63,535 bases of DNA from an uncultured beta proteobacterium. Lineage in GTDB: Bacteria > Pseudomonadota > Gammaproteobacteria > Burkholderiales > Burkholderiaceae_C. The translations under genes were made by a program, and so were the position numbers. The stretch spans positions 1-63,535 of the forward strand of contig CAISJH010000611.1 of NCBI GenBank assembly GCA_903885585.1, in the 5' to 3' direction. Under the pieces are notes generated by a model. It worked only from the letters and a program-made list of their open reading frames with translations, was not told where the DNA came from and ran no database searches. Shown piece by piece: positions 1-63,535 of the stretch (position 1 is the stretch's first letter; the number at the start of each line of letters is the position of its first letter).

Positions 1-569
1 GCCCGCGCGATCCGTGCCCGGTCTTGCAGCAACAAGTCGCACCGCTGGAGGCAGCCGTAGAAGATCTGCCCAAGGGCGTCGATCATGTGATCGTCCTGGG
101 CGACTTCAACCGCAACCTGGGGCACGAGGCCGCAAAGGTCAAGGGCGCCGAACCAGTGCGAAGCGACGGTTCGGCGAATCTGGCAGCGCTCAGGCCTGCA
201 TCGGTGTCGACGCGTAACCTCCTGCTAGAGGTGAACGATGGTCAACCAGCGTCATCCCGCCTGACGCTGCTGCAGCCGGTGTGCAAGGGATCGGCCGAGG
301 TGAGCGCGGCGTGCGAGGCGTCGAAGTCCCGGCTGCTCAGCTCAGAAGAGCGCCGAGCGTTGAGCGACCGCAGCGGCCTAGGATGCCGAAACCCTATGGG
401 GCTGGACCACGTCCTCGTCTCAGCGGGACTCGAAAAGTCCGTGACATCTGCGACCAAGGTCCCTTTGGGCAATCTTGGTCGCTCTTTGTCGGCCCGACCA
501 CCCGAGTACCCCGAGCCCTTGCTGGCCGTGTCTGATCACTGTCCACTGGTGGTCGAGATCGATCTATAG
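1..569 (+). CDS. Endonuclease/exonuclease/phosphatase (EEP) family protein, 5' end cut by window
   Basis: The reading frame is open to the left edge of the window, so the N-terminus lies outside. The visible part carries the hallmark GDFN motif near base 110 and a C-terminal SDHCP motif near base 534, which supply metal-binding Asp/Asn and the catalytic His in the EEP superfamily (DNase I-like nucleases and phosphatases). A GLDHVLVS stretch just before fits the family's late core. Between these motifs is a Ser-rich stretch without recognisable features. Substrate cannot be told from the sequence. It lies next to a metallophosphoesterase and a NUDIX gene, so a nucleotide or nucleic acid substrate is plausible but not shown. 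Confidence 0.75.
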   Translation, partial: PRDPCPVLQQQVAPLEAAVEDLPKGVDHVIVLGDFNRNLGHEAAKVKGAEPVRSDGSANLAALRPASVSTRNLLLEVNDGQPASSRLTLLQPVCKGSAEVSAACEASKSRLLSSEERRALSDRSGLGCRNPMGLDHVLVSAGLEKSVTSATKVPLGNLGRSLSARPPEYPEPLLAVSDHCPLVVEIDL

Positions 570-582
570 GTCTGCGTGTGGC

Positions 583-1581
583 CTACCGGCGCTCAAGAAC
601 AACGACTGACGAGCAACGAATCTCACGAAAGCTTTCGTAGTCGAAGTACGGATCCAAATGGGGCTTGCTGTAGATGACGCGCGCGGCATCTCCGACGAAG
701 CGTTTAACCGCGCGAGCGATTGACATCCCCCCTATGTCGAGCGCGATCCACATCGTCCCTGGGTCATCGTTGCTTGGGTCATACCAGTTGAGTCGTCTGT
801 ACTCTGGGCGCCAATCGACAAGGTACGGCGTGACGTTCTGCGGAACCAGAGAAGAAGCGAGACCTGCCGGGGCACCGTCGATGCGAGTGCGGTGCGTTTT
901 GCAAGTGAAGCCGATCGAGTCTGCGTACACGTGCACGGTGGGCCGTTTGTCGGGAGGCAGTGCCAGATACATGTCCGCAAGTGGGAGCTTGGCGCTCGAT
1001 GCCGGTGGCTGCGGAGGTGTCCACCTCACAGGCTGGCCGTGATACGAGGCATATCGTCTCTGCCAGACTTCGTACAGGTTCAGCTCACTGAGCATTCTTT
1101 GTCTCAAGCGCCTTCTGTCCAGGGTCGTCAACTGCGCATCGCTCTTGACGAGCGCCCAGAGTCGGCACATTTCCCGGTGGACAGGATCCAGTGATGAGGG
1201 CGCCAGTTGGATACGCAAGCTCGGGTATCCGCTTGAAGTGCCGGCTCCCATTTCATGGGCTACGGTGTGGCTTGGGAGGCCATGCGCGACGAGCACGGTG
1301 CCGAATTCGAAGACCGTACCGTCAGGCAATCGGATGACGTCCGACGCCCTCAAGTAGGGGTTGCAGACAAACTCGTCTCTCAGTGCAATGGCCAGCTTGA
1401 GTCTGCTGCTGATAGGCGAGCCATCATTGGCCAACGGAAAACCGATGGATTCGAACGCCCCAGAAGGCGTCTGATAGAGCACAGGGGTGGGCTGATCGCT
1501 GGGCTCGAACTGGTCATCGCATCCGCCAATGGGCAGGAACAGTACCCCGTCCTTCACAACGAGCTTCATCGATCTTGGCAT
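583..1581 (-). CDS. Hypothetical protein, 332 aa
   Basis: I do not recognise this protein. It is an uninterrupted frame with GC-rich third positions, no signal peptide and no membrane segment. It begins MPRSMKLVVKDGVLFLPIGG. The first ATG (1581) and the one at 1569 are both possible; neither has a good Shine-Dalgarno sequence. A His-Glu pair (TVAHEM) occurs near residue 110 but does not form a full HExxH site. It converges on the EEP gene and lies 67 bases downstream of the metallophosphoesterase on the same strand, so the two may be co-transcribed. Confidence 0.55.
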   Translation of the reverse strand: MPRSMKLVVKDGVLFLPIGGCDDQFEPSDQPTPVLYQTPSGAFESIGFPLANDGSPISSRLKLAIALRDEFVCNPYLRASDVIRLPDGTVFEFGTVLVAHGLPSHTVAHEMGAGTSSGYPSLRIQLAPSSLDPVHREMCRLWALVKSDAQLTTLDRRRLRQRMLSELNLYEVWQRRYASYHGQPVRWTPPQPPASSAKLPLADMYLALPPDKRPTVHVYADSIGFTCKTHRTRIDGAPAGLASSLVPQNVTPYLVDWRPEYRRLNWYDPSNDDPGTMWIALDIGGMSIARAVKRFVGDAARVIYSKPHLDPYFDYESFREIRCSSVVVLERR

Positions 1582-1648
1582 CTGGTCTTGTGTGGCAGGA
1601 GGTGAAGAGGGCAGCGTCGAGCGTTAGCCATCGGTACCAAGGCTGGCG

Positions 1649-2611
1649 CTACACGTTGACCGCGACGAACTTGGCGCCCGACAGCTGCTCTTCTCCGTCC
1701 CAGCGGTAAGCCACCAGCGGGCCCTGATGGGCGGCTGACCAGTCGAGTACTGCAACCTTGGAGTTCTCCAGCCTCAGGCCTGAGTTGAACCAGTAGTGGC
1801 CAACAAAAATGGGCGGGCCTTCTACTGGGAGCACGCCGTTCGGAAAGATCTGGTCGATCGTCAGGTCCGGCAGGATCGACGTGTCACCGCCAGGAACGAT
1901 CGCGATGTCGCGCAGGTGCTTGGCCTCATGGCGCCAGATGGCCAGTCGGGCGTTGTCGTGCTTGTTGCCCTCCTTGTCGGTCACAAAGTGCCCCGCCGGC
2001 AACTTGTGTTCGTAGCCCGTGGTGACGATCTTGCGAGCGCGCTTCAAATGGCTCTTGCGACGGTGGGACTCGATCAGGAACTCATTCGTCAACCTGCCTG
2101 CGCGATCTCGATGCGCAGGGTCGTCGAGTAAGGCGGCCGACTGCTCATCCCACCACGCGTGCGCCACCCGAATGCCACCGAGGTCAAGGTGCAGAGGAAG
2201 CGTACGGAACCACTCGACCCACTCTTTATGCTGTGACGTGCTCTCCCCCACCTGCGCGAGGAATGCGGCGTGCTGCCGCCGGTTCTGGGCGCACTTGGGA
2301 CTGTCAGCCCTGTTCTTACGCAGGCAGTCGCCTGCGTTTTCGGGGTCTGGCGTCACGTAAGCAATCGCATTGAACTCGTGGTTGCCCATCACCACCTGGG
2401 CGTATCCGGCATCCACCATCCGGCGCACGTACTGCAGCAACTTGACCTGCTCAGGCCCTCGATCGATCAGGTCTCCGACAAAGATGGCCTGGCGGCCAGC
2501 CGGGGGCACGTAAGTGTTATTGCTCTCAAAGTAGCCGAGCGCAAGCATCAGTGCGTGGAACTTGTCGAGGCGTCCGTGGATGTCGCCGATCACGTCGTAG
2601 GCCATGTTCAT
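1649..2611 (-). CDS. Calcineurin-like metallophosphoesterase
   Basis: The N-terminus contains the family signature in order: GDIHGR (about residue 8), GDLIDRGP (about residue 47) and GNHE (about residue 78), which provide the di-metal centre of PPP/ApaH-like phosphatases. The length, about 320 residues, fits bacterial ApaH/PrpE-type or protein phosphatase-like members that hydrolyse dinucleoside polyphosphates or phosphoproteins. Later His residues (VAHAWWD and the FVGHYW motif near residue 270) fit the remaining metal ligands. The start at 2611 follows an AAGGTGA Shine-Dalgarno-like sequence. It is transcribed divergently from the NUDIX/winged-helix gene with a palindrome between them, suggesting a shared operator. 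The exact substrate is unknown. Confidence 0.85.
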   Translation of the reverse strand: MNMAYDVIGDIHGRLDKFHALMLALGYFESNNTYVPPAGRQAIFVGDLIDRGPEQVKLLQYVRRMVDAGYAQVVMGNHEFNAIAYVTPDPENAGDCLRKNRADSPKCAQNRRQHAAFLAQVGESTSQHKEWVEWFRTLPLHLDLGGIRVAHAWWDEQSAALLDDPAHRDRAGRLTNEFLIESHRRKSHLKRARKIVTTGYEHKLPAGHFVTDKEGNKHDNARLAIWRHEAKHLRDIAIVPGGDTSILPDLTIDQIFPNGVLPVEGPPIFVGHYWFNSGLRLENSKVAVLDWSAAHQGPLVAYRWDGEEQLSGAKFVAVNV

Positions 2612-2624
2612 CACTCGTCACCTT

Positions 2625-2677
2625 AGTTGCATATCACCACGAAGCGAGTATCCTACACTTCGTTGTCTCTTGCAACT
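2625..2677. promoter_or_regulatory. Nested inverted repeat, candidate operator
   Basis: AGTTGCA at 2625-2631 is mirrored by TGCAACT at 2671-2677, and ACGAAG at 2639-2644 is mirrored by CTTCGT at 2658-2663. Both pairs share one centre at base 2651, which is unlikely by chance. The element fills the gap between the divergent metallophosphoesterase and NUDIX/winged-helix genes. A likely reader is the winged-helix domain of the NUDIX protein, as NrtR-type regulators often control divergent neighbours. That assignment is inference. Confidence 0.55.
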
Positions 2678-2681
2678 ATCT

Positions 2682-3401
2682 ATGTCAAGCGTGTCCATCA
2701 GCTCACAAACCGAACAAGGCATGCGCCCTTCCCTTCCTGCACAGTACCCCATGCCGTTCACGCGGGTAGAGCTGTGCGTGTTCAGCATCCTGGATGGGGA
2801 ACTGCAGGTGCTGCAGGCGCGGCGAGAGGGGGAACCTTTTCGGGGCAGATGGGCACTGCCGGGCGGCGTACTGCGCATAGACCTGGATGCGGACCTTGTT
2901 GCCGCCTGCCAGCGCGTGGCCCGCGAAAGGCTAGGAACTGAACTTCCTGGGGTTGAACTTCAGACGGCCGTGGGCGCAAAGGATCGCGATCCTCGTGCAC
3001 CGTGGGCCCTGAGCATCGTGTTTCGCAGTGCTGTGCTAGCTGGGCAGGTGCCGGTAACCCCGGGCAAGCGCGTGAGCGATCTACGCTGGACACCCGCCAC
3101 CCAAGCTATGGCCGACAAGCGCCTGGCGTTCGACCACTCGCAAATCATCAGCTTGGCGCTCAAGTCGTTGCGGGCAGAGGTCAGCGATCTGCGGTTCGCG
3201 CCGGGATTGCTTGAGGAGCCCTTCACGCTCGGAGAGCTTCAAGCAACTTCCGAGGCGGTACTCGGGCGCGAGCTAGACAAGGCGAGCTTCAGGCGAAAGA
3301 TCGATGTCGCAGCAGTGGTGGAACCTGTCGAAGGCGCTATGCGAACAGGTGCCTTCCGGCCGGCGCGGCTGTACCAGGTGGTGCGAACTGGCAGCCCATG
3401 A
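2682..3401 (+). CDS. NUDIX domain protein with C-terminal winged helix (NrtR-like)
   Basis: The N-terminal half is NUDIX-like: FSILDGELQVLQARR, then FRGRWALPGG, then VAACQRVARERLG, which takes the place of the Nudix box. The consensus box (GX5EX7REUXEE) is incomplete: the box helix reads CQRVARERL and lacks the EE doublet, so hydrolysis may be lost and the domain may only bind a nucleotide, as in NrtR regulators of NAD metabolism. The C-terminal 80 residues (EEPFTLGELQATSEAVLG, then FRRKID) match the NrtR winged helix. The start is uncertain: 2682, 2721 and 2751 are in frame and none has a strong ribosome site. The nested palindrome lies directly upstream. Confidence 0.78.
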   Translation: MSSVSISSQTEQGMRPSLPAQYPMPFTRVELCVFSILDGELQVLQARREGEPFRGRWALPGGVLRIDLDADLVAACQRVARERLGTELPGVELQTAVGAKDRDPRAPWALSIVFRSAVLAGQVPVTPGKRVSDLRWTPATQAMADKRLAFDHSQIISLALKSLRAEVSDLRFAPGLLEEPFTLGELQATSEAVLGRELDKASFRRKIDVAAVVEPVEGAMRTGAFRPARLYQVVRTGSP

Positions 3402-3432
3402 GTTGGAGACGAGGTGTCAGCTCATCTGGATG

Positions 3433-3507
3433 ACTGGCTTTGCAGGCCTGCGCGCCTTAGCCAGCAATGCCCAGGCGTCTCCTGGCGTCAGCGTCAGTGG
3501 GATCGGC
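3433..3507. repeat. 75-bp direct repeat, copy 1
   Basis: It matches 7298-7372 with two mismatches in 75 bases, in the same orientation, and weaker similarity continues for about 30 bases to the right. In copy 2 the repeat covers the end of the TM2-like gene and the end of the gene convergent with it. Confidence 0.85.
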
Positions 3508-3540
3508 TGTGCTGCAGCCCGATGTGAGTTGGCAGGCCAA
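3457..3540 (-). pseudogene. Remnant of the 3' end of a TM2-like gene
   Basis: Read on the minus strand, this stretch encodes an LTSG..TAD.TDADARRRLGIAG tail ending at the same stop context as the intact gene at 7322-7693, whose tail is LTSGWSLADSTDADARRR. The upstream sequence does not encode the membrane segments of the intact copy, so only the 3' end remains. It looks like the footprint of a duplication or of recombination that removed the rest. Confidence 0.6.
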
Positions 3541-3739
3541 TCCTGACGATCGAGCTTCTCGGCGGTTTACGTGTGTGGAGAAGGAGAAACATCTTTTTGG
3601 GGGGGTCATGCGCCACCGATGCCGATCCACTAGCTGACGGCGTGGCCGGGCCGCAACGGTGGACGGCGTGCAGGCCTGTGACACCGCGTGCTGCGTCTGT
3701 TCGAACGCACCATCGACAAGCGCGGTGAGGCCACATGAC

Positions 3740-4366
3740 TTAAACCACTGGGCCTTCGCGACTGTCGGGGCGATTCATGTTGTGGATCCACCGATGCAGA
3801 AAACTTGCCACCTGTTGATGCCCGTGGCGCGCCGCTAAGTCTTCAGCGGTGGCACCGCTTCTTAGCTTTCGCGCAGGATTTGCCCCGCGGTCTAGGAGGA
3901 CCTGAACCACTTCTAGGTGGCCATTTCTAGCTGCGTAGGCCAAGGCTGTTGCGCCTTGATGGTCTACTTGATCAACGGCCTCCCCACGCGCCAACAAGTT
4001 CGTCACCTTCTCAGTATCTCCTTGCGACGCCGCCAAAAACAGCCGTTCAATCAAAGGCTTGTCCCACAGCGCTAGGAAGGGTGCGGCGATGAAAAGCAGG
4101 ACGGGGAAAACCGTGAAAGCGATGCGCCAAGCAGTGCTTATGTACAGGGCGTTGCACCTGGTTGCCGCCGCAACGGAAAACAGGATCGCCGGAACCCAGG
4201 TCAAGATTGGCATTGGCGGCATGGCGGCACCAAGAGCCAAGGCAACCAAAGACAAGATGAGAAATTCCCCCCGATTCGTCTTGATTGCTGAGAACTTAAA
4301 CGCCACTAAAGCAAACGGCAACCCTAAAAAGAGTATGCCCACCAGTAATGCCGCCGAATAAGCCAT
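3740..4366 (-). CDS. Membrane protein with C-terminal ankyrin repeats
   Basis: The N-terminal 105 residues hold about four hydrophobic segments (first at residues 4-24, last in VFPVLLFIAAPFLALW). The C-terminal half carries ankyrin repeats: a unit from AASQGDTEKVTNLLARGEAVD, then GATALAYAARNGHLEVVQVLLDRGAN, then SGATAEDLAARHGHQQVASFL. Ankyrin repeats bind proteins, and the arrangement suggests an inner membrane anchor presenting the repeats to one side. No partner can be named. It lies between a degenerate region and the tandem ribbon-helix-helix gene on the same strand, 32 bases from the latter. Confidence 0.8.
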   Translation of the reverse strand: MAYSAALLVGILFLGLPFALVAFKFSAIKTNRGEFLILSLVALALGAAMPPMPILTWVPAILFSVAAATRCNALYISTAWRIAFTVFPVLLFIAAPFLALWDKPLIERLFLAASQGDTEKVTNLLARGEAVDQVDHQGATALAYAARNGHLEVVQVLLDRGANPARKLRSGATAEDLAARHGHQQVASFLHRWIHNMNRPDSREGPVV

Positions 4367-4398
4367 CTGACCCCGTCTCCTTACTTTCTGCTCCGCAG

Positions 4399-4956
4399 CT
4401 AATCTCTCTTGTCATTCTGGATGGTAGATCCAACTTCCTCCAGCTTCCCCAGTGCTAGCTGCCACTCCGAGTGGAACCGCTCTCCCATGAGAACCAGCAC
4501 GAGCGCCTTGCGGATGTAATGTGAAACTGTGATGCCGTGAAACTTGGAAAGATCTGCCAAGTCAGTCTTAAGCCGCGCGGGCAGGTGGAGCTTGAAGTCA
4601 TCTGTCGCCTTCCCAAGCATGGCAAGGTTCACCTGTCGAGGCTTCTCATCCGCTGGAGAGTCCAGCACTCTTTTCGAAAACCAGATTGCAGGCGTTTCCG
4701 ACTTCCGGCGCGCAAACTCTTCGAGTTGACGCAAGGCGACCCGGCCGTAGACGTGTTCGAACAGCAACCCGCGCAGCACGTCTGGGCGGCTCGCGCCAAG
4801 TTGCACACTCAGCCAGTCAATCCTCTCCGACAGCTTCGTCGGCAGCCAGACCTTGATGATGGTGTCGTTCTCGACGAACGCTTCAAGGGCTGGCATGTCG
4901 TCAATGTCTGGCAACGCCGTGTCAGCTCGCGCACCTCGTGCCGCAAAAGGCCACAT
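4399..4956 (-). CDS. Tandem ribbon-helix-helix DNA-binding protein (TraY-like architecture)
   Basis: Two ribbon-helix-helix-like units are visible in one chain. The first starts at about residue 33 with the strand TIIKVWLP, then a helix TKLSERIDWLSVQLGA and SRPDVLRGLLFEHVYG. The second starts near residue 120 with DFKLHLP, then ARLKTDLADLSKFHG and VSHYIRKALVLVLMG. Strand residues alternate polar and hydrophobic as in Arc/MetJ folds. Two such domains in one polypeptide is the layout of F-plasmid TraY, a relaxosome accessory protein. Direct homology to TraY is not evident; plasmid partition or gene regulation are alternatives. It ends 32 bases before the ankyrin gene. Confidence 0.6.
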   Translation of the reverse strand: MWPFAARGARADTALPDIDDMPALEAFVENDTIIKVWLPTKLSERIDWLSVQLGASRPDVLRGLLFEHVYGRVALRQLEEFARRKSETPAIWFSKRVLDSPADEKPRQVNLAMLGKATDDFKLHLPARLKTDLADLSKFHGITVSHYIRKALVLVLMGERFHSEWQLALGKLEEVGSTIQNDKRD

Positions 4957-5159
4957 CTTTCATCTCCTGATTTCGCAGAAAAGCGTAAGCCAGATTTCGT
5001 CATCGGCCAAGCCGAGAGTTCCAGGGGAATTTCTACGAAAGCGATGGATCTCCTCGTAGATTGGTGTCTGGCTGCACCACGGTAGGTCGGCACAGGGCGG
5101 ACCCAGCATCGGCCGATTGGGCAGCGGGGGCCAACGTTCCAACGTAACGGGAGATGAAG

Positions 5160-5552
5160 ATGAAGCGATTTGGCATGGTGGGAGCGGCGTTGCTGCTGGG
5201 TACCTTTTCCGTACAGGCGCAGACCACATTGAATCGAGTAGGCAACACCACGTACATGAACAGCCTGTCGACGGGCACCACCGCGACATCCACCACGATC
5301 GGCCGGTCTTCGTACTACTCGGACTCTTCCGGTGCCAACGGAACTTCTACGCGCATTGGCGACACCCGTTACGGAAGCTACAGCACTGGTGTGGCCACTA
5401 CCTCCCGCCGCATTGGCGACACGACATACATGAGCAGCAGCGATGGAAACGTCAGTACAGCCCAAGACATCGGGAGCACCCGTTACATCAATACGCCTGG
5501 GGGTCGAACCATAGTGTGCAGCCGGATAGGCAATGCGACCCACTGCAACTGA
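5160..5552 (+). CDS. Secreted repeat protein, R-I-G repeat family
   Basis: A signal peptide (MKRFGMVGAALLLGTFSVQAQ) precedes six imperfect repeats of about 20 residues, each with an IG[DNS][TS] core: RVGNTTYM, TIGRSSYY, RIGDTRYG, RIGDTTYM, DIGSTRYI and RIGNATHC. Ser, Thr, Gly and Asn dominate. The regular spacing suggests a beta-rich surface or periplasmic protein. The ATG at 5160 sits six bases behind GGAG and is preferred to 5154. It is related to the oppositely oriented gene at 7797-8225. Function is unknown; the lipoprotein gene follows 24 bases later. Confidence 0.7.
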   Translation: MKRFGMVGAALLLGTFSVQAQTTLNRVGNTTYMNSLSTGTTATSTTIGRSSYYSDSSGANGTSTRIGDTRYGSYSTGVATTSRRIGDTTYMSSSDGNVSTAQDIGSTRYINTPGGRTIVCSRIGNATHCN

Positions 5553-5576
5553 TGGCGGCATCCGGGAGCGTCTTGT

Positions 5577-5888
5577 ATGTCAAAGATCGGTGCCTGGATC
5601 TTGTGCGTCGTCACGCTCTGCGGCTGCAGCACCGCGCCCCAGCGTTGGTATCTGCATGGACGAACCAATCAGCAGTTCCAAGCTGACTATCAGCAGTGTC
5701 AGCTCGCAGCGAGTGGTTTGATGGAAGCGGGTGCTCAAAGTGCTGCCAGCATCTCGCAGCAGTCGAATGCTTACAACTACCAGGCAGCTGCCGGCGCCAG
5801 CTTGGCTGCTCTGTGGCTGAGCCACGACCTCTCTAAAACAGAGTTGGTCGGTTGCATGAAGCGGGCTGGCTATACGCCTGCACCATAG
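5577..5888 (+). CDS. Small lipoprotein
   Basis: The protein starts MSKIGAWILCVVTLCGCST. The LCGC lipobox at residues 14-17 predicts lipidation at Cys17 and membrane anchoring. The rest, about 85 residues, is Gln and Ala rich, with QQFQADYQQCQL and a later ELVGCMKRAGY, a Cys pair that could form a disulfide. The CMKRAGY ending is often seen in small lipoproteins of Burkholderiales. A GGGAG lies upstream of the start. It is likely co-transcribed with the repeat protein before it. Confidence 0.65.
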   Translation: MSKIGAWILCVVTLCGCSTAPQRWYLHGRTNQQFQADYQQCQLAASGLMEAGAQSAASISQQSNAYNYQAAAGASLAALWLSHDLSKTELVGCMKRAGYTPAP

Positions 5889-5891
5889 GCA

Positions 5892-6461
5892 ATGGCTGGC
5901 AGCAATCAAAACATCAGGGTAACGGCACGGACGAGCATGAGAGATCGTGCCTGGAGACCCTCTGATGAAGAGTTGCTTGCCCGGGCCCAGGCTGCGGCTG
6001 AAGGTGCTTTCGGTAGGAGCGACACGAGTAAACCTGTACGACAGACTTCTGAAAGTCCAGTCAAGCGCTCGAAGCCAAAGCTGGCGTGGATTGCTCTTGC
6101 CGTCGTCCTCGCGGTGGGCTCCCTTGCAGTCTGGTCATGGTATGACCAGACCGAACTGGCACCGAAGCGTCTCAAAGCTCGCCATGAGAGCGAGAAGAGA
6201 GCCGCCCAAGTGGCCGCCAAGAACGATGAAGTTGTCGCTGCCGGTCCAAAGGTCACCAGGTATGAACGAGAGGGCGGCTCGGTTTGGATCATTGATGTAC
6301 CAAGGCAGAGCCGGCCCGGTGGCTACGTGTCGTGGGATCGGTGCATCGCGTTGACTCAGGCTGGCAAGTCAGCGATGTCCTGCGAAGGTCACGCCGGTAG
6401 CAACCTGAAGTTCGACGACATCGAACCCAAAGAAAGAGATCCGACCGACACCGTGAGGTGA
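5892..6461 (+). CDS. Single-pass membrane protein, unknown function
   Basis: A basic, polar N-terminus of about 60 residues is followed by one membrane segment (LAWIALAVVLAVGSLAVWSW, about residues 64-83) and a region after it that includes a charged stretch (LKARHESEKRAAQVAAKNDE). The C-terminal domain has two Cys residues (WDRCIAL and AMSCEGH) that may pair if periplasmic. I do not recognise the family. It starts four bases after the lipoprotein gene, so the three genes from 5160 probably form an operon. The start at 5892 lacks a clear ribosome site. Confidence 0.55.
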   Translation: MAGSNQNIRVTARTSMRDRAWRPSDEELLARAQAAAEGAFGRSDTSKPVRQTSESPVKRSKPKLAWIALAVVLAVGSLAVWSWYDQTELAPKRLKARHESEKRAAQVAAKNDEVVAAGPKVTRYEREGGSVWIIDVPRQSRPGGYVSWDRCIALTQAGKSAMSCEGHAGSNLKFDDIEPKERDPTDTVR

Positions 6462-6579
6462 TGAAACGCCACGGTACTCGGCCAGCGGAACGTTGCTGTG
6501 GCAAAGAGCCCACGGCTACGCACTCATCAATGCATGCCCACTTGACACATCTGAGCTGGCACAAAACAAGGAGACGCGA

Positions 6580-6804
6580 GTGGAACAGCAGTCACTGGAG
6601 CAGCAGGCCAAGGCCTGGCTGGAAGCCCGGGAGCGGGTGGCGCGCAGCAGCCAGGAGTTGCGGGCGCAGGGATGGTCGATCTCGGACAGGGGGGAGGTAA
6701 TCCACCCGGACTGCCTGGAGGAGCCGCTACGGTCGGAGGTGCTGCGCCAGATGAGGCTGGTGCGTACGCAGGAAGCTGTGAATTGCAGCCCTGTCGTCAG
6801 GTAA
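6580..6804 (+). CDS. Small hypothetical protein, 74 aa
   Basis: A GTG start is chosen because AAGGAG sits seven bases upstream; the longer in-frame start at 6493 has no ribosome site. The product is mostly helical and charged (EQQSLEQQAKAWLEARERVARSSQELRAQG) with a short C-terminal segment containing HPDCLEEPLRSEVL. A coiled-coil or helical adaptor is possible. No family is recognised. Confidence 0.45.
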   Translation: MEQQSLEQQAKAWLEARERVARSSQELRAQGWSISDRGEVIHPDCLEEPLRSEVLRQMRLVRTQEAVNCSPVVR

Positions 6805-6917
6805 AGATTCGGAATTCAAGGCTCAATGGTCTGGCCGGACCCACCCGGCCTGGGGGAGTTGTTCCAGCTTGCCGCCCCATGCATACGCTCAAGCGGCTAA
6901 AAAGGAGGAATGCAGTC

Positions 6918-7325
6918 ATGGCACTGCGCTGTCGAGACGGTGATCTGGCCGTCATCACCTGGGACCATCCAGGATGCCTTGAGAACATCGGGCGCATCGT
7001 GATGGTGCGTGGTCCCGCCCACAAGGGGACCTTCGGGACTTCGTGGCGTATCCGCCCGATTACCGAAGAGCTCTATGCGTTCCTAGAGTGCGACGACACC
7101 GTCGTCTGGGGTCGGGTCGCGTGGCACTCCCGCATCGATCACCCTGACCGCTGGATGATGCCGATCAGAGCCGTCGGCCGACGTACATCAGCCGCGGCAG
7201 CCCTCTGCCTGTCCGACGAAGTCGAAAGCAGCGGCGAGACGGGGGGTGACACCCCATCCTGCAGCATTCATGAGAAGGTGGCGTTGACCCTATGCTCACT
7301 GGCTTTACAGGCCTGCGCGCCTTAG
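6918..7325 (+). CDS. Hypothetical protein, 135 aa
   Basis: The ATG at 6918 follows a strong AAAGGAGG nine bases upstream, and the N-terminal 75 residues look like a compact beta-rich domain (GDLAVITWDHPGCLENIGRIVMV, then WRIRPITEELYAF). This resembles small plasmid-borne proteins of unknown role with an SH3-like start. The C-terminal part after MMPIRAVGRR is Ser rich and less ordered. The last four bases overlap the convergent TM2-like gene, and the end lies inside the 75-bp repeat, so the terminal residues may have been replaced during the duplication. Confidence 0.55.
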   Translation: MALRCRDGDLAVITWDHPGCLENIGRIVMVRGPAHKGTFGTSWRIRPITEELYAFLECDDTVVWGRVAWHSRIDHPDRWMMPIRAVGRRTSAAAALCLSDEVESSGETGGDTPSCSIHEKVALTLCSLALQACAP

Positions 7326-7372
7326 CCAGCAATGCCCAGGCGTCTCCTGGCGTCAGCGTCAGTGGAATCGGC
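7298..7372. repeat. 75-bp direct repeat, copy 2
   Basis: Partner of 3433-3507 with two mismatches. It covers the 3' end of the TM2-like gene and the stop of the convergent gene at 6918. Confidence 0.85.
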
Positions 7373-7693
7373 CAGGCTCCAGCCAGAGGTGAGTAGGCGG
7401 GTCGCGTGCTGCTTGTTATACAGAAATGGCATAACCAGCTGGAACAGCCCTAGTGACACAAGCGTGAGTACCAAGTGCAGCACGCCTATCCCGATTTCAC
7501 CGCGCACGACCGGGACGATCCAGCCAAAAAACACGTAAGTCCAGCAGAAGCCGACATAAGCATTCTTGGCCAAGCCAGATGGAACATGCCTAAAGGCTAC
7601 CTTGCGCTGCAACCCCATCATCATGATCCCAATGATGAATGGGGAGAAGATGATCAGCACAATCAGCCAGTGCCAGATGGAGAAAGAGCCCAC
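7322..7693 (-). CDS. TM2-like small membrane protein
   Basis: Three hydrophobic segments are visible: IWHWLIVLIIFSPFIIGIMMM near the start, then YVGFCWTYVFFGWIVPVV, then GVLHLVLTLVSLGLFQLVMPF. The middle and last pair, with the polar NKQHATRLL tail, resembles the short two-helix TM2 or DUF805-like families. The polar C-terminus ends DSTDADARRRLGIAG. The same ending is found in the remnant at 3457. Function is unknown. Confidence 0.65.
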   Translation of the reverse strand: MGSFSIWHWLIVLIIFSPFIIGIMMMGLQRKVAFRHVPSGLAKNAYVGFCWTYVFFGWIVPVVRGEIGIGVLHLVLTLVSLGLFQLVMPFLYNKQHATRLLTSGWSLADSTDADARRRLGIAG

Positions 7694-7796
7694 TCTTTGG
7701 TCCTAACAGAAGTGCATTAATGAGCCTGGAGATGAAGCGATGACAGGGGCCAACCTCCAGAATTCAAGAGGCCAAAGCCAGGTACGCGTCATCCGC

Positions 7797-8225
7797 TCAG
7801 AAACAGCCAAGGCTGGTGCAGGTCTTCGTTGTGACTCTTCCCGAGCCGTCCGTTGCAGAGATGAACGATGTGTCTCCCATCCTGGTAACGGTCGACGAAA
7901 AGGCGCGGCCAGCGCTGTCTGACCCGTTCTGAATCGTAGTGTTGCCAAAGGTCGTCGATGTGGAATTCCAGGCCTGCCCTTGGCTGTTGTAGCCATTGGT
8001 GAACGATGAATTGCCGATGCGCTGGGTGTTCTGGCTCCAGCTCGATCCGGTGCTGGCGTTAGAGCCATTCACGAAGGTCGAGGAGCCAATGCGGTTAACG
8101 CTATAGCTGTTTCCAGAGGCATCAGTACAGAAGCGGTACGCGCCAGTTCCAGTACAGGTCTGCGCTTGAACAGGCGCCCCAAGGACAAGGACAACGCAGG
8201 CGAATAGGGTCGAGATTGCTTTCAT
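7797..8225 (-). CDS. Secreted repeat protein, R-I-G repeat family (second copy)
   Basis: A signal peptide (MKAISTLFACVVLVLGAPVQAQ) is followed by repeats of 22-24 residues with cores RIGSSTFV, RIGNSSFT, TFGNTTIQ and RMGDTSFI, then a Cys-containing end TCTSLGCF. The signal peptide end (QAQ) and repeat cores match the protein at 5160, so the two are paralogues pointing toward each other across 2.2 kb. An AGGAG lies upstream of the ATG at 8225. Likely exported; role unknown. Confidence 0.7.
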   Translation of the reverse strand: MKAISTLFACVVLVLGAPVQAQTCTGTGAYRFCTDASGNSYSVNRIGSSTFVNGSNASTGSSWSQNTQRIGNSSFTNGYNSQGQAWNSTSTTFGNTTIQNGSDSAGRAFSSTVTRMGDTSFISATDGSGRVTTKTCTSLGCF

Positions 8226-8456
8226 GTGATCTCCTCTAAAGACACACCTGTTTGTAACATACGAATGTTCGTTACTGAAGGTCGGAAGATCGAGTTTTTG
8301 GGGCTCGCGGGATGCTGCGCTTGGCCGCGACATAGTCGCTCCATACGGTGACTCGCCGCAGTAACATTGGTAGTGCGACGTGAACTCCTCGCGACCGCTT
8401 TGGGCGTTGTCAGCCCGAGACTTGCTCTGCTGCCGCGCGGACTGACTTCAGCGGCC

Positions 8457-8480
8457 GAACCCCCTCCAGCGAGGGGGTTC
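8457..8480 (+). terminator. Hairpin, possible terminator
   Basis: A perfect 10-bp stem, GAACCCCCTC and GAGGGGGTTC, with a CAGC loop, followed on the plus strand by GTTATTT. The T stretch is short, so termination is plausible rather than certain. Confidence 0.5.
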
Positions 8481-8504
8481 GTTATTTCAAAATCCCCATG
8501 AATG

Positions 8505-8533
8505 AAGCCCAATCCTTTGGGGGGATTGGGCTT
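8505..8533 (-). terminator. Terminator-like hairpin after the 8586 gene
   Basis: An 11-bp stem of AAGCCCAATCC and GGATTGGGCTT lies 53 bases downstream of the minus-strand gene at 8586. Its layout matches the terminator at 12481, although here the T run is weak. Confidence 0.55.
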
Positions 8534-8585
8534 CGGGGTGTGGTCAATCAATGCTCCGAAACGCTTCCCAGCGTCCGGTTCAAAG

Positions 8586-8819
8586 TTAAGGCTTGCTACC
8601 TGCCTGATCGGGCTTGAGGGCCCGTCTCAGCCGCAGCATGAAACCGTCTCCTCGCAGGTCGAGGACTTCTGCGTTATTGCGTGCTACGCGCAAGGCCTGG
8701 CTTGCAGGCATTTCGTAACAGACCCGCAGGGTCATGTAGTACGCCTTGAACTGCTGCCCATCCGCGGTGGGCACTGTCCACCACGGCGTGCGCACTGGGT
8801 CGTATCCCAATCGCATCAC
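8586..8819 (-). CDS. Small hypothetical protein, 77 aa
   Basis: The ATG overlaps the stop of the DUF3150 gene (ATGA), so translation is probably coupled. The protein, starting MMRLGYDPVRTPWW, has a compact mixed alpha/beta look with LRVCYEMPASQALRVARN and a basic C-terminus. No family is recognised. Its position suggests an accessory to the DUF3150/CobS/CobT-like module. Confidence 0.5.
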   Translation of the reverse strand: MMRLGYDPVRTPWWTVPTADGQQFKAYYMTLRVCYEMPASQALRVARNNAEVLDLRGDGFMLRLRRALKPDQAGSKP

Positions 8820-9865
8820 CAGCTCCAGTCCGCCGTCTCAGCCACCGCAGGCTCCTCTTGCTCTGCTTGGTCCTCAGCTGCAGCTTTTGTGGCTGCCTGC
8901 GTCGGAGCCACGCTGGCCGGAGGATCCGCTGAGGTGGTTGCGCTGCCGCCTGCCGAGGTGGACGCCACGACGGTTGGAGCAATCACTGCCTGTGGCGCAC
9001 TCAATGGCAGGCTCCCCTGCGTAATTGAGATCGATCCTGCACCGGGGGGAAACCCGTTAGCGATGAACGCTTCCAGGTCAACCACGACTTCGGTCACCGC
9101 TTTGACCATCGCGGCTTCGAAGCCAACGATGTAGCCCGACGTCGGCAGCGCTGGCACCATCTTTCCGAAGACATCTGCGATCTCCTGGAGCCGCGGATGC
9201 AAGGTGGCCAGTGCAGCCGCCTTGTCGCGAATGCGCGCCAGCATTTGCCGGCACCCCTGCGTGTGGCGCTCGGATTTCGGCAGCTTGGCCTCGTAAAGCT
9301 CGTCGGCGATTTCCTTGAGCGCCTGCTCGGCAAGCGCCGTTGGAACATCCACGAGGTTTGAAGACGAGGCTCCAGCCTGAACCGCTTGGGCATTGAGCTG
9401 GAGCGAGCCCCAGCGGAACCAGTTGTTGCGCATCACCCAAGCCAAGGTTGGTGCCAGCGCGATGATGCTGCCCGCCTCAGATGGGTGCTCAGACGCGAAT
9501 TCCGTCACCCACCGCTCGTAGTGCGGGTAGACCTGGGTCTCAGCGTGGTCCTTCCAATCGGCAGCGATGCGGTTCAACTCGGCGTGAAGTGCTGTCGCGT
9601 TTTGGTGAGGAACCACCCAGCCTCCGCGAAAGAAGAACTCTTCGAGGCGCGTCCCATAGGAACGGCATGCCCGAAACGCCTTCACTCGCAGGCTCAGGAA
9701 CTTTCGCAGATGCGTCTCATCGACGATCTTCTGCACGACGATGGTTCGCCGGCTCTCCGTCTTCTGGCCGACGGTCAGAGACCTCTCGGCCGAGAACAAC
9801 TGCGAGTTCCAGGACACGAACTCGGCGTCCTTAAAGATCTCAGTCAAGCTCTTGGTGTTGCTCAT
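8816..9865 (-). CDS. DUF3150-family protein
   Basis: About 349 residues. The first 240 residues are a helical domain (SLTVGQKTESRRTIV, then HLRKFLSLRVKAFRACRSYGTRLEEFFFRGGWVVP, seen in pieces) that resembles DUF3150. In conjugative elements that family commonly sits beside CobS-like ATPase and CobT-like VWA genes, exactly as here. The C-terminal 70 residues are Ala, Pro and Glu rich and likely flexible. The biochemical role is unknown; a partner in the AAA+/VWA complex is the best inference. The start at 9865 follows AGGAGG and the conserved hairpin leader. Confidence 0.7.
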   Translation of the reverse strand: MSNTKSLTEIFKDAEFVSWNSQLFSAERSLTVGQKTESRRTIVVQKIVDETHLRKFLSLRVKAFRACRSYGTRLEEFFFRGGWVVPHQNATALHAELNRIAADWKDHAETQVYPHYERWVTEFASEHPSEAGSIIALAPTLAWVMRNNWFRWGSLQLNAQAVQAGASSSNLVDVPTALAEQALKEIADELYEAKLPKSERHTQGCRQMLARIRDKAAALATLHPRLQEIADVFGKMVPALPTSGYIVGFEAAMVKAVTEVVVDLEAFIANGFPPGAGSISITQGSLPLSAPQAVIAPTVVASTSAGGSATTSADPPASVAPTQAATKAAAEDQAEQEEPAVAETADWSW

Positions 9866-9870
9866 GCAAC

Positions 9871-9925
9871 CTCCTGTGTTTGCGGGGCGACATGCCCTGC
9901 TTCTTGCCAAGGGGAAGGTGTTGCG
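9871..9925 (-). promoter_or_regulatory. Conserved hairpin leader of the DUF3150 gene
   Basis: Read on the minus strand: CGCAAC (9925-9920), CTTGGCAAG (9911-9903), a GCAGGGC/GCCCCGC hairpin (9900-9882, one mismatch), then AGGAGG before the ATG. Twelve bases separate CGCAAC from GCAAG. Two further AGAGCTTGCAA copies lie at about 9926-9953. It is one of seven leaders with the same layout. Confidence 0.6.
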
Positions 9926-9963
9926 AGAGCTTGCAATTGCTAGAGAGCTTGCAAAAGTGAAAA

Positions 9964-9991
9964 AGCCCCGAAATCTCGCGATTTCGGGGCT
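9964..9991 (-). terminator. Intrinsic terminator of the cobS-like gene
   Basis: A perfect 12-bp stem, AGCCCCGAAATC and GATTTCGGGGCT, with a TCGC loop, is followed on the minus strand by TTTTT. It is 16 bases past the stop of the CobS-like gene. Confidence 0.88.
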
Positions 9992-10006
9992 CGGGGGGGT
10001 TGTGAA

Positions 10007-11596
10007 TCAGAACGGTGGCGACTTCAGAAGCATCGCCTGCCACAGTTGGCGTGCAACGTGCTGCTCAGCAGGTGACAGCGCGACTGCACTGCCCATCCGC
10101 ATCAAGTTCACCCGGTACAAAAAGTCGGCCAAGTTCGCCGCCTCGGTCACACCAGGTCGAAACTCCAGCGTGCCAATGTCGACGTAGCCCTTGGCGAGCT
10201 TTTCAGGCGACTTCGAGGCGAAGTACTTCGAGTCCACCGTACGCGGCGTGAGAGCTTTTCCGAACGAACCGAACCAGACCTCATGGCCAAGAGTGCGGCT
10301 TGTCCTGCCTCCATTGGCCGTGACTGGCAGGTACTCGACCTGCTCCACCACGGCCCATATCTTCGGGGCGCCATTGTTGTGATGAGCCAAAAGCTGAGTC
10401 ACCAGGGCCATCGACGGGTTGCCTGCAGCTTGCGGTGCCACTTGCTGCGAAGCAGTTCCTGCGGAACTCGCCACTGCAGGTGCAGCTGACGCCCCACTTT
10501 GAGGTGCTGGCGCCACTGGCTTCGGCCCGAAGTCCTTGCCATGGATAGTCTTCTCAAGGATCGTCTGAATCGCTTTGGCATCCGTCGGGTTGGCGCCGTC
10601 GAGCAGCGCGAAGCGCAGGGCCTCGGTGATCGCCTCGGTCTGCCTCGGTCCTCCCAACGCGCCTTTGCGCTTGTGTATGAGCTTGGCCCAGCGAACCATG
10701 ATCCGGGTCGAAATGGTGGTCTCGATCACAGCTCCCTTGAAGGCAGCCCTGGTTTCGTTAGCCACCGCGAGCATCGCCTCCATCAGTTGGCCCGACAAGC
10801 CAGGGACTGTCTTGGCGAGGATCTGGGCCTCCTGGGTCTGCGGCATGTAGTCGACCCGCATCGTCAGAAACCGGTGCATGAGGGCCACCGACATCCTCTG
10901 GATGCCCCGATACACGGTGGTGTCGTCGTCATTCACTGCGTTGCCGGTCATTGCGACCCGCATTTGCGGATGCGGCGCGACGATCTCGCCCGTCTCGGGA
11001 ACAAGAAGGCTCCCGCCATCGAGCAAGGTGTTGAACGCGCCGAAGGTGGACGGTGGCAAGAAGTTGCCCTCATCCATCAGAAGCACGCCGCCCCGTCTTG
11101 CAGCGGTGACCGCCGGGCCGTCCTGGAAACGTGTGACCACGCCCGAAGACAGACTGCGAGAAACCCACTCCAGCAAGGTTTCGCCATCTTCAGCACCTTT
11201 GAAGATGCTTTTGAGAGCTGCGCCAGCCTTGGACAACAAACCGTCCTGAGCCTTCATCGCGCCAGGAACCAGAGTCATGGACCCCAGCATCTCGGCGAAT
11301 TCCAGCTTGGAATGGCATGCGATCCGCCACACCTCGATGTTGAGCCTGGCGCAAACCTGCTCGATCAGGCTGGATTTGCCGCATCCGGTCGGGCCTTGCA
11401 CCAACAGGTTCTTGGCCACGTCGCCCTCGAGCCAGAGGAGGACATTCTTCAACTGATCCCGATTGAACTCGTAGGCCGGGTCGATTTCCGGGACGAAGGG
11501 CGTGCGCTGGTCGTACACCTTCACGGTGACGGAATCAGGCGCGGAAATGTTGAACACCTCGGCCGCCTTGGCGACCTTGAAAGATCTCTCTTGCAT
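10007..11596 (-). CDS. CobS-like AAA+ ATPase (MoxR/CbbQ type)
   Basis: The 529-residue protein has Walker A GPTGCGKSS (about 68-76), Walker B GGVLLMDEGN (about 169-178) and a RVAMTGNA sensor region, all typical of CobS/MoxR AAA+ ATPases. These work with VWA proteins such as the CobT-like product of 12530. No cobalamin genes are near, so a role in cobalt insertion is unlikely; remodelling of a protein or nucleoprotein complex is more plausible. After a Gln/Ala-rich linker (about 365-410) there is an extra C-terminal domain of about 110 residues (KIWAVVEQVEYLPV onward) absent from cobalamin CobS. The start at 11596 is fixed by AAGGAGA. Confidence 0.85.
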   Translation of the reverse strand: MQERSFKVAKAAEVFNISAPDSVTVKVYDQRTPFVPEIDPAYEFNRDQLKNVLLWLEGDVAKNLLVQGPTGCGKSSLIEQVCARLNIEVWRIACHSKLEFAEMLGSMTLVPGAMKAQDGLLSKAGAALKSIFKGAEDGETLLEWVSRSLSSGVVTRFQDGPAVTAARRGGVLLMDEGNFLPPSTFGAFNTLLDGGSLLVPETGEIVAPHPQMRVAMTGNAVNDDDTTVYRGIQRMSVALMHRFLTMRVDYMPQTQEAQILAKTVPGLSGQLMEAMLAVANETRAAFKGAVIETTISTRIMVRWAKLIHKRKGALGGPRQTEAITEALRFALLDGANPTDAKAIQTILEKTIHGKDFGPKPVAPAPQSGASAAPAVASSAGTASQQVAPQAAGNPSMALVTQLLAHHNNGAPKIWAVVEQVEYLPVTANGGRTSRTLGHEVWFGSFGKALTPRTVDSKYFASKSPEKLAKGYVDIGTLEFRPGVTEAANLADFLYRVNLMRMGSAVALSPAEQHVARQLWQAMLLKSPPF

Positions 11597-11600
11597 GTGA

Positions 11601-11651
11601 TCTCCTTGCCGCGACCATCGCGGCTCCACTTGCAAGAGGTAGGGTGTTGCG
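11601..11651 (-). promoter_or_regulatory. Conserved hairpin leader of the cobS-like gene
   Basis: On the minus strand: CGCAAC (11651-11646), 12 bases, GCAAG within CTTGCAAG (11636-11629), a perfect 7-bp hairpin GCCGCGA/TCGCGGC with a 3-base loop (11624-11608), then AAGGAGA. The hairpin touches the Shine-Dalgarno sequence. Confidence 0.65.
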
Positions 11652-11692
11652 GGGGCGCTGAATTGACGGGTCCGTGGCGCCGACCGACAAAA

Positions 11693-11723
11693 GCCCGCTG
11701 CAGCTTGGAGGCTGACAGCGGGC
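11693..11723 (-). terminator. Intrinsic terminator of the 11744 gene
   Basis: GCCCGCTG and CAGCGGGC form an 8-bp stem followed on the minus strand by TTTTG. It is 20 bases past the stop codon. Confidence 0.8.
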
Positions 11724-11743
11724 GGGGATGTGGAAATCAGGTT

Positions 11744-12379
11744 TCAGGCTTCAGCCATTACCCTGGCCGGAGAAGTCAGGCAGCGAAGCCACTGAGACCG
11801 CTCCTTGCCGTCAACCTTCAAGGCTGAGATCGACCAAAAAAGAGTCCCGGCCAGATGCGTACACCTCTGGTGGACAGCGGTCTCAGCCAGCATCTCTTGA
11901 TGGGGAGCCAGTCCGGGCCGCAGCGCGATGTCCACATCAGCCTTCGCTGAGCCTCTGAGGCTGTCGAACGCGATATGCACGTTCGCGGTGCCAAGGCTGG
12001 CGCCGTTCATGGAAATCTCAAGGATCCACTCTCCTCGGCCGCCACGTGCGACGGTATCGACTCCGCCTGGTCGATTCAACAGGCCTTGAGCACCAGCCAA
12101 GGTGATCGGCTTCACAACGGGGTCGGCGCTCGACGCCTTCGCGTGAAAAAACGCGGACGCGCCACTGGCCAGGTAGTTTGATCCGGCGTTCGGGGCCAGG
12201 CCCAGGACGAAGACCTGAGTGCCAGTGCTTCGAACAGCAACCAGGTACTCGAGTCCGGTTACAGCTGTCTCGCTCAGCAACCGCCGATCGTGGACGGTGA
12301 AGTCCTCTGTGTAGTGCTGCAGCACTTGGAGCACCCGCGGCGCCAACTGGTCGTACAGCGCTTCTGCAATCGGGTTCAT
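11744..12379 (-). CDS. Hypothetical protein between cobS-like and cobT-like genes, 211 aa
   Basis: The start at 12379 (MNPIAEALYDQLAPRVLQVL) follows AGGAGA and the conserved leader. The protein appears mixed alpha/beta with alternating strands (YLVAVRSTGTQVFVLGLAP, later WILEISMNGASLG and HIAFDSLRG) and no signal peptide or membrane segment. I do not recognise the family. It lies between the AAA+ and VWA genes with its own terminator and leader, so it may be a component or substrate of that module. Confidence 0.6.
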   Translation of the reverse strand: MNPIAEALYDQLAPRVLQVLQHYTEDFTVHDRRLLSETAVTGLEYLVAVRSTGTQVFVLGLAPNAGSNYLASGASAFFHAKASSADPVVKPITLAGAQGLLNRPGGVDTVARGGRGEWILEISMNGASLGTANVHIAFDSLRGSAKADVDIALRPGLAPHQEMLAETAVHQRCTHLAGTLFWSISALKVDGKERSQWLRCLTSPARVMAEA

Positions 12380-12389
12380 AGGGATTTTT

Positions 12390-12450
12390 CTCCTGCTAAC
12401 GCGGCGCCGGGATGGCGCCATCTCACGCTTGCCAAGGGCAATGGATTGCA
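12390..12450 (-). promoter_or_regulatory. Conserved hairpin leader of the 11744 gene
   Basis: On the minus strand: TGCAAT in place of CGCAAC (about 12450-12445), 12 bases, GCAAG in CTTGGCAAG (12436-12428), GGCGCC/GGCGCC hairpin (12419-12403), then AGGAGA. It is the most divergent of the seven full leaders in its first box. Confidence 0.5.
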
Positions 12451-12480
12451 CGGCCGTGGATCGGCCACAGGGGCGGAAAA

Positions 12481-12509
12481 AAACCCGATCCTTTGGGGGG
12501 ATCGGGTTT
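12481..12509 (-). terminator. Intrinsic terminator of the cobT-like gene
   Basis: AAACCCGATC and GATCGGGTTT form a 10-bp stem followed on the minus strand by a run of seven T residues, 20 bases after the stop codon. Confidence 0.92.
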
Positions 12510-12529
12510 CGGGTGGGATAGGGAGTAGC

Positions 12530-14680
12530 TCAGACCCGTTGGGTCTGCACCGCGGCTTTGACCGAGGCAAACATGCCGTTGGCCAACTCTTCCGACTGGT
12601 GAACAGTCGTATGTGCAATGCCGAACTTGTCGAGCACTTGCTTGAAGCTGCTCATTGCTGGCGCCCCGCTTGCGGAGATCAGCAAAGTTGCGACTTCAAC
12701 TCCAGCACGTCTGGCTTCAGCCATGGCTGCGGCTGCAGCGGTTTCGTCCGCCGGTATGCCATCGGTGAGCAAGACCAGAAGCTTGCGCTGTTCTTGCCTG
12801 TTGGCTATCTCTGGGACCACCGATAGCAAAGCCTGGTCGGTGCACGTCGATCCCTCGGTCAGCGGCGTCATGTAGAGCCTATGGCGCCGCCAGCTTTGGT
12901 CGAAGGACTTCACCCGCGTGAGTTGATGTCCAAACAGGCGGACCGCGAACGGCACCTGGAATCGATCCAACACATCGCCGAGTGCCCTCGTGCATGCGTA
13001 GGCCGCCTCCAGGCAGCTCATCTGGCCACCGAACCCAGAGCGCATGGACCCAGAGATGTCGGTGAGGATCAGCACGGAGGTGTCGATCCCCTCCTGCTCA
13101 TCCTGGTGCCTGAAGATCCGAGTCTTGGCGGCCGTGATGACGCCGGGGAGGATTCGCGACTGGATGCGGCGCCCGGTGCGCCTGAAATCCACCGCCGTCT
13201 CCACCAGACTGGTGAGTGCGTCCTCGAGCTTGTTTCCAAGCTTGATGGAAACGGGTCGAGCGAGCTCTCCAATCCGCTGAGACAGATGGGGCACCTCATC
13301 GACCAAGTCACGTGCGTTCAGATCCCAGCGGGTGCCGGCACCTCTGGCTCCTGGTGACTCATCGCCGCTGCCGAAAGTAGGCTTATGGGCCTTTCCGGCG
13401 GCACCGAGTGCCTTGGAGAGCTGATCGGCAAACTCGCCCGAACCGGTCTGGCTTGCCGTGGCATCCAGGACCTTCCTGGCCATCTCCTGAGCCTTGGCTT
13501 GCGCCTCAGCCTGGGCACTTGGCTTCGGCTGCGGCTGCGGCTGTGGACTTGCCTGGCTCTGCTGCTCTTCAGGCTGACCCGCGCCCGGCTGACTGGCCGG
13601 TGCCGTGGGCTGCCCAGTTCCACTGCGTGAACCCTGTCCGGGGGATGCAGACTGACCTTGTTTGGGTGCACCTTGTGAGGCACCCGAAGAACCTGGCGCA
13701 CCTGGCGCACCCGTGCCGGGCTCGCCCTGGCTGGCCTGTTCGTTGCCTGAGTCCTGCCCTGATGAGGCTGAACCTGGCTTGCCGCGTTGTGGGTCGGTTT
13801 GCCCGTCCTGCGCTGGCTGTCCCGACTGGCCACCCTTGCCTTCTTGGTCGGCTTCGTCATTACCACCCTGCCCCGGCTGTTGCCCTGGCTGCGGGCCATC
13901 CTGCTGGGTTTGCTGTTGAGCTTGATCCTGGGCGCCGGCTTGTGCCGACTCCTGATCCTGGCTCTCATGCCCTTGCTGCTGTTCGGGGGGTGGTTGCCCT
14001 TGCTCATCGCCTTGGCCTTGCGCCTGTTGGGCGATGAGCGCGACGATCTCCTTGGCCAGGACTATGGCCTGCTGCGTGCTGGCGACCTGGTCGACTTCGC
14101 AGGCTTTTTGCCAAACCTTCTCGACCAGCTCTGGACCCAAAGACGCCTCCGCGAACTCGCGGTGGGCTTTGTAGAGATCGGCCAGCACCACCTGGCCGCG
14201 CTTGACGGTGCGCAGCCCCGTCAGCACCGTGTTGACCACGTGGGCCGCAGGTTCGGACTTCGGGTCCGGGCCGCGGAAGACCCCTCGCCGCAGCATGATC
14301 TCGAGCGCCTTGTCGATGGTGGGCGCGCACCCTGGCTTGAGTGCGCAAAGTTCGCGCTCGCCCCACACGTCCTCCAGGATGTTGGAGATCGCCAGGGTGA
14401 TCGCCGGTTCGCCTTCAAGCAGCGTCTGCCCAAGGTCAAAGTCCGTCTGCCGGCAGTGCACGCCGGCCTCGTGATCTACCAGCCCTTCGGCAAGGATCGC
14501 GTCCTCCTGCGATCCCATCTGCTGGCGCAGAGGCAGGAAGATCGTTTTGCCATCAGTCATCGCGGTGGGCAGCCGCTCGTCGAACCGGATGTCCACGCCC
14601 CAGCTGAGTCCCAGGATCCGGGCGTACACCGCCAGGCTCCTGGTGTCGGCGCCAAGGCCGTCTTTGTTGCTTGCTTGCAT
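12530..14680 (-). CDS. CobT-like VWA domain protein
   Basis: The 716-residue protein has three parts. An N-terminal domain contains LVDHEAGVHCRQTDF (about residues 66-80), a His/Glu motif common in element-borne CobT-like proteins. A long Gln/Gly/Pro-rich linker runs from about 220 to 400. A C-terminal VWA domain carries the metal site motif TDISGSMRS (about 540) and a later LLTDGIPADET. CobT-like proteins pair with CobS-like AAA+ ATPases, here two genes downstream. Since no cobalamin genes are present, a magnesium-chelatase-like remodelling machine for DNA or protein is inferred. The start has GAGGAG and the conserved leader. Confidence 0.82.
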   Translation of the reverse strand: MQASNKDGLGADTRSLAVYARILGLSWGVDIRFDERLPTAMTDGKTIFLPLRQQMGSQEDAILAEGLVDHEAGVHCRQTDFDLGQTLLEGEPAITLAISNILEDVWGERELCALKPGCAPTIDKALEIMLRRGVFRGPDPKSEPAAHVVNTVLTGLRTVKRGQVVLADLYKAHREFAEASLGPELVEKVWQKACEVDQVASTQQAIVLAKEIVALIAQQAQGQGDEQGQPPPEQQQGHESQDQESAQAGAQDQAQQQTQQDGPQPGQQPGQGGNDEADQEGKGGQSGQPAQDGQTDPQRGKPGSASSGQDSGNEQASQGEPGTGAPGAPGSSGASQGAPKQGQSASPGQGSRSGTGQPTAPASQPGAGQPEEQQSQASPQPQPQPKPSAQAEAQAKAQEMARKVLDATASQTGSGEFADQLSKALGAAGKAHKPTFGSGDESPGARGAGTRWDLNARDLVDEVPHLSQRIGELARPVSIKLGNKLEDALTSLVETAVDFRRTGRRIQSRILPGVITAAKTRIFRHQDEQEGIDTSVLILTDISGSMRSGFGGQMSCLEAAYACTRALGDVLDRFQVPFAVRLFGHQLTRVKSFDQSWRRHRLYMTPLTEGSTCTDQALLSVVPEIANRQEQRKLLVLLTDGIPADETAAAAAMAEARRAGVEVATLLISASGAPAMSSFKQVLDKFGIAHTTVHQSEELANGMFASVKAAVQTQRV

Positions 14681-14684
14681 GTTT

Positions 14685-14735
14685 TCTCCTCGCCGCGACC
14701 GCCGCGGCTTTGCTTGCGAGGAGAGATGCGTTGCG
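14685..14735 (-). promoter_or_regulatory. Conserved hairpin leader of the cobT-like gene
   Basis: On the minus strand: CGCAAC (14735-14730), 12 bases, GCAAG in CTCGCAAG (about 14720-14712), hairpin GCCGCG/CGCGGC (14708-14692), then GAGGAGA and the ATG at 14680. The hairpin sequence is nearly that of the cobS-like leader. Confidence 0.65.
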
Positions 14736-14828
14736 CGCGCCTGGAATCTCGAATATCCCTACGTGGAAGTCGGGTTTCGTTTGACTGTTGCGTGGTCGTA
14801 TAACCTAATATTCACATATCGATTTTGC

Positions 14829-14848
14829 TTGCGTATGTTGTTACGCAA
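14829..14848. promoter_or_regulatory. TTGCGTA inverted repeat upstream of the DUF4116-like gene
   Basis: TTGCGTA (14829-14835) and TACGCAA (14842-14848) form a perfect 7-bp inverted repeat with a 6-base spacer, 43 bases before the ATG at 14891. The same heptamer recurs near other starts. It is a candidate operator. Confidence 0.5.
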
Positions 14849-14890
14849 CCTGATCGTACTACTGTCGGCTCAACTCTCGGAACACTACAC

Positions 14891-15742
14891 ATGGCACATG
14901 CCTCCACTGCAGGCGCATCACGCGCCAACCCCAGCAATCAGCCGACCCGGTCTTACAGGGTGCGCCTCTTGGATCTGCTTGTGGAGCATGGCCCGCTCGA
15001 CTGCAGTCAGGCGTCGCGCTTGACCGGTATTCCACGCACAGTCGTCGCGGCAACCCTGCACGCTGCGCGTTCGCGCGGAATGGTGAGCGTGGTTCCCCGA
15101 TCACAACTGCCGGCCAACCACCCCTGCATCGCTGCAGGCGCCGGATCCAGGAGCTTTGTGTACCGATTCGCGTCGTACGAACCTTGCGCAGCCACACCCC
15201 AGCCCAAGCACGAGTCGACCGGTTCAAGCTTCCCTGAAGACGTGGTCCGAGTCCTGGAGGACGTCTTCTACCCCACCATGCGGGCCAGCGTGAGCGCTCT
15301 GGGCTCCATCACGCAACGCCGACGCGTCGTGCAGCTTCCGATGTCCTCGCACGACACCATGGAGAAGTTCGTACAGGAGGATGGAATGCGGCTTTTCTGG
15401 GTGCCGCGCAGCCAACGCACGTTGAAGGTCCGGATGGCCGCGTTGAGGGCCAACGGGATGGCTATCCAATACCTCAGCCGAGATGAACTTACTGAGGAGC
15501 TTTGCGTGACTGCGGTCAAGCGCTCTTGGATGGCGCTGCAGTTCATTCCTGCTGAGTGGCGCACTCTTGGTGTTCGCCTGGCTGCCGTGCGCCACTCCTG
15601 TAGCGCACTCGCATTGCTCTCCGAGCACGAGCAATCCCCAGAGGTCATGTCTGCGGCGCAGGCCAGCTTGGCCAGCGCAAGTTCCAAGCCGAACGCACTT
15701 GGCTCTGCCGTGCGCAGCCGCGACGCCCAGCTGCTGATGTAG
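14891..15742 (+). CDS. Winged-helix protein with DUF4116-like repeats, N-terminal part before an in-frame TAG
   Basis: Residues 20-70 look like a winged helix (YRVRLLDLLVEHG, then ASRLTGIPRTVVAATLHAARSRG). From about residue 125 repeats of about 24 residues appear, with the pattern RT..VR.AA.R..G.A...L (RTLKVRMAALRANGMAIQYL, then TEELCVTAVKRSWMALQFI). These resemble DUF4116-type repeats, of unknown function. The frame ends at TAG 15740-15742, yet the same frame continues with more repeats to 16204. The gene starts a plus-strand group with the methyltransferase and the RNA polymerase alpha paralogue. Confidence 0.65.
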   Translation: MAHASTAGASRANPSNQPTRSYRVRLLDLLVEHGPLDCSQASRLTGIPRTVVAATLHAARSRGMVSVVPRSQLPANHPCIAAGAGSRSFVYRFASYEPCAATPQPKHESTGSSFPEDVVRVLEDVFYPTMRASVSALGSITQRRRVVQLPMSSHDTMEKFVQEDGMRLFWVPRSQRTLKVRMAALRANGMAIQYLSRDELTEELCVTAVKRSWMALQFIPAEWRTLGVRLAAVRHSCSALALLSEHEQSPEVMSAAQASLASASSKPNALGSAVRSRDAQLLM

Positions 15743-16204
15743 GCCACGCAGGCCGTGCTGCACAACTTCCCCGAAGGTCTTCGTTCCGCCAGGCAGCGAT
15801 CGCCCCAGGTTGTTCTCGATTTCGTTTGCCAAAACGGCATGCTGATCAGTTGGCTGACAAGCGAAGAACGCACTCCTGCCGTTCGCCTGGCCGCAGTCCA
15901 GGAGTGTGGCCACGCGGTCAAGTACCTGACGCTCCAGGAGATGACCGAAGAGGTGTGCGTTGCGGCGGTTCAGCGCAACGGGCTGGCGGTTCAGTACATC
16001 CCGCAGGCTAAGCGCACGATGGCGGTGCGGCTGGCTGCCGTGCGCAGCTCACTTGGCGCCGTTAGGCTGCTGTGTCGCGCACACCGAACGCCTGAGGTCT
16101 GGCTGGAAGCGCTGAAACACCACCCATCGCTTTACAGCCGTCTAAGCGAGGAAGACCATCCGCTGGCCGCTGAGTGGCTCAACACTGAGGCGGCCCAGTC
16201 GTGA
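15743..16204 (+). pseudogene. Continuation of the DUF4116-like gene after the in-frame TAG
   Basis: It is in the same frame as 14891-15742. It continues the repeat pattern without a gap: RTPAVRLAAVQECGHAVKYL, then TEEVCVAAVQRNGLAVQYI, then RTMAVRLAAVRSSLGAVRLL. Either a nonsense mutation split one gene, or TAG is read through, or translation restarts at GTG 15755. The last four bases overlap the methyltransferase start (GTGA), so some translation through here would help express the next gene. Confidence 0.65.
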
Positions 16205-16983
16205 GTAGCGCCGTCGCATTCCAGCAGGGCCTGTACGCGAGCGCGAACCCGACCAGGCGATGGCTTCACACGCGCCGGCTTGACTGGGTGGTGCGTCAAA
16301 TTGACGCGGCCTGGTCACAGCCTCAGGAGGACTGCAGCGTGCGCACGGCACTGGAGGTCGGTGTCGGATGCGGCATCGTCACTGCGCATCTGGCGCCGCG
16401 CTTTCGCACCCTGGCCGTGGACATCGACCCAGCCTTTTTGGGTGAAGCCCGGCGACTACAGGTCGCAACCGCGTTGGTGGACGTGTGCGACCAGCAAGCT
16501 CTTTGCAAGGCCGTGCAAGCGCACTCCCCCGGCGGCGTCGATCTGGCGATTTGCAGCGAGGTGCTGGAGCACGTTGCGCTGCCTACACAGGCATTACGCT
16601 TGCTCTACTTATCCCTCAAGCCGGGCGGGCTACTCATCCTGACAACCCCCCAGCGGGGCTCCATCGCGGAGGCCGTCGCCGGACTGCTGCGCTTTCGGGT
16701 CGTTCGGAGTCTGGCGCGTGCTGCGTATCGCGAGCCGGTCGAAGAGCTCGGCCATATCAGCCTGATGCGCGCTTCGGATGTTCGGGTGGCGGCTAGCGCT
16801 TGCGGATTCACGGTGCTCGAGCACGACGTCATGGGCGCCTACCTGCCACTCGTTGCCGAGTTTCTCGGACGTCCAGGCCAAAGATTTTTGGCCAGGCTCG
16901 AAGGCGCGATGCGCCAGACCGCCTGGTCTTCACCGCTGCTGTGGACCCAGTGTTGGGTCTTGATCAAGCCGGCGGCAGGCTAA
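16201..16983 (+). CDS. Class I SAM-dependent methyltransferase
   Basis: About 260 residues. Motif I is [15 protein letters not shown] (about 50-64), an acidic AVDID loop follows near residue 75, and [16 protein letters not shown] (about 114-129) matches the post-motif of Methyltransf_11-type enzymes; [17 protein letters not shown] is the late motif. The substrate is unknown; the overall look is like small-molecule, lipid or sugar methylases (UbiG-like). It starts with GTG overlapping the previous stop and ends 68 bases before the RNA polymerase alpha paralogue. Confidence 0.82.
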
Positions 16984-17051
16984 CAATACCCTGCGCATGT
17001 TGCGTATCTCGGAAGCCCACAAAGGCCCCAAAGTTATGTGGAGGGACGTTG

Positions 17052-17981
17052 ATGCTCTCAGTCTCAGGAACAGATACCGCCTCTGTTGCAATCTTGTCCC
17101 CGCTGGCTCCTGGGTTCGGGCAGGTGCTGGGCAACGCGCTGCGCCGCGTGTTGCTCTCCTCCATGGTGGGCTACGCGCCGACCGAGGTCACCATTGCCTG
17201 TGTCCTGCATGAGTACTCGACCATCGACGGCGTGCAAGAGGACGTGGTCCACGTCATGCTCAACCTCAAGGGTGTGGTGTTCAAGCTGCACAACCGCGAC
17301 GAGGTGACGCTGGTGCTGCGCAAGGAAGGCGAAGGCCCCGTGCGCGCTTCCGACATCCAGACGCCCCACGACGTGGAGGTGATCAGTCCGGACCACGTGA
17401 TTGCCAACCTGTCCCAAGGCGGCAAGCTGGACATGCAGATCAAGGTGGAGAAGGGGCGCGGCTTTGTGCCGGCGAATGCAGGGCAAGCACCCAGCCACAT
17501 CGGGCGTATCGCGCTGGACGCCTCCTTCTCGCCAGTGCGTCGGGTCAGCTACGCAGTCGAGAACGTCCGGGCCGAGGACGGGTTTACTGAATTCGACAAG
17601 CTGGTTTTAGAGATCGAAACCAACGGCGCCATCTCACCGGAAGAGGCGATCCGGGCTTCCGCCAAGATTCTGGTCGAGCAGTTGGTGGTGTTCACCCGGC
17701 TCGAAGGTGATGGGGAGGTGGTCCAGGATGAATTGAGCCGTTCGCCCGAGGATCATGAGCCGGCAGCCATCCTGATGCGCCCCGTCGACGAACTCCAGCT
17801 GACAGTGCGCTCGGCCAACTGCCTGCGCGCGGAGGGCATCAATAGCGTCGGAGACCTGGTTCAACGCAGCGAGATCGAGCTACTCAAGACGCCAAATCTG
17901 GGCCGCAAGTCGATCGTCGAGATCAAAGGCGTGCTTGCCAAGCTGGGGCTTCACTTGAGGGACACCACAGGCCCAACCTAG
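17052..17981 (+). CDS. rpoA: RNA polymerase alpha subunit paralogue, element-borne
   Basis: The 309-residue protein keeps the full alpha plan. The N-terminal assembly domain has [20 protein letters not shown], including the Arg equivalent to E. coli R45. The C-terminal domain has [13 protein letters not shown] and [16 protein letters not shown], keeping the R265, N268, G296, K298 and S299 equivalents that bind UP-element DNA. It is close to Burkholderiales chromosomal RpoA but differs at both ends: the first strand is shortened and altered ([17 protein letters not shown]), and the usual RLENWPP tail is replaced by RDTTGPT. Neither ribosomal protein genes nor rpsD flank it, so this is not the chromosomal copy. 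A GGAGG precedes the ATG. Confidence 0.93.
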
Positions 17982-18023
17982 CGCCTGTGGACCGCCGAGG
18001 CCGGCATAGGGGCGGCTGCGCTG

Positions 18024-19043
18024 TCAGTTGCCCCTCGAACGACTCTGCTGGAAGCCCTGGACTATCGATGAGGTCTCCGCCTTGAAGGCGTGCGCCGCCC
18101 ACTCCAACGCAGAGGCCACCTCCTCGCGCGACAGCCGCTGAAGCAAGTCCCACAGCCGCGCATCGTCCAGCGCAGCTGTGGCGTGGGCGACCCTGGCCAA
18201 ACTGATGTCGCGTGCCATGGCTTGATGCTTGAGCTTGTCCACCGGCTCCAGTGCCATCCACGCGGAGATGGCGGGCAGGACGGAGTCGGCAAGGTGCGCC
18301 TCAATTTCCCAAGTGCGCGTGACCTTTGTGATCTCCAACACGGCCGCCTGCCGCCATTCGGACATGCGGCGCACGCCATCAACCAACCGCTGAATGTCGG
18401 GGCCCTTCAGAGTCATGGTTTCGTCCATGCGCACCATAAGCTGGTGAACTGGCACATCGGCGAAGAACTTTCTGCTGCTCTGGACCTTGTCGAGCCCCAA
18501 GTTCTCCTGCAAGAGGTCCGTCATTCGATCAACGCGACCAGGCGCCGTGTGGACCTGGCTGAGGACTTCTAGATCCTGTCGTCGCTTGCGTGGCTGACTT
18601 GCCAGCCCAGGCAATAGAGCGAGCTGCAGCTCCAGACTCTGCTGTGCCCTCTGCCCAGACAGCTGGTTGGGCCCCATTGCAAGGAGCAAGGCAGAGGCCT
18701 CCTGCCGCACAAATGGGCCAGATGGCGCAAACTCTGCGGCGGGGCCCTTCAACGCTTGGCCATCAGGGGCAGTGCTCTGTTGCTGCGCAGCAGTGCCAGG
18801 CGCAGTTGCTGGTGTGAGCGCACTAGATGCACCAGGCACAGCGGGCTCGGGGGCGGGCTGCGCGGGCCGCTGAGGCCCCGTGCCAAAGGGATGCAACGAG
18901 ACACTCTTGTCCAGTTCCCTCGCGTGCTGCCTTTGGTACTCCCAGCCCACTGCGCCAAGAAACACACATCCCGCGACCAAGGCGACCCAGCCCATACGCG
19001 CACGGCGGCGCGCACGGATGGCGTCGATAACGTCTTTTTCCAC
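18024..19043 (-). CDS. Single-pass membrane protein downstream of the coupling protein genes
   Basis: The 339-residue protein has one N-terminal membrane segment (MGWVALVAGCVFLGAVGW, about residues 17-34), a Pro/Ala/Gln-rich linker to about residue 115, and a helical C-terminal domain (LSGQRAQQSLELQLALLPG, later VPVHQLMVRMDETMTLKG). The topology suggests the helical domain faces the periplasm. No family is recognised. It follows the 19054 gene by 10 bases and converges on rpoA, and probably belongs to the coupling-protein operon. Confidence 0.65.
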   Translation of the reverse strand: MEKDVIDAIRARRRARMGWVALVAGCVFLGAVGWEYQRQHARELDKSVSLHPFGTGPQRPAQPAPEPAVPGASSALTPATAPGTAAQQQSTAPDGQALKGPAAEFAPSGPFVRQEASALLLAMGPNQLSGQRAQQSLELQLALLPGLASQPRKRRQDLEVLSQVHTAPGRVDRMTDLLQENLGLDKVQSSRKFFADVPVHQLMVRMDETMTLKGPDIQRLVDGVRRMSEWRQAAVLEITKVTRTWEIEAHLADSVLPAISAWMALEPVDKLKHQAMARDISLARVAHATAALDDARLWDLLQRLSREEVASALEWAAHAFKAETSSIVQGFQQSRSRGN

Positions 19044-19053
19044 GATGGCGCGC

Positions 19054-19968
19054 TCAGAACAGGCGGCTCCAGTAGATGGAGCCTCCTAGCGTGTTGAGGG
19101 ACACACCTTGCTTTTCAGCCAGGCGCTTTCGCAGCAGAAATGGATTCCTGCCAGTGAGGTACCAGTTGTTGTCGCCTTGGCAGCACAACAGCATCTTGTC
19201 GTCCAGCCGCTCCAGGGCCTTGCGCACAACCTCCTGGCTAGACCCCACGGCCTGCGTCAGCGCATCGGCCGTGATGCCTGGCTGGCACCACGCTGCGTAG
19301 GCCAGATCACGCCCGAGCAAGCCAGCGACGTACGCACACTCGCTGTCGATGTCCTCAGGAACCTCCGTGGCCACAAACGGAAACTCCACTGGGGACACCC
19401 ACCACCGCAAGAAGAACTCGTACTGGATTCGAAGACGCACGACGTCCTTTCGCGCATTGAGCACTCGGCAGGCCAGGTCGAAGGTGAGCCCGCCGTCGTC
19501 GCCTGCTGCGAAGAAGTACTGCATGGCACCCCACGGCGCCAGCTTGGTGTTGAACAACTCGTTTCGGTAGGACTTGATGACCAGGAACGCATCGCGCTCG
19601 GGGCCCTCGTCAAAGTCCTCCTCCGTAACACCTTTCAGCCGCGCTTTTCCTTCTCTTTTTCTAGCGAGGGAAAGACGACGCCGTGCGGCCTCACTAAGCT
19701 GCTCCAGAAGATTCGGTGCCAACCCCAGATCTTCTTCACCACCCACCATACCCACAAGAAGCTGTTCACCCCCATGCCCGTCAAGAATGGCATCAAGATC
19801 TTCGAGAAAATCGCCATCAGCGCCGTCCGAATCGGCCCGAAGAAGACAATCGCCAGGCCCGCCACCACTATCCAGGGCCAAGCCGTCTCCATCCTCATCC
19901 CACTCAAATCCAGCCAGTCCATCATCATCATCTCCAGGACCAAAAGAGTTAATGTCATTCAGCTTCAT
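19054..19968 (-). CDS. Hypothetical protein with acidic N-terminus, transfer region
   Basis: The ATG at 19968 overlaps the end of the coupling protein gene and has GGAGGGG upstream, a strong coupled start. The N-terminal 100 residues are dominated by Asp, Gly and Glu and use codons with few G or C third positions, unlike the rest of the window. From about residue 115 the protein becomes ordinary: YRNELFNTKLAPWGAMQYF, then a helical DNA-binding-like stretch (GITADALTQAVGSSQEVVRKALERLDD). The acidic part overlaps a convincing membrane-protein frame at 19635-19922, so the true gene structure here is uncertain. Confidence 0.6.
   Translation of the reverse strand: MKLNDINSFGPGDDDDGLAGFEWDEDGDGLALDSGGGPGDCLLRADSDGADGDFLEDLDAILDGHGGEQLLVGMVGGEEDLGLAPNLLEQLSEAARRRLSLARKREGKARLKGVTEEDFDEGPERDAFLVIKSYRNELFNTKLAPWGAMQYFFAAGDDGGLTFDLACRVLNARKDVVRLRIQYEFFLRWWVSPVEFPFVATEVPEDIDSECAYVAGLLGRDLAYAAWCQPGITADALTQAVGSSQEVVRKALERLDDKMLLCCQGDNNWYLTGRNPFLLRKRLAEKQGVSLNTLGGSIYWSRLF
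19635..19922 (-). CDS. Possible overlapping gene for a small membrane protein
   Basis: In the frame one base off from the 19054 gene lies a 95-residue frame, MDWLDLSGMRMETAWPWIVV onward, with two hydrophobic segments (WPWIVVAGLAIVFFGPI and FLWVWWVVKKIWGW) and a charged EKEKEKRG end. Its third codon positions are strongly GC, as expected of a real gene in this DNA, while the competing frame is not. A CTGGAG lies just before the ATG run. It may be an overlapping gene or the true N-terminus joined by frameshifting near the A5 run at 19656-19660. Confidence 0.45.
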   Translation of the reverse strand: MDWLDLSGMRMETAWPWIVVAGLAIVFFGPIRTALMAIFSKILMPFLTGMGVNSFLWVWWVVKKIWGWHRIFWSSLVRPHGVVFPSLEKEKEKRG

Positions 19969-21751
19969 TGAGCACCCCTCCATTGGCTGGTGGTCGCTTC
20001 GCAGCATCTATCAGGAATCTTTCAGGATTCTTCGAGAAGTCGCACCCCTGGACTGACTTATCAGGCTCTTCCCTTATCAGCATCGGTGGACCATATTCGG
20101 CCTCCAAAGCCTTAGTGATCTGCATCATGGGTATGCGGACATTGAATATCGTGCTGCCGCCATAGGTGGCAACCACTTCGCCAATATCCAGACTCTTCAG
20201 GTCCTCAGGTGAAATTCTGAAGTCCTCTACTTCTCTCTCGCCTATCGAGAGCCCATACGAGGAACCTTTGCTTGATTCTGGTGTTGCTCGAAGATAACTT
20301 GCCGATTCAGAGTCACTCTCTGATCCCGATAAGGATCGCGTGACCTTCTTTTCTACCCCGATATTCTCAGCAGCCGCAGTGGCGGTGTCGGCCCCACCCA
20401 GTTTTGAGTAAATCTTAGTCCATGTGTTATCCAGAACTATTTGCTTAAACTCTTTGCTCACCGCCTCCAGGTTGGCATACGACTGAATGCTTCCGTACAG
20501 GATGCAGTTGGCCGACCGTGCCTGCTCGAATGGCCTGCTCAGGGATTGGGTAGCATAAGATCCCAATTCGTCCATGAAAACCAGAAATGCAGGTTTTGGC
20601 CTGTAGCTGGTGGGAAGCGCCTGCAGCCATGAAATGGCTGTGCGCAAATCCCCGAGCACCATACGCCCCATATTCGCGGCTGCATCGGTTTTGCCCATGG
20701 TGGGAAGTGACAGATACACGATTTTGTTTTCTCGTATAGCGTCAAATAACCTGACTTCGGGAGAATATGTATTCATCACTTCTCCGAACTTTCCTGTGCC
20801 GAACATATGTAGACGGCCGCCCACCCCTCCGAATGTTTCTCGGAGTTTGGAAATGTTTATACCAATCTTCCCAGTTCTAGGATCCGGTGCTTTATATTGG
20901 TTCAGCAAGAGTGCCAGGTTCTCCAATTGTTTTGAGTTGGCTCCGCGTGGACTATGGGCCACCCTTCGTTGCAACTCCTCAAGCGCAGTCGCGTTTATCA
21001 ACAAAATCGACAAGTCGATCATGTTGTATGCGAGGTCAGCTTGTTGTATCGCTGATACCAGCGTAACAATGCCTTGATTGGCGGCTTGCCTGTAGTAATC
21101 GGCTCCGGGGTTGTTCTCAGAACTAGGGATCAGAGACAGAATTCTCGCGGCCACCTCATCCGGATCGCCATCAAGAATTGGGTTGTAAGTGTTGCTGTTA
21201 CTCGGATCACCCGGGTTGATAATCTTGAAATCTTGCCCCCTACCTGCTGCTCTGGCAAACTTCCAAAGCATGCTTATGTTGTCTGCATCGAGTTTCCCGT
21301 CGACAAACAACAAGCCGCCACCCTTATTGATTTGTTGGTACATGATGGATTGCCCCAAAACGCTCTTGCCGGAGCCCGTCATACCAGGGTGCAGGAAATG
21401 CCTCTTGGCGTACGCCTCTTCCAAGTGAATGGCCTCGCCTGAGTCTGTGGCGTACCCCAGCAAGAAGCCGTCGCCGCGCTGCAGGGGTTGATAGGGCGAC
21501 ATGTCCGACACCATCTCGATGTTGCTCTTGAGCACCGGCAGGGTGCTGGCAGCCTTTGTGAACCTGTTGGTCAGGTATCCAGCAGATGCCGTCGCCACAG
21601 TGGCCATTCCTCCAATCGCCAATGCCGCGGGAGCAATCGGCGCGGCCACGATCGCCGAGGCTGCAAGCCCAGAAAGGGCAGCGGTGTCTTTAGTGCCACC
21701 AAGCCTGGTTTTGTAGAAGTGGTTGACGACGCGTGAGAGGGATCTGCGCAT
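19955..21751 (-). CDS. traD: Type IV secretion coupling protein (TraD/TraG-like ATPase)
   Basis: The 598-residue protein has an N-terminal Ala-rich hydrophobic region (about 26-60), Walker A GMTGSGKSVLG (about 123-133), FVDGKLDADN, and a Walker B-like PAFLVFMDELGSYA near residue 400. These are the marks of VirD4/TraD coupling proteins that link the relaxosome to the secretion channel at the inner membrane. A FYKTRLGGTKD stretch comes before the membrane region. Third positions are less GC rich than in the neighbours, suggesting a distinct origin. It starts only 29 bases past a strong terminator hairpin, so expression may need read-through or a promoter inside the previous unit. Confidence 0.85.
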   Translation of the reverse strand: MRRSLSRVVNHFYKTRLGGTKDTAALSGLAASAIVAAPIAPAALAIGGMATVATASAGYLTNRFTKAASTLPVLKSNIEMVSDMSPYQPLQRGDGFLLGYATDSGEAIHLEEAYAKRHFLHPGMTGSGKSVLGQSIMYQQINKGGGLLFVDGKLDADNISMLWKFARAAGRGQDFKIINPGDPSNSNTYNPILDGDPDEVAARILSLIPSSENNPGADYYRQAANQGIVTLVSAIQQADLAYNMIDLSILLINATALEELQRRVAHSPRGANSKQLENLALLLNQYKAPDPRTGKIGINISKLRETFGGVGGRLHMFGTGKFGEVMNTYSPEVRLFDAIRENKIVYLSLPTMGKTDAAANMGRMVLGDLRTAISWLQALPTSYRPKPAFLVFMDELGSYATQSLSRPFEQARSANCILYGSIQSYANLEAVSKEFKQIVLDNTWTKIYSKLGGADTATAAAENIGVEKKVTRSLSGSESDSESASYLRATPESSKGSSYGLSIGEREVEDFRISPEDLKSLDIGEVVATYGGSTIFNVRIPMMQITKALEAEYGPPMLIREEPDKSVQGCDFSKNPERFLIDAAKRPPANGGVLNEAE

Positions 21752-21779
21752 AACGTCCGACTCGTTCCGGAAAGAAAAA

Positions 21780-21811
21780 GCCCCCAGCAAACCTAGCGGT
21801 CTGGTGGGGGC
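21780..21811 (-). terminator. Intrinsic terminator between the annealing protein and traD
   Basis: GCCCCC and GGGGGC, extended inward by CCAG/CTGG, form a stem followed on the minus strand by TTTTTC. It lies 12 bases past the stop of the annealing protein gene and just before the traD start. Confidence 0.85.
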
Positions 21812-21822
21812 GTGGGGTCATA

Positions 21823-22653
21823 TCAAGCAGCTTTCGCAGTGGCGCCGAGCAGGTTCGCTCGACGCTCTTCGATGGCAGCCAGCACCTTGTTCAAGGCATC
21901 TCCTTCAAGCGCCGCACGGGCAGCGCTCTCAGCGGCCTTGATGGCATCAATGCCCAGGAAGCCAACCCGGCTCACCCAGGCCTCGACGTTGTTCGGCTTG
22001 GGGCTGCCGCGTCTGGTGGGCTGGCGCAGTTGCACGCTCGCAACCGAGGCCTCTTGCTCAGCACCCGCGGCCTGGCCGGTCTGTGCCTGCGCTGGCGTCG
22101 GTTGGTCCTGAGTGAGAGCGCCCACCGCCGTGGCAGGCGCCTGGTGCACCTGTTGACCCTGCGAAGTGCGCTTGGACTTGTCGGCCATCCTCTGCGCCAC
22201 GTACTTCGAGTCGTCATAGCGGCCCATGAACACATCGGCAGCGAAGCCGAGCATGCTCAAGCACTTGGACAGGGCGTCCGTGACGGACTTTTTCCGGTGG
22301 TCCGTGTCGGCGACGATCGACTCCCCCCGGCGCGAGATGTACGTGGTCTGCCCGTAGTGGCACAGCTCACCCCGCTCGCCGTTCAGGCGATACCAGAGCT
22401 TGAGCAGGAGCACATGCTCCTTGCCGAAACCCAGATCCTTGCCCTCTGAGTCGTAGCCCAGATGGGAGCCCTCGATCGTCTCTTCAGACACGATCTCGTA
22501 GCCCCAGCCGAGCCCCACAGGGCCGAAGGCCTCGGTCGCCTTCCTATACAGATACGTCGGATTGATCGCCGTACCTGCGAAAACGCCCTCCATAGGGCGC
22601 GTGAACGCGGGGTCAGTCGCTTCTACCGACTCCCACAGAGCCAAGTTGCTCAT
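21823..22653 (-). CDS. Rad52/ERF-like single-strand annealing protein
   Basis: The 276-residue protein begins MSNLALWESVEATDPAFT. It has the FGPVGLGWGYEIVSEE motif (about 45-60), an ELCHYGQTTYISRRG strand, and the tDhrKKSVTDALSKCLSMLGFAADVFMG helix region (about 120-145, quoted in part), all typical of the Rad52/ERF/DdrA group of annealing proteins. These bind single-stranded DNA and anneal complementary strands. The C-terminal 100 residues are a Gln/Ala linker and a small helical tail that may bind a partner. The YqaJ-type exonuclease 32 kb away is the likely partner. A hairpin leader precedes GAGGAG and the ATG at 22653. Confidence 0.72.
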   Translation of the reverse strand: MSNLALWESVEATDPAFTRPMEGVFAGTAINPTYLYRKATEAFGPVGLGWGYEIVSEETIEGSHLGYDSEGKDLGFGKEHVLLLKLWYRLNGERGELCHYGQTTYISRRGESIVADTDHRKKSVTDALSKCLSMLGFAADVFMGRYDDSKYVAQRMADKSKRTSQGQQVHQAPATAVGALTQDQPTPAQAQTGQAAGAEQEASVASVQLRQPTRRGSPKPNNVEAWVSRVGFLGIDAIKAAESAARAALEGDALNKVLAAIEERRANLLGATAKAA

Positions 22654-22659
22654 CTCAAT

Positions 22660-22718
22660 CTCCTCACAAGACGCGCTCCACCGGAGCGCACTTCCTTGCG
22701 AAGGTGCTGTGCGTTGCG
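22660..22718 (-). promoter_or_regulatory. Conserved hairpin leader of the annealing protein gene
   Basis: On the minus strand: CGCAAC (22718-22713), 13 bases, GCAAG in CTTCGCAAG (22703-22695), a perfect 7-bp hairpin GCGCTCC/GGAGCGC (22689-22673), then GAGGAG and the ATG. Confidence 0.65.
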
Positions 22719-22751
22719 CGGGCATGCAATGCGTTCATCAGGCCGCAAGAG

Positions 22752-22783
22752 TTGCGTTTATTATGAATGCCCGTCTCTATAAT
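22752..22783 (+). promoter_or_regulatory. Candidate promoter of the RecD-like helicase gene
   Basis: A perfect TATAAT lies at 22778-22783. TTGCGT at 22752-22757 resembles a -35 box but is 20 bases away, longer than usual, so the -35 assignment is weak. The start codon is at 22837. Confidence 0.4.
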
Positions 22784-22836
22784 TGCTCGGGATTTTCCCT
22801 TTATGCGCAACTGATGCGCAACCGAAGGAGGTCTCC

Positions 22837-25290
22837 TTGGAAATCGTGGGCAAACTCTCTGGGATTGAGGTCTTCGGAGGCTGGGCGCGAGCGAACTTGG
22901 TCGACGAAGAAGGCGAGTCGCGCAAGGCGGTAGGCGCAGCCCTCATCGGCTTGTCTGAGGAGAGGCTCTACCGGTTCTCGGGGGTCTGGTCCGAACATGC
23001 ACGGTTTGGCTGGCAAATGGAAATCAAGCTCGCGCAGCTGACCGTGCCGCTTGACAAGAATTTCCTCGAGTCAGAGCTGCAGCGCTTGTTCAACGGCTGC
23101 GGCTCCAAGACCGCCAGGCAACTGCTGACAGAGTTCGAATCGCGCCACGTGAGCCGCGGCCCAGGTAGCTGGATGAGCGCCATGCTGGATCTGATCGATC
23201 GGCGACCTTGGGAATTGCAAAGCGTCTCGAACAAGCTGCAGTACATCGGCGCACTCAGCCTCACGCCGGCTGCGCGCTTCCACCGATCCCTTCAAGCGCG
23301 AGTGGCTACACCGCTTCCCGAGCAGGTGATCGCACGGCTGCACAGCTTTTTGTCTAAGGACGTTGAAGACGAGCGCGGCATCGAGCTGACGTTGATCGCC
23401 AAGCTCGCCGCCGCACCGTACGCGCCGTGCCAGAGTTTGGAGTCCTACACCTTCCCCATAGCAGACGCGGTCGCCTTCGCCTTGGGCGTGCCGCACGACA
23501 GCCCCCAGCGGCAGGCCTACCTCGCCTTCGAGGCCGTGCGCAGCTTTTGTCTGCGCTACGGACACACATTCATCACGAGCGAACAGTTCGCCAAAGCGCT
23601 TTCCAGAATGGACCCGGCTGCCAAGGCCAGCGCCTGCGTGAATGAGGCACTCAAGCAAGGCCTGCCACTGCAAGTCGACCCAGGGATTGGCATCTACCTC
23701 AGCGACGTCAAGCAAGCCGAGCAGTCAGTAGCTCGTGCCTTCGCTCAGATGTGCGAGGACTCAGAGCCTCTTTGGACGGGTGAGCGCGACGAGCTGGAGA
23801 GTGGTCTGGCTGCGGCCGAGCAGACGATGGGTGTGACCCTCGACCCAAGCCAGCGCGCCGCAGTGATCGGTCTGATGACCAGCTCTCGACGGCTGCATAC
23901 GTTGACCGCCGGACCAGGCTGCGGCAAGACCTTGGTGATGGAGGCGGTGGCGGCGCTGCTCGGAGCGCAAACCAACTTCGCCGCACCCACGGGCAAGGCG
24001 GCCAAGGTGCTTTCGCGCAGGGTGGACAAGTACGGCACCGTGGCCACCACCGTACACGCGCTGCTGGGGGCCAATGGGGAAGGCTACGCCCTGGATGCGC
24101 TTACCCCTTTGCAGGGCAGCCTGATCGTCGTCGACGAGGCAGGCATGCAAGACCTGGATGTGTGCGCTGCACTGGTCGACGCGATTCCTCCACGAATGCA
24201 CCTGCTGCTCGTCGGCGACTTGGACCAACTCGACAGCGTCGGCCAAGGCAGCGTGCTGGCCGATGCGGTACAGATCGCCGAGGCAGATCACCACCGCCTG
24301 ACAACGCCCTACCGCTCAGGGCTCGGCATTCTGAAGTTCCTGCAAGGCCTGCGCGAGGGCAAGATCGAGCACGAGGCGCAGGACTCGAGCGTTGCAGTGC
24401 ACACGCCCAATGCCGACGCAGCGCAGTGCTTTGAGGACATCTCGCAAGAGTGGCTGACCGCCGTAGCTGAACACGGGCTGGAGTCCGTGGCGCTGCTGTT
24501 TGGCCACCGCAAGGGCGACCCCTCCACGCCGGGCCTGAACGTCACTTTCGCAAACGCTGCGCTGCAGGACCTTATCAATCCAGCCAGTGAAGCCAATGCG
24601 GTCCCGGGAACCACCCTTCGCATTGAGGACCGGATCCTGATCCGGCGCAACCTCTCGTTGAAGTACCGGCTGGACGACGGGCGAATGGAAACCTACGCAC
24701 AGCTCGTGAATGGCGACTCGGGCTACCTGGTCGGGTTTTCGGGAAGCAGCACGGGGCTGGAGTCGCTGCACCTGCGCATGGACGATGGGCGCGACGTGGC
24801 GTTACCCGCCGCCTTCGCTTCACGCGTCGAACTCGGCTACGCCCAGACTGTCCACTCCTCCCAAGGAAGCGAGTTCACGCAAGTCATCCTGTTTCTCTCC
24901 GGCAAAGGCGGCGAATTCCTGAACCGCCGGCTGCTCTACACCGGAGCAAGCCGAGCACGCGACAGGCTTCTGCTTGTGGCTTCGCGTACCGATCTCACCA
25001 GCATCGCAGCACACCAGAGCCCACCGCGCCAGTCCGGCCTGCTGGCGCGCATCGCACAAGTCAGCGCTGCAACGGCAACTGCCGTCGAGGCCAACGCAGA
25101 CGAGTCCGTGGCTGCAGCTCCCAGCGGTGAACCCGCCCCATCGGCGGAGACTTCTCCTGGGCCACTGCCGACACCCAGGACAGCACACGCTGCGCCACCG
25201 ACCGCGCCCAGCCAGCCAAGCACACCACCTGTACCTGCGCCGCGGCATCAGCGTGTGGACGCCGCCACCGAGGTGAAGCCCCCCTGGTAG
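22837..25290 (+). CDS. RecD-like superfamily 1 DNA helicase
   Basis: A TTG start is chosen because GAAGGAGG sits just upstream; 817 residues result. The N-terminal third contains an OB-like region and FNGCGSKTARQLLTEF, a helix-hairpin-helix-like stretch as in RecD2. Walker A is AGPGCGKTLVM (about 358-368), followed by GKAAKVLSRR, VVDEAGMQDL, LLVGDLDQLDSVGQG, and a C-terminal UvrD_C_2-like VHSSQGSEF. This supports a 5'-3' translocating helicase of the RecD/TraA type. The C-terminal 80 residues are Pro/Ala rich. It diverges from the annealing protein gene, which suggests joint work in recombination or transfer DNA processing. Confidence 0.85.
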   Translation: MEIVGKLSGIEVFGGWARANLVDEEGESRKAVGAALIGLSEERLYRFSGVWSEHARFGWQMEIKLAQLTVPLDKNFLESELQRLFNGCGSKTARQLLTEFESRHVSRGPGSWMSAMLDLIDRRPWELQSVSNKLQYIGALSLTPAARFHRSLQARVATPLPEQVIARLHSFLSKDVEDERGIELTLIAKLAAAPYAPCQSLESYTFPIADAVAFALGVPHDSPQRQAYLAFEAVRSFCLRYGHTFITSEQFAKALSRMDPAAKASACVNEALKQGLPLQVDPGIGIYLSDVKQAEQSVARAFAQMCEDSEPLWTGERDELESGLAAAEQTMGVTLDPSQRAAVIGLMTSSRRLHTLTAGPGCGKTLVMEAVAALLGAQTNFAAPTGKAAKVLSRRVDKYGTVATTVHALLGANGEGYALDALTPLQGSLIVVDEAGMQDLDVCAALVDAIPPRMHLLLVGDLDQLDSVGQGSVLADAVQIAEADHHRLTTPYRSGLGILKFLQGLREGKIEHEAQDSSVAVHTPNADAAQCFEDISQEWLTAVAEHGLESVALLFGHRKGDPSTPGLNVTFANAALQDLINPASEANAVPGTTLRIEDRILIRRNLSLKYRLDDGRMETYAQLVNGDSGYLVGFSGSSTGLESLHLRMDDGRDVALPAAFASRVELGYAQTVHSSQGSEFTQVILFLSGKGGEFLNRRLLYTGASRARDRLLLVASRTDLTSIAAHQSPPRQSGLLARIAQVSAATATAVEANADESVAAAPSGEPAPSAETSPGPLPTPRTAHAAPPTAPSQPSTPPVPAPRHQRVDAATEVKPPW

Positions 25291-25378
25291 AGCCAGCCAG
25301 CCTCTGTCCGCCAGGTCTGCACTGCAGGCCCGGCCCACCCTAACGCCAACATCCAAGCCCACCCCTGCGGCAAAAACC

Positions 25379-25759
25379 ATGGCCAGTCTGTTCACCAACG
25401 CCTTCGGCTTCCTGACCTCGATCTTCCTGATGTCCTGGGTCGTCTGGATTGCGTTCACTTCGTCGCCCACCGAGCGCCTAGAGCGCACTTGCGCCCCCAC
25501 CACTTGGGTCGGCAAGTTCAGCACTTCGGTGGCCATGCTGGCAGACGACAGCGAGCGCAGCGTTGGCCCCATACGCGAGACCTTCGTGCGCATGAACTAC
25601 GGCTGCAAGTTCACCTTGTGGCGCGTCTTCTACGAGGACGACTGGAAGCGCGCGCAAGCTGCCGAACAAGCCGAGCGCGAAGCGCTCGACGCACGGGCCC
25701 AACGCACCCCTGATCACCGCCCTCCGCCGCGTGATCCGCGCCCCGCCGGCCAGCCATGA
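25379..25759 (+). CDS. Small membrane protein, unknown function
   Basis: One N-terminal membrane segment (FGFLTSIFLMSWVVWIAF, about 9-26) is followed by a soluble domain of about 60 residues with one Cys pair (LERTCAPTTW and NYGCKFTLW) and a charged coiled stretch (AQAAEQAEREALDARAQR), then a Pro/Arg-rich tail. No family is recognised. It lies between the helicase and the transglycosylase, at the edge of the transfer region. Confidence 0.55.
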   Translation: MASLFTNAFGFLTSIFLMSWVVWIAFTSSPTERLERTCAPTTWVGKFSTSVAMLADDSERSVGPIRETFVRMNYGCKFTLWRVFYEDDWKRAQAAEQAEREALDARAQRTPDHRPPPRDPRPAGQP

Positions 25760-25809
25760 GTTCGCACCGTTGCGAGCCTGTTTGAAATTGTGATGTTGGA
25801 TTGCGTATT

Positions 25810-26376
25810 ATGTTTGTTCGGCTGCTACGATTCACGGCATGGGTTTTCTTATTGCCTCACGCAACAGCTGCTTGCTACAACGAAGCGGCGTCACGGTATG
25901 GGGTTCCCGAGCCACTGTTGCGCGCAATAGCGCAAGTCGAGAGCGGATCGGCAGACGCGCGAACCGTCGAGAACGTGAACCCCAACGGCACGAGAGACAT
26001 CGGGCGCATGCAGATCAACTCGGGCTGGCTGACCACACTTCGGCCGTATGGCATCACGGAGAACTCCCTCAGAGAGGAGTGCACTTCGATCCATGTGGGC
26101 GCGTGGATCTTGGCCAACAACATGCTGCAGCACGGTGGACTGTCCTGGACGGCTGTGGGCGCCTACAACGTCGGGTGCTTGAAGCTCTCCAAGGAAGAGT
26201 GCGAGCGCAGGCGCAACACCTACTCGTGGCGCGTGTACCGGGCGCTGCAGGCACAGCTTTCTGCACGCCCAGCAGCGCCTGTGCACCCAGCCCAAGCCCA
26301 AGCCCAGAGCGGGCCACAAGCCGGGCCATCACCGGCGCCAGTTTCCAGAATCTCCTCCCTGACTTTCGACCCCTAA
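25810..26376 (+). CDS. Lytic transglycosylase, T4SS-associated
   Basis: An N-terminal signal peptide (MFVRLLRFTAWVFLLPHATA) precedes a transglycosylase SLT fold: YGVPEPLLRAIAQVESG with the catalytic Glu in VESG, then IGRMQINSGW, then VGAYNVGCLK. The enzyme cleaves peptidoglycan so the secretion channel can pass, the role of TrbN/VirB1-type proteins. The ATG at 25810 overlaps a possible -10 element, so transcription from upstream is likely. The C-terminus is a short Pro/Ala/Gln tail. Confidence 0.85.
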   Translation: MFVRLLRFTAWVFLLPHATAACYNEAASRYGVPEPLLRAIAQVESGSADARTVENVNPNGTRDIGRMQINSGWLTTLRPYGITENSLREECTSIHVGAWILANNMLQHGGLSWTAVGAYNVGCLKLSKEECERRRNTYSWRVYRALQAQLSARPAAPVHPAQAQAQSGPQAGPSPAPVSRISSLTFDP

Positions 26377-26414
26377 GCCAGGCCTGGCGGCGGGCCTGGG
26401 CCTCCCTCTTTGGG

Positions 26415-27080
26415 GTGTTCCTGGCCACATCCATGCTTGCGGGGTGCGCTTCCATAGCGCGCCAAGACAGCGCATCTGCGGAGCCTGTCGCGCCGGCGTC
26501 CACCGCGGCGAGCGAGGTCACCGTCCTGTACGTGAGCCTGCAAGGCGTGGCGTACGACCCCGTGACAGGCGATCCAGTGCCGGCGCTGTGCGCGGGCCCC
26601 ACCTGCTTGAACCTCACCCCCAAGGTGCTGCAGGTTCCAAGGCAGCCCGCTGCCCAGGCACAAAGGCAGCTTGCGGCACCGCAAGCCAACAAGCCACAAA
26701 CCGCGCCTTCGCGGGCTCCAAATTCAGACCGCCCGCAGACGCTTCAGCTGCGGCTGCCCTTTGCTTACAACAGCAGCGCGCTGACCAGTCAAGCTGAGGC
26801 GGAGTTGCTCAGAGCCTTGGCACCGGTGAGTGGCCACGTCCAGACGGTGCAGATCATTGGAGTGGCCGACTCGCTGCAGCGAGACCAATACAACCTGGGC
26901 CTCGCGCAGCGCCGCGCAGACGCGGTCGCCATGTTCCTGCGGCCGCACCTCGGCACAGCCACCTTCTCCACCTCGGCCAGGGTTTTCAAGGTCCCCGCCG
27001 AAGGCTACCCCCCAGATGAGCCGCACAACGCTCGACGTGCGGACCTCAGCGTTTTGCTCATCACGGACACCTCCCGATGA
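26415..27080 (+). CDS. OmpA-domain lipoprotein
   Basis: The frame contains a lipobox, TSMLAGC, eleven residues from the GTG at 26415, predicting an outer membrane lipoprotein. The C-terminal domain has LPFAYNSSALTSQAEAELL, then VQIIGVADSLQRDQYNLGLAQRRADAVAMFL, seen in pieces, the OmpA peptidoglycan-binding signature with its conserved Asp and Arg. Such proteins tether transfer complexes to the wall. The start is uncertain because no ribosome site is visible and the frame is open further upstream within the previous gene. The end overlaps the next ATG by four bases. Confidence 0.75.
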   Translation: MFLATSMLAGCASIARQDSASAEPVAPASTAASEVTVLYVSLQGVAYDPVTGDPVPALCAGPTCLNLTPKVLQVPRQPAAQAQRQLAAPQANKPQTAPSRAPNSDRPQTLQLRLPFAYNSSALTSQAEAELLRALAPVSGHVQTVQIIGVADSLQRDQYNLGLAQRRADAVAMFLRPHLGTATFSTSARVFKVPAEGYPPDEPHNARRADLSVLLITDTSR

Positions 27081-27595
27081 ATGCTGAATTGACTTCACCC
27101 GCAGCGGTGGGCAGCAAGTACGTGCACGGCTACACCTCAACGGGAATGCAGCGCACCGTCTTGGATGCGTTGCGTGAGTTTCGGCAGGTGTCTTTGCCTG
27201 TTGATCTGCGTATCGAGCGCGCCTTGATCTCGGCTGCAGTGGCTTTATGCCTGGCTGATCACTCCCTGAGGTCGGCACTGCTGGACCGGTTGACAGCGCA
27301 GATGCGGCTTGCCCACTCCGGCCCGAAAGATCGCTCAGCAACGCAAGCCGTGGCCAGCGTCCTCATCAAGCGCACCGTCAAGCAATCGGCCCTCGACATG
27401 TGCGGCGTTGCAAAAGGCGGCCAAGGACAAGCCTCCTCCGCTGCGGCGGAACCGCTGGCCACGCTCATTGTCAGTAACTGCGTCGAAATGGTGATGAGCG
27501 ACTCCAGCCATCACGAGAGCTGGATCGAGAAAACCGCCGAGATTGTCCAGTGGGAAATCAAGGCGGGTTATGTGCTTGCCAAGAACGGCCTGTGA
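27077..27595 (+). CDS. Hypothetical protein, 172 aa, transfer region
   Basis: The ATG overlaps the stop of the OmpA-like gene. The protein is largely helical with no signal peptide or membrane span (MQRTVLDALREFRQV, then LISAAVALCLADHSLRSALLDRLTAQM). I do not recognise it. Its place between the OmpA lipoprotein and the pilin gene suggests a cytoplasmic helper of pilus assembly or a regulator. Confidence 0.55.
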   Translation: MNAELTSPAAVGSKYVHGYTSTGMQRTVLDALREFRQVSLPVDLRIERALISAAVALCLADHSLRSALLDRLTAQMRLAHSGPKDRSATQAVASVLIKRTVKQSALDMCGVAKGGQGQASSAAAEPLATLIVSNCVEMVMSDSSHHESWIEKTAEIVQWEIKAGYVLAKNGL

Positions 27596-27728
27596 CGGGT
27601 TTCGGCGCAATGACTGCCTTTACTGAGAGTGTCCTCTGCGTAATCAACAGAAATCCAACCCGAACATGAGTATTCACGCGTCAACCAATTCGCCCACGTC
27701 CCCTAACCCTCACACTGGGAGTATGCAA

Positions 27729-28040
27729 ATGAAGAGTATCAAGTTTTCTCGCGGCCTTATCGTTGGCCTCGCCTTGGCGGCCGTCGGATTCAGCGCACTT
27801 GCGTCTGGTACAGGCGGTGGAACAGGCGGTCAATCAGAGTTTGGGGCACTCTTCAACACTATTTTTGGCTGGACGACGGGTTTCTTGGGGAAAGCACTTG
27901 CCCTTTTTGCCTTTGTAATAGGGGCTGGTATGGGTATTGCGCGCTCCACTCTGATGCCAGCGATTATCGGCATCGTCTTTGCGCTGGTACTCAGCCTGGG
28001 CCCAAACATCATCGTGAGCATGTTCAGTTCGGTCGTTTGA
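27729..28040 (+). CDS. traA: Conjugative pilin (TraA/VirB2-like)
   Basis: The ATG at 27729 follows GGGAG at seven bases. A signal sequence (MKSIKFSRGLIVGLALAAVG, cleavage likely after SALA) is followed by a Gly/Thr-rich stretch and two hydrophobic helices (FLGKALALFAFVIGAGMGIA and LMPAIIGIVFALVLSLG), the layout of F-type and VirB2 pilins. It forms the pilus shaft. Its position just before traL matches F-type operons. Mature length would be about 75 residues, similar to other F-type pilins. Confidence 0.8.
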   Translation: MKSIKFSRGLIVGLALAAVGFSALASGTGGGTGGQSEFGALFNTIFGWTTGFLGKALALFAFVIGAGMGIARSTLMPAIIGIVFALVLSLGPNIIVSMFSSVV

Positions 28041-28077
28041 ACCGTCCTGAAGCACCTAACGAGGGACACACACCACC

Positions 28078-28356
28078 ATGAACCTGCAAATTCCTCGCAG
28101 TTTGGACGCACCACCGCGATTCTTCTTCTGGGACTTCGACGTGGCCCTCGTGTTCTTGATGTGCGTCGGCCTGGGCATCGTCACGGGTTTCACGATGTCG
28201 TTCGCGGTAGCGGGGATCTTTGGCGCCGCAGGCTTTTCAAGACTGCGCTCTGGCCAGCATCCAGGCTACCTGCTGCACCTTATGTACTGGTACCTCCCGA
28301 TCTCGGTGGGCTTCAAGCGAACCCCGCCGTCGCATGAGCGGCACTTCACGGGCTGA
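28078..28356 (+). CDS. traL: TraL pilus assembly protein
   Basis: The 92-residue protein starts MNLQIPRSLDAPPRFFFWD and has one or two hydrophobic segments (VALVFLMCVGLGIVTGF and SFAVAGIFGAAGF) then GYLLHLMYWYLP, the conserved pattern of TraL in F-type systems. It is an inner membrane protein needed to build the pilus base. It lies 37 bases after the pilin and 5 bases before traE. Confidence 0.85.
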   Translation: MNLQIPRSLDAPPRFFFWDFDVALVFLMCVGLGIVTGFTMSFAVAGIFGAAGFSRLRSGQHPGYLLHLMYWYLPISVGFKRTPPSHERHFTG

Positions 28357-28361
28357 AGGCG

Positions 28362-28949
28362 ATGTCTCCCGAACTGATCATCCAGGAGCTCGAGTCCAAG
28401 GCCGCGCTCAAGAAGGCGTGGCTGATTCTGCTCGTGTGCTCCTTCGCGCTGAACATCTTGTTGGCGCTGAATTTGTTGCTGGCCGACCGGACGCACCGCG
28501 AGGTGTTGGTGCCCCCGGAGATCAGCAAGACGTTCTGGATCGAGGACAAGAAGGCTTCGAGCAGCTATCTGGAGCAGATGGGGCTTTTCATCATCAGGAA
28601 TGCGCTGGATGTCACGCCAGCCATGTTCGAGTACCAGAGCAAGCAGATCCTGCGCTACACCTCACCGGCAGCGTACGGGCAACTGGAGGCCCAGCTGCTC
28701 GCGCAAGGAAAGCGGCTCGCCCGCGACAACATCTCCACGTTCTTCTCGATCACGGGCGTCCAGGTTCAGGAGGAGACGCAAACGGTGCGCTTCACCGGCC
28801 AGCTACGCACGATGCTGGCCGACAAGACCGTGTCCGAGGTACCGAAAGCCTACGAGGTGGCGTTCGGCATGAAGAGCGGCCGCGTCTACCTGCTCGGCAT
28901 CAAGGACGTCGACCAGGCCAAGGCAGCAAGCGAGGAGGTGACTCGCTAA
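28362..28949 (+). CDS. traE: TraE core complex protein
   Basis: An N-terminal membrane segment (AWLILLVCSFALNILLALNLLL, seen as ILLVCSFALNILLALN) is followed by a periplasmic NTF2-like domain with VPPEISKTFWIEDKKASS and an ending VYLLGIKDVDQAK. This matches TraE, the VirB8 counterpart in F-type systems that scaffolds the channel. Length, about 195 residues, is typical. It is followed by traK. Confidence 0.85.
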   Translation: MSPELIIQELESKAALKKAWLILLVCSFALNILLALNLLLADRTHREVLVPPEISKTFWIEDKKASSSYLEQMGLFIIRNALDVTPAMFEYQSKQILRYTSPAAYGQLEAQLLAQGKRLARDNISTFFSITGVQVQEETQTVRFTGQLRTMLADKTVSEVPKAYEVAFGMKSGRVYLLGIKDVDQAKAASEEVTR

Positions 28950-28958
28950 GCGGGTCAC

Positions 28959-29726
28959 ATGATCCCCATGTTGAATAACCAGCCTTTGCGCATCAAGAGC
29001 TTGCTCGCTCTCGTCGCTGCAGCGCTTCTGACCTGCGCTGGCAGTGCCAACGCTTTACAGGTGCTTGATGGCGTTGTCGGCAAGAAGCATGTGGTGCGAA
29101 TCCCAGCGCGCGAGTTGACGCGCCTGAGCATCGAGGATGGACGCCTGCAAAGCATGCGCTTCCTGTCAGAGGAGCTCGAAGTCCAGCAGGACAAGGAATC
29201 AGGCAGCGTCTATCTGAAGCCCAGGGTGGAGGACAAGCAGATCAGCGTTTTCGTGGTCTCGTCCTCGGGTGCCACGCACGAGTTGATCCTGCAGCCAGTG
29301 GCCAGCATGCCGCTGGAGTCGGTGGTGATCCGCGATCCAGCGCCAACACGGCCTCAGCATCGTGCCGGCCCAGGTTCTTCAGGCAAGACGCCCGAGAACA
29401 AGGCCTCCTCACTCGATCAGAGCCTCAAGCGCTTGATCCTGGCTATGGCCAGGGGCGACGCTGAAGGCCCCGGCTTCACCGTCGAACGCTTGAACCAGCC
29501 CCTTGCTCTCTGGCAAGACGTGACGTTCACCTTGGTTGGCAGATTTCGGGCGCGGACTCACATCGGCGATGCCTACACGCTCGTCAATACCGGCACCCAA
29601 GTCTTGACGCTGGCCGAGCAGGAGTTCTACCGACCTGGTGTGCAGGCTGTAGCGGTCGACCAGCACCTCCTACGCCCAGGCGAGTCCACGATTGTTTACG
29701 TCATTCGAGGTGCAGACGATGAGTGA
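28959..29726 (+). CDS. traK: TraK core complex protein
   Basis: A signal peptide (about residues 1-32, ending GSANA) precedes a secretin-like N-domain with LDGVVGKKHVVRIPARELT. This is the TraK protein, the VirB9 counterpart of the outer membrane core. The C-terminus (ALAEQEFYRPGVQAVAVDQHLL, in part) is the usual beta domain that binds TraV and TraB. The stop overlaps the traB start. Confidence 0.85.
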   Translation: MIPMLNNQPLRIKSLLALVAAALLTCAGSANALQVLDGVVGKKHVVRIPARELTRLSIEDGRLQSMRFLSEELEVQQDKESGSVYLKPRVEDKQISVFVVSSSGATHELILQPVASMPLESVVIRDPAPTRPQHRAGPGSSGKTPENKASSLDQSLKRLILAMARGDAEGPGFTVERLNQPLALWQDVTFTLVGRFRARTHIGDAYTLVNTGTQVLTLAEQEFYRPGVQAVAVDQHLLRPGESTIVYVIRGADDE

Positions 29727-31023
29727 GCAAAGCGCACCCTCGACGAGCGCCAGAGGCGCAACGGTCAAGAAAAAGCAGAAGGTCATGCTGGCCTTCGCTG
29801 TAGCCGTCGTTCTTGCGGTAGTCATTGCTGCCTCCTACCTGACCTCAAACCAAAGCGCGCCCACTCCACAGCCCACCGCAAAGCCAGCGGAATCAGCGAA
29901 CTTGGTGACTGGCGCAAGCGCGTACTCAGACCGAGACGCGTGGAGAGTTCAGTTCGGCAGCGATATGGCTTCGTTGCAGGCCACGGTGAAGGAGTCGCAA
30001 GCCAGGCAGGAAAAGCTTGAGAAGCAGCTTGCGGAAGCTCGCGCAGCGCGGCCCCCCGCAGGCCCTGTACCGGCCCCTCCGCCACTGACCCAGGAAGGAC
30101 CGGCTGGTAGTGGGTCGTCCGGCGCGTCCGTGACCCTGCCCCCGCCACCACCCAGGCCCGCGACCATGGCCCCTCCCACGCAGCCGCAAAGAGCCGGCCC
30201 CCCACCGGCCACCGGCATGCCCGTCTTCAGCGCAGCTGGCACCTTTGACCCCCCCGCTGCACCCGTTCGCTCAGACCCGAGCAAGCCGAGCATCACGACG
30301 ATCACATTCGATGAGCCTGCTCCCACTGCGACAGCAGCTGCGGGCGGTGCAAAGGTGAGCTCCACCGACAGCGGCGGCGTCCACGAGAAGCAGCAAGCCG
30401 GCTCGTACATCCCCGCAGGGACGTTCGTTCGCGTCCTGGTGCTCAACGGATTGGACGCGCCCACCGGAGGGCAGGCGCAGAACAACCCGAGCCCTGTGCT
30501 CTTGCGAGTCATGGACCACGCCACCATGCCCAACGGGTTCAGGGTCGATCTCAAGGGATGCACCCTCACCGGCAACGGATTTGGCGACATTGCCTCAGAA
30601 CGTGCCAACGTGCGCTTGGACAGGCTGTCTTGCATTTCCTCTGACGGTGCGGCACTGGACGTGGCCGTTCGTGGCTATGTCGCAGGCGAAGACGGCAAAG
30701 CCGGCATGCGCGGAAAGATCGTTGCAAAAACCGGCCAGATGCTGGCCAACGCCCTTTTCGCGAGCGTGGGTGCGGGCATCGGGGAAGCTGCGAGAACAGC
30801 CTCCGTCACCACCACCACAGGTGCCCTGGGCAACGTGACTACAACCCCCAATGCAGGCCAGGGTTTCCAGGCGGGTTTGGGGGCCGGCACACAACGGGCT
30901 TTTGACATGCTGGCCAAGTACTACATCACCCTGGCAGAGCGCACGTTCCCTGTGGTGGAGGTGAACGGCGGCCGCATGGCAGATGTCGTTTTCAGCCGTG
31001 GATTCACGTTGGAGGGGCGTTGA
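29719..31023 (+). CDS. traB: TraB core complex protein
   Basis: The 434-residue protein has a membrane segment (VMLAFAVAVVLAVVIAASYL, about residues 20-39), a predicted coiled coil (LQATVKESQARQEKLEKQL), a Pro-rich spacer spanning about 30060-30250, and a C-terminal TrbI/VirB10 domain with YIPAGTFVRVLVLNGLDAPT and LKGCTLTGNG. It links inner and outer membrane parts of the channel. The ATG overlaps the traK stop. The size and order fit F-type TraB. Confidence 0.88.
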   Translation: MSEQSAPSTSARGATVKKKQKVMLAFAVAVVLAVVIAASYLTSNQSAPTPQPTAKPAESANLVTGASAYSDRDAWRVQFGSDMASLQATVKESQARQEKLEKQLAEARAARPPAGPVPAPPPLTQEGPAGSGSSGASVTLPPPPPRPATMAPPTQPQRAGPPPATGMPVFSAAGTFDPPAAPVRSDPSKPSITTITFDEPAPTATAAAGGAKVSSTDSGGVHEKQQAGSYIPAGTFVRVLVLNGLDAPTGGQAQNNPSPVLLRVMDHATMPNGFRVDLKGCTLTGNGFGDIASERANVRLDRLSCISSDGAALDVAVRGYVAGEDGKAGMRGKIVAKTGQMLANALFASVGAGIGEAARTASVTTTTGALGNVTTTPNAGQGFQAGLGAGTQRAFDMLAKYYITLAERTFPVVEVNGGRMADVVFSRGFTLEGR

Positions 31024-31024
31024 C

Positions 31025-31813
31025 ATGAGCCGTCTTGCTCGCAGCCGCTTGGCGGCCATTTGGACAGCCACCGTTCTGTCGGCGGCCTGCACCTGGGCCC
31101 AGGCCGCGGCTCAGGATGCAGCCAGTGCACAAGTGCTGACCAACCTGAAGCGCGCCTACCCAGCGACCTCCTTCACTTCAGTAGGTCCATCGGCCATCCC
31201 CGGCGTGTACGAGGTTCTGATGGGGCGCAATGTCGCCTACACAGATGCGACAGGCCGCTACTTCCTGTTCGGCAACCTGATGGACATGCAGACACAGACG
31301 AACCTCACCCAGGAGCGCAGTGACAGTCTGGTGCGTCTGGATGTGGCCGACCTGCCCTTGGATCAGGCGATCAAGACAGTGAAAGGAAACGGCTCTCGAG
31401 TCCTGCACGTCTTTTCGGATCCGTCCTGCGGGTTTTGCAAGCAGTTGGAGGCCACTCTGACCACGCTGAGCGACGTCACCATCTACACCTACATCGTGCC
31501 CATGCTGGGCCAGGCCTCACAAGCCACTGGGGCTGGCATCTGGTGCTCCAAGGACCGCGCCAAGGCATGGTCTTCGTTCATGGCAGGAGGCGCGCAGAAG
31601 CCTGCGCCAGCACCTGCCGGGTGTGACAACCCGCTGAGGAAGAACCTGCAGCTCGCTGAGCGCCTAGGGATCACGGCAACACCAACACTGGTGGCGGCAA
31701 ACGGCACCCGCGTAGCCGGAGCGCTGTCGGCGCAGCAGTTGCGCGCACTGCTAGACAACCCTGCAGGCCACACATCAGCGGCGCGGGGCGCTGCTGTGGG
31801 AGCGCAGCCATGA
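31025..31813 (+). CDS. DsbC-like periplasmic thiol isomerase
   Basis: A signal peptide precedes a dimerisation region resembling DsbC/DsbG, and a thioredoxin domain with the active site DPSCGFCKQLE (about residue 139) and a cis-Pro loop in ITATPTLV. It would isomerise disulfides in secreted transfer proteins such as TraU, TraW and TrbC, which are Cys containing. DsbC-like genes are common between traB and traV in SXT/IncA/C-type systems. The stop overlaps the traV ATG. Confidence 0.85.
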   Translation: MSRLARSRLAAIWTATVLSAACTWAQAAAQDAASAQVLTNLKRAYPATSFTSVGPSAIPGVYEVLMGRNVAYTDATGRYFLFGNLMDMQTQTNLTQERSDSLVRLDVADLPLDQAIKTVKGNGSRVLHVFSDPSCGFCKQLEATLTTLSDVTIYTYIVPMLGQASQATGAGIWCSKDRAKAWSSFMAGGAQKPAPAPAGCDNPLRKNLQLAERLGITATPTLVAANGTRVAGALSAQQLRALLDNPAGHTSAARGAAVGAQP

Positions 31814-32508
31814 CGGGCGTCAGCTCCACAACTGCGCGCCTGGCACGCGCTTTGACCGTCCTAGGCTTCAGCCTTGCCATGGCGGCCTGCTCCACCGTCG
31901 ATCTAGGCGGAGTAGGCGCCGAAACGAAGTTCAACTGCCAAGCGCCGCAGGGCGTGGCGTGCCAAAGCGTAAGCGGCCTCTACGCGAACGCCACCGCAGG
32001 GACACTGCCCTCGCAAAACACAAACCCCCCGGGACAAACAGCACCGGCCACATCGGCTCCAGCCACATCGGCCCACGTCCCGCGGACACCGCCCTCGCAG
32101 GCAGGCGCCGGGACAGCAACCGCTGCGCAGGCCGCTGCGCAACCCGCCTCCCCTGCCCTGATGGCAGCACCGTTCAGCGGACACCCTTTGCGCTCGGCGC
32201 CCAAGGTTCTTCGGATCTGGGTGGCGCCCGTAGAAGACGCAGAGGGCGACTTGCACGACCAAAGGTTCATGTACGTGACGGTCAACAACGGCCGCTGGAT
32301 GATCGAAGCCAATCGGCTGAACATCCAGCGTCAGTACCGTCCTGTGATCCGGCTTGGCCAGACCAGCGCCGACGGTGGCGAGGACGGGGAAGAGGCCCAA
32401 GCCTCGCCTGCCACCTCCAACCCTCGCACCAGCGCAAGGCGGGCGGCCGAGAGCGCCGCCAGCCGTCAAGGCTCTGCCCCGGCTCCCAGCCCCGATCCCC
32501 AAGACTGA
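31810..32508 (+). CDS. traV: TraV outer membrane lipoprotein
   Basis: The lipobox AMAACST (Cys at about residue 26) follows a short signal sequence. Two conserved Cys (KFNCQAPQGVACQSVSGLY) occur just after, the known TraV signature. A Pro/Thr/Ala-rich stretch spans the middle, and a C-terminal segment with PLRSAPKVLRIWVAPVED is typical of TraV, which anchors the TraK ring to the outer membrane. The 232-residue length is somewhat above the usual. Confidence 0.85.
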   Translation: MTGVSSTTARLARALTVLGFSLAMAACSTVDLGGVGAETKFNCQAPQGVACQSVSGLYANATAGTLPSQNTNPPGQTAPATSAPATSAHVPRTPPSQAGAGTATAAQAAAQPASPALMAAPFSGHPLRSAPKVLRIWVAPVEDAEGDLHDQRFMYVTVNNGRWMIEANRLNIQRQYRPVIRLGQTSADGGEDGEEAQASPATSNPRTSARRAAESAASRQGSAPAPSPDPQD

Positions 32509-32519
32509 AACGCGCAGCC

Positions 32520-35273
32520 ATGCTGAACACACTGTTTGAGCGCCTGAAGTTCCTGCAGCTGAGCAAACGAGCACCATCACAGGAAGACTCGCGGCAGGGC
32601 CACACGGAAACCTCTGCGCAGGAACAGGCGGCGGCGGCTTCCATCGGGCAAGCTGACGCAGCGTCTGCAGTCGAAGACTTCGCTCGGCCCCGCACGCAAT
32701 CGGCCCTGCCCTTCACACGTCTCGCAGACTGGCTTCCCTACAACGCGTACGACAACCAGCGCGGCCTGTTCTATGTGAGCGCCATCGATCCCGAATCGGT
32801 GGAGAGCGTGGGCTTTTGCTTGGAGTTCCAGCCCCAGATCGGGGCGTCCCAGGAGATGGCCGAGTTCCTCTGCGGGATGTTCACCTCGGGAGCACCGGTG
32901 GGTACCGGCATCAGCATTCATCTGCTGGGCTCGCCAGACATCAGCAACTACCTGCAGGCCTACGAGGACATCACGCTGTCCCCGCAAGAGTTCACGCCAG
33001 GCACTCCGAAGCACTTGCAAGTCTCGATGCTGCATGCGTTGATGCGCAAGCGCGTGGACTACTTTAGAAAGGGTGCCACGCAAGGACTGTTTCGAGACAT
33101 GAACTTCCGTCTGCGGGACTTTCGCGGTGTGTGCAGCGTTTGCATTCCAGCGCCGCGCAAGACTGGCGGCGGGTTCATGCAACTCAAGGACTTCCTCAGA
33201 CTCCCCGATCTGGAAGAGTACCTGCGTCGGGTCGAACTCTTCAGAGAAACGATCACATCGGTCTTGCAGTCGTACTACCTGCAGCCACGTCGTTGGGACG
33301 CACAGGACCTGATGGACTGGTGCAGCCTGCTGCTGAACATGCCGCAGTTCATGGGCGGTGTCAGCCCAAAGGCGGTCTACGACTCGGGACGACCTCTGCG
33401 TGCCCAGATCGTCTCGCACGAGACGGACCTGGTGGAGTCCGAAGACGACATGCGCATTCAGTGCCGAGGGTTCGAGCCCATGCACGTGAGGGCGCTTTCG
33501 GTGCGCTCCTATCCGCGAGCAGTCTCGCTGCACCAGATGCGTGACCTGCTGGGGTCAGCGACCAACTCCACCCTGTCCTACCCCTGCCCTTTCCTGATCA
33601 CGCTGGGCGTCAAGATCCTGGAGTTCGACGCCGAGAAGAACCGCACCACGCTGAAAGCGGCGCGCGCTACACAGAACGCTGACTCTCCGATGGCGCGCTT
33701 CCAGCCAGATCTTCAGGATCGACGAGCAGACTGGAACATTGCACTGGAGTCCTTTGGCGACGGCAAAGGCTTGGTGAAGATGTATCACCAGCTCCTGCTG
33801 TTCACTCCACTGCAAGACCGCGAAAAGGCAGAGCAAGCCGCACGCGCCATCTGGCGCAGCGCAGGCTTTGATCTCATCGTGGACCGCAAGATGCAAAAGC
33901 AGGCGCTTCTGGCCTCGCTGCCCTTGATGTACGGGCCACTGATGCAGCAAGACCTGCAGATCGCCCTGCGATGCGCCACCAAGACGGTGGACAACGCAAC
34001 GAACATGATGCCCATACTGGGCGAGCACTCCGGCAATGGGGCCCCCGTACTGCCCTTGTTTGGCCGCCAAAGCGGCCAAGCCATGGCCATAGACATCTTT
34101 GCCAATACAAGCGGCAATTTCAATGCGTGCGTGGTGGGCGCCTCCGGTTCGGGCAAGTCCTTCTTGCTCAACGAAATCGTCACAAGGCTTCTTGCCACCG
34201 GGGGCAAGGCCTGGATTCTGGACGTCGGTCGATCCTACGAAAAGCTCTGCCGCCTGCTTGGGGGCCAGTATCTCGAGTTCACGGCTGATTCCAACATCTG
34301 CCTGAACCCCTTCAGCATGATCTCCGACCTGTCGGAGGAAATGCAATTGGTGCGACCCATGATCGCCCAAATGATCTCACCTTCACGCGCGTTGGACGAC
34401 TACGAGTTAACCCAACTCGAAATCTGTATTCGCCAGCTTTGGGAAGACGAGGGACCAAACGCTACCTTGACCTTGCTCGCGGACCGGCTTAAACATGTAC
34501 GCATCGTGGGCGGCTCCAATAACAGCGAAGACTTCGACCCACGAATCCGAGATCTTGGTGTTCAGCTCTTCCCTTACACACGCGACGGCCAGTATGGTCG
34601 CTTCTTTGAAGGGAAGGCAAACGTCCGGTTTGATTCCGACTTTGTAGTTCTGGAGTTGGAAGAATTGAACTCCATGAAGGATCTTCAGTCGGTAGTTATG
34701 CTGATCATCCTCTATAAAATCACTCAGGAAATGTATATCGGGGACAGAAATCAACGCAAGCTGTGCGTCGTCGATGAGGCCTGGAGCATTATGGGTGGCG
34801 GCCAGTCAGGCGCCTTTATCGAAGCCGGTTACCGCCGCGCCAGAAAATATAACGCCAGCTTTTGCACAGGAACTCAGAGCGTTGGGGACTACTACTCTTC
34901 TGCTACCGCTCGAGCAGCGCTTGATAACGCTGACTGGATGTTCTTGTTGCGCCAGAAACCAGAATCTGTGGAGCAACTCGCGCAATCGGGCAAGCTGGTA
35001 ATGGACGAGTACACAAAGAAGCAGCTCATGTCGGTCACAACGCGTCAGGGCTACTTTTCTGAGGTGTGGATTCGCTGCGGTGACATGCCGCCCACGGTTG
35101 CAAGGCTCTTTGTCGACCCCTACGCACAGTTGGTGGGTTCTTCCAAGGCGCAGGATTTCGAGGCCGTTCGGGCCTACGAACGCGCCGGCTTCACAACAGT
35201 GCAGGCGGTGGAGCAAGTGCTGGCCGATCGCTCCCGCGCGGCCGATCTTGCGGCCTCCGCGCAGGCCAGCTGA
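32520..35273 (+). CDS. traC: TraC secretion ATPase (VirB4 family)
   Basis: The 917-residue protein has Walker A GASGSGKSFLLNE (about 538-550) and Walker B LCVVDEAWSIMGG (about 748-760), with the F-type TraC N-domain (LPYNAYDNQRGLFYV) before. It powers pilus assembly at the inner membrane. Bases about 34380-35000 are less GC rich than the flanks, which may be a recombinant segment or conserved codon choice. The start at 32520 lies 12 bases after traV. Confidence 0.9.
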   Translation: MLNTLFERLKFLQLSKRAPSQEDSRQGHTETSAQEQAAAASIGQADAASAVEDFARPRTQSALPFTRLADWLPYNAYDNQRGLFYVSAIDPESVESVGFCLEFQPQIGASQEMAEFLCGMFTSGAPVGTGISIHLLGSPDISNYLQAYEDITLSPQEFTPGTPKHLQVSMLHALMRKRVDYFRKGATQGLFRDMNFRLRDFRGVCSVCIPAPRKTGGGFMQLKDFLRLPDLEEYLRRVELFRETITSVLQSYYLQPRRWDAQDLMDWCSLLLNMPQFMGGVSPKAVYDSGRPLRAQIVSHETDLVESEDDMRIQCRGFEPMHVRALSVRSYPRAVSLHQMRDLLGSATNSTLSYPCPFLITLGVKILEFDAEKNRTTLKAARATQNADSPMARFQPDLQDRRADWNIALESFGDGKGLVKMYHQLLLFTPLQDREKAEQAARAIWRSAGFDLIVDRKMQKQALLASLPLMYGPLMQQDLQIALRCATKTVDNATNMMPILGEHSGNGAPVLPLFGRQSGQAMAIDIFANTSGNFNACVVGASGSGKSFLLNEIVTRLLATGGKAWILDVGRSYEKLCRLLGGQYLEFTADSNICLNPFSMISDLSEEMQLVRPMIAQMISPSRALDDYELTQLEICIRQLWEDEGPNATLTLLADRLKHVRIVGGSNNSEDFDPRIRDLGVQLFPYTRDGQYGRFFEGKANVRFDSDFVVLELEELNSMKDLQSVVMLIILYKITQEMYIGDRNQRKLCVVDEAWSIMGGGQSGAFIEAGYRRARKYNASFCTGTQSVGDYYSSATARAALDNADWMFLLRQKPESVEQLAQSGKLVMDEYTKKQLMSVTTRQGYFSEVWIRCGDMPPTVARLFVDPYAQLVGSSKAQDFEAVRAYERAGFTTVQAVEQVLADRSRAADLAASAQAS

Positions 35274-35285
35274 GCGTCCACCAGA

Positions 35286-35987
35286 ATGTCTAAACGCAAG
35301 TCTCAAGCGCCCGTAACAGCGGCTCCTGGCTCGGCGCAAGCTGCAACCCAAGATGGCGACGCCAGTCCTGGCCAACAAGATGCCGTAGCGGCGCCCGCGC
35401 CTGTCGCTGTAGGGGCGCCCGCGCCTGTAGCTGTAGCGCGGCCCGCCTCACGGTGGTCCTCCATTGCCGACGACGTCCTGGCCCTCGCGCCCGTGATTGC
35501 GACCTCACTGGTGGTGAGCCTGGTGATCATGGCGCTGGCCTTATGGGTCTACGACAAGCGCAGGGCTCAGGTTTTCGCGGTCGTGGATCTACCGGGCATC
35601 GTGGAGTTGGAGCAGTTGAGGCTGACGGTCTCCGCTGTTGCACCTGGCCTGAATGAGGCGGGCCGCCAGAGCCTTCTTGCCGACGCGCAAGCCTTCGGGG
35701 ACCGGCTATCCAAGGAGATCGAGGCACTGCGCAGCCAGTGCGGGTGCGTGCTTCTGACGAGCACCGCGTTCGTTGGCGAGCCCCCGGCGGACTACACAGC
35801 CACGCTGAAGTCCAGGCTCGGCCTGGACAAGCTGAACGCCGAGGCCTTGCGAAAGCAAGCTCAATCGCGCCTCGAGGCCGCGATTCCAGCTCTCGGGCAA
35901 GCTTCGCCAGGCTTCAACCAGCCCGAGCGTTCAGCAGGCGCACCCATGCCAAGCGCCCCGTCCTTCGGCCCTCAGGTTCGGCCTTGA
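35286..35987 (+). CDS. trbI: TrbI-like inner membrane protein
   Basis: A Pro/Ala-rich N-terminus contains a tandem repeat (APAPVAVGAPAPVAVA). One membrane segment (VIATSLVVSLVIMALALWVYD) follows, then a coiled region and a conserved SQCGCVLLTSTAFVGE motif. This matches F-type TrbI, which affects pilus retraction and is small and membrane anchored. Position after traC and before the S26 peptidase fits. It is about 233 residues, longer than F TrbI because of the N-terminal repeat. Confidence 0.7.
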   Translation: MSKRKSQAPVTAAPGSAQAATQDGDASPGQQDAVAAPAPVAVGAPAPVAVARPASRWSSIADDVLALAPVIATSLVVSLVIMALALWVYDKRRAQVFAVVDLPGIVELEQLRLTVSAVAPGLNEAGRQSLLADAQAFGDRLSKEIEALRSQCGCVLLTSTAFVGEPPADYTATLKSRLGLDKLNAEALRKQAQSRLEAAIPALGQASPGFNQPERSAGAPMPSAPSFGPQVRP

Positions 35988-36025
35988 ACTCGCTAAACCC
36001 TCACCACCGCCTGGTGCTTCGCTAC

Positions 36026-36547
36026 ATGCAGCACCCGAGGATGAGCGCATTCCTGGAGTTGCTTGTGCCCTGGCTGCGCAGGCGCTGGCTGTGGCTTGCC
36101 TTGCCCAGCGCCGCGCTGCTTGTGGCGAGTCACTACGTCAGCATTGGGGCCAATCTCACTGTCAGCCTGCCGCAGCGCATGTTCCTCGTCCTGAAGTACG
36201 ACAAGAGCGTGGCCACTGGCAACTTTGCTGTGTTCACGCCTCCTGCCTCAGAGTTTCACGACCAGCAGGCTCACCTGGTGAAACTGGTTGGAGGCGTGCC
36301 GGGTGACGTGCTGCACTTCGAGGGCCAGCAGTTCTTCATCAACGGCCAACCCATGGGTATGGCCAAGACGCACAGCAGCCGAGGCCAAAAGGCGGGGCTG
36401 AGACTTTCAAAATCCGCCGAAGGCGTGATCCCGCCCGGCTACTTCTTCATGTACGCGCCGCATGAGGACAGCCTGGACTCGCGCTATAGCGCTGTTGGCC
36501 TTGTGCCCCAGGACCGTATCGTGGGTCGCGCGCTGGCGTTGTTCTGA
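36026..36547 (+). CDS. S26-family signal peptidase (TraF/TrhF-like)
   Basis: After a membrane segment (WLWLALPSAALLVASHYV) come NLTVSLPQRMF, with a candidate catalytic Ser, HLVKLVGGVPGD with the catalytic Lys, and the late FMYAPHEDSLDSRY, all typical of plasmid S26 peptidases. In SXT, IncH and RP4 systems these process the pilin. The ATG at 36026 is used; an in-frame TTG at 35983 overlapping the trbI end is an alternative. The stop overlaps traW (TGATG). Confidence 0.8.
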   Translation: MQHPRMSAFLELLVPWLRRRWLWLALPSAALLVASHYVSIGANLTVSLPQRMFLVLKYDKSVATGNFAVFTPPASEFHDQQAHLVKLVGGVPGDVLHFEGQQFFINGQPMGMAKTHSSRGQKAGLRLSKSAEGVIPPGYFFMYAPHEDSLDSRYSAVGLVPQDRIVGRALALF

Positions 36548-37224
36548 TGCGGCACCTGTCCTCCCAGCGCTTGGCCGCCGTATGTACGGCTCTGGCCATC
36601 GCGTGCACCAGCGCTGCGGGTCAGCCGTCTAACCGCTCTGCTGGCAGCCCAGGCCCAGTCCGCGCAGATGCCGGTGCGCTGGGCCCGACCTACGACATCG
36701 CAGAGCCTGACATGCTCGATCAGATGATGCGCAGGCTGCGCAACATGGAGCGCAGCGGCGAGCTCCAAAAGCGGGTTGAGGAGGGCAAGGCCCGGGCCTT
36801 GCGAAGCCTGCAAAACCCGAGCCCCGTTCCCGGCATTGGGCGAGCGAGTGTCGAGCGCTCCTTCCTGGTGGATCCATCTGTGGCCACCGACCGCGACATT
36901 CGCACCCCCGACGGAACCCTCATCGCCAAGGCCGGCACCAAGGTCAACCCGCTGGACTTCGTTGCGATGACCCGTTGGCTGGTGTTCTTCGATGCCCGAG
37001 ACAAGCGCCAAGTGGCTCTTGCAGAGTCGCTGGGCAAGCGCTACGACTGGAACATCAAGCCCATCTTGGTCGCAGGCGCACCGCTGGAGTTGGGCCGCTC
37101 GTGGAAGCGCCAGGTCTACTACGACCAGGGCGGCTACCTCGTTTCACGTCTGGGAATTCAGAACGTCCCCGCGCTAGTCACTCAGGACGGATCGATGCTG
37201 CGGGTCCAGGAGTTGAGGCCGTGA
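36547..37224 (+). CDS. traW: TraW pilus assembly protein
   Basis: An N-terminal signal peptide precedes TYDIAEPDMLDQMMRRL and a domain with LVDPSVATDRDIRTPDG and AKAGTKVNPLDF, features of TraW. The C-terminal half (LVFFDARDKRQVALAE, then YDQGGYLVSRLGIQNVPALV) is the TrbC-N-like fold that TraW shares. It acts in the periplasm in F-pilus assembly. The GTG start of traU overlaps its stop by four bases. Confidence 0.88.
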   Translation: MRHLSSQRLAAVCTALAIACTSAAGQPSNRSAGSPGPVRADAGALGPTYDIAEPDMLDQMMRRLRNMERSGELQKRVEEGKARALRSLQNPSPVPGIGRASVERSFLVDPSVATDRDIRTPDGTLIAKAGTKVNPLDFVAMTRWLVFFDARDKRQVALAESLGKRYDWNIKPILVAGAPLELGRSWKRQVYYDQGGYLVSRLGIQNVPALVTQDGSMLRVQELRP

Positions 37225-38306
37225 CGAAATCCCCCTGGTGGCCCATGAAGCTGGCGCTCGTGTTGGTGTTCTGGCTGAGCCTGATCGGCGTGGCCACGCA
37301 GCCACGAGCGCAGTCAGCACCGGTTGCCTCCAGCAGCAGCCCGACCTGCCACGGCAAATTCCCAAACATCATCACCGACATCTGCTGGTCCTGCGTCTTC
37401 CCGATCCGGGTGGCCGGCGTGAACATGCTGACCATGAACCAAGAGGACTCGAACACCTCGACGACCGCGGTGTGCTCGTGCGGATCGGGCGCCAGCTTGA
37501 AAGCCGGCGTGACGCTCGAGTTCTGGGAACCAGCACGCATCTTCGAGGTGGTGCGCTCGCCGCACTGCTATCCAAGCTTGGGCGGCATCAAACTCGACCC
37601 GGGGTTCAGCGCACCCGAACACGCTCGCACCGCCGTGGCCGAAGGCACCAGCACGGTGAGCTTCTACCAGGCGCACTGGTACGTGAACCCCGTTCTGTTT
37701 GCGGCCGAAGTCCTGATGGACAGCACCTGCTTGGAGCGCGGCTCCTTCGATGTGGCCTACGCCACCGAGTTCGACCCTCTGTGGGATGACGACGTGCTGT
37801 CATTCATCCTGGCGCCGGACTCGGCGCTGTTCGCCAACATGATCGCGCAGACCGCCTGTTCGGCCGACTGCATCGCAGCTACGGCCGGATTTGGCCTGAA
37901 CACGCTGTCGTGGTGCGCAGGGTGCCAAGGCAGCGTGTACCCCCTGACGGGCTGGGTCCCGAGCCACATCGGGGGAGTGCATGCCTCGTCGCTGCTCATG
38001 CAGAAGATGACCAAAAAGCTCCACCGTCAAGGCTTGATGTGGGCAGGCAGCGGTCGTCAGGGCCTGTGCTCGATGTACCCGCAGATCACGATGGACAAGA
38101 ACAACTACAAGTCGCAGATGCTCTACCCCATCCCCAATACCAAGAAGGATGCGGGCCGCTGCTGTCAGCCCTTTGGCAGGTCAACTGTCGTATGGGGCTC
38201 TGGAAAAGAGTTCCCCTACAAGGGGGAAGACTTCAGCTACCAGATCTTTCGCAAGCGCGCGTGCTGCAGCGGGGCAGCCGTCGCCCCCCTGGTCAGCGGG
38301 CAGTGA
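37221..38306 (+). CDS. traU: TraU mating pair protein
   Basis: The GTG start overlaps the traW stop. A signal peptide is followed by the highly conserved TraU body: FPNIITDICWSCVFPIRVAG, WEPARIFEVVRSPHCYPSLGG and many Cys residues (including CSADC and CAGC) that form disulfides. TraU is a periplasmic protein needed for DNA transfer in F-type systems. Length, about 361 residues, is normal. Confidence 0.92.
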   Translation: MTKSPWWPMKLALVLVFWLSLIGVATQPRAQSAPVASSSSPTCHGKFPNIITDICWSCVFPIRVAGVNMLTMNQEDSNTSTTAVCSCGSGASLKAGVTLEFWEPARIFEVVRSPHCYPSLGGIKLDPGFSAPEHARTAVAEGTSTVSFYQAHWYVNPVLFAAEVLMDSTCLERGSFDVAYATEFDPLWDDDVLSFILAPDSALFANMIAQTACSADCIAATAGFGLNTLSWCAGCQGSVYPLTGWVPSHIGGVHASSLLMQKMTKKLHRQGLMWAGSGRQGLCSMYPQITMDKNNYKSQMLYPIPNTKKDAGRCCQPFGRSTVVWGSGKEFPYKGEDFSYQIFRKRACCSGAAVAPLVSGQ

Positions 38307-38337
38307 GGTAGCTACTGTGGTGGTTTTTGGGAAACTG

Positions 38338-39117
38338 ATGGGGCTCTACAGCACTCGGCTTCGACAAGCTGCCGTCCTGGCGATCGGGCTTTGCTTGTGC
38401 AACGCGGCCTCAAGCCAGTCTGCTTCTGCTGCCGGCCTGCAAGAAATGCCGCCGCCGCAGGAGATGTCACGAGTCATGCAGGAGCAGCAGCAGCGCCAGC
38501 AAGCGGCGCAGTCAGCTGTGGACGCCGCAGCGCGCAGAGCACTGAACAGCCGAAACCCAGCGGCCATGGCGGGCCAACCAGCCGCGCCGGGTCAGTTGCC
38601 GGATATGTTGCGTCTTCCCGCCCCCGCGGGCGCAGCAGACCCGGCCGCGCTGGCGCAGCGCTTCAAGCAAGAAGGTCCTGGCGTGACTGGTCTGCCTGAG
38701 GAGCGCACGCATCGCCTGGTCGTCTTTGTCAGCATGGGCATGCCCATGGAGTCACTCAAGCGGCTGGCCAGGGACATGAAGAAAACCGGCGGCGTGATGG
38801 TGCTGCGCGGCGTGCGGCACGGCGTGGACGCCGCAGGCTGGATGAAGTCCATGGCTGACTTGCAGCCGCTTGCGGCCCTGGGAGCGGACGTGGAAATCAA
38901 CCCGGGGCTGTTTCAGCAGTTTCAGGTCTCCTCGGTGCCCACAATGCTGGTGATCCCCGATGGCTTAGCTGACAAGGGCTGCACGGCGAGCCAGTGCACG
39001 CCAGGCACCTTCGCCATGGTTCGCGGCGACGTGACGCTCGATTACGCCTTGACTCGACTGAGTGACCGGCGCGACAAGGTCGGCGCCTTTTCTCGAACAC
39101 TACTGGAACGCCTGTGA
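38338..39117 (+). CDS. trbC: TrbC-like periplasmic protein
   Basis: A signal peptide at the ATG 38338 (start GTG 38317 also possible) is followed by a Gln-rich helical stretch (QEQQQRQQAAQSAVD) and a TrbC_Ftype domain: RLVVFVSMGMPMESLKRLARD, then GVMVLRGVRHG and FQVSSVPTMLVIPD. F-type TrbC works with TraW in pilus assembly. The stop overlaps the next gene's GTG. Confidence 0.85.
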   Translation: MGLYSTRLRQAAVLAIGLCLCNAASSQSASAAGLQEMPPPQEMSRVMQEQQQRQQAAQSAVDAAARRALNSRNPAAMAGQPAAPGQLPDMLRLPAPAGAADPAALAQRFKQEGPGVTGLPEERTHRLVVFVSMGMPMESLKRLARDMKKTGGVMVLRGVRHGVDAAGWMKSMADLQPLAALGADVEINPGLFQQFQVSSVPTMLVIPDGLADKGCTASQCTPGTFAMVRGDVTLDYALTRLSDRRDKVGAFSRTLLERL

Positions 39118-39542
39118 GAGCCTTGACGTTGATCTTGACCGCTGTGTGCCTGGCTGGCCCACAGATCGCGCGTGCTCAGAACACGCCGTTCTTCTCCATG
39201 ATGCTGCAGGCCTTGGACTCCAAAGACGGCCAAGTGACGCGGCGTTTCGAGAAGACTTCGCCATGGGTGGTCGAGATGCGACGCCAATTTGGCACCTTGG
39301 GGCCGGTGACAGTGACCACCAAAGTGGTCAAGCGCTACGAGCAAGAGGGTTGCGCACGCTTTGAGAACGAGTTTCGGATTCATGACGCCGAAGTCAAGGC
39401 AGGCGCGTTCCAGGATGCGCGGTTCTCGTTCAGCTTCAACTCCTGCCGCGACGGCCAGCCCCCAACCGAGGCTCTGGACCTCTCAACGGTACGTCGGATC
39501 GTTGAGTCTCAAAACCCCGTCAAGCCTGTCGAATTGCGTTAG
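39114..39542 (+). CDS. Periplasmic hypothetical protein, transfer cluster
   Basis: The GTG start overlaps the trbC stop. A signal peptide (MRALTLILTAVCLAGPQIARA) precedes a domain of about 120 residues with two Cys (EGCARFENEF and FNSCRDGQPP) that probably pair. I do not recognise the family. Its sits between trbC and traF, where F-type systems of this group sometimes carry small periplasmic proteins. TraN was not seen here. Confidence 0.6.
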   Translation: MRALTLILTAVCLAGPQIARAQNTPFFSMMLQALDSKDGQVTRRFEKTSPWVVEMRRQFGTLGPVTVTTKVVKRYEQEGCARFENEFRIHDAEVKAGAFQDARFSFSFNSCRDGQPPTEALDLSTVRRIVESQNPVKPVELR

Positions 39543-39599
39543 TTATCACAATCTCCACTGCTAGACTCACATACTACGCAACGTATATGGGTCTGGTAG

Positions 39600-40598
39600 G
39601 TGGTTTCATACTTCTCGCAACCTCGACGCCTGCGGCGTCTAGCTCCAGCGCTCGCCCTGATGGCGTGCTGGGTTGCGCGACCTGATGCTCTTGCTCAGAC
39701 GTCCGAACCAATAGGGACGGCATCAGCACCAGCGACAGCGCCAAACCAGCCGGTGCGCAGTTGGTGGGACTCCAACGTCTGGAGCGATCCCGAGCGGGGC
39801 TTCAATTGGTACCCGCCGGATCGCCCCAAACCGAAGCCCAAGCCGGCGGCCCCAAAGAGCGCGGCTCCCACGCCTTCCGGGTCTCCACCTTCCGCGACTG
39901 CGCCTGCACTCGCGCCCGTCGTCCCTGGGACCAAAACTGCAGCGACCCCACTGGGTGCCCCTACAGCCGCAGGGACCCGGCCGCTGCGGGAGTTGACCTC
40001 TCTTGCGGAGATCCAAAAGGAAGTCAACCGCCTGCATGAGCAGGCGATCTTGGACCCCACCGAGAAGAACGTCCTGGAGTTCTTGAAGGCCCAGGAGTGG
40101 GTGGTGAGCAAGAGCTCGCTGTATACGGACGTGGCCCGCAGAGTGATTTGGCAAAACCCAGAGGTTGACCCAACGGCCAGGCACTCGTTAGCCACCTACG
40201 CGGCGAGCAACCAACGCCAGCGCCTGGAGCAGCAGCGCGAAGACGTGATGGTGGGCATCGGCAAGTCCCACGGCTTCTTGTTCTTCTTCCGCGGCGACTG
40301 CCCCTTCTGCCACGACATGGCCCCTGTTGTGAAGGCGATCTCCGATCGCTACGGGATGCCAGTCGTAGCGGTGTCCTTGGACGGTGGAGTTGTTCCGGCA
40401 TTTCCCAACCCTCGTCGAGACAACGGGGTATCGCGGTTCGTCACCGGCGGCGAAGGGGTGCGTACCGTGCCGGCGCTGTACCTCGTATCGAACGACTCGA
40501 AGACAGTGACCCTGCTGGGCACGGGTGCCTTGGCCGGTGACGAGATCGTCGAGCGGGTTCGGGTCCTGAAGGCCACCCGCCCCGGCCAGGCGATGTAA
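39600..40598 (+). CDS. traF: TraF pilus assembly protein, thioredoxin fold
   Basis: The start is GTG 39600. A signal peptide and a Pro/Ala/Thr-rich linker lead to the conserved WYPPDRPKP and a thioredoxin-like domain with FFFRGDCPFCHDMAPVV, here with a CxxC retained, and RTVPALYLVSND as the cis-Pro loop. F-type TraF is periplasmic and assists TraH and TraU. It lies 57 bases after the previous gene; the TACGCAA motif at 39575 is in this gap. Confidence 0.87.
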   Translation: MVSYFSQPRRLRRLAPALALMACWVARPDALAQTSEPIGTASAPATAPNQPVRSWWDSNVWSDPERGFNWYPPDRPKPKPKPAAPKSAAPTPSGSPPSATAPALAPVVPGTKTAATPLGAPTAAGTRPLRELTSLAEIQKEVNRLHEQAILDPTEKNVLEFLKAQEWVVSKSSLYTDVARRVIWQNPEVDPTARHSLATYAASNQRQRLEQQREDVMVGIGKSHGFLFFFRGDCPFCHDMAPVVKAISDRYGMPVVAVSLDGGVVPAFPNPRRDNGVSRFVTGGEGVRTVPALYLVSNDSKTVTLLGTGALAGDEIVERVRVLKATRPGQAM

Positions 40599-40618
40599 CT
40601 CACCTCGAGGACTGAGCC

Positions 40619-42082
40619 ATGCTAGCTACGTTGCGAACCGTGATGCGCCGTACCGCAATACCTGCAGCCGTGGCTGCACTGTGTTTTGCGCCCGCACACG
40701 CGAACTTCATGGACGACTTCATGACGTCGGCCGGCGCTGCGGCCAACGTCACTCCCGGCAGCGTCATCCAAGGTCAGTCCGGCACGTTTATCAGCGGCGG
40801 CAGTCTCGTCTGGCGCGTTCCGAATCGCACCTTCACGCCCTTCTCCTTCACGCCCCCGTCGTTCAAACGCGGCTGCGGCGGGATCGACTTTTACGGTGGA
40901 TCGATCGGCTTCATCAATGGCGAAGAGTTCGTCAACTACCTGCGGGGGATCATCCAGACCTCGATGGGGTCGATCTTCATCAGCGCTCTAGACGCACTTG
41001 CGCCAGGCCTTGCCAAGACCATGCAGGCCATGTCCCAGGATGTGCAGCGCATGAATTCGATGCTGGGCTCGACTTGCCAGATGTCACAGCTGCTCAACAG
41101 CAAGACGGGCATCGAAAACGACGTCACCCGCTGGATTCAAGGCGCCACGGGTCAAAGCTCCAGCGAGGGCAACAACCGCGACTTCTTCAGCGCCTACACC
41201 CGCTTCAAGGAAAGCTTGCCCGACGCCCTCAACACGATCACCTCGGGGCCTTCAGCCAAGAACTCTGCAAACGTCACTCAGACGGGCCCTCGTAACGCCA
41301 CCTGGGCGATCCTTCACTCGGGACAGTTCGCCGACTTTTCCAGCGAAACCAAGAGCCTGCTGCTCAGCCTCATCGGCACCCGCGTAACTGTCGTCGACGG
41401 GGATGCTTCCAACCCAGTGATCTCCACTCACACGCTTCCAGGAAAGGTGCGGTTTGGTGATCTGGTCGGGCACTGGACTGAGCAGACAAAGACGCTGAGT
41501 GCCTACGACTGCGGAGATCACGCCTCTTCAGATCCATGCCTGGATCTGAGCACGCGCGCGACCAAGCAGATCTCGTTCACGCCGTACTCGCGGCGGTACT
41601 ACAACCACCTGATGGTCTTGCGTGACGCGATCCTCAACCGCACAGACCCCATGTCAAGCGCAGCGGGACGCGAAGCGCTCAAGGCCGTAGGCATGTCTCG
41701 CCTTGGGGCGTTTCGGATGATCGAGTTGACGTCGAACAACAACCTCAGCGGCATCAGCTCCGTGCTGATCGCGAAGTACGCCGAGATCATGGGTTGGGAG
41801 GCGGCCATCAATCACATCGAGAACCTCTGCCAGGACCTGAAAACTGCTATCGATTCGAGCAAGGAGCAGGGGCTGAACGCCACCAACAAGGACGATATCG
41901 ACTTGCTGGAGAGCAGGCGCCAGTCGCTGCTGCAAGAGGCACGCAGCTACAGAGAAACACTGGACAAGGCCAACGGTTCGCAACAGGACATTGCCAACGA
42001 GCTGGCGCATCTCGAGCGCACGCTTTACAACAACTTCAACCTGCGCATGGCCAACAACCTGCGCGCCGCGCGCCGCTCCTGA
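40619..42082 (+). CDS. traH: TraH pilus assembly protein
   Basis: A signal peptide ends near AHA, followed by NFMDDFMTSAGAAANVTPG and FKRGCGGIDFYGGSIGFIN, which are signatures of TraH. The C-terminal part has a coiled coil (NKDDIDLLESRRQSLLQEAR) typical of the family. It is a periplasmic protein needed for pilus extension, and its position between traF and traG is universal in F-type systems. Length is 487 residues, near the normal. Confidence 0.9.
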   Translation: MLATLRTVMRRTAIPAAVAALCFAPAHANFMDDFMTSAGAAANVTPGSVIQGQSGTFISGGSLVWRVPNRTFTPFSFTPPSFKRGCGGIDFYGGSIGFINGEEFVNYLRGIIQTSMGSIFISALDALAPGLAKTMQAMSQDVQRMNSMLGSTCQMSQLLNSKTGIENDVTRWIQGATGQSSSEGNNRDFFSAYTRFKESLPDALNTITSGPSAKNSANVTQTGPRNATWAILHSGQFADFSSETKSLLLSLIGTRVTVVDGDASNPVISTHTLPGKVRFGDLVGHWTEQTKTLSAYDCGDHASSDPCLDLSTRATKQISFTPYSRRYYNHLMVLRDAILNRTDPMSSAAGREALKAVGMSRLGAFRMIELTSNNNLSGISSVLIAKYAEIMGWEAAINHIENLCQDLKTAIDSSKEQGLNATNKDDIDLLESRRQSLLQEARSYRETLDKANGSQQDIANELAHLERTLYNNFNLRMANNLRAARRS

Positions 42083-42103
42083 CGGGGCCTGAGGTCGCAG
42101 CTT

Positions 42104-45043
42104 ATGTGGGAGCTCTACACCTACTGGCACTACGAAGCCGTTGTTCGAGCGTTGAACGGCATCGTGATGGTGATGGGCGGCGATGGCTACACAGGCCTGC
42201 TGAAGTCCATGGCCCTGGTGGGACTCATTGTGTCCACCGCTGTAGGCCTGGCCAAGGTCAGCGCAGCGGAGCCAGGCAAGTTCTTCGTTTTTCTGCTCCT
42301 GGGCTACTCGGTGATGTTCGTGCCGAAGGTCACGGTGAGCGTGCGTGACATTGGCTCGGGCCAAGGTCAAAACGTGGCCAATGTGCCTCTGGGAATCGCG
42401 TTCTTTGCCACCAGCACGAGCCAGATCGGCAAGTACCTCACGGACACCTTCGATACGGCCTTTGCGCCGGTCGATTCAAACCTTTCGTTCTCCAGGTCGG
42501 GGCTGGGCTGGGGCGCATCTGCCATGGCCACGATGGCACAGGTCAAGCCACGCGACCAGACGCTGGCGCCTGCCATGGCCAACTTCGTGCGCTCGTGCGT
42601 GGTGCCAGAGATCGTGGACAACCCGTTGGCCTACGACGTCTTGTCGAGGTCGCCCAACATCTTCACGGCACTTGCAGCCGATGGCTTTCTGAACCCCGGG
42701 CGTGTGGTCTACATGCCCATTGGCGATGCAGGCGGAGGTCAATACCTGCCCTGCACTTCCGGCGATCAATACAACGCCCTCACACGCCTGAGGATCAAGA
42801 TCGATGCCGAAGCCGAGGCGCAGAAGGTGCCACTGGCGCGCCTTCTGATGAAGTACATCCCGCCTACTTCGCAAGGCACAGACTCACAGATCCTGGCGCT
42901 CGCGGACTCGCAGCTGGGTGCCGCGAGCTCTGCGCTGCTCGGCGCATCTGGCAGCGTCAAAGACCACCTCTTCCAGGCAATCACAGCAAACCTGATGAAC
43001 GAGAGCGGCGCAGAGCTCGCTGCCGCTCGGGGCGACTGGGGTGCGGTACAGCTGGCCGCAGGCGCGGCCATCGCCAACGCTCAGTCCATCTCGTCGTACC
43101 AGGTGCTGGGCATGATCGGCTCAGAGGCCTTGCCCCGCATACGCAATATCGTGGAGGTTGTGCTGCTGGCCACCTTCCCGATCATCGTGATCATGATGAT
43201 CGTGGGCGGCGAAAAGGGCGGTACCGTCGTCTCGTCCTACGCGATCACCTGCCTTTGGATCCAGCTATGGGCCCCGCTGTACTCCATCGTCAACAACCTG
43301 CTGCAGCCTCTGACGATTTCGCGCTTCAAGTCCATTCTCAGCAGCGCCAGCAGTGGAGGCGGCGGTGGCGGCGGGGGTAGTTCCCAGGTCTACGGCCTGT
43401 CCATGCAAAACATGGACACGATCATCGCCACAGGCTACTCCGAGCAAGCCATGGCTGGGGCGCTTGTTATGGCTGTGCCTGCCATCGCCTACGCGCTGGT
43501 CAAGGGCGGTGCGGTGGCTGTGAGCGGCGCAATCTCACCGTTGTCTGCGCCTGCTTCCGGCGCGGCCTCCAGCGCAGGCGCCCAGGCAGGTCTTGGCAAC
43601 TTCAACATCGGCAACACGAGTTGGGGCGCCCACTCCTCCAACACGACCACGGGCAACAAGTTCGACAGCGCTGGCGCCATCACTCAAGGCCGCTACCAGA
43701 CTACACAGGGGCTGATGTCGAGAACCTATGGCTCGGGCGGTGAAGCCGTCGACGCAGGTCAGATGGTCTCCAACCTCGGCGCAATAAGCGCGCAGGTCGG
43801 CGCATCTGCGAAGCAAGCCATCTCCACCGCTGCAAGCACAGAGCACTCGAGGGGCGTGACCGCCACGCAGCAGTACATGAGTGGTATCAGCACTGCTGTC
43901 GACAACTTCCGGCGGCAAGGCACCAGTTCTGGCATCAGCGATGGCGTGACTACGAAGGGCGGGGTCTCAACCGCCTCAGCAACGCAGCAGTCCGCGAGCT
44001 CGGGTTTCTCAAAGATTGAGTCTGAAGCAAAGCGATTAGGGATCTCGACCGAGCAAATGGCTGCGCTTACCTTTGCTGCAGGAGCAAGTGCCGGCTGGAA
44101 TCTCAAGGACTCCCTGCTCGGCAAAGCGTTGGGGGCGGACGTGGGGGCTCGGACGTCCCTAGAACACAAGCAAGGCACATCCCAAAGTCGTAGCGGAGCT
44201 ATGGAGGCGGCCCAGCGGCTTTCCAAGGACGAGGACGTCAAGTCGCTGCAGTCTGTGATGCGCCAGAACCAAGTCAGTACTGAGGGCAGCAACACAAGGA
44301 CCAGCCAAAGCAGCGTGGACGCTGGGAAGAGCGCCAACCTCACGAACACCATGGGGCACCTTGAGCAGGCACAGCAGCAGTTTGCCAAGGCTGAGCGGCT
44401 ACAAGAGATGGCCGCAAGAACCAACGACACCTCGAGTCAGCTCAGTCAGGACCTCAGCAACCTCGTCTTGGAGAGACTGTGCGAGAACGGTCACGACCCG
44501 GACCGGATCTTGCGCGCCGCAAACCTTGGCTCCGGCCAAGAACGCGCAGATGCTCAGGCGGCCATCATGACAGCAAGCCGATCGGTGGCCGAGGAGATGG
44601 TTCAAAGCCAGCTTGGAGCCTGGAGTCTGACCAGGCCAGGGGCGCCCCCCAGTGGATCAGTGACCGATGGGGCTGCCGTCCAAGCCGCAGTCGCGGATAT
44701 GACATCTGCTGCAGAGGTGAAGGTCCAAGAAGGTAAAGCTGCAACGGCCAACAGTGGTGCCGAAGCTCTGAATGCTCAATCAACGCCCGTCAGCAACAGC
44801 GCGGCGGCGCAAGCGGTCATGACTGCGGCTGGTAGCGGCATAGGAGCCAATCAGGCAGCCCTTGACAAAAAGAGTAGCGAGATGCCGGGCGAATTCAAGG
44901 CTGCTCAGGAAGCCGGTCAGGAAACGCGCTCCAAGTCGCCTTCATCGGTGCGCGCAGTAGTTGACGGCCCGGACATGGGCGGCCTGGGTCCTAAACCTGA
45001 GACTCCAGCGAACACTGACGCTTCGCAACATCCTGCAGCCTGA
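42104..45043 (+). CDS. traG: TraG mating pair stabilisation protein
   Basis: The N-terminal half has several membrane segments (LLKSMALVGLIVSTAVGL, then IVEVVLLATFPIIVIMMIVGG, then GALVMAVPAIAYALVKGG) as in TraG. A Gly-run (SSGGGGGGGSS) lies near residue 420. The C-terminal periplasmic half, 500 residues, is Ser/Gln/Ala rich and helical, with repeated SQS and ASS stretches, as seen in F TraG, which functions in mating pair stabilisation and entry exclusion. Length is 979 residues, close to F TraG. Confidence 0.88.
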   Translation: MWELYTYWHYEAVVRALNGIVMVMGGDGYTGLLKSMALVGLIVSTAVGLAKVSAAEPGKFFVFLLLGYSVMFVPKVTVSVRDIGSGQGQNVANVPLGIAFFATSTSQIGKYLTDTFDTAFAPVDSNLSFSRSGLGWGASAMATMAQVKPRDQTLAPAMANFVRSCVVPEIVDNPLAYDVLSRSPNIFTALAADGFLNPGRVVYMPIGDAGGGQYLPCTSGDQYNALTRLRIKIDAEAEAQKVPLARLLMKYIPPTSQGTDSQILALADSQLGAASSALLGASGSVKDHLFQAITANLMNESGAELAAARGDWGAVQLAAGAAIANAQSISSYQVLGMIGSEALPRIRNIVEVVLLATFPIIVIMMIVGGEKGGTVVSSYAITCLWIQLWAPLYSIVNNLLQPLTISRFKSILSSASSGGGGGGGGSSQVYGLSMQNMDTIIATGYSEQAMAGALVMAVPAIAYALVKGGAVAVSGAISPLSAPASGAASSAGAQAGLGNFNIGNTSWGAHSSNTTTGNKFDSAGAITQGRYQTTQGLMSRTYGSGGEAVDAGQMVSNLGAISAQVGASAKQAISTAASTEHSRGVTATQQYMSGISTAVDNFRRQGTSSGISDGVTTKGGVSTASATQQSASSGFSKIESEAKRLGISTEQMAALTFAAGASAGWNLKDSLLGKALGADVGARTSLEHKQGTSQSRSGAMEAAQRLSKDEDVKSLQSVMRQNQVSTEGSNTRTSQSSVDAGKSANLTNTMGHLEQAQQQFAKAERLQEMAARTNDTSSQLSQDLSNLVLERLCENGHDPDRILRAANLGSGQERADAQAAIMTASRSVAEEMVQSQLGAWSLTRPGAPPSGSVTDGAAVQAAVADMTSAAEVKVQEGKAATANSGAEALNAQSTPVSNSAAAQAVMTAAGSGIGANQAALDKKSSEMPGEFKAAQEAGQETRSKSPSSVRAVVDGPDMGGLGPKPETPANTDASQHPAA

Positions 45044-45065
45044 AAGTCGGGACAAAATCCACAGC

Positions 45066-45581
45066 ATGCGTAAGGCAGTCTGCTTCTTAGCGCTGGCGTT
45101 TCCTTTGCTCGCGTGGAGCCAGCAGGCGCCCAGGTGGTCGCGTGTGTATGAGGTTTCGCTTGCTCATGCTTTCCCCGGCCACGAGCAGAGCATCGAGGCT
45201 GCAGCTGCAAGATCAGCGCGTGTCCGGGCCTCGGAGGACTACGGCGCCACCCTTCTGAAGGTGCGCCAGTCAGGCTCTGGCGGCATGGACGCACAAGTGA
45301 TGTCGGGCGCTTCATCGGTCCAGACGCTGCGCCACACGCAGCGCACTGATGCCCAAGGTCGCGTGTGGTCGGACTTCCAATTCCTTGTGCAAATCGACGC
45401 CGCGGACATGCACCGGCAGGTGTCGGCCGTGCGCAACCTGGACCCGACTACCCTGGAAGCCAGACGTGCGGCCCGGTCAGCCGAGATCCTGGAACACCAA
45501 ATGCGCGCTCAGCGAAGTCCCCAAGAACCTGATCACCGCATCGCGACAATGGTCCTGCAAAGTCTGCAGCGCGGCGAGTAA
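45066..45581 (+). CDS. Secreted protein, paralogue of the 48048 product N-terminus
   Basis: A signal peptide (MRKAVCFLALAFPLLAWSQQ) precedes a domain of about 100 residues: VYEVSLAHAFPGHEQSIEAAAA, seen in part, then SDFQFLVQIDAADMHRQV. The spacing of EVSL, ASSVQTLRH and FQFLVQIDAADM aligns with EVSLRLE, TRQSDSGQWADFRFEVAVNAAEV in the protein at 48048. Ends with a charged helix. Function is unknown; export is predicted. It lies 23 bases after traG. Confidence 0.6.
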   Translation: MRKAVCFLALAFPLLAWSQQAPRWSRVYEVSLAHAFPGHEQSIEAAAARSARVRASEDYGATLLKVRQSGSGGMDAQVMSGASSVQTLRHTQRTDAQGRVWSDFQFLVQIDAADMHRQVSAVRNLDPTTLEARRAARSAEILEHQMRAQRSPQEPDHRIATMVLQSLQRGE

Positions 45582-45588
45582 CCTGGCG

Positions 45589-46167
45589 TCACCATAGCCA
45601 GCCACCGGCGCCAATGGCCCGGCGCAGTTTCCGCGGTGAACCAAAGACGACGCAAACACCCTCGACGTGGGCCGTAGCACCGTCCACAGCACGCGGATAC
45701 CAAAGCACAGGCACTGCACCTACGGCATGCGCATTCGATATCGCCTGCTTCAGGTCATCTCTTGCCACCTTGCGGCCCCGACCGTCGCACAGGATCCGAG
45801 GGCCAAAGCCACCCCAGGTTCTTCGAGTTGCGATGTTCGTCTTCGACTTGACTTCGACCGCGAACCGGCTGTCGTCGGGCGCAGTAATCAAGATGTCGAT
45901 GTCGCCTCCCGCCGGGCTACTTGCCCCATGGTGCGCGTGCCACCCGCTGGGTAGTTTGAGCCGCTCGAATGCACGGCGCTCCACATGCACTCCAAGCCAG
46001 CGACGCCAGGCTTGCCCGGCTGCGATCCAGGCTCCAACAGCGAAAACGAGCGCCACGACGGCGGGCTCCAACGCCCTATGCGTGAACGCCCAGAGTCCCA
46101 GCAAGCCGGCAACCACCACGCAACCCAAGGCGCTTAGGGCAGGCTTAACCCAGAACTGTCTTCGCAT
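45589..46167 (-). CDS. Membrane-anchored nuclease-fold protein (NERD/PD-(D/E)XK-like)
   Basis: Two hydrophobic segments (ALSALGCVVVAGLLGLWAF and AVVALVFAVGAWIAAG) precede a domain with GGDIDILITAPDDSRFAVEVKSK, whose D...EVK arrangement is the PD-(D/E)XK nuclease core as in NERD domains. A GDI at the core's start and a downstream Arg/Lys-rich stretch support this. It is oriented against the transfer genes. A role in DNA processing or in recipient exclusion is conceivable but not shown. The start at 46167 lacks a good ribosome site; a longer start may exist. Confidence 0.6.
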   Translation of the reverse strand: MRRQFWVKPALSALGCVVVAGLLGLWAFTHRALEPAVVALVFAVGAWIAAGQAWRRWLGVHVERRAFERLKLPSGWHAHHGASSPAGGDIDILITAPDDSRFAVEVKSKTNIATRRTWGGFGPRILCDGRGRKVARDDLKQAISNAHAVGAVPVLWYPRAVDGATAHVEGVCVVFGSPRKLRRAIGAGGWLW

Positions 46168-46204
46168 GCCGAGATTCTGAGTCGGATGCGGCGCCATAAC
46201 AGGC

Positions 46205-46239
46205 AAAGCCCAGTGGTCTGAGGAGACCAACTGGGCTTT
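46205..46239 (-). terminator. Hairpin terminator of the 46293 gene
   Basis: AAAGCCCAGT and ACTGGGCTTT form a 10-bp stem, with an extra GGTCT/AGACC inner stem, 54 bases past the stop of the 46293 gene. The T run on the minus strand is short. Confidence 0.65.
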
Positions 46240-46292
46240 GGGGGGTGTTTAGATGGGTGGTCGGCTGGTTGCCGGCTGGAGAAGCTTCGAGG

Positions 46293-46682
46293 TTACGAAG
46301 GGGGCTCGATCACAACGGACAGGAACTCTCCGCCTTGGCGCCGCCATGCAGCGATGCGCATGACGAGGTCTTGGTCTGTGGTGCCCAGCCTCATCTGGCC
46401 ATAGAAGTCACAACTCTTGGCCGTGGTGCGCGCCTCTGCCTCGAACATCCAGCCTCGCATCTGGTACGGCTTGCCGTCGGCTCCGAGGGGCTCAAGCAAG
46501 AGAGACAGATACGGCTTGCCAGCGCTGGTTCCGTTGCGGGCAATGTCGGACCAGGCTGCGCCTGTAAATGAGCCGTGTTCGCCCACCACCTGAAAGCGCC
46601 CCGTAAAGATCGGCGCTCGTGGGGTCCGGTCTTGTGGTGGGGCTGCTTTGAGCAGCCCCCGAATGGTGTCTGTTCGTTTCAA
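46293..46682 (-). CDS. Hypothetical protein, 129 aa
   Basis: It starts MKRTDTIRGLLKAAPPQDRT with AAAGGA upstream and has a beta-rich middle (IFTGRFQVVGEHGSFTGAAW, then PYLSLLLEPLGADGKPYQMRGWMF). The composition recalls small DUF736-like plasmid proteins, but I cannot confirm homology. The upstream DNA has three GTTGCG-type elements (about 46708-46746), partly like the conserved leaders but without the hairpin. It stands alone on the minus strand with its own terminator. Confidence 0.55.
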   Translation of the reverse strand: MKRTDTIRGLLKAAPPQDRTPRAPIFTGRFQVVGEHGSFTGAAWSDIARNGTSAGKPYLSLLLEPLGADGKPYQMRGWMFEAEARTTAKSCDFYGQMRLGTTDQDLVMRIAAWRRQGGEFLSVVIEPPS

Positions 46683-46805
46683 TCGTTAAATCCTTTCTCA
46701 ACGCGTTGCGGGTTGGGATACGGCGTTGCACGTTGATAGGTGTTGCGTCCCATTGGAAGCCGTAATCTGGCCCTTATGTGGGGTGCCGTCCATAGAATCC
46801 AGCCG

Positions 46806-47642
46806 ATGCGTTTGATGCTCTGCCTGTCCCTTGCTTCTTGCATCGTTGCAGCGGGCTGTTCGGGGCCAAGCGAACGCTCAATTGCTGCGGATCTCTACAC
46901 CAGGCTGCAAAGCGGAGATTGCTCGGCCTACGTCCAGCTCGCCGAGGCGGCCCAGAAGGGTCTGAAGTACGCGAACACGTACCTGGGCTTGTCCTTGCAA
47001 ACGGGTCATGCAACCAAATGCCTGCAGCCCGCACCGCTCGCTCTGCAGGCCTACAACAAGGTCTTGAAGGAGGTGCCGGAAGCTGCGTTCAACGCCGCGC
47101 TGCTGGAGTTGCTCGCAAAGCGGCATCAACGAGCTGCCGAACTGCTTGAGCTTGCCGCAGGCAAGGACAAGTCAGGCATGCCAGTGGCCATGGTTCGCCT
47201 GGCCCTGTTGTACGAGTCAGGAGCTCCTGACCTCTTGCGCAATGACTCACTGGCTGCACAGTACTTCGAACGCGCCTCGGCCGCGGGTGACCTCTACGCT
47301 CGCTTTCGGTTCGCGCAGGTACTCTTGGCTGGCAAAGGTCGCTCCGCCGACCCCCCTCTTGCAGTCGAACTGCTGGAGTCATGCGCCCTGAAGGGTTTGC
47401 CTGATGCGATGCTGGCGCTGCATGATCTGCGCAAGGCCGATCCCGCAGCCAAAGAAGAGGCCGCTCGCTGGCTTGGGATGTACTCTGTGTATCGCCCGGC
47501 CGCAGCAGGCAGATACAACTCTTTCCTGGCCACCATGACTCCACGCGAGCAAAAGGCCGTGCGCGACTCAGTCGCAAAACACAACGTCTCAAAGCAACCC
47601 GAATGGAAAGTTCCAGATTACTCGAGCCCGGTGACGCCATAA
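46806..47642 (+). CDS. Sel1-like repeat lipoprotein
   Basis: The ATG at 46806 begins a lipoprotein signal (MRLMLCLSLASCIVAAGCSG, lipobox VAAGC). Sel1/TPR-like helical repeats follow: GLKYANTYLGLSLQTGHA, MVRLALLYESGAPDLLRND, FRFAQVLLAGKGRSADP. Such repeats bind proteins, suggesting an outer membrane or periplasmic scaffold. The next gene overlaps its end by 40 bases in another frame. Confidence 0.7.
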   Translation: MRLMLCLSLASCIVAAGCSGPSERSIAADLYTRLQSGDCSAYVQLAEAAQKGLKYANTYLGLSLQTGHATKCLQPAPLALQAYNKVLKEVPEAAFNAALLELLAKRHQRAAELLELAAGKDKSGMPVAMVRLALLYESGAPDLLRNDSLAAQYFERASAAGDLYARFRFAQVLLAGKGRSADPPLAVELLESCALKGLPDAMLALHDLRKADPAAKEEAARWLGMYSVYRPAAAGRYNSFLATMTPREQKAVRDSVAKHNVSKQPEWKVPDYSSPVTP

Positions 47643-48016
47643 GCGCTGACCTGCGCGATTCGGCTACATGGCACGCCTGGCGTAAGGTACTCGGGGAGCC
47701 GCTGGAGGCTATTCTCGCCAAGGCCAGCTTTGAGTTCGACGAGCCAGAAGATGCCATTGTTCTTCTGTTCCCCCACTCCCTCCTCGCCGAGGCAGACTCC
47801 TTTCTCGAGTGGCTGATGACATCGCTCGCCGACTTCTATGGCCCCCGGTGGACAGACTTCTTGATGGCCAAGGGTTTTCCGAATGCTTCAACTGCCATGC
47901 ACGAGCCCGAGAAGGTTGAAGCGTTCTTGCGAAATATCGAATGCCCCATCCCGCGACATCTTGTCGTTCCACGAATCAGGGTCGAATTCATGCCCCCTTT
48001 GGAACTCGCTCAATAG
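47603..48016 (+). CDS. Hypothetical protein, 137 aa
   Basis: It overlaps the previous gene by 40 bases. No signal peptide or membrane segment is seen; it is acidic and helical (LGEPLEAILAKASFEFDEPEDAIVLLF, in part, then ADSFLEWLMTSLADFYGPRW). I do not recognise it. A start further downstream is possible because the first 12 residues lie in the overlap. Confidence 0.5.
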   Translation: MESSRLLEPGDAISADLRDSATWHAWRKVLGEPLEAILAKASFEFDEPEDAIVLLFPHSLLAEADSFLEWLMTSLADFYGPRWTDFLMAKGFPNASTAMHEPEKVEAFLRNIECPIPRHLVVPRIRVEFMPPLELAQ

Positions 48017-48047
48017 TTATCAGGTGGATATTCCTATAATCAATTAA

Positions 48048-49502
48048 ATGTTCTACCCTTATTCACTAACCTCAGTTTGCGTTTCTAGTGTTTATTCCGG
48101 ACTGCGGTTGCTTCGCAGCATCGCCCTTTCATGCTCCTTCGCCGTGGCAGGGGTTGTGTTTGCGCAGACGACATCCTCGACCGCACAGCCTCACCAGGCC
48201 TCCATTGAACGACCCCGTATCCAGATAGAGATAGTCGAGGTCTCCTTGCGGCTGGAGCCGGGTGGCTCTGTCGATTCTTTGCGCACTGCCGCATTTGCGC
48301 AGGCCCGGCTAGGCGCGATGGAGTCCGTACCCAACGCATCGTTGCTTGTCTCGCGCCTCAAAGGCGACGCGATGTCTGAGTCCGTTACCGCGGTCTGGGC
48401 GGCGCTGGTCCAGCCGAAGCTCATGGCAGTTTCAACGAGGCAGTCCGACTCGGGCCAGTGGGCAGACTTTCGGTTCGAAGTTGCAGTGAATGCCGCTGAG
48501 GTGGAGCGTCAGGTTCAGCACCTCCAAGCATCAGGCGCTTTGCAGCATCTGCAGTATGTGCAAGGCGCACGAATGAACGCCGCCGCACAAGCCCTGATGT
48601 CAGGCGCAGAGCTGTGGGCGGTGTCGAATGGCCCGGACGTACAGCAGCTTCGCGGCTTGTTGGACGCACTGCGCGCCTCGCCTGGGTGGGAGATTGAACT
48701 CCCTGAGGTGAAGAGCGAACGGGAGCAAGCGCTCGCGCAGTGGAAGTCTCAACAGGCTGTGCGTCGCACGCGCCCATATGACGCACTCACTGCGTCGCCC
48801 ACAAGCGAGATCCGCCGCATGCCCCCGCCTGCGCTTCTCAGCGCCAAAGACCGCTTGGAGTGGGAGTTTGTGGTCACCAAAGCATTGGCTGACCAAGTGC
48901 GCAACTCTGGACCTCGTGCCAATACGGCGCTGACCCCCACTGGGTTGGTTTTCCCCCAGGGCAGCCTTCTCGATCAGGCTCTTCTGCAAGACGCCGGCAG
49001 CGTCTTCATGGAGGCGCTGGAAGTGAACGTCTTTGACCAGCTCTTGCGGTCCAAAGTGGACGTGCGCCTGGTTGACTCCATCCGACTTGCCGATGGGAGG
49101 GTCAATGTGCGCCTGGCAGTGAAGGTCACGCCGCCGTCTCCTCGGGCCCTAAACGCTGCGAAGTCACTGCTGTTCGCCGTGCCCGAACTTCGTGAAGTGC
49201 CGCAGCCGGACCGGGGACTGCGAGCATATGCAGGAACAGCTCAGCAGTGCGGCCGGGTCAACCAGCAGTTCCATGGCTCGTTGTGGCAGGCGCTGGCGAA
49301 CCGCTCAGTCACACTGACGCTGGCGGTCGGTAAAGGGCAGACGCACCTGCACTTGGCGGGTATGAACCCCTCGGGACTGTTTTGCGTCTACCTGCCTGGG
49401 GAACGAGACGACCGCGATGCGTGGCGCACGATCAGTGTCTCGTTGTCTGTCTCGGAGGCGGAGGCTGCCGGCTCCGTGGTGGCCACGATTTCGAGGCAGT
49501 AG
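48048..49502 (+). CDS. Large secreted protein, paralogous to the 45066 product
   Basis: A TATAAT at 48035-48040 sits eight bases before the ATG at 48048, so transcription from it would leave almost no leader; downstream starts such as GTG 48087 could be used and would give a cleaner signal peptide (LLRSIALSCSFAVAGVVFAQ). The first 150 mature residues align in pattern with the protein at 45066. The remaining 300 residues are unrecognised and rich in helices, with a later GKGQTHLHLAG stretch. Predicted periplasmic or surface protein of the transfer region; role unknown. Confidence 0.6.
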   Translation: MFYPYSLTSVCVSSVYSGLRLLRSIALSCSFAVAGVVFAQTTSSTAQPHQASIERPRIQIEIVEVSLRLEPGGSVDSLRTAAFAQARLGAMESVPNASLLVSRLKGDAMSESVTAVWAALVQPKLMAVSTRQSDSGQWADFRFEVAVNAAEVERQVQHLQASGALQHLQYVQGARMNAAAQALMSGAELWAVSNGPDVQQLRGLLDALRASPGWEIELPEVKSEREQALAQWKSQQAVRRTRPYDALTASPTSEIRRMPPPALLSAKDRLEWEFVVTKALADQVRNSGPRANTALTPTGLVFPQGSLLDQALLQDAGSVFMEALEVNVFDQLLRSKVDVRLVDSIRLADGRVNVRLAVKVTPPSPRALNAAKSLLFAVPELREVPQPDRGLRAYAGTAQQCGRVNQQFHGSLWQALANRSVTLTLAVGKGQTHLHLAGMNPSGLFCVYLPGERDDRDAWRTISVSLSVSEAEAAGSVVATISRQ

Positions 49503-49504
49503 TG

Positions 49505-50323
49505 ATGATGGGAGCTGGGCGACTTCTGGAGCTCCCCACTGGCGCCACCTACGTCGTGGATGAGCGGCCGGAGGGGCAGGAGCGCGGCACCTTTTTGCTG
49601 GTTCACGGCGCCACCGTTCCGCACTGGGAGTTTGACTTCCTGGCGCCACTTCTGCTGGATGCTGGCTGGCGGGTCATTCGATTCGATCTGGCCGGCCACG
49701 GGCTTTCTGCTCGGCCGGAAGCAAGCTATAACTTTTCCCTTTTCCTGTCCCAAGCTCTCGGTGTCCTGGACTCGATTGAGCCTGAAAACGTGGCAGTGCT
49801 TGGCCACTCTTTTGGCGCAGCCCTTGCTGCGGCTCTCGCATCTGAGCGGCCCTCCCGTGTATCGAGGCTGGTGTTGGTTGCACCGCTGCTTGACTTCATG
49901 GCAGGCAAGCTCTGGGTACGCGCTTTCGGGCTGCCTGGCATTGGCCGGGCGCTTATGCGACACATTGGCGTACCGTCACTCATACATCGGCGCAGGAAAA
50001 GGTACTCAGCCATCGGCGCTGAGAGTCTTGCGACGCGGTTCGCGAAAGAAGCACGTATGGCCGGCTATGCCGAGGCGCTCGCGTCCATGTTCAGGCAAGG
50101 CACCTTGAGCGATCATCGGGAGCGCTATTGGCGACTTCGGCTTAACCGAATGCGCAAGGGGTTGTTGGTTGTGGCCGGTAGTGAGGACACCGTGGTCCCT
50201 CTGGTGGACGTCGGACGTGTCCGCGCCTTGCTCCCGGCCCACGAGTACGTCGAGCTAACCGGCGCACAACACAACCTCCTGCTTACGCACGCTTCCAGCG
50301 TCGCCGCTGCCATTACCGCGTGA
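49505..50323 (+). CDS. Alpha/beta hydrolase
   Basis: The 272-residue protein has HGATVPHWEFD with the oxyanion loop, DLAGHGLSARP, the nucleophile elbow GHSFGAA (Ser about 102), VVAGSEDTVVPL with the catalytic Asp, and TGAQHNLLL with the catalytic His, so the triad is complete. The family hydrolyses esters, lactones or similar substrates; the true one is unknown. It starts two bases after the previous stop and is likely co-transcribed. Confidence 0.85.
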   Translation: MMGAGRLLELPTGATYVVDERPEGQERGTFLLVHGATVPHWEFDFLAPLLLDAGWRVIRFDLAGHGLSARPEASYNFSLFLSQALGVLDSIEPENVAVLGHSFGAALAAALASERPSRVSRLVLVAPLLDFMAGKLWVRAFGLPGIGRALMRHIGVPSLIHRRRKRYSAIGAESLATRFAKEARMAGYAEALASMFRQGTLSDHRERYWRLRLNRMRKGLLVVAGSEDTVVPLVDVGRVRALLPAHEYVELTGAQHNLLLTHASSVAAAITA

Positions 50324-50329
50324 GTAAGA

Positions 50330-50356
50330 AAACCCCAGAGCGAAGCTCTGGGGTTT
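50330..50356 (-). terminator. Intrinsic terminator of the 50371 gene
   Basis: A perfect 12-bp stem AAACCCCAGAGC/GCTCTGGGGTTT with a GAA loop is followed on the minus strand by TTTTCTT. It also lies seven bases after the hydrolase stop on the plus strand. Confidence 0.88.
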
Positions 50357-50370
50357 GGGGGTGATGAAGA

Positions 50371-50952
50371 TCAGATGGGCGCAAACGGATTGCGCTCATC
50401 TTTCGAGTTCGCAGCAATGGCCGCGATCTCACTCTCCCACGGCGGCATCGGATCGAAGCCGTCGTGTTGGCCCGGGTGTGGGCCTGTTGCCGCACTGGTC
50501 GTCACAACCAGCGGCTGGATTGACACGGCGGGTGCCGCATCAGCTCTCTCCACTTTGACGCTGCGCGTCTGGCGGCGCTCTTCTTGAAGAGCGCTTAAGG
50601 GCCCAAGCCATTGGGCCTTGGACAGACCTGATGCTGATGGGCGGCGGGCTCCAGCTTTTCGGGGGAAGTCCACGAGTTCCCTCGGGACCGACCGAAACCC
50701 TGGCTGCGCAGGCGCAGGTCGCCATAGCGGATCCCTCCTCAGGACCGCCGGGACAGGCTGCATCTCGCTCGGGACTGCCGGTACAGCCGCATGAGCGACA
50801 GGGGCCGGAGCCGATTCCGCCTTCTCAGTCTCCTCTTCGCGCTTTTCGGCCTCCTTTTCTCTTGCGGTCATTACCGCATGAGGCACTGCAATGGCCCAAA
50901 CCAAAAAAAGCACAGTCCCGCCTACACCAAGGATCCATTGAGTTGCGTCCAT
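50371..50952 (-). CDS. Single-pass membrane protein with charged linker
   Basis: The start at 50952 (MDATQWILGVGGTVLFLVWA) follows AAGGAG and a hairpin. One membrane segment (ILGVGGTVLFLVWAIAVPHAV) is followed by a coiled, charged stretch (REKEAEKREEETEKAESAP) and Pro/Ala-rich regions, ending DERNPFAPI. It diverges from the PAPS-reductase-like gene across a 154-base region holding leader elements for both. No family is recognised. Confidence 0.6.
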   Translation of the reverse strand: MDATQWILGVGGTVLFLVWAIAVPHAVMTAREKEAEKREEETEKAESAPAPVAHAAVPAVPSEMQPVPAVLRRDPLWRPAPAQPGFRSVPRELVDFPRKAGARRPSASGLSKAQWLGPLSALQEERRQTRSVKVERADAAPAVSIQPLVVTTSAATGPHPGQHDGFDPMPPWESEIAAIAANSKDERNPFAPI

Positions 50953-50954
50953 GA

Positions 50955-50976
50955 GCTCTCCTTGCCCCAGTGGGGC
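50955..50976 (-). promoter_or_regulatory. Hairpin leader of the 50371 gene (partial version)
   Basis: A GCCCCA/TGGGGC hairpin (50964-50976) touches an AAGGAG before the ATG, as in the conserved leaders. The upstream CGCAAC and GCAAG boxes are not clear here. Confidence 0.45.
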
Positions 50977-51032
50977 TGTTGCATGAGCACGGTTATGCGA
51001 TGCGCGCGCAGGTAATCGCTGAGCAGCGATAG

Positions 51033-51097
51033 GCGTTGGCGCAACGCACTGCTTTGGCAAGCCGCGGCGCGTAGCGCCCTCAACCTCAACCAAGGAG
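51033..51097 (+). promoter_or_regulatory. Conserved hairpin leader of the PAPS-reductase-like gene
   Basis: On the plus strand: CGCAAC within a GCGTTG/CAACGC palindrome (51033-51047), 11 bases, GCAAG in CTTTGGCAAG (51052-51061), a GGCGC/GCGCC hairpin (51066-51078), then AAGGAG (51092-51097). It is the only full leader on the plus strand, so the motif is not strand specific. Confidence 0.6.
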
Positions 51098-51106
51098 AAC
51101 CCCCCC

Positions 51107-52447
51107 ATGTCGAAATTTGACGAGCCGCCAGGCTCATTCGTGCTGCCAGAGGCGGACGAACACCTCGTGCCCGTCAGCGGAGGTGCAGATAGCACCGTGC
51201 TGGCCCTGTACCTTCGCAAGCACTTCCCAAAGGTAGCCTTCACCTACCTCTTCTGCGACACCAAAGCGGAGCCAGACGAGCTCTATGCGTCGTTGGCTCG
51301 GCTGGAGGACGCGCTAGGCCAAAAGATCATCCGCCTACACAGTGAACGCGGCGGGCTTTACGAGCTGATCGAAGAGCAAGGAGGCTTTTTGCCGTCCTCG
51401 CAGGCTCGTTGGTGCACCCGCCTGACCAAGTCCGCGCCCCTGGCCTCCTGGCTGAAGGCGAGCCCGAAACGTCGAACGATGTCGGTGGGCATTCGCTCTG
51501 ACGAGCGCACAAGGCTTGGCCTGTCGCTGCCGGACGTTGCAACTGTGCTCCCATTCGTCGAGCTCGGCTGGTCCAGGTCCGACGTGTTCGACGCCCTGCG
51601 TGCCACGATCGGAATTCCGGCGTTCTACCGGTTCAGATCTCGATCGGGATGCGCCCCTTGCCCTTTCCAGCGGCGATCGGAATTCGCAGGCCTCTTGGAG
51701 AATTCCCCTGCTGAATTCGAGCAGGCGCTCGGCTACGAAAAGCTATCGCCCGCTGACAGTCTTCGCCACGAGTCCGCCCCCTCGCTAAGCGTTGATACCG
51801 GGTGGACGGCAAATCACTTTAGCCTCCCCCTACCCGAGCAGCCCTTCGCTTCTGGCCGTGCCCAGCGCGGTGATGATCTGTTTGGATCGCGTGGAATCTT
51901 CTTGGCGGCGGAATTCTTCACTGCGGTCTACCCTGGCTACGCTCCATTCATCTGGTGGCAGCGGCTGGTGAGCTTTTCCACGACCTCGAGTGGCATTCAG
52001 CGTCAGGTCGACATGCGCTTTCAGCATCTTCGGGATACACGCGAAGCCTGGGACTTAGGCGAAGAGGATCTAGCGAACGTGCGTTACGCCCTCTACTACA
52101 TCGAGGCGCCAGCCGACGTCTTCGATCCTGACGCCCCTGGTCTTGGGTCATTCACCTGGCAATCAGGCGTCGGACTCAAGCAGCTGCGGCATGTGATGAC
52201 ATGGGCAGGGCGCGTGCTTCACGCACACACCCTCGCACAGGACGCGTCGACCCTTGGAACCCATGTGTCGGAGCTGACCTGGTCAGCAGAGCACGCACGG
52301 GAAAGTGACCTCGCGCTGCGCCGCGCGAAGGACAATCCCGCCCCACTCGGACGGCTCGTCAACATGGGCCTCTACATGCCTCGCGAACCGAGGCTGGACG
52401 ACGAGCTCGACGAGCGATTTGTGACTTGCCCGGCTTGCTCGATTTGA
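51107..52447 (+). CDS. PAPS-reductase/DndC-like ATP pyrophosphatase domain protein
   Basis: The 446-residue protein opens with the PP-loop motif VPVSGGADSTVLAL (about 21-34), followed by YLFCDTKAEPDELYASL, matching PAPS-reductase and DndC-like enzymes that activate substrates with ATP. Cys motifs are present: RWCTRLTK (about 103), GCAPCPFQR (about 183) and a C-terminal CPAC. These could bind a metal or Fe-S cluster as in DndC. A DNA phosphorothioation system would need Dnd partners, which are not seen. It may be a stand-alone modifier, tRNA thiolation-like enzyme or a defence protein. AAGGAG and the hairpin leader precede the ATG. Confidence 0.72.
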   Translation: MSKFDEPPGSFVLPEADEHLVPVSGGADSTVLALYLRKHFPKVAFTYLFCDTKAEPDELYASLARLEDALGQKIIRLHSERGGLYELIEEQGGFLPSSQARWCTRLTKSAPLASWLKASPKRRTMSVGIRSDERTRLGLSLPDVATVLPFVELGWSRSDVFDALRATIGIPAFYRFRSRSGCAPCPFQRRSEFAGLLENSPAEFEQALGYEKLSPADSLRHESAPSLSVDTGWTANHFSLPLPEQPFASGRAQRGDDLFGSRGIFLAAEFFTAVYPGYAPFIWWQRLVSFSTTSSGIQRQVDMRFQHLRDTREAWDLGEEDLANVRYALYYIEAPADVFDPDAPGLGSFTWQSGVGLKQLRHVMTWAGRVLHAHTLAQDASTLGTHVSELTWSAEHARESDLALRRAKDNPAPLGRLVNMGLYMPREPRLDDELDERFVTCPACSI

Positions 52448-52462
52448 ACCTTTACCAACCAC

Positions 52463-52501
52463 GGCCCCTCGTGCTTTCTGCATGAGGGGCCGACTCATTT
52501 T
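52463..52501 (+). terminator. Intrinsic terminator of the PAPS-reductase-like gene
   Basis: GGCCCCTC and GAGGGGCC form an 8-bp stem, followed by GACTCATTTT. It is 16 bases past the stop. Confidence 0.7.
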
Positions 52502-52512
52502 CTGAACGAAAA

Positions 52513-52543
52513 GGCCGCCTCGATCCGGAGATCAGAGGCGGCC
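52513..52543 (-). terminator. Intrinsic terminator of the Toprim gene
   Basis: GGCCGCCTC and GAGGCGGCC form a 9-bp stem with an inner GATC/GATC stem, followed on the minus strand by TTTTC. It lies 31 bases beyond the Toprim stop. Confidence 0.8.
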
Positions 52544-52573
52544 TGGGTGGTTTTGTAATGTCTGCGAGTCGTC

Positions 52574-53683
52574 TTAGCGAAACTCTGCAATGGCGCTGGC
52601 GAACGCGGCGGTACCCGCGCTGAGGTACTCGTCGAGCCAGTCGACGCTTTTGGCGCCTTCCGGTATCTCACCTGCCGGCACGTACATCGCGGCCCTTCGC
52701 CCGAGCGCTTGGAGCGCCTGGACCAACTGCCTTGCCGCCTCGACGCCGACACCCTCGGGGTGCAGATCGGTGGGCCGGTCCTTGTCTGCGAAGACCAGGA
52801 CCTGTTCAATGCCGCTCGGCGGCCGCCAGTGGGGCAGCAAGGTGGAGCTCACTGCTGCCCAGCAGGGCAGGCCCGTTGCCAAACTCACCGCCATCGCAGT
52901 CTCCAGGCCCTCGGCTATGCCAAGTGCTGGGCCCCGTGGCGCGCAAAGCTGGATGCTTGCCCCGTGCATGCTCATGTCGCCGGGCCGCGGCATGAGCTTC
53001 TTGGGCTCAGGCACCGGCGCCTTCTTTCCCTCTGGCGTCAGATAGGTCCGGTGCAGCGTGACTCCCCTGCCCTGCTCGTCGCAGACCAACGAAATCAGCG
53101 TGGGGAATGTCCCAAGGATCTCTCCTTCCTTGGACGTCCATCGCAGGCCCGGGTGCATCCTGAGCATGGGGGGCCAGCTGTTCAGACCCCGATTGCGCAG
53201 GTACGCACGCGCTGGCTCTGCTGCTGGCGCATCCAAGGGCATCGAGGAGAAGTAGACGTTGGCGAGCCTTGAGCGCGCCGCTAGGGCCTCCTGGTGCTGC
53301 TGCGCCTGGACCTGGGGGTCCACCTTGGTTGCTCTAGGTGGCTTCGCGGGGCTGCTTCGGACCTTGGCCTGTCCACCCTGGTCCTTTTTCTGGATCCCGC
53401 ACTCCTTCGCTACGGCCTCCAGGGTTTCCCGAAAACTCCAACCGTTGACCCAGGACAGCAGCGCCAGGCCGTCCCGATGTGCTCCACAGGTGTTGCAGAT
53501 GCCGCCCCCGGTTTGGGCAACATCCTTGAACAGCCTGAACCCGTCGGTGCCGCCGTGCACCGGGCAGGCCACGTGCTTGCCGAGTCTTTGCAGTGCATCT
53601 GCAAGAGACGGAGCGAGCGCGGACAGGATCGAATCCCATTTGCCATCTGCAATGGTCTTGATCTCCTTGGCGTCAAGAAACAC
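52574..53683 (-). CDS. Toprim-domain primase-like protein
   Basis: The GTG at 53683 follows AAAGGAGAAA and gives a 369-residue protein. An N-terminal zinc ribbon has C40, H43, C63 and C66 (CPVHGG and CNTCGAH). The Toprim domain includes GIAEGLETAMAVSLATG and VLVFADKDRP, supplying the catalytic Glu and the DxD. This is the layout of plasmid and phage primases that make primers for lagging-strand or transferred DNA. No helicase domain is attached. It lies next to the PAPS-reductase-like gene. Confidence 0.82.
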   Translation of the reverse strand: MFLDAKEIKTIADGKWDSILSALAPSLADALQRLGKHVACPVHGGTDGFRLFKDVAQTGGGICNTCGAHRDGLALLSWVNGWSFRETLEAVAKECGIQKKDQGGQAKVRSSPAKPPRATKVDPQVQAQQHQEALAARSRLANVYFSSMPLDAPAAEPARAYLRNRGLNSWPPMLRMHPGLRWTSKEGEILGTFPTLISLVCDEQGRGVTLHRTYLTPEGKKAPVPEPKKLMPRPGDMSMHGASIQLCAPRGPALGIAEGLETAMAVSLATGLPCWAAVSSTLLPHWRPPSGIEQVLVFADKDRPTDLHPEGVGVEAARQLVQALQALGRRAAMYVPAGEIPEGAKSVDWLDEYLSAGTAAFASAIAEFR

Positions 53684-53785
53684 ACTTTCTCCTTTCGGTT
53701 CTTGTTCACTGCCTGCAAGGTTGATGAAGGTTGCGTGCTCGTGCACGAACGCCTCGCAACTTTACGTAGGCTTATCGTGATAAGA

Positions 53786-53812
53786 GCCGACTCACTTTGT
53801 AAGTGAGTCGGC
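53786..53812 (-). terminator. Terminator-like hairpin of the 53862 gene
   Basis: A perfect 12-bp stem, GCCGACTCACTT and AAGTGAGTCGGC, with a TGT loop, lies 50 bases beyond the stop of the 53862 gene. T residues after the stem on the minus strand are mixed. Confidence 0.65.
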
Positions 53813-53861
53813 CTTGGGTGAAAAATCGTTGCATTCCATCTTTCGATGGAAGTGCGTGCTG

Positions 53862-54308
53862 CTATCGCAGCGACAACCGCCCACGCGAAGCTCGCGCATG
53901 GGGAGGTAACGCAACCGCTGCACACAGCGTGTCGTCTTCACGGGCCTCAGCACGTGAAACCAGCCTCGTGTAGTTGCTGGGGATCCAGCCGCCCGCGGTG
54001 AGGATGCCGCTGGATACAGAGCTAACTGTCGATTCCTGTGGGTCGTTGGCCAAGTAGGCGGCCACCGCGTCCACGACTTCAGTCGCGACCATCCGGCTGC
54101 CGTCGTGGACTACCCCAACCTCCCTGAGAAGGGAGGCGAACTGGTCATTCGAGTAACCGGCAAAGTGCCCTTTGGCTCGCTGCTGGGCGAACCATTCCTT
54201 CGACTTCGTCCTGCACATTACTTGGCAGCCATGTGCGGTCCCGCCAATGACCAAGAACACCTGTGTCCCAAGCCGCTGCTGTATGGGCAGCACTCGTACG
54301 TTCTTCAT
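53862..54308 (-). CDS. Hypothetical protein, 148 aa
   Basis: The ATG at 54308 (MKNVRVLPIQQRLGTQVFLV) follows AAGGAG and a conserved leader. The protein has a TAHGCQVMCRTKSKEW motif with two Cys and a C-terminal basic stretch. No family is recognised. It is transcribed divergently from the 54486 gene. Confidence 0.6.
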   Translation of the reverse strand: MKNVRVLPIQQRLGTQVFLVIGGTAHGCQVMCRTKSKEWFAQQRAKGHFAGYSNDQFASLLREVGVVHDGSRMVATEVVDAVAAYLANDPQESTVSSVSSGILTAGGWIPSNYTRLVSRAEAREDDTLCAAVALPPHARASRGRLSLR

Positions 54309-54313
54309 GGAAA

Positions 54314-54374
54314 TCTCCTTGCACAAACCGCGCTCGTCGAGCGCTGCAGTCTTGCGAAGGAGACATGGGTTGCG
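54314..54374 (-). promoter_or_regulatory. Conserved hairpin leader of the 53862 gene
   Basis: On the minus strand: CGCAAC (54374-54369), 13 bases, GCAAG in CTTCGCAAG (54359-54351), a perfect 6-bp GCGCTC/GAGCGC hairpin with a GTC loop (54344-54330), then AAGGAG. Confidence 0.65.
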
Positions 54375-54449
54375 GCGGCGCGTAACGCGAACGCCCGCGG
54401 TCTCGCCGTTATCTGCTCGCGCAAAGCAATTCCTCAGGCATGACTTCTA

Positions 54450-54477
54450 GCGCTCGCCGAGCGCACCATGCGAGGAG
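54450..54477 (+). promoter_or_regulatory. Hairpin leader of the 54486 gene (partial version)
   Basis: A perfect 6-bp GCGCTC/GAGCGC hairpin with a GCC loop (54450-54464) is followed by GCGAGGAG and the ATG at 54486. The stem is identical to that of the divergent leader at 54330. A CGCAAAG resembles the first box; the GCAAG box is degenerate. Confidence 0.5.
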
Positions 54478-54485
54478 TTTTCGAC

Positions 54486-54947
54486 ATGCACATGCACTCA
54501 GTGCAGCTGCGGGTAGTCCGCTACGACGGGCTGCCAGCAGCATGTGGCGCCATCTGGGCTCGCGTGTCCCTGTCTGACGCGAAGGTCGCAGAGATCTCTG
54601 CGGCCTGCGCCAGGGACCAGGACTGGCGGCAGCGTTCCAGCGCCAACAAGTTGCTCGTTGCAAGACGAGCACCGGTGACCACAGAGTCAGCGGTGATCTG
54701 GACCAACGCCGATGGCCAGGTGCTTAACCACCGCTTACGCCTGGTGTCCCGCCCGGGGCCGGGCAAGCCGGCCACGGAGATCTGCCTGGTCCATATCGAG
54801 GCGGACCGCTTCTACCTGTGGAACGTCATCGGAACTGAAAAGGTCCGATCTGTGGCCCTGAAGGCCCACGACTTAGTCACTTCACTGCGCTCTGGGAACA
54901 ACCTGCCCGGCGTGCGCCTCTTGCGGCAACAGGCCGCGCTTGTCTAA
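54486..54947 (+). CDS. Hypothetical protein upstream of the YqaJ exonuclease
   Basis: The 153-residue protein is mixed alpha/beta (VVRYDGLPAACGAIWARVSL, later RFYLWNVIGTEKVRSVALK) without membrane segments. It ends 18 bases before the exonuclease gene and is probably co-transcribed with it. No family is recognised; a role with the recombination genes is inferred from position only. Confidence 0.6.
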   Translation: MHMHSVQLRVVRYDGLPAACGAIWARVSLSDAKVAEISAACARDQDWRQRSSANKLLVARRAPVTTESAVIWTNADGQVLNHRLRLVSRPGPGKPATEICLVHIEADRFYLWNVIGTEKVRSVALKAHDLVTSLRSGNNLPGVRLLRQQAALV

Positions 54948-54965
54948 CGAAGGAATACCCATCTC

Positions 54966-56090
54966 ATGAACAACTTCTTCAATCCACCCGCCAACGTGCG
55001 GCTCTTGGACCTCGAGCAGCGCACGCCCCAGTGGCATGCGTGGCGAGACGGGGTCGACCTGCCCGACGGCAAGCCCAGGATCACCGCCACCATGGCGGCG
55101 ATCATCGCCGGAGACAGCGTGACCAAGTCGACGCCGACCCAACTCTGGGGCGAGCTGACCGGACGGATCAAGCCACCCGAGCCTTCGGACTTCCTGGCGA
55201 AGCTCTTCGCACGCGGCACCAAGCTGGAGCCTGAGGCAAGAGCGGCCTATGAAGACTTCACGGGTAACGAGGTACTGGATGTATGCGTCCAGCACCCCGA
55301 TCACCCATGGGCAGCAGCGTCCCTGGACGGTCTGTCCCCATCGGCAGATCTGATTCTCGAGATCAAGTGCCCGGTCTCGGCACGGGTGCACGCAGAAGCG
55401 AAAGCAGGTCGAATTCCGTCCCACTACATCGCGCAACTCCGCTGGCAGCTCCTGTGCGTGCCGTCTGCGCGCGAAGCGCACTTCTGGTCTTGGTTTCCGG
55501 ACGACGACTCAGGCCAGCCCGGCGCGCTCGTCACGCTACAGCGTGATGCAGCTGCCGAGGCTCAGCTTCTGGCTCAGTGCCTGCGGTTTCGCAGCTGCTT
55601 GGTGGACGACACACCACCCGTCGAAGATGCCTTCAAGGCAGCCGCGATGGCGTACCGCAAAGCTCGCTTAGAAGCGGACTATGCGGAAGCGCAGCTGCAG
55701 CAGGCGGATGCCGCTCTCAAGGTGGCCTTGGCTGACCAAGACTTGGCGGAGGCGTGCGGCGTGAGACTCACGCGGTACTCCGTTCGTGGTGTCGTCGACT
55801 ACGCCAAGGCGCTTGTGGCCTTGGGCCTGCCCGCTGAGCAATTGGCGCTGTCGCTGGAGGGCTACCGCAAGGCAGCGCCCATCGACTACGAAGCCGCCTG
55901 GAAGGGACTGTCGGCCGCATCATCCTTGGATGAAGCATCGCTGCGCCAGATCGAAGCCAAGTACACAGGCGAGTCGCATACGCGTCACCGCCTGACCTTG
56001 GACAAGGACTGGACGCCAGCGCCGGCAGACTTGGTGACTGCACAGCTGGAGGCGGATGTAGCCTCCGCCGATACGGACTGGAACTGGTGA
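54966..56090 (+). CDS. YqaJ-like viral-type exonuclease
   Basis: The 374-residue protein has the YqaJ/lambda exonuclease fold: LEQRTPQWHAWRDGVD, ITATMAAIIAG, ARGTKLEPEARAAYE, AASLDGLSP (about 118) with the metal-binding Asp, and LEIKCP (about 131) with the Glu-X-Lys. It degrades one strand of double-stranded DNA and would load the annealing protein at 21823. The C-terminal third is a helical extension (ARLEADYAEAQLQQADAALKV) that may contact DNA or a partner. Confidence 0.82.
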   Translation: MNNFFNPPANVRLLDLEQRTPQWHAWRDGVDLPDGKPRITATMAAIIAGDSVTKSTPTQLWGELTGRIKPPEPSDFLAKLFARGTKLEPEARAAYEDFTGNEVLDVCVQHPDHPWAAASLDGLSPSADLILEIKCPVSARVHAEAKAGRIPSHYIAQLRWQLLCVPSAREAHFWSWFPDDDSGQPGALVTLQRDAAAEAQLLAQCLRFRSCLVDDTPPVEDAFKAAAMAYRKARLEADYAEAQLQQADAALKVALADQDLAEACGVRLTRYSVRGVVDYAKALVALGLPAEQLALSLEGYRKAAPIDYEAAWKGLSAASSLDEASLRQIEAKYTGESHTRHRLTLDKDWTPAPADLVTAQLEADVASADTDWNW

Positions 56091-56154
56091 CAGGCGTGCT
56101 GCCCGTCTAGCTTGTTCCTACTGCACCCCTACTGCACTACCCCGCGCCTCGCTT

Positions 56155-56667
56155 TCAGGTTCTATCCTGAGCGAGGCGTTTTCCATCTTTGGACGCATCG
56201 CGCACAGCTTGCACGATTTGCGTGGGTCCGATGATGTCGCGCTCTGACAGCCGCCCATACATCAATGCAATAAGCACCTTGGCGGCGTACGGAGTGTCGT
56301 TCCACTGCTCCGCTGAAGGCGTGAACACGCCGTACGTCTGGTCGAGGCGCAACCGTTCGTACATCTCGTTGAGTTGCTGCGCAACCGACAACTCCGAGAC
56401 GAAGTCCTCAGGTCGCACGAGCTCTGCGAGCGACATCACATAAACGAGGGGGCGGCCCAGGTAATCCGCCATCGCCTTGAGTTGCGTTCTTGTCAGTGTC
56501 TCCACTGAACGGCGACGGTTGAGGAAGGAAATCCAGCTCGACTCCGTCATGCGCATGCGAGCGCCAAGGTCGGCCAGATCATCGCCGCATGTCTCGGCGG
56601 CCTTCTGAAGCGCTTGGATGAGCAAAACGCCCGAGTCGGGGTGAAAGTCGTGTTCGGCTGCGACCAT
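56155..56667 (-). CDS. Xre-like transcription regulator
   Basis: The start at 56667 (MVAAEHDFHPDSGVLLIQAL) is used. A helix-turn-helix is visible: DLADLGARMRMTESSWISFLNRR (about residues 31-53), followed by TQLKAMADYLGRPL. It is transcribed divergently from the putative OB-fold protein gene. Between them, TACGCAA lies at 56834-56840. Self-regulation and control of the neighbour are plausible. Confidence 0.65.
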   Translation of the reverse strand: MVAAEHDFHPDSGVLLIQALQKAAETCGDDLADLGARMRMTESSWISFLNRRRSVETLTRTQLKAMADYLGRPLVYVMSLAELVRPEDFVSELSVAQQLNEMYERLRLDQTYGVFTPSAEQWNDTPYAAKVLIALMYGRLSERDIIGPTQIVQAVRDASKDGKRLAQDRT

Positions 56668-56875
56668 TTGTCTTGACCTCCAGCGGGTGGCCTGAATCTT
56701 AGACGGCGCTTCAGAAGGGCCGGTAGCCCAGTTTGCAACAGAGTGCACCTGCGCACATCACAAGATCGCAGTCTACAAGACTGGCGCCTGTCTTGACAAC
56801 GGAAAGATCTGGCTGAATGGGCAATTATTTTGATACGCAATCGTAGACTTGGAGCCTTTATCTCAGGAGGCAACC

Positions 56876-57871
56876 ATGCTATCAGCCGAGTCGCAGTTCT
56901 CATCAGAGGTCTACGCATACAAGAACGGAATGCGCAATCTGCTTTGGGTCACCGGTTATGTCGGCAGCCTTCATGCGCGCGGGGGCATGCTCTACACCTC
57001 GGGCAATGGAAACCAGGCAATTGCTTTCGAGCTGGCGCCTACGGACTCGATGCCCCGACGCATTCGCGAAGGTTCCGTCACGAAGATCGTCGGACGCATC
57101 GAGGGACGGCGACACCCGCAGACTGGCGAGCCCACAGCGGTCGTGCGCGTTCTCAGCTTCCAGGTTCCTCGCGTTCTGGACATGCCTCCCGACAGCGCCT
57201 GGAATCACTCCCTGCCCAAGGGGGCCCCGGCATCGCCTTTCAAGCCCGGACAAGGACAAGCGGGGCTTGGCTTGCGTAACACCTCCAACGTCGTTGACCT
57301 GGCAGGCATCGTCACGGGCTTGCGCCTGAAGCGTCCCGGCGCAGTTCGTGAGGACGGAACGCAATCCACCGGCTGCCTGTACCTTCTGCTGCAGCAGACA
57401 GAGGACCCGACCGAATCAATCCCGATACGCATCTACGGCCGGTTTTCCGGACAGGAGGAACGCGCCATCAAGCTTGGCACCTGTGTGCGCGCCAAGGCGT
57501 CTACGCTGCGTGTGGACTCCAAGCGAACTGGAAACATGCTGGATGGGGGCTTGGAAGAGGTCAACTCGTACCTCTACGTTCGATCGCCAGGGCTGTACGT
57601 CGCAACTCGCGAAGACATTCAGACGATTCCAGCCTGGGCCAAGTCACTCATCGAGGAACAAGCCAGGGAGCGGGCGGCCAAGCGTGCCTCGACAGCAGTG
57701 CCTTCGGCGCCGCCCGAGCCTGCTCCTGATAGCTCCCCAGTTGAGCCCTCTGCCCCCAAGGTCTCGACTGTCGCCGCTCAGCAAGTCTCCTCCTCCTCCG
57801 AGGGCGACGATTCAATCAGCGATGAGGACTTCCTGAAGTTTTCGGCCAACACCGCCAAACGGATTCAGTGA
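56876..57871 (+). CDS. Possible OB-fold single-stranded DNA-binding protein
   Basis: The ATG at 56876 follows AGGAGGC. Two domains of about 110 residues each look beta-rich and OB-like: RNLLWVTGYVGSLHARGG with AIAFELAP, then NVVDLAGIVTGLRLKRPG with IPIRIYGRFSGQ. A Pro/Ser-rich linker leads to an acidic C-terminus (EGDDSISDEDFLKFSANT), somewhat like an SSB tail but without the terminal DDDIPF. A replication or recombination ssDNA-binding role is inferred. It is the first gene of a plus-strand pair with the HD protein. Confidence 0.5.
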   Translation: MLSAESQFSSEVYAYKNGMRNLLWVTGYVGSLHARGGMLYTSGNGNQAIAFELAPTDSMPRRIREGSVTKIVGRIEGRRHPQTGEPTAVVRVLSFQVPRVLDMPPDSAWNHSLPKGAPASPFKPGQGQAGLGLRNTSNVVDLAGIVTGLRLKRPGAVREDGTQSTGCLYLLLQQTEDPTESIPIRIYGRFSGQEERAIKLGTCVRAKASTLRVDSKRTGNMLDGGLEEVNSYLYVRSPGLYVATREDIQTIPAWAKSLIEEQARERAAKRASTAVPSAPPEPAPDSSPVEPSAPKVSTVAAQQVSSSSEGDDSISDEDFLKFSANTAKRIQ

Positions 57872-57899
57872 CCACTGCTGCGCGCGACGGACAGGGCAG

Positions 57900-60089
57900 A
57901 TGAGAAACCCCGTCGTATCGGCCGTCTTTGGCCTGACGTGCTTCTATTGGGCCGTCCTGTTTGTGGTCTATTGGTCTCAGAACGATTGGACGCTGCCTCC
58001 AGGCTGGCTGGAGCAGACGCTGTGGCGCTTCAAGTTTCTGGGTGTGTGCATCCTGATGGGAGTAGTCCTTACGCTGGTCTACCAGTGGGTCAAGCGCCAG
58101 TTCGTGCTGATCTCGCTCATGGGGGACGAGGAGCGCGGGATCACTTGCACGATCGGCCCGCTGCCAAAGCCGGACCCACCAGCCAGAGCCAAGAAGCCTG
58201 TGGACCTTGCAGCGCTGCGCTTGCCCAACAACGCAGAACATTGGTTCGAGGATTGGAAGCGTTCGATGCTGGAGCTGGAGTTCGATGGCAAGAAACTCGG
58301 CCAGCCTCACGTCAATTTGGCGCATGCACTGATCCAGATTCTTGGCAACACCCCCACGGTGCCTGCGTTCGCGCCACGAAAGCATGTAGTCAGCACCCAC
58401 GCAGCGCCTCCCCCAGACCTGCTGGCCCTTGCAAGGCGCAGAGCCAAGGACCCAGACGCACCGTTGCCGCCCTCGTTGCTTCCGACTCCCGAAGTCGCGC
58501 CTAGTAACCGACACGGCACGTACACGCTTCTGGAGCACTCGTATGCCGTGGCCTTCGAGGCGCTCAAACTCGCTCCGTCCTGGTCGTTCGAGGCAGCCCG
58601 GGATCAGCTGAGGGATGAGACTTCAAAGCCTAGGATCTTTGCCAAGAAAGTTCGTGAGGACTACACCTGGGATCCAGAAGACGCGCTGATTCCGCTGATT
58701 GGTCTCATTCATGATTTGGGCAAGATTCATACGTTCGAACGCGCAGAGGACGGTTCGTTTTCGGACACCGGCCAGGACCACGACTTCTGGAGCGCCGTGC
58801 TGCTCGGGCGGATTCCTGAGTTCTGGGAGCTCCCTCGTCTCGACAGAGACGCGCTGAGTTTTGCGGTTTCGACTTACCACCGGCCCCGCAAGTTTTCCCG
58901 TGCGACGCCGCCAATGGGCATGGAGGACCGCGCCTTCACATTGCAGCACTTGCTCATCCAGGCCGACCGCAGGGCAGGATTACAGGTTGCGAAAGAAATT
59001 GAGGCCGCAGCGTTCAAGGCACGTGGAGAGGAATCTGAACCTGGCGCCGCAAGCAACGCTGCTCAGGCTGGTCTTTGGAAGGCGTTCTGCGCGCTGCTTA
59101 ATGAGCCTGGGCGCGTTGCAGTGTCAAACGGGCCCAGGCGCATTGGTTTCAAGAGCGTGCTTGATGGTTCTCCAGTGCTCTTCTTGCACGGCGGCGATCT
59201 TCAGAAGGAGCTCTGGAAAACTCTTTCGATGGAGGACCGCGCGGCACTGGGCGCGAGTTACCGGAACACTCGGCCGCTTCTCTTAGCGTTGCTGGAGACT
59301 CTTGATGCTCAGAGCATTCTTGTCAGGTCCAACGCGAGTACAACTCTGCCCGCCGAAGAGTCGTTCTGGCGACTGGCGTTGAAGGGTAGAGATCCTGCCA
59401 GGGTTGCTCCTCTTGCGGAATGGCAGCTCGCCGTCGTGATCAAGGCGAGCCAACACTTCCCTGCTCTTGCCTATGGTCCGGATGCTGAATGCATCCCCGT
59501 TTTCCTGGGTCCGGGCGATCCTTTGAAACTCAACCCGGACCACCTCCCCGAAACATCTGTAAACGTCTCTCAACGCAGGCAGCCAGTGATCCAAGGAGAC
59601 ACGTCGGACATAGACCTCGGTGACATAGCGCCAACCTCAACAGGTGCCACCGCGCCTAATGGCGCAGGCCCGTCTGACTCAGGAGATGTGCCCCCCACGA
59701 GCAAAGTAGACCCGCGAATCGCACAGATACGAAAACAACGGCAAGCTACCATTTCGGGCGGCAGTCGTGCCCCTGGCAGTTCTGCTCTTGCAGAACCCTC
59801 AGATACGGATGCGGCTTTAGGCTTTTTCTCGCACCTCGCGCGCGAGGCATCTAGAGGCTCTATCACTCACGAACGACTTAGCGACACTGTCCTTCGCGTA
59901 CTTGTGGGGGACATCCTTGATTGCTCGATAACGCCATTGCGAGTTGGCGTTAAAGACACGGCCCGCACGGTAGCAGTTAGCAATGGCCAAGTTCCAGGTG
60001 TGCGCCTGGTTAATACCGAGTCTGGCCCGGCCTACGACGTCAATACAGCAGCTCTTGCTGCTGCCAGCAAACGAGCTGTTTACGGTTGA
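57900..60089 (+). CDS. HD-domain membrane protein, candidate MOBH-type relaxase
   Basis: The 729-residue protein has two N-terminal membrane segments (VVSAVFGLTCFYWAVLFVVYW and FKFLGVCILMGVVLTLVYQWV, in part). The HD hydrolase-like core follows: LLEHSYAVAFEAL (about 211), LIPLIGLIHDLGKIHTFE (about 268), HDFWSAVLL (about 293) and STYHRPRKF (about 324). This arrangement resembles the TraI_2 domain of MOBH relaxases in SXT- and IncH-type elements. A late segment, PGRVAVSNGPRRIGFKSVLDG, recalls the TraI_2 C-terminal winged part. Membrane anchors are unusual for a relaxase, so a signalling or nucleotide phosphohydrolase role is the alternative. It overlaps the convergent HTH gene by 10 bases. Confidence 0.55.
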   Translation: MRNPVVSAVFGLTCFYWAVLFVVYWSQNDWTLPPGWLEQTLWRFKFLGVCILMGVVLTLVYQWVKRQFVLISLMGDEERGITCTIGPLPKPDPPARAKKPVDLAALRLPNNAEHWFEDWKRSMLELEFDGKKLGQPHVNLAHALIQILGNTPTVPAFAPRKHVVSTHAAPPPDLLALARRRAKDPDAPLPPSLLPTPEVAPSNRHGTYTLLEHSYAVAFEALKLAPSWSFEAARDQLRDETSKPRIFAKKVREDYTWDPEDALIPLIGLIHDLGKIHTFERAEDGSFSDTGQDHDFWSAVLLGRIPEFWELPRLDRDALSFAVSTYHRPRKFSRATPPMGMEDRAFTLQHLLIQADRRAGLQVAKEIEAAAFKARGEESEPGAASNAAQAGLWKAFCALLNEPGRVAVSNGPRRIGFKSVLDGSPVLFLHGGDLQKELWKTLSMEDRAALGASYRNTRPLLLALLETLDAQSILVRSNASTTLPAEESFWRLALKGRDPARVAPLAEWQLAVVIKASQHFPALAYGPDAECIPVFLGPGDPLKLNPDHLPETSVNVSQRRQPVIQGDTSDIDLGDIAPTSTGATAPNGAGPSDSGDVPPTSKVDPRIAQIRKQRQATISGGSRAPGSSALAEPSDTDAALGFFSHLAREASRGSITHERLSDTVLRVLVGDILDCSITPLRVGVKDTARTVAVSNGQVPGVRLVNTESGPAYDVNTAALAAASKRAVYG

Positions 60090-60679
60090 CTTGCCTGGGA
60101 GCTGGCTGAGGCAGCAGCCTTCGCAGTTGCTGCTCGCAGCACATCGGCGTCGTATCGGCGAATCCGTTCGAGAGACGGACGCATAGACTTTTCACCAGTC
60201 TCAGGTTGCTGCCAGCGCCACAAGGTGGTCTTGTGTACCTTGATGACTTCAGCGAGCTCCTGCATCCGACCTTTGGACGCGGTTTGACTCTCCGTTGGGT
60301 CGCCTCCCAACCTCACAATCCAGTCCTCGACGATCTGCATCATCGTGGCCTCAGCCAGGAACCGGGCTCTCGGCTGGTAGCGCTCGTGGGCAGTCTTATC
60401 GGCAATGGCGCGCGCGTTCTGCACCAAGGACTCGGGCACTTCCAAGACGCGTCCGTACATGTAGGACGAAAGCGTCGAGTGACCGAGTCCAAGCATCTTG
60501 GCGAACGACTGGTTCGTCAGCCCCATTTCGTCGCGGATTGCGCGCAGTGTTTCGGATGCCTTTCGGCGTGCTGGTGGAGAGAAGTCCTGGCGAACGACCG
60601 GCGAGTTCGATTGCGATCCAATATGAATTGGCTCGATCTGAAAACGCATGGCCAAATTGGTCTCTAATTGAATGTCCAT
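60080..60679 (-). CDS. Two-HTH DNA-binding protein, paralogue of the 60762 product
   Basis: The start is set at 60679 (MDIQLETNLAMRFQ). An Xre-like HTH reads DEMGLTNQSFAKMLGLGHSTLSSYMYGRV, in part, then a helical region and a second HTH (LAEVIKVHKTTLWRWQQPETGEKSMRPS). The C-terminal 110 residues share this order and much identity with the protein encoded at 60762, including a 30-base near-identical DNA stretch coding TTLWRWQQPETG. It likely binds a two-part operator and regulates element genes. Confidence 0.75.
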   Translation of the reverse strand: MDIQLETNLAMRFQIEPIHIGSQSNSPVVRQDFSPPARRKASETLRAIRDEMGLTNQSFAKMLGLGHSTLSSYMYGRVLEVPESLVQNARAIADKTAHERYQPRARFLAEATMMQIVEDWIVRLGGDPTESQTASKGRMQELAEVIKVHKTTLWRWQQPETGEKSMRPSLERIRRYDADVLRAATAKAAASASSQASQP

Positions 60680-60761
60680 GCTCACCCCCAACAACTGCGT
60701 CTTTGCACATCATACATACGACGCAAACAGGCTGGCGCACGTTGCGTGTCTGTGGGGGTGC

Positions 60762-61886
60762 TTATTGGCGCACGGCCCGATCACTCACCTTCAGTGCGTG
60801 CAAACGAGAGAGCACCACGTCGTCGTATAGGCGGAGTCGCTCTAGGCTCGGGCGCATAGATTTGGCGCCGGTCTCCGGCTGCTGCCAGCGCCACAAGGTG
60901 GTCTTGTGGACGCCCAGCACCTTCGCGAGATCTTGCTCCTTCAGCTTGCGTTCGTCCGGCGTTTGGGATTCGTCTTCACTGCCATGGAGCTTTTCAAGCC
61001 AGTCCTGGACGATGTGCACCATGGTGGACTCGACCAAAAACCGCTCTCTGGGATTCATGCTCCTGATGGCAAGATCTTTGGCGATTGCTCTGGCTTGCTG
61101 TATCACCGAGGAGGCAACCTCCGTGACCCGCCCATACATGTAAGCCGCAAGCGTGGACTGGCTGATCCCAAGCAAGGCCGCAAGGGTCTTGTTGGTCAAC
61201 CCGAACTGATCGCGAATTCGCAACAGCATGTCTGCGGTGTGTCCTCGCGATTCTGCTTGCGCTCTTCTCGCATCGCTTGCGCTGCTGACATCCTCTATGG
61301 TCGCCTCGAGTCGTTGGGTGCATTGCTCACCAACTCCTACGGCGACTTTGCGCCTTGCCCACTCTCGTGCGGCCGTGCCTTGATCGAGTCTCGTCTCCAC
61401 TTCCTCGTAGGAGTTGTCGGCGGCTGCGAGCGTGGATCGCAAAGCCATCTCGTCGTCCTCCTCATCGGAGTCAAAGGACAGAGCTACGTCCTCCTTCCTT
61501 TGCGTCTTGATGGTTCGAATGACGTTGAAGGTGATCGCATACAGGTACTTGTAGACATCCTCCTGTGGATTCTGGCTCTCAAGCATCTTTGGCAAGAAGC
61601 GCTCGAACAACAAGACGGCAACGCGTTGCTGAATCTCATCTTGCAGATGGAACATCTTGTACTGCAAGACCAGCGTGTGCAGGATGCGCTTAACTCGGGC
61701 GTCGGCGAAGTACGCATGGAAAACGGCATCCATTGCGCGGCGGTCGATGTCACCGGTGGATTGGCCTGCGCGGCTGGCGCAGGCCGCCACAGCCCGCGCT
61801 AAAGGATATTGGTTCGGCGTGGATCGTGCGCTCGCGGACATTGCGACCGACTCCGCGGACACAGCGCTAACGTGCAAGTTGACCAT
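60762..61886 (-). CDS. Sigma region 2-like plus double-HTH regulator
   Basis: The 374-residue protein has an N-terminal domain (about 55-125) resembling sigma factor region 2: FADARVKRILHTLVLQYKMF, then HLQDEIQQRVAVLLFERFLP, then EDVYKYLYAITFNVIRTIKTQ, where EDVYKYLYAITFNVIR parallels the region 2.3/2.4 helix of ECF sigmas. A long acidic linker follows, then an Xre-like HTH (GLTNKTLAALLGISQSTLAAYM) and a second HTH (DLAKVLGVHKTTLWRWQQPE), shared with the gene downstream. No ordinary sigma region 4 is visible. It could recruit RNA polymerase, perhaps with the element's own alpha subunit; that is inference. Confidence 0.6.
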   Translation of the reverse strand: MVNLHVSAVSAESVAMSASARSTPNQYPLARAVAACASRAGQSTGDIDRRAMDAVFHAYFADARVKRILHTLVLQYKMFHLQDEIQQRVAVLLFERFLPKMLESQNPQEDVYKYLYAITFNVIRTIKTQRKEDVALSFDSDEEDDEMALRSTLAAADNSYEEVETRLDQGTAAREWARRKVAVGVGEQCTQRLEATIEDVSSASDARRAQAESRGHTADMLLRIRDQFGLTNKTLAALLGISQSTLAAYMYGRVTEVASSVIQQARAIAKDLAIRSMNPRERFLVESTMVHIVQDWLEKLHGSEDESQTPDERKLKEQDLAKVLGVHKTTLWRWQQPETGAKSMRPSLERLRLYDDVVLSRLHALKVSDRAVRQ

Positions 61887-62229
61887 TTCCGAAACAGTCT
61901 AGCGGGTCTAGCGTCATAAGGGGCCGCAACGCCTACCAACTGGTTAGCGCGTTGTTATCATTGCGTCTGATTGCCCCTGTCGTTTCAGGCGTTTCATCAT
62001 CGATTTTGATCACAGCCAGTCAAATCAAAGACTTAGCAGCGCCAAAAATCACTCAATTCTGAATTTTCCGATTTCGCTTCTTAGTTCGGTGATGGTAGTG
62101 GAGCGGGCTATCTTGAGTGTTTTGGCATATATAAGGCGCGTTTTGCCTGCTCCATAGTCGTCGTCGCCAGTCGCACCTGAGCCAGCTGCTTTAGGTCGTA
62201 CGCTCCCACAAAGGTCACCAGGTTCAGCA
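61887..62229. other. 343-bp region without a gene, relatively AT rich
   Basis: No gene is supported. The stretch 61960-62150 is richer in A and T than the rest of the window and contains TCTAGCG twice (about 61900-61915). The upstream DNA of the HTH operon and of the integrase lies here. An attachment or regulatory site is possible but no clear repeat supports it. Confidence 0.4.
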
Positions 62230-63444
62230 GTGAAGTCCGCGCCCGAAAGCGTAAAGCCGCTGACTGCTGCAGAAAGTGCCTATGTGCGCGCTTGGGCTGA
62301 AGGGCTGGAGGTACGAAGTGCGTGGTCACGCTTTCTCGGCGGCGAAGACGTTAGTCATGCATGTTGCCGTGCTGCGCTCGACGACTACTTGGAGCGCTTG
62401 AGGTCCCTGGCTCGGCTGCACAGGAGGCCGGACCTCGTCGCTCTGCTGCGCCGATCTCCTGAGCGTATACGCGTGGTTGATGACCGGCCCTCGATTGACG
62501 AGTTCGCGGCTACGCAGGGTGACTTCCTCTCACAGAAGGAGCTTCTGGCGGAGTATGCGGCCCTCTATCCGCAGGCGCCTACTGGAATTCGCCGTCGAGA
62601 GCGGTTGCGCACAAGACTGGTTGCAGCCGTGCGCGAAGCGAGCGCGCTTGACAGTTCACCCCACCCTCATCCCGACGATGCAGCGGTGATGTGGCTAGAT
62701 GACCGAGTTGCCCAGAGGCTCGCAAGCGCGGGGGCTCACACGCTGAAGGACCTGGTGAGCCTCATTGCGAATCGGGGTTACTGGTGGCACAAATCTGTGG
62801 CCGGCCTTGGCCCCGTGAAGGCAAGGCGCCTAGTCGCCTTTCTTGTTAAGCATCAGGAGCGGCTAGGCGCACTCCCCTCTTTCGCCTTGAAGCCGCGGGC
62901 GGAATTGATATCCACTTGGAAGCCAGTGATCCGATTTGGGTTGGTGCCCATTGAGCGCTTGGCACCACCCCCAGACCCAAGGCTTTCCGGCGCGCTCGGT
63001 CTCTTTCGGGCACCAATCGAAAACCTCACCATCGAAGCAGCAAACGATCTGGACGCGGTTAAAGCCTGGATGGACAGTTGTCCCACGCCAGCGACCAGGC
63101 GCGCCTATCGCAGCGAAGGGGAGAGATTGCTGCTTTGGGCCATGCTGGAGCGGGGTAAAGCGCTCTCGTCCCTTGAGGCTGCGGATGAACAGGCTTATGT
63201 TGCGTTCTTGGCATGCCCCCCTGAGCAGTGGGTCGGACCTCGGGCTGCCCAGCGTTGGTCGGATAGCTGGCGGCCGTTTACTGGTCCGCTTGGCCCATCA
63301 TCCACAAGGCGAGCTCGCGCAGCGGCTCGCTCCTTGTTACTCTGGCTATCCAGTCAGGGCTATCTGTACGTATCGACCTGGAGCGCCAGCCCAACTCACC
63401 TGGGGGTGTTGAACCGTTCAACACCTGCACGGGACGGACCTTGA
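62230..63444 (+). CDS. DUF3701-type integrase, 3' truncated
   Basis: The 404-residue frame starts at GTG and has the N-terminal DUF3701-like region with a helix-hairpin-helix (KSVAGLGPVKARRLVAFL, about 190-207), then a core-binding-like SAM-fold (PATRRAYRSEGERLLLWAM). The catalytic tyrosine recombinase domain expected next, about 200 residues, is missing. The frame ends soon after 63405, in a palindrome that joins it to an antisense ParB fragment. It is therefore probably a broken integrase. Confidence 0.65.
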   Translation: MKSAPESVKPLTAAESAYVRAWAEGLEVRSAWSRFLGGEDVSHACCRAALDDYLERLRSLARLHRRPDLVALLRRSPERIRVVDDRPSIDEFAATQGDFLSQKELLAEYAALYPQAPTGIRRRERLRTRLVAAVREASALDSSPHPHPDDAAVMWLDDRVAQRLASAGAHTLKDLVSLIANRGYWWHKSVAGLGPVKARRLVAFLVKHQERLGALPSFALKPRAELISTWKPVIRFGLVPIERLAPPPDPRLSGALGLFRAPIENLTIEAANDLDAVKAWMDSCPTPATRRAYRSEGERLLLWAMLERGKALSSLEAADEQAYVAFLACPPEQWVGPRAAQRWSDSWRPFTGPLGPSSTRRARAAARSLLLWLSSQGYLYVSTWSASPTHLGVLNRSTPARDGP

Positions 63445-63535
63445 TCGGCTGCACGTTGCCCCCTGCAGCAGCAATCTCCGCCTTCAACTCCTGAAACTCA
63501 GCGGTGAGAAAGGAGGCCTCGTGCCGGTTCGCCCA
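63278..63535 (-). pseudogene. ParB-family fragment, truncated at both visible ends
   Basis: On the minus strand from the right window edge: WANRHEASFLTAEFQELKAE, IAAAGGNVQPIKVRPVQVL. The GGNVQPIKVRP core matches the ParB/Spo0J N-terminal domain, which binds nucleotide. Expected continuation (GHRR box) is missing: after about 63405 the frame runs antisense through the integrase and ends at 63278. The N-terminus lies beyond the window. Confidence 0.75.
63405..63425. repeat. 21-bp palindrome at the integrase/ParB junction
   Basis: GGTGTTGAAC, one central base, GTTCAACACC is a perfect palindrome. It sits where the integrase-like sequence ends and the ParB-like sequence begins. It could be a recombination crossover or a hairpin target. 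Confidence 0.7.

Follow-up and report, generated by a model that had tools for sequence, protein, structure and literature searches.

A common 5′ leader precedes scattered single genes in a contig of 63,535 nt from an uncultured beta proteobacterium (the window, meaning this whole stretch of DNA). It is apparently the private promoter of one family of large conjugative plasmids, serving upkeep genes and read by the plasmid's own sigma-like protein.

Leader copies in the window

All seven leaders named in the first-pass annotation were found. On the minus strand they precede the DUF3150 gene starting at 9865 (9866..9938; WT..G, GCAAC, GCAAG, hairpin and Shine-Dalgarno [SD]; 25.1 bits with model R1), the CobS-like AAA ATPase gene starting at 11596 (11597..11664; 25.4 bits; hairpin p = 0.015), a gene of unknown function starting at 12379 (12380..12463; 24.5 bits), the CobT-like VWA gene starting at 14680 (14681..14748; 27.8 bits; pooled motif p = 0.005, nearest to the motif of other plasmids), a gene without Pfam or NCBIfam match starting at 22653 (22654..22731; 25.4 bits; hairpin p = 0.01) and a gene of unknown function starting at 54308 (54309..54387; 23.5 bits; pooled motif p = 0.035). 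On the plus strand, the PAPS-reductase-like gene starting at 51107 is preceded by a leader at 51027..51106 (22.2 bits). The GCAAG box and AGGAG were each present in all seven, and the two boxes are separated by 11–13 nt. Box 1 (CGCAAC) was exact in six and reads TGCAAT at 12379, and CTTsGCAAG, given as the usual surroundings of box 2, was exact in only four of the seven. An additional element had been missed: a T at −11 and a G at −6 from GCAA were conserved in 12/12 copies (TT in 10, AT in 2).

The pattern GCAACN{9,17}GCAAG matched 13 times in the window (6 leaders, 7 non-leaders) versus 3.2 ± 1.9 times in 100 shuffles, none of which reached 13. Unbiased EM on 56 upstream regions recovered the leader motif (LL 155 vs. 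91 ± 6 in five resampled sets) and a dyad count did not recover it. Resampled sets, one in earlier runs and five in the main run, followed a first-order Markov model and not an exact shuffle.

Three partial copies had also been suggested. The one upstream of 54486 was confirmed as an eighth leader (54408..54485, plus strand; box 1 CGCAAA; 13.6 bits, E = 0.008 in 103.5 kb, outside the training set), while those of 50952 and 46682 (both minus) missed E = 10 with the same model. The region upstream of 50952 gave p = 0.005 with a motif derived from other plasmids. That of 46682 was chosen by EM along with the regions upstream of 46740 and 48048 (both plus), the latter two being non-leaders by eye. 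A YqaJ exonuclease gene is located at 54966, 3′ of the 54486 leader.

As had been claimed, the leader is found before scattered single genes of maintenance type and not at the transfer operon, there being no model match in 22783–45581. The view that it behaves like the mark of a regulon is supported too.

Register of the leader

The −35 and −10 boxes of sigma-70 promoters lie roughly 23 nt apart, start to start. The GCAA boxes, which had been likened to such a pair, are 16–18 nt apart by the same measure and are therefore not −35 and −10 boxes. The geometry common to the leaders is TT, 17–18 nt, gCAt.tC and then GCAAG near the presumed start. This corrected register matches a promoter-like motif, TT..TGT..GCATcTC, independently found before many single genes on pMOL30, pBVIE01, pKF715B, Methylibium RPME01, Aromatoleum plasmid 1 and in one further genome. 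With a motif trained without the window, 9 of 11 leaders had the predicted register in first place among 81 positions; for the eighth leader (54486) the rank is 1 of 81.

A sigma-70 (RpoD) promoter was rejected as an identity for the leader in the regions scanned. The scan for TTGACA, 16–18 nt, TATAAT took in 9700–15000 and 50900–54600, with the named leaders other than that of 22653; one site was found in the former region (14811–14839, plus), off the leaders, and none in the latter.

Distribution in the source genome and the genus

Five more leader copies are carried by a second contig of the same genome, C14. In two of these (19614 and 213) the boxes are present, with neither an SD nor a start nearby. 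A sequence-only model built from 11 copies was run over the 5.5-Mb genome, scoring the best 150 first-look candidates; all 12 matches with E < 0.01 were on the window contig (C611) or C14, 11 of them training copies and one independent. The strict pattern had eight matches in this genome, all on the same two contigs (reversed pattern, 0), and six scattered matches among 80 further genomes from the genus, where the reversed pattern also had six. EM on C14 alone yielded no motif (LL 89 vs. 88 ± 5). In genome G238, 16 of 18 model matches were on contigs C91 and C152, the sigma-like gene being on C91.

ECF sigma factors are encoded in host genomes and the motif has a promoter-like geometry, as would suit a motif read by an alternative sigma factor from the host and not from the plasmid; given the confinement of the matches to C611 and C14, and of 16/18 to C91 and C152 in G238, we regard this as very improbable. 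The many copies on two contigs could also stem from a single promoter cassette that was recently duplicated and has no dedicated reader. This explanation is scarcely credible: conservation is limited to spaced positions, with differing sequence between and around them, and on distant plasmids the same geometry is built from other letters.

Close relatives of the element were sought by CobS; none was among the matches listed from genome contigs, and only distant ones were found in viral contigs. Viral contigs were also scanned twice for leader patterns, which turned up 15 and 66 stretches, each with a single match; the 66 were judged by eye to be chance.

Sigma-like protein, paralog and alpha subunit

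The putative reader is a 374-aa protein (60762..61886, minus) with a predicted sigma-2-like domain and two Xre-type HTHs, as assigned by family and fold matches. The ECF sigma match to its family was weak, below the cut-off, in six of seven members. Its profile drew AlgU/RpoE-type proteins through its N-terminal part, and the predicted fold matched sigma-E region 2. In Pfam scans no family match to a sigma-4 domain was obtained, HTH_3/Xre-type HTHs occupying its place. The protein is little recognised so far, and no relatives were found in viral contigs or in 50,697 phage records. A paralog of its DNA-binding half, without the sigma-2-like part, is encoded at 60080..60694 (minus; HTH matches; 56% identity over 147 aa).

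The boxes might instead be an operator at which the sigma-like protein or its paralog acts with host polymerase as an Xre-type repressor or activator, the N-terminus being a mere contact or oligomerisation domain. The two Xre-type HTHs, a paralog consisting of the DNA-binding half alone and sigma matches below the cut-off fit this explanation; the lack of a sigma-70-type site on the leaders in the scanned regions, the resemblance of the predicted fold to sigma region 2 and the layout of the family speak against it, and we consider it rather unlikely.

An anti-sigma role, considered for a small ORF in front of the sigma-like gene, became less likely: the ORF is alike on four plasmids (47–74%), not clearly alike on the other two (17%), and has no family match. 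No match to FlhC/FlhD-like genes was found among the window proteins scanned, some small ORFs lying outside the scan.

The element also bears an RNA polymerase alpha subunit of 309 aa (17052..17981, plus), which shares 83% identity with the chromosomal RpoA across 289 residues. Its homologs include one at 97% (P0039, of unstated origin and perhaps identical with the cluster of the window itself) and an independent one at 89% (P0040). The alpha-CTD family was found on none of seven named carriers; this weakened the idea of alpha as a component of a common system, and alpha is thus peculiar to the window lineage.

Leader motif and sigma-like gene on other plasmids

Co-occurrence of the leader motif with the sigma-like gene was seen in nine of the 11 carriers that were examined and in none of four non-carriers; in two genomes with the sigma-like protein, the 40 kb that were read contained no leader of this kind. 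In leave-one-out analysis, sites were found on carriers at frequencies of 11/62 (pMOL30), 14/54 (pBVIE01), 15/40 (RPME01), 12/46 (G238), 7/52 (Aromatoleum) and 4/39 (pKF715B), versus 0/41, 1/41, 0/36 and 1/46 on non-carriers. pBIL had been picked as a control; the motif was seen first and the sigma-like gene found afterwards, making it a carrier. The four non-carriers, related plasmids without the sigma-like protein, are not leader-free controls, since they have a different shared leader of the CCC/GGGG type. The latter, found here on IncC, Alcaligenes, Halomonas and Methylomonas plasmids, resembles the window leader in that one leader type precedes about one-third to one-half of the genes of the CobS/CobT/DUF3150 region; it differs in its sequence, its richness in hairpins and the absence of a sigma-like gene. 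Assignment of the window leader to this type (ACCC-GGGG hairpins) was rejected, its EM motif being unlike those of the four groups.

Among carriers, the dialect of the leader tracks the similarity of the sigma-like protein. For model R2, 36 of 50 listed sites were used, leaving out 10 from Aromatoleum and four others. Whether homologous genes elsewhere have the leader had been put forward as a check. Orthologs have the same geometry in their own plasmid's dialect, although the literal GCAAC and GCAAG boxes are not kept: this applies to PAPS-reductase-like genes on Aromatoleum plasmid 1, pMOL30 and pBVIE01, to DUF3150 and CobT in Aromatoleum and to CobS and DUF3150 in Cupriavidus malaysiensis. 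The Aromatoleum CobS gene has no leader site. For the genomes outside the named plasmids, gene starts came from a rough ad hoc caller. With it, no leader motif emerged on pMOL30 or in a second C. malaysiensis region; from its annotated starts, pMOL30 did show the motif.

Hairpins and RNA structure

Between box 2 and the SD, hairpins were stronger than expected over 11 leaders (combined z = −4.3; 2/11 individually at p < 0.05) and on other plasmids (z = −2.0 to −4.0; significant in several lineages). Aromatoleum leaders had no hairpin, five of ten being too short and the other five having a mean z of +0.1. The hairpins are thus statistically real, as noted earlier, but a defining role of selection on their form is not supported, because they are not significant in Aromatoleum and the motif is found without structure. 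They would lie downstream of the predicted transcription start.

Folding of whole leaders shows, for several of them, CTCCTT..GCAAG paired to the region of the SD. Pairing of the SD exceeded resampled sets in C. malaysiensis, Aromatoleum, RPME01, Alcaligenes and IncC and was not significant for the window leaders (n = 7, p = 0.19) or C14 (n = 3, p = 0.12); the window result weakened SD sequestration as a general rule. Such pairing and the hairpins beyond chance would be expected if the leader acted as RNA, a common 5′ structure of which the boxes are part, bound by a protein of the element or hiding the SD, that controls translation or stability. That is quite unlikely in view of the non-significant pairing in the window and C14, the Aromatoleum leaders without hairpin, the C14 copies 19614 and 213 with boxes and no SD, and the upstream T and G conserved at fixed spacing. 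Nor did Rfam favor it: no family matched the window at the gathering score, and relaxing the threshold to E = 5 gave none at the leaders.

Discussion

Each leader probably unites a promoter, read by the element's divergent sigma factor, with a short 5′ leader sequence, and marks a member of a sigma regulon encoded by the plasmid. In short, the order along transcription would be WT (−35-like), G, CGCAAC, gCAt.tC (−10-like), a start near GCAAG, the hairpin, the SD and the start codon, so that the variable hairpin would form the 5′ end of the mRNA. The element would make the divergent sigma factor (two Xre-type HTHs replacing sigma-4), which would steer RNA polymerase to the leader promoters; the truncated paralog may compete for these promoters and the element's own alpha may adjust the polymerase. 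Every lineage of plasmids would have a promoter dialect of its own, changing along with the sigma-like protein. From these patterns we infer that the sigma-like protein reads the promoter, where transcription starts, and what the hairpin, the paralog and alpha do. A bolder and doubtful extension is a partly private RNA polymerase, with a sigma of new architecture, its own alpha, its own promoter class and a DNA-binding-only paralog as competitor, in which sister megaplasmids like pMOL30 have the same kind of sigma with co-evolving dialects and core upkeep genes are insulated from host control of transcription.

ECF sigmas (sigma-E, AlgU, SigW) are alike in the predicted sigma-2-like domain and in a two-part promoter-like motif before a regulon; here, two Xre-type HTHs stand at the place of sigma-4, the motif letters are different and the carriers are conjugative plasmids. 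Phages encode sigma factors for their own promoters. They too are mobile elements bringing a sigma for such promoters, whereas the present element is a plasmid or ICE with another domain layout and an additional alpha subunit. AcaCD (IncA/C) and SetCD (SXT/R391) likewise place many element promoters under element-encoded control, but act on transfer genes via FlhDC-like activators, in contrast to the upkeep genes and sigma-like protein found here. AcaCD promoters have mapped starts and the layout of a class-2 activator (PMC4207636). A table in the pMOL30 genome paper counts no sigma factor, the order of its columns being deduced from gene counts (PMC2864759). On pMOL30 (NC_007971.2) the sigma-like gene is RMET_RS29695, and at the 12 motif sites starts are predicted 10–16 nt downstream of the CAT, among them 41412–41418, 42134–42140, 43139–43145 and 45159–45165 on the plus strand; for C. 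metallidurans CH34 as a whole, 5,763 transcription starts are reported (PMC9045368). No description of such a plasmid sigma and leader system was found among the open-access papers searched.

Large environmental conjugative plasmids move metal-resistance, degradation and DNA-maintenance genes between hosts. If the present reading is true, a plasmid sigma with its own promoter class would explain the co-ordination of many single-gene upkeep units, would offer a directly testable regulon on the well-studied plasmid pMOL30, and would provide a new sigma architecture together with a natural set of orthogonal promoters. With an apparently private promoter and a sigma-like protein of their own, these plasmids may therefore run part of their own transcription.

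Leader copies in the window and its source genome

All seven shared leaders described in the first-pass annotation were found, with small corrections. Upstream of each start, the order is CGCAAC, 11–13 bases, GCAAG, a GC-rich stretch, AGGAG and ATG; at 12379, box 1 is TGCAAT instead of CGCAAC. Alignment revealed a further conserved feature: in 12 of 12 copies, including those on C14, a second contig of the same genome, T stands at −11 and G at −6 relative to GCAA. An eighth window copy lies upstream of 54486. On C14, leaders precede a DpdA-like gene, an ORF at 11160 and a gene with a weak DUF1281_C match; two more copies have neither an SD nor a nearby start. DpdA-like, PAPS-reductase-like, ATP-dependent ligase-like and HATPase genes were seen on C14 (L009, L010).

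The loose two-box pattern was found 13 times in the window versus 3.2 by chance (fourfold), and 6 of the 13 are leaders. Using a sequence-only model, the 150 best first-look candidates of the genome were scored, resulting in 12 matches at E < 0.01; these lie only on C14 and the contig of the window (C611), and 11 of the 12 are training copies. The GCAA boxes had been taken for a −35/−10 pair; this was not upheld, their spacing being 16–18 nt start to start versus about 23 nt for sigma-70 promoters. A sigma-70 scan of 9700–15000 and 50900–54600, holding seven of the eight leaders, gave no site on any leader.

Motif on other plasmids

PWM refinement was applied to 40.8 kb each of the C. malaysiensis plasmid and Aromatoleum plasmid 1; it located 10 sites on the former and 15 on the latter, with 0 in one shuffled control for each. 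EM was carried out on upstream regions, each element being compared with five resampled sets. Scores exceeded resampled values for C. malaysiensis (190 vs 99), Aromatoleum (190 vs 97), RPME01 (188 vs 95), pBIL (240 vs 94), pMOL30 (144 vs 95), pBVIE01 (143 vs 90) and genome G238 (121 vs 89); results were not significant, or another motif emerged, for C14 (89 vs 88), the first 50 kb of pKF715B (94 vs 87) and genomes G260 (97 vs 87) and G400 (114 vs 90). The commonest form, or dialect, reads TT, about 10 nt, TGT, 3 nt and GCATcTC, often followed by GCAAG.

Trained on four elements and tested on the fifth, the motif was found at 11/62 genes of pMOL30, 14/54 of pBVIE01, 15/40 of RPME01, 12/46 of G238 and 7/52 of Aromatoleum; trained on all five, at 4/39 of pKF715B. 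Alone, this motif did not pick out the window (2/56), C14 (0/31), C. malaysiensis (0/50), pBIL (0/49), G260 (0/39) or G400 (1/40). Of the 11 leaders of the window and C14, nine nonetheless had it in the same register, at rank one among 81 positions, and the remaining two had it at ranks two and three; the offset was picked from leader 14680, so ten leaders are independent. In C. malaysiensis, the expected register ranked first in 3 of 7.

The 36 sites used to build a whole-record model came from pMOL30, pBVIE01 and RPME01. At E ≤ 1, the model matched pKF715B 17 times, G238 18 times (6 on C91, 10 on C152, 2 elsewhere) and Aromatoleum twice; there were no matches on pBIL, C. malaysiensis or the Alcaligenes, IncC and Methylomonas plasmids, and one on the Halomonas plasmid. 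The window's own genome gave six, none on C611 or C14.

Orthologous genes

A check for orthologs elsewhere lacking the leader gave a mixed result for the exact letters but a positive one for the kind of leader. PAPS-reductase-like genes carry it in the window, Aromatoleum, pMOL30 and pBVIE01, DUF3150 in the window, Aromatoleum and C. malaysiensis, and CobT in the window and Aromatoleum; CobS carries it in the window and C. malaysiensis, whereas the Aromatoleum CobS gene does not. An exonuclease gene has a leader in Aromatoleum, RPME01 and pKF715B; in the window, one follows the 54486 leader.

Sigma-like protein and co-occurrence with the leader

The window encodes a 374-aa sigma-like protein (60762–61886, minus strand) that matches HTH families and, weakly, sigma70-ECF. 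Most of its sequence can be aligned (23% identity, E 2e-5) with a protein of Aromatoleum plasmid 1 whose annotation is sigma-70 factor. Just downstream, a paralog (60080–60694, minus strand) repeats its DNA-binding half. On four plasmids, a conserved ORF of 94–98 aa, a candidate anti-sigma, lies directly upstream of the sigma-like gene (L202 13535–13819, L204 28391–28675, L203 27977–28261, L207 19450–19746).

Eleven carriers of the sigma-like gene were examined (window, C. malaysiensis, Aromatoleum, pMOL30, pBVIE01, RPME01, pBIL, pKF715B, G238, G260, G400), and leaders of this kind were present in nine; none was found within the 40 kb read of G260 and G400. pBIL had been chosen as a control, and the motif emerged before its sigma-like gene was found, as two pieces of one ORF. 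In a comparison made without G238 and pBIL, the sigma-like proteins of pMOL30, pBVIE01, pKF715B and RPME01 were 41–60% identical and all four share a single dialect. The window, Aromatoleum and C. malaysiensis proteins, which go with other dialects, reach no more than 27% identity to these four or to one another.

None of four related plasmids without the sigma-like gene had such leaders; a different ACCC/GGGG leader was common to them. On these plasmids (L236, which is IncC pP91278, L051, L237 and L238), the ACCC..GGGG hairpins, often with the SD in a hairpin arm, precede about one third to one half of genes in the CobS/DUF3150 region (EM LL 147–234 vs 88–95); Rfam gave no match for L236 and L237. 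AcaCD-dependent promoters have been described on IncA/C plasmids (PMC4207636).

Hairpins and SD pairing

The first-pass annotation had also proposed conserved hairpins. Folding energy from box 2 to the SD was below that of resampled sequence in 11 window and C14 leaders (combined z −4.3); for 9865 and C14 1329, a loose box 2 match meant that a longer stretch was folded. Values were likewise negative for pMOL30 (−3.6), pBVIE01 (−2.1), RPME01 (−4.0), G238 (−2.0) and C. malaysiensis (−3.7), but not for Aromatoleum (+0.2), where half of the leaders are too short. We interpret the hairpin as a stem-loop at the 5′ end of the mRNA, with an inferred role. SD pairing was not significant in the window (0.71 vs 0.60, p 0.19) or C14 (0.88 vs 0.61, p 0.12); it was significant for C. 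malaysiensis, Aromatoleum, RPME01, Alcaligenes and IncC, where all annotated genes, with or without leader, were taken.

Other genes of the element

Transfer genes of the F type (TraC, TraG_N, coupling protein) are present in the window, which also encodes CobS, CobT and DUF3150, a DUF3701 protein, a YqaJ exonuclease, a RecD2-like helicase and a primase-like protein. CobS relatives occur in 1,591 plasmid records, every one below 60% identity. Besides the sigma-like gene, one other gene bears on the mechanism: it encodes a full RNA polymerase alpha subunit (17052–17981, plus strand). Over 289 residues this subunit shares 83% identity with the RpoA encoded on the chromosome of the same genome, from which its N-terminus differs; protein P0040, likewise 309 aa, is 89% identical to the window's subunit. 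No alpha-CTD was found on the seven named sigma-like carriers searched. In another genome of the genus (G008:C2 219436–226611), a CobS-like match has an alpha-CTD match about 7 kb away, within an open frame of 142 aa. At 6843–6910 (plus strand), a SAM-V riboswitch-like stretch (30.1 bits, gathering score 41, E 0.81) ends in CUAAAAAGGAGGAA.

Proposed function of the leader

No description of the leader or of the sigma-like protein family was found in the open-access literature searched. pMOL30 and pBVIE01 have a common backbone of about 60 kb, and no sigma factor is counted in the column taken for pMOL30 (PMC2864759). A start-site library of its host strain CH34, including pMOL30, has been published (PMC9045368). 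A terminator-like stem (9992–9963) stands directly before the 9865 leader and T runs precede Aromatoleum leaders; each gene thus seems to form a unit of its own, and some of the Aromatoleum TT signal may be a terminator tail. Most likely, the leaders are promoters read by a plasmid-encoded candidate sigma factor.
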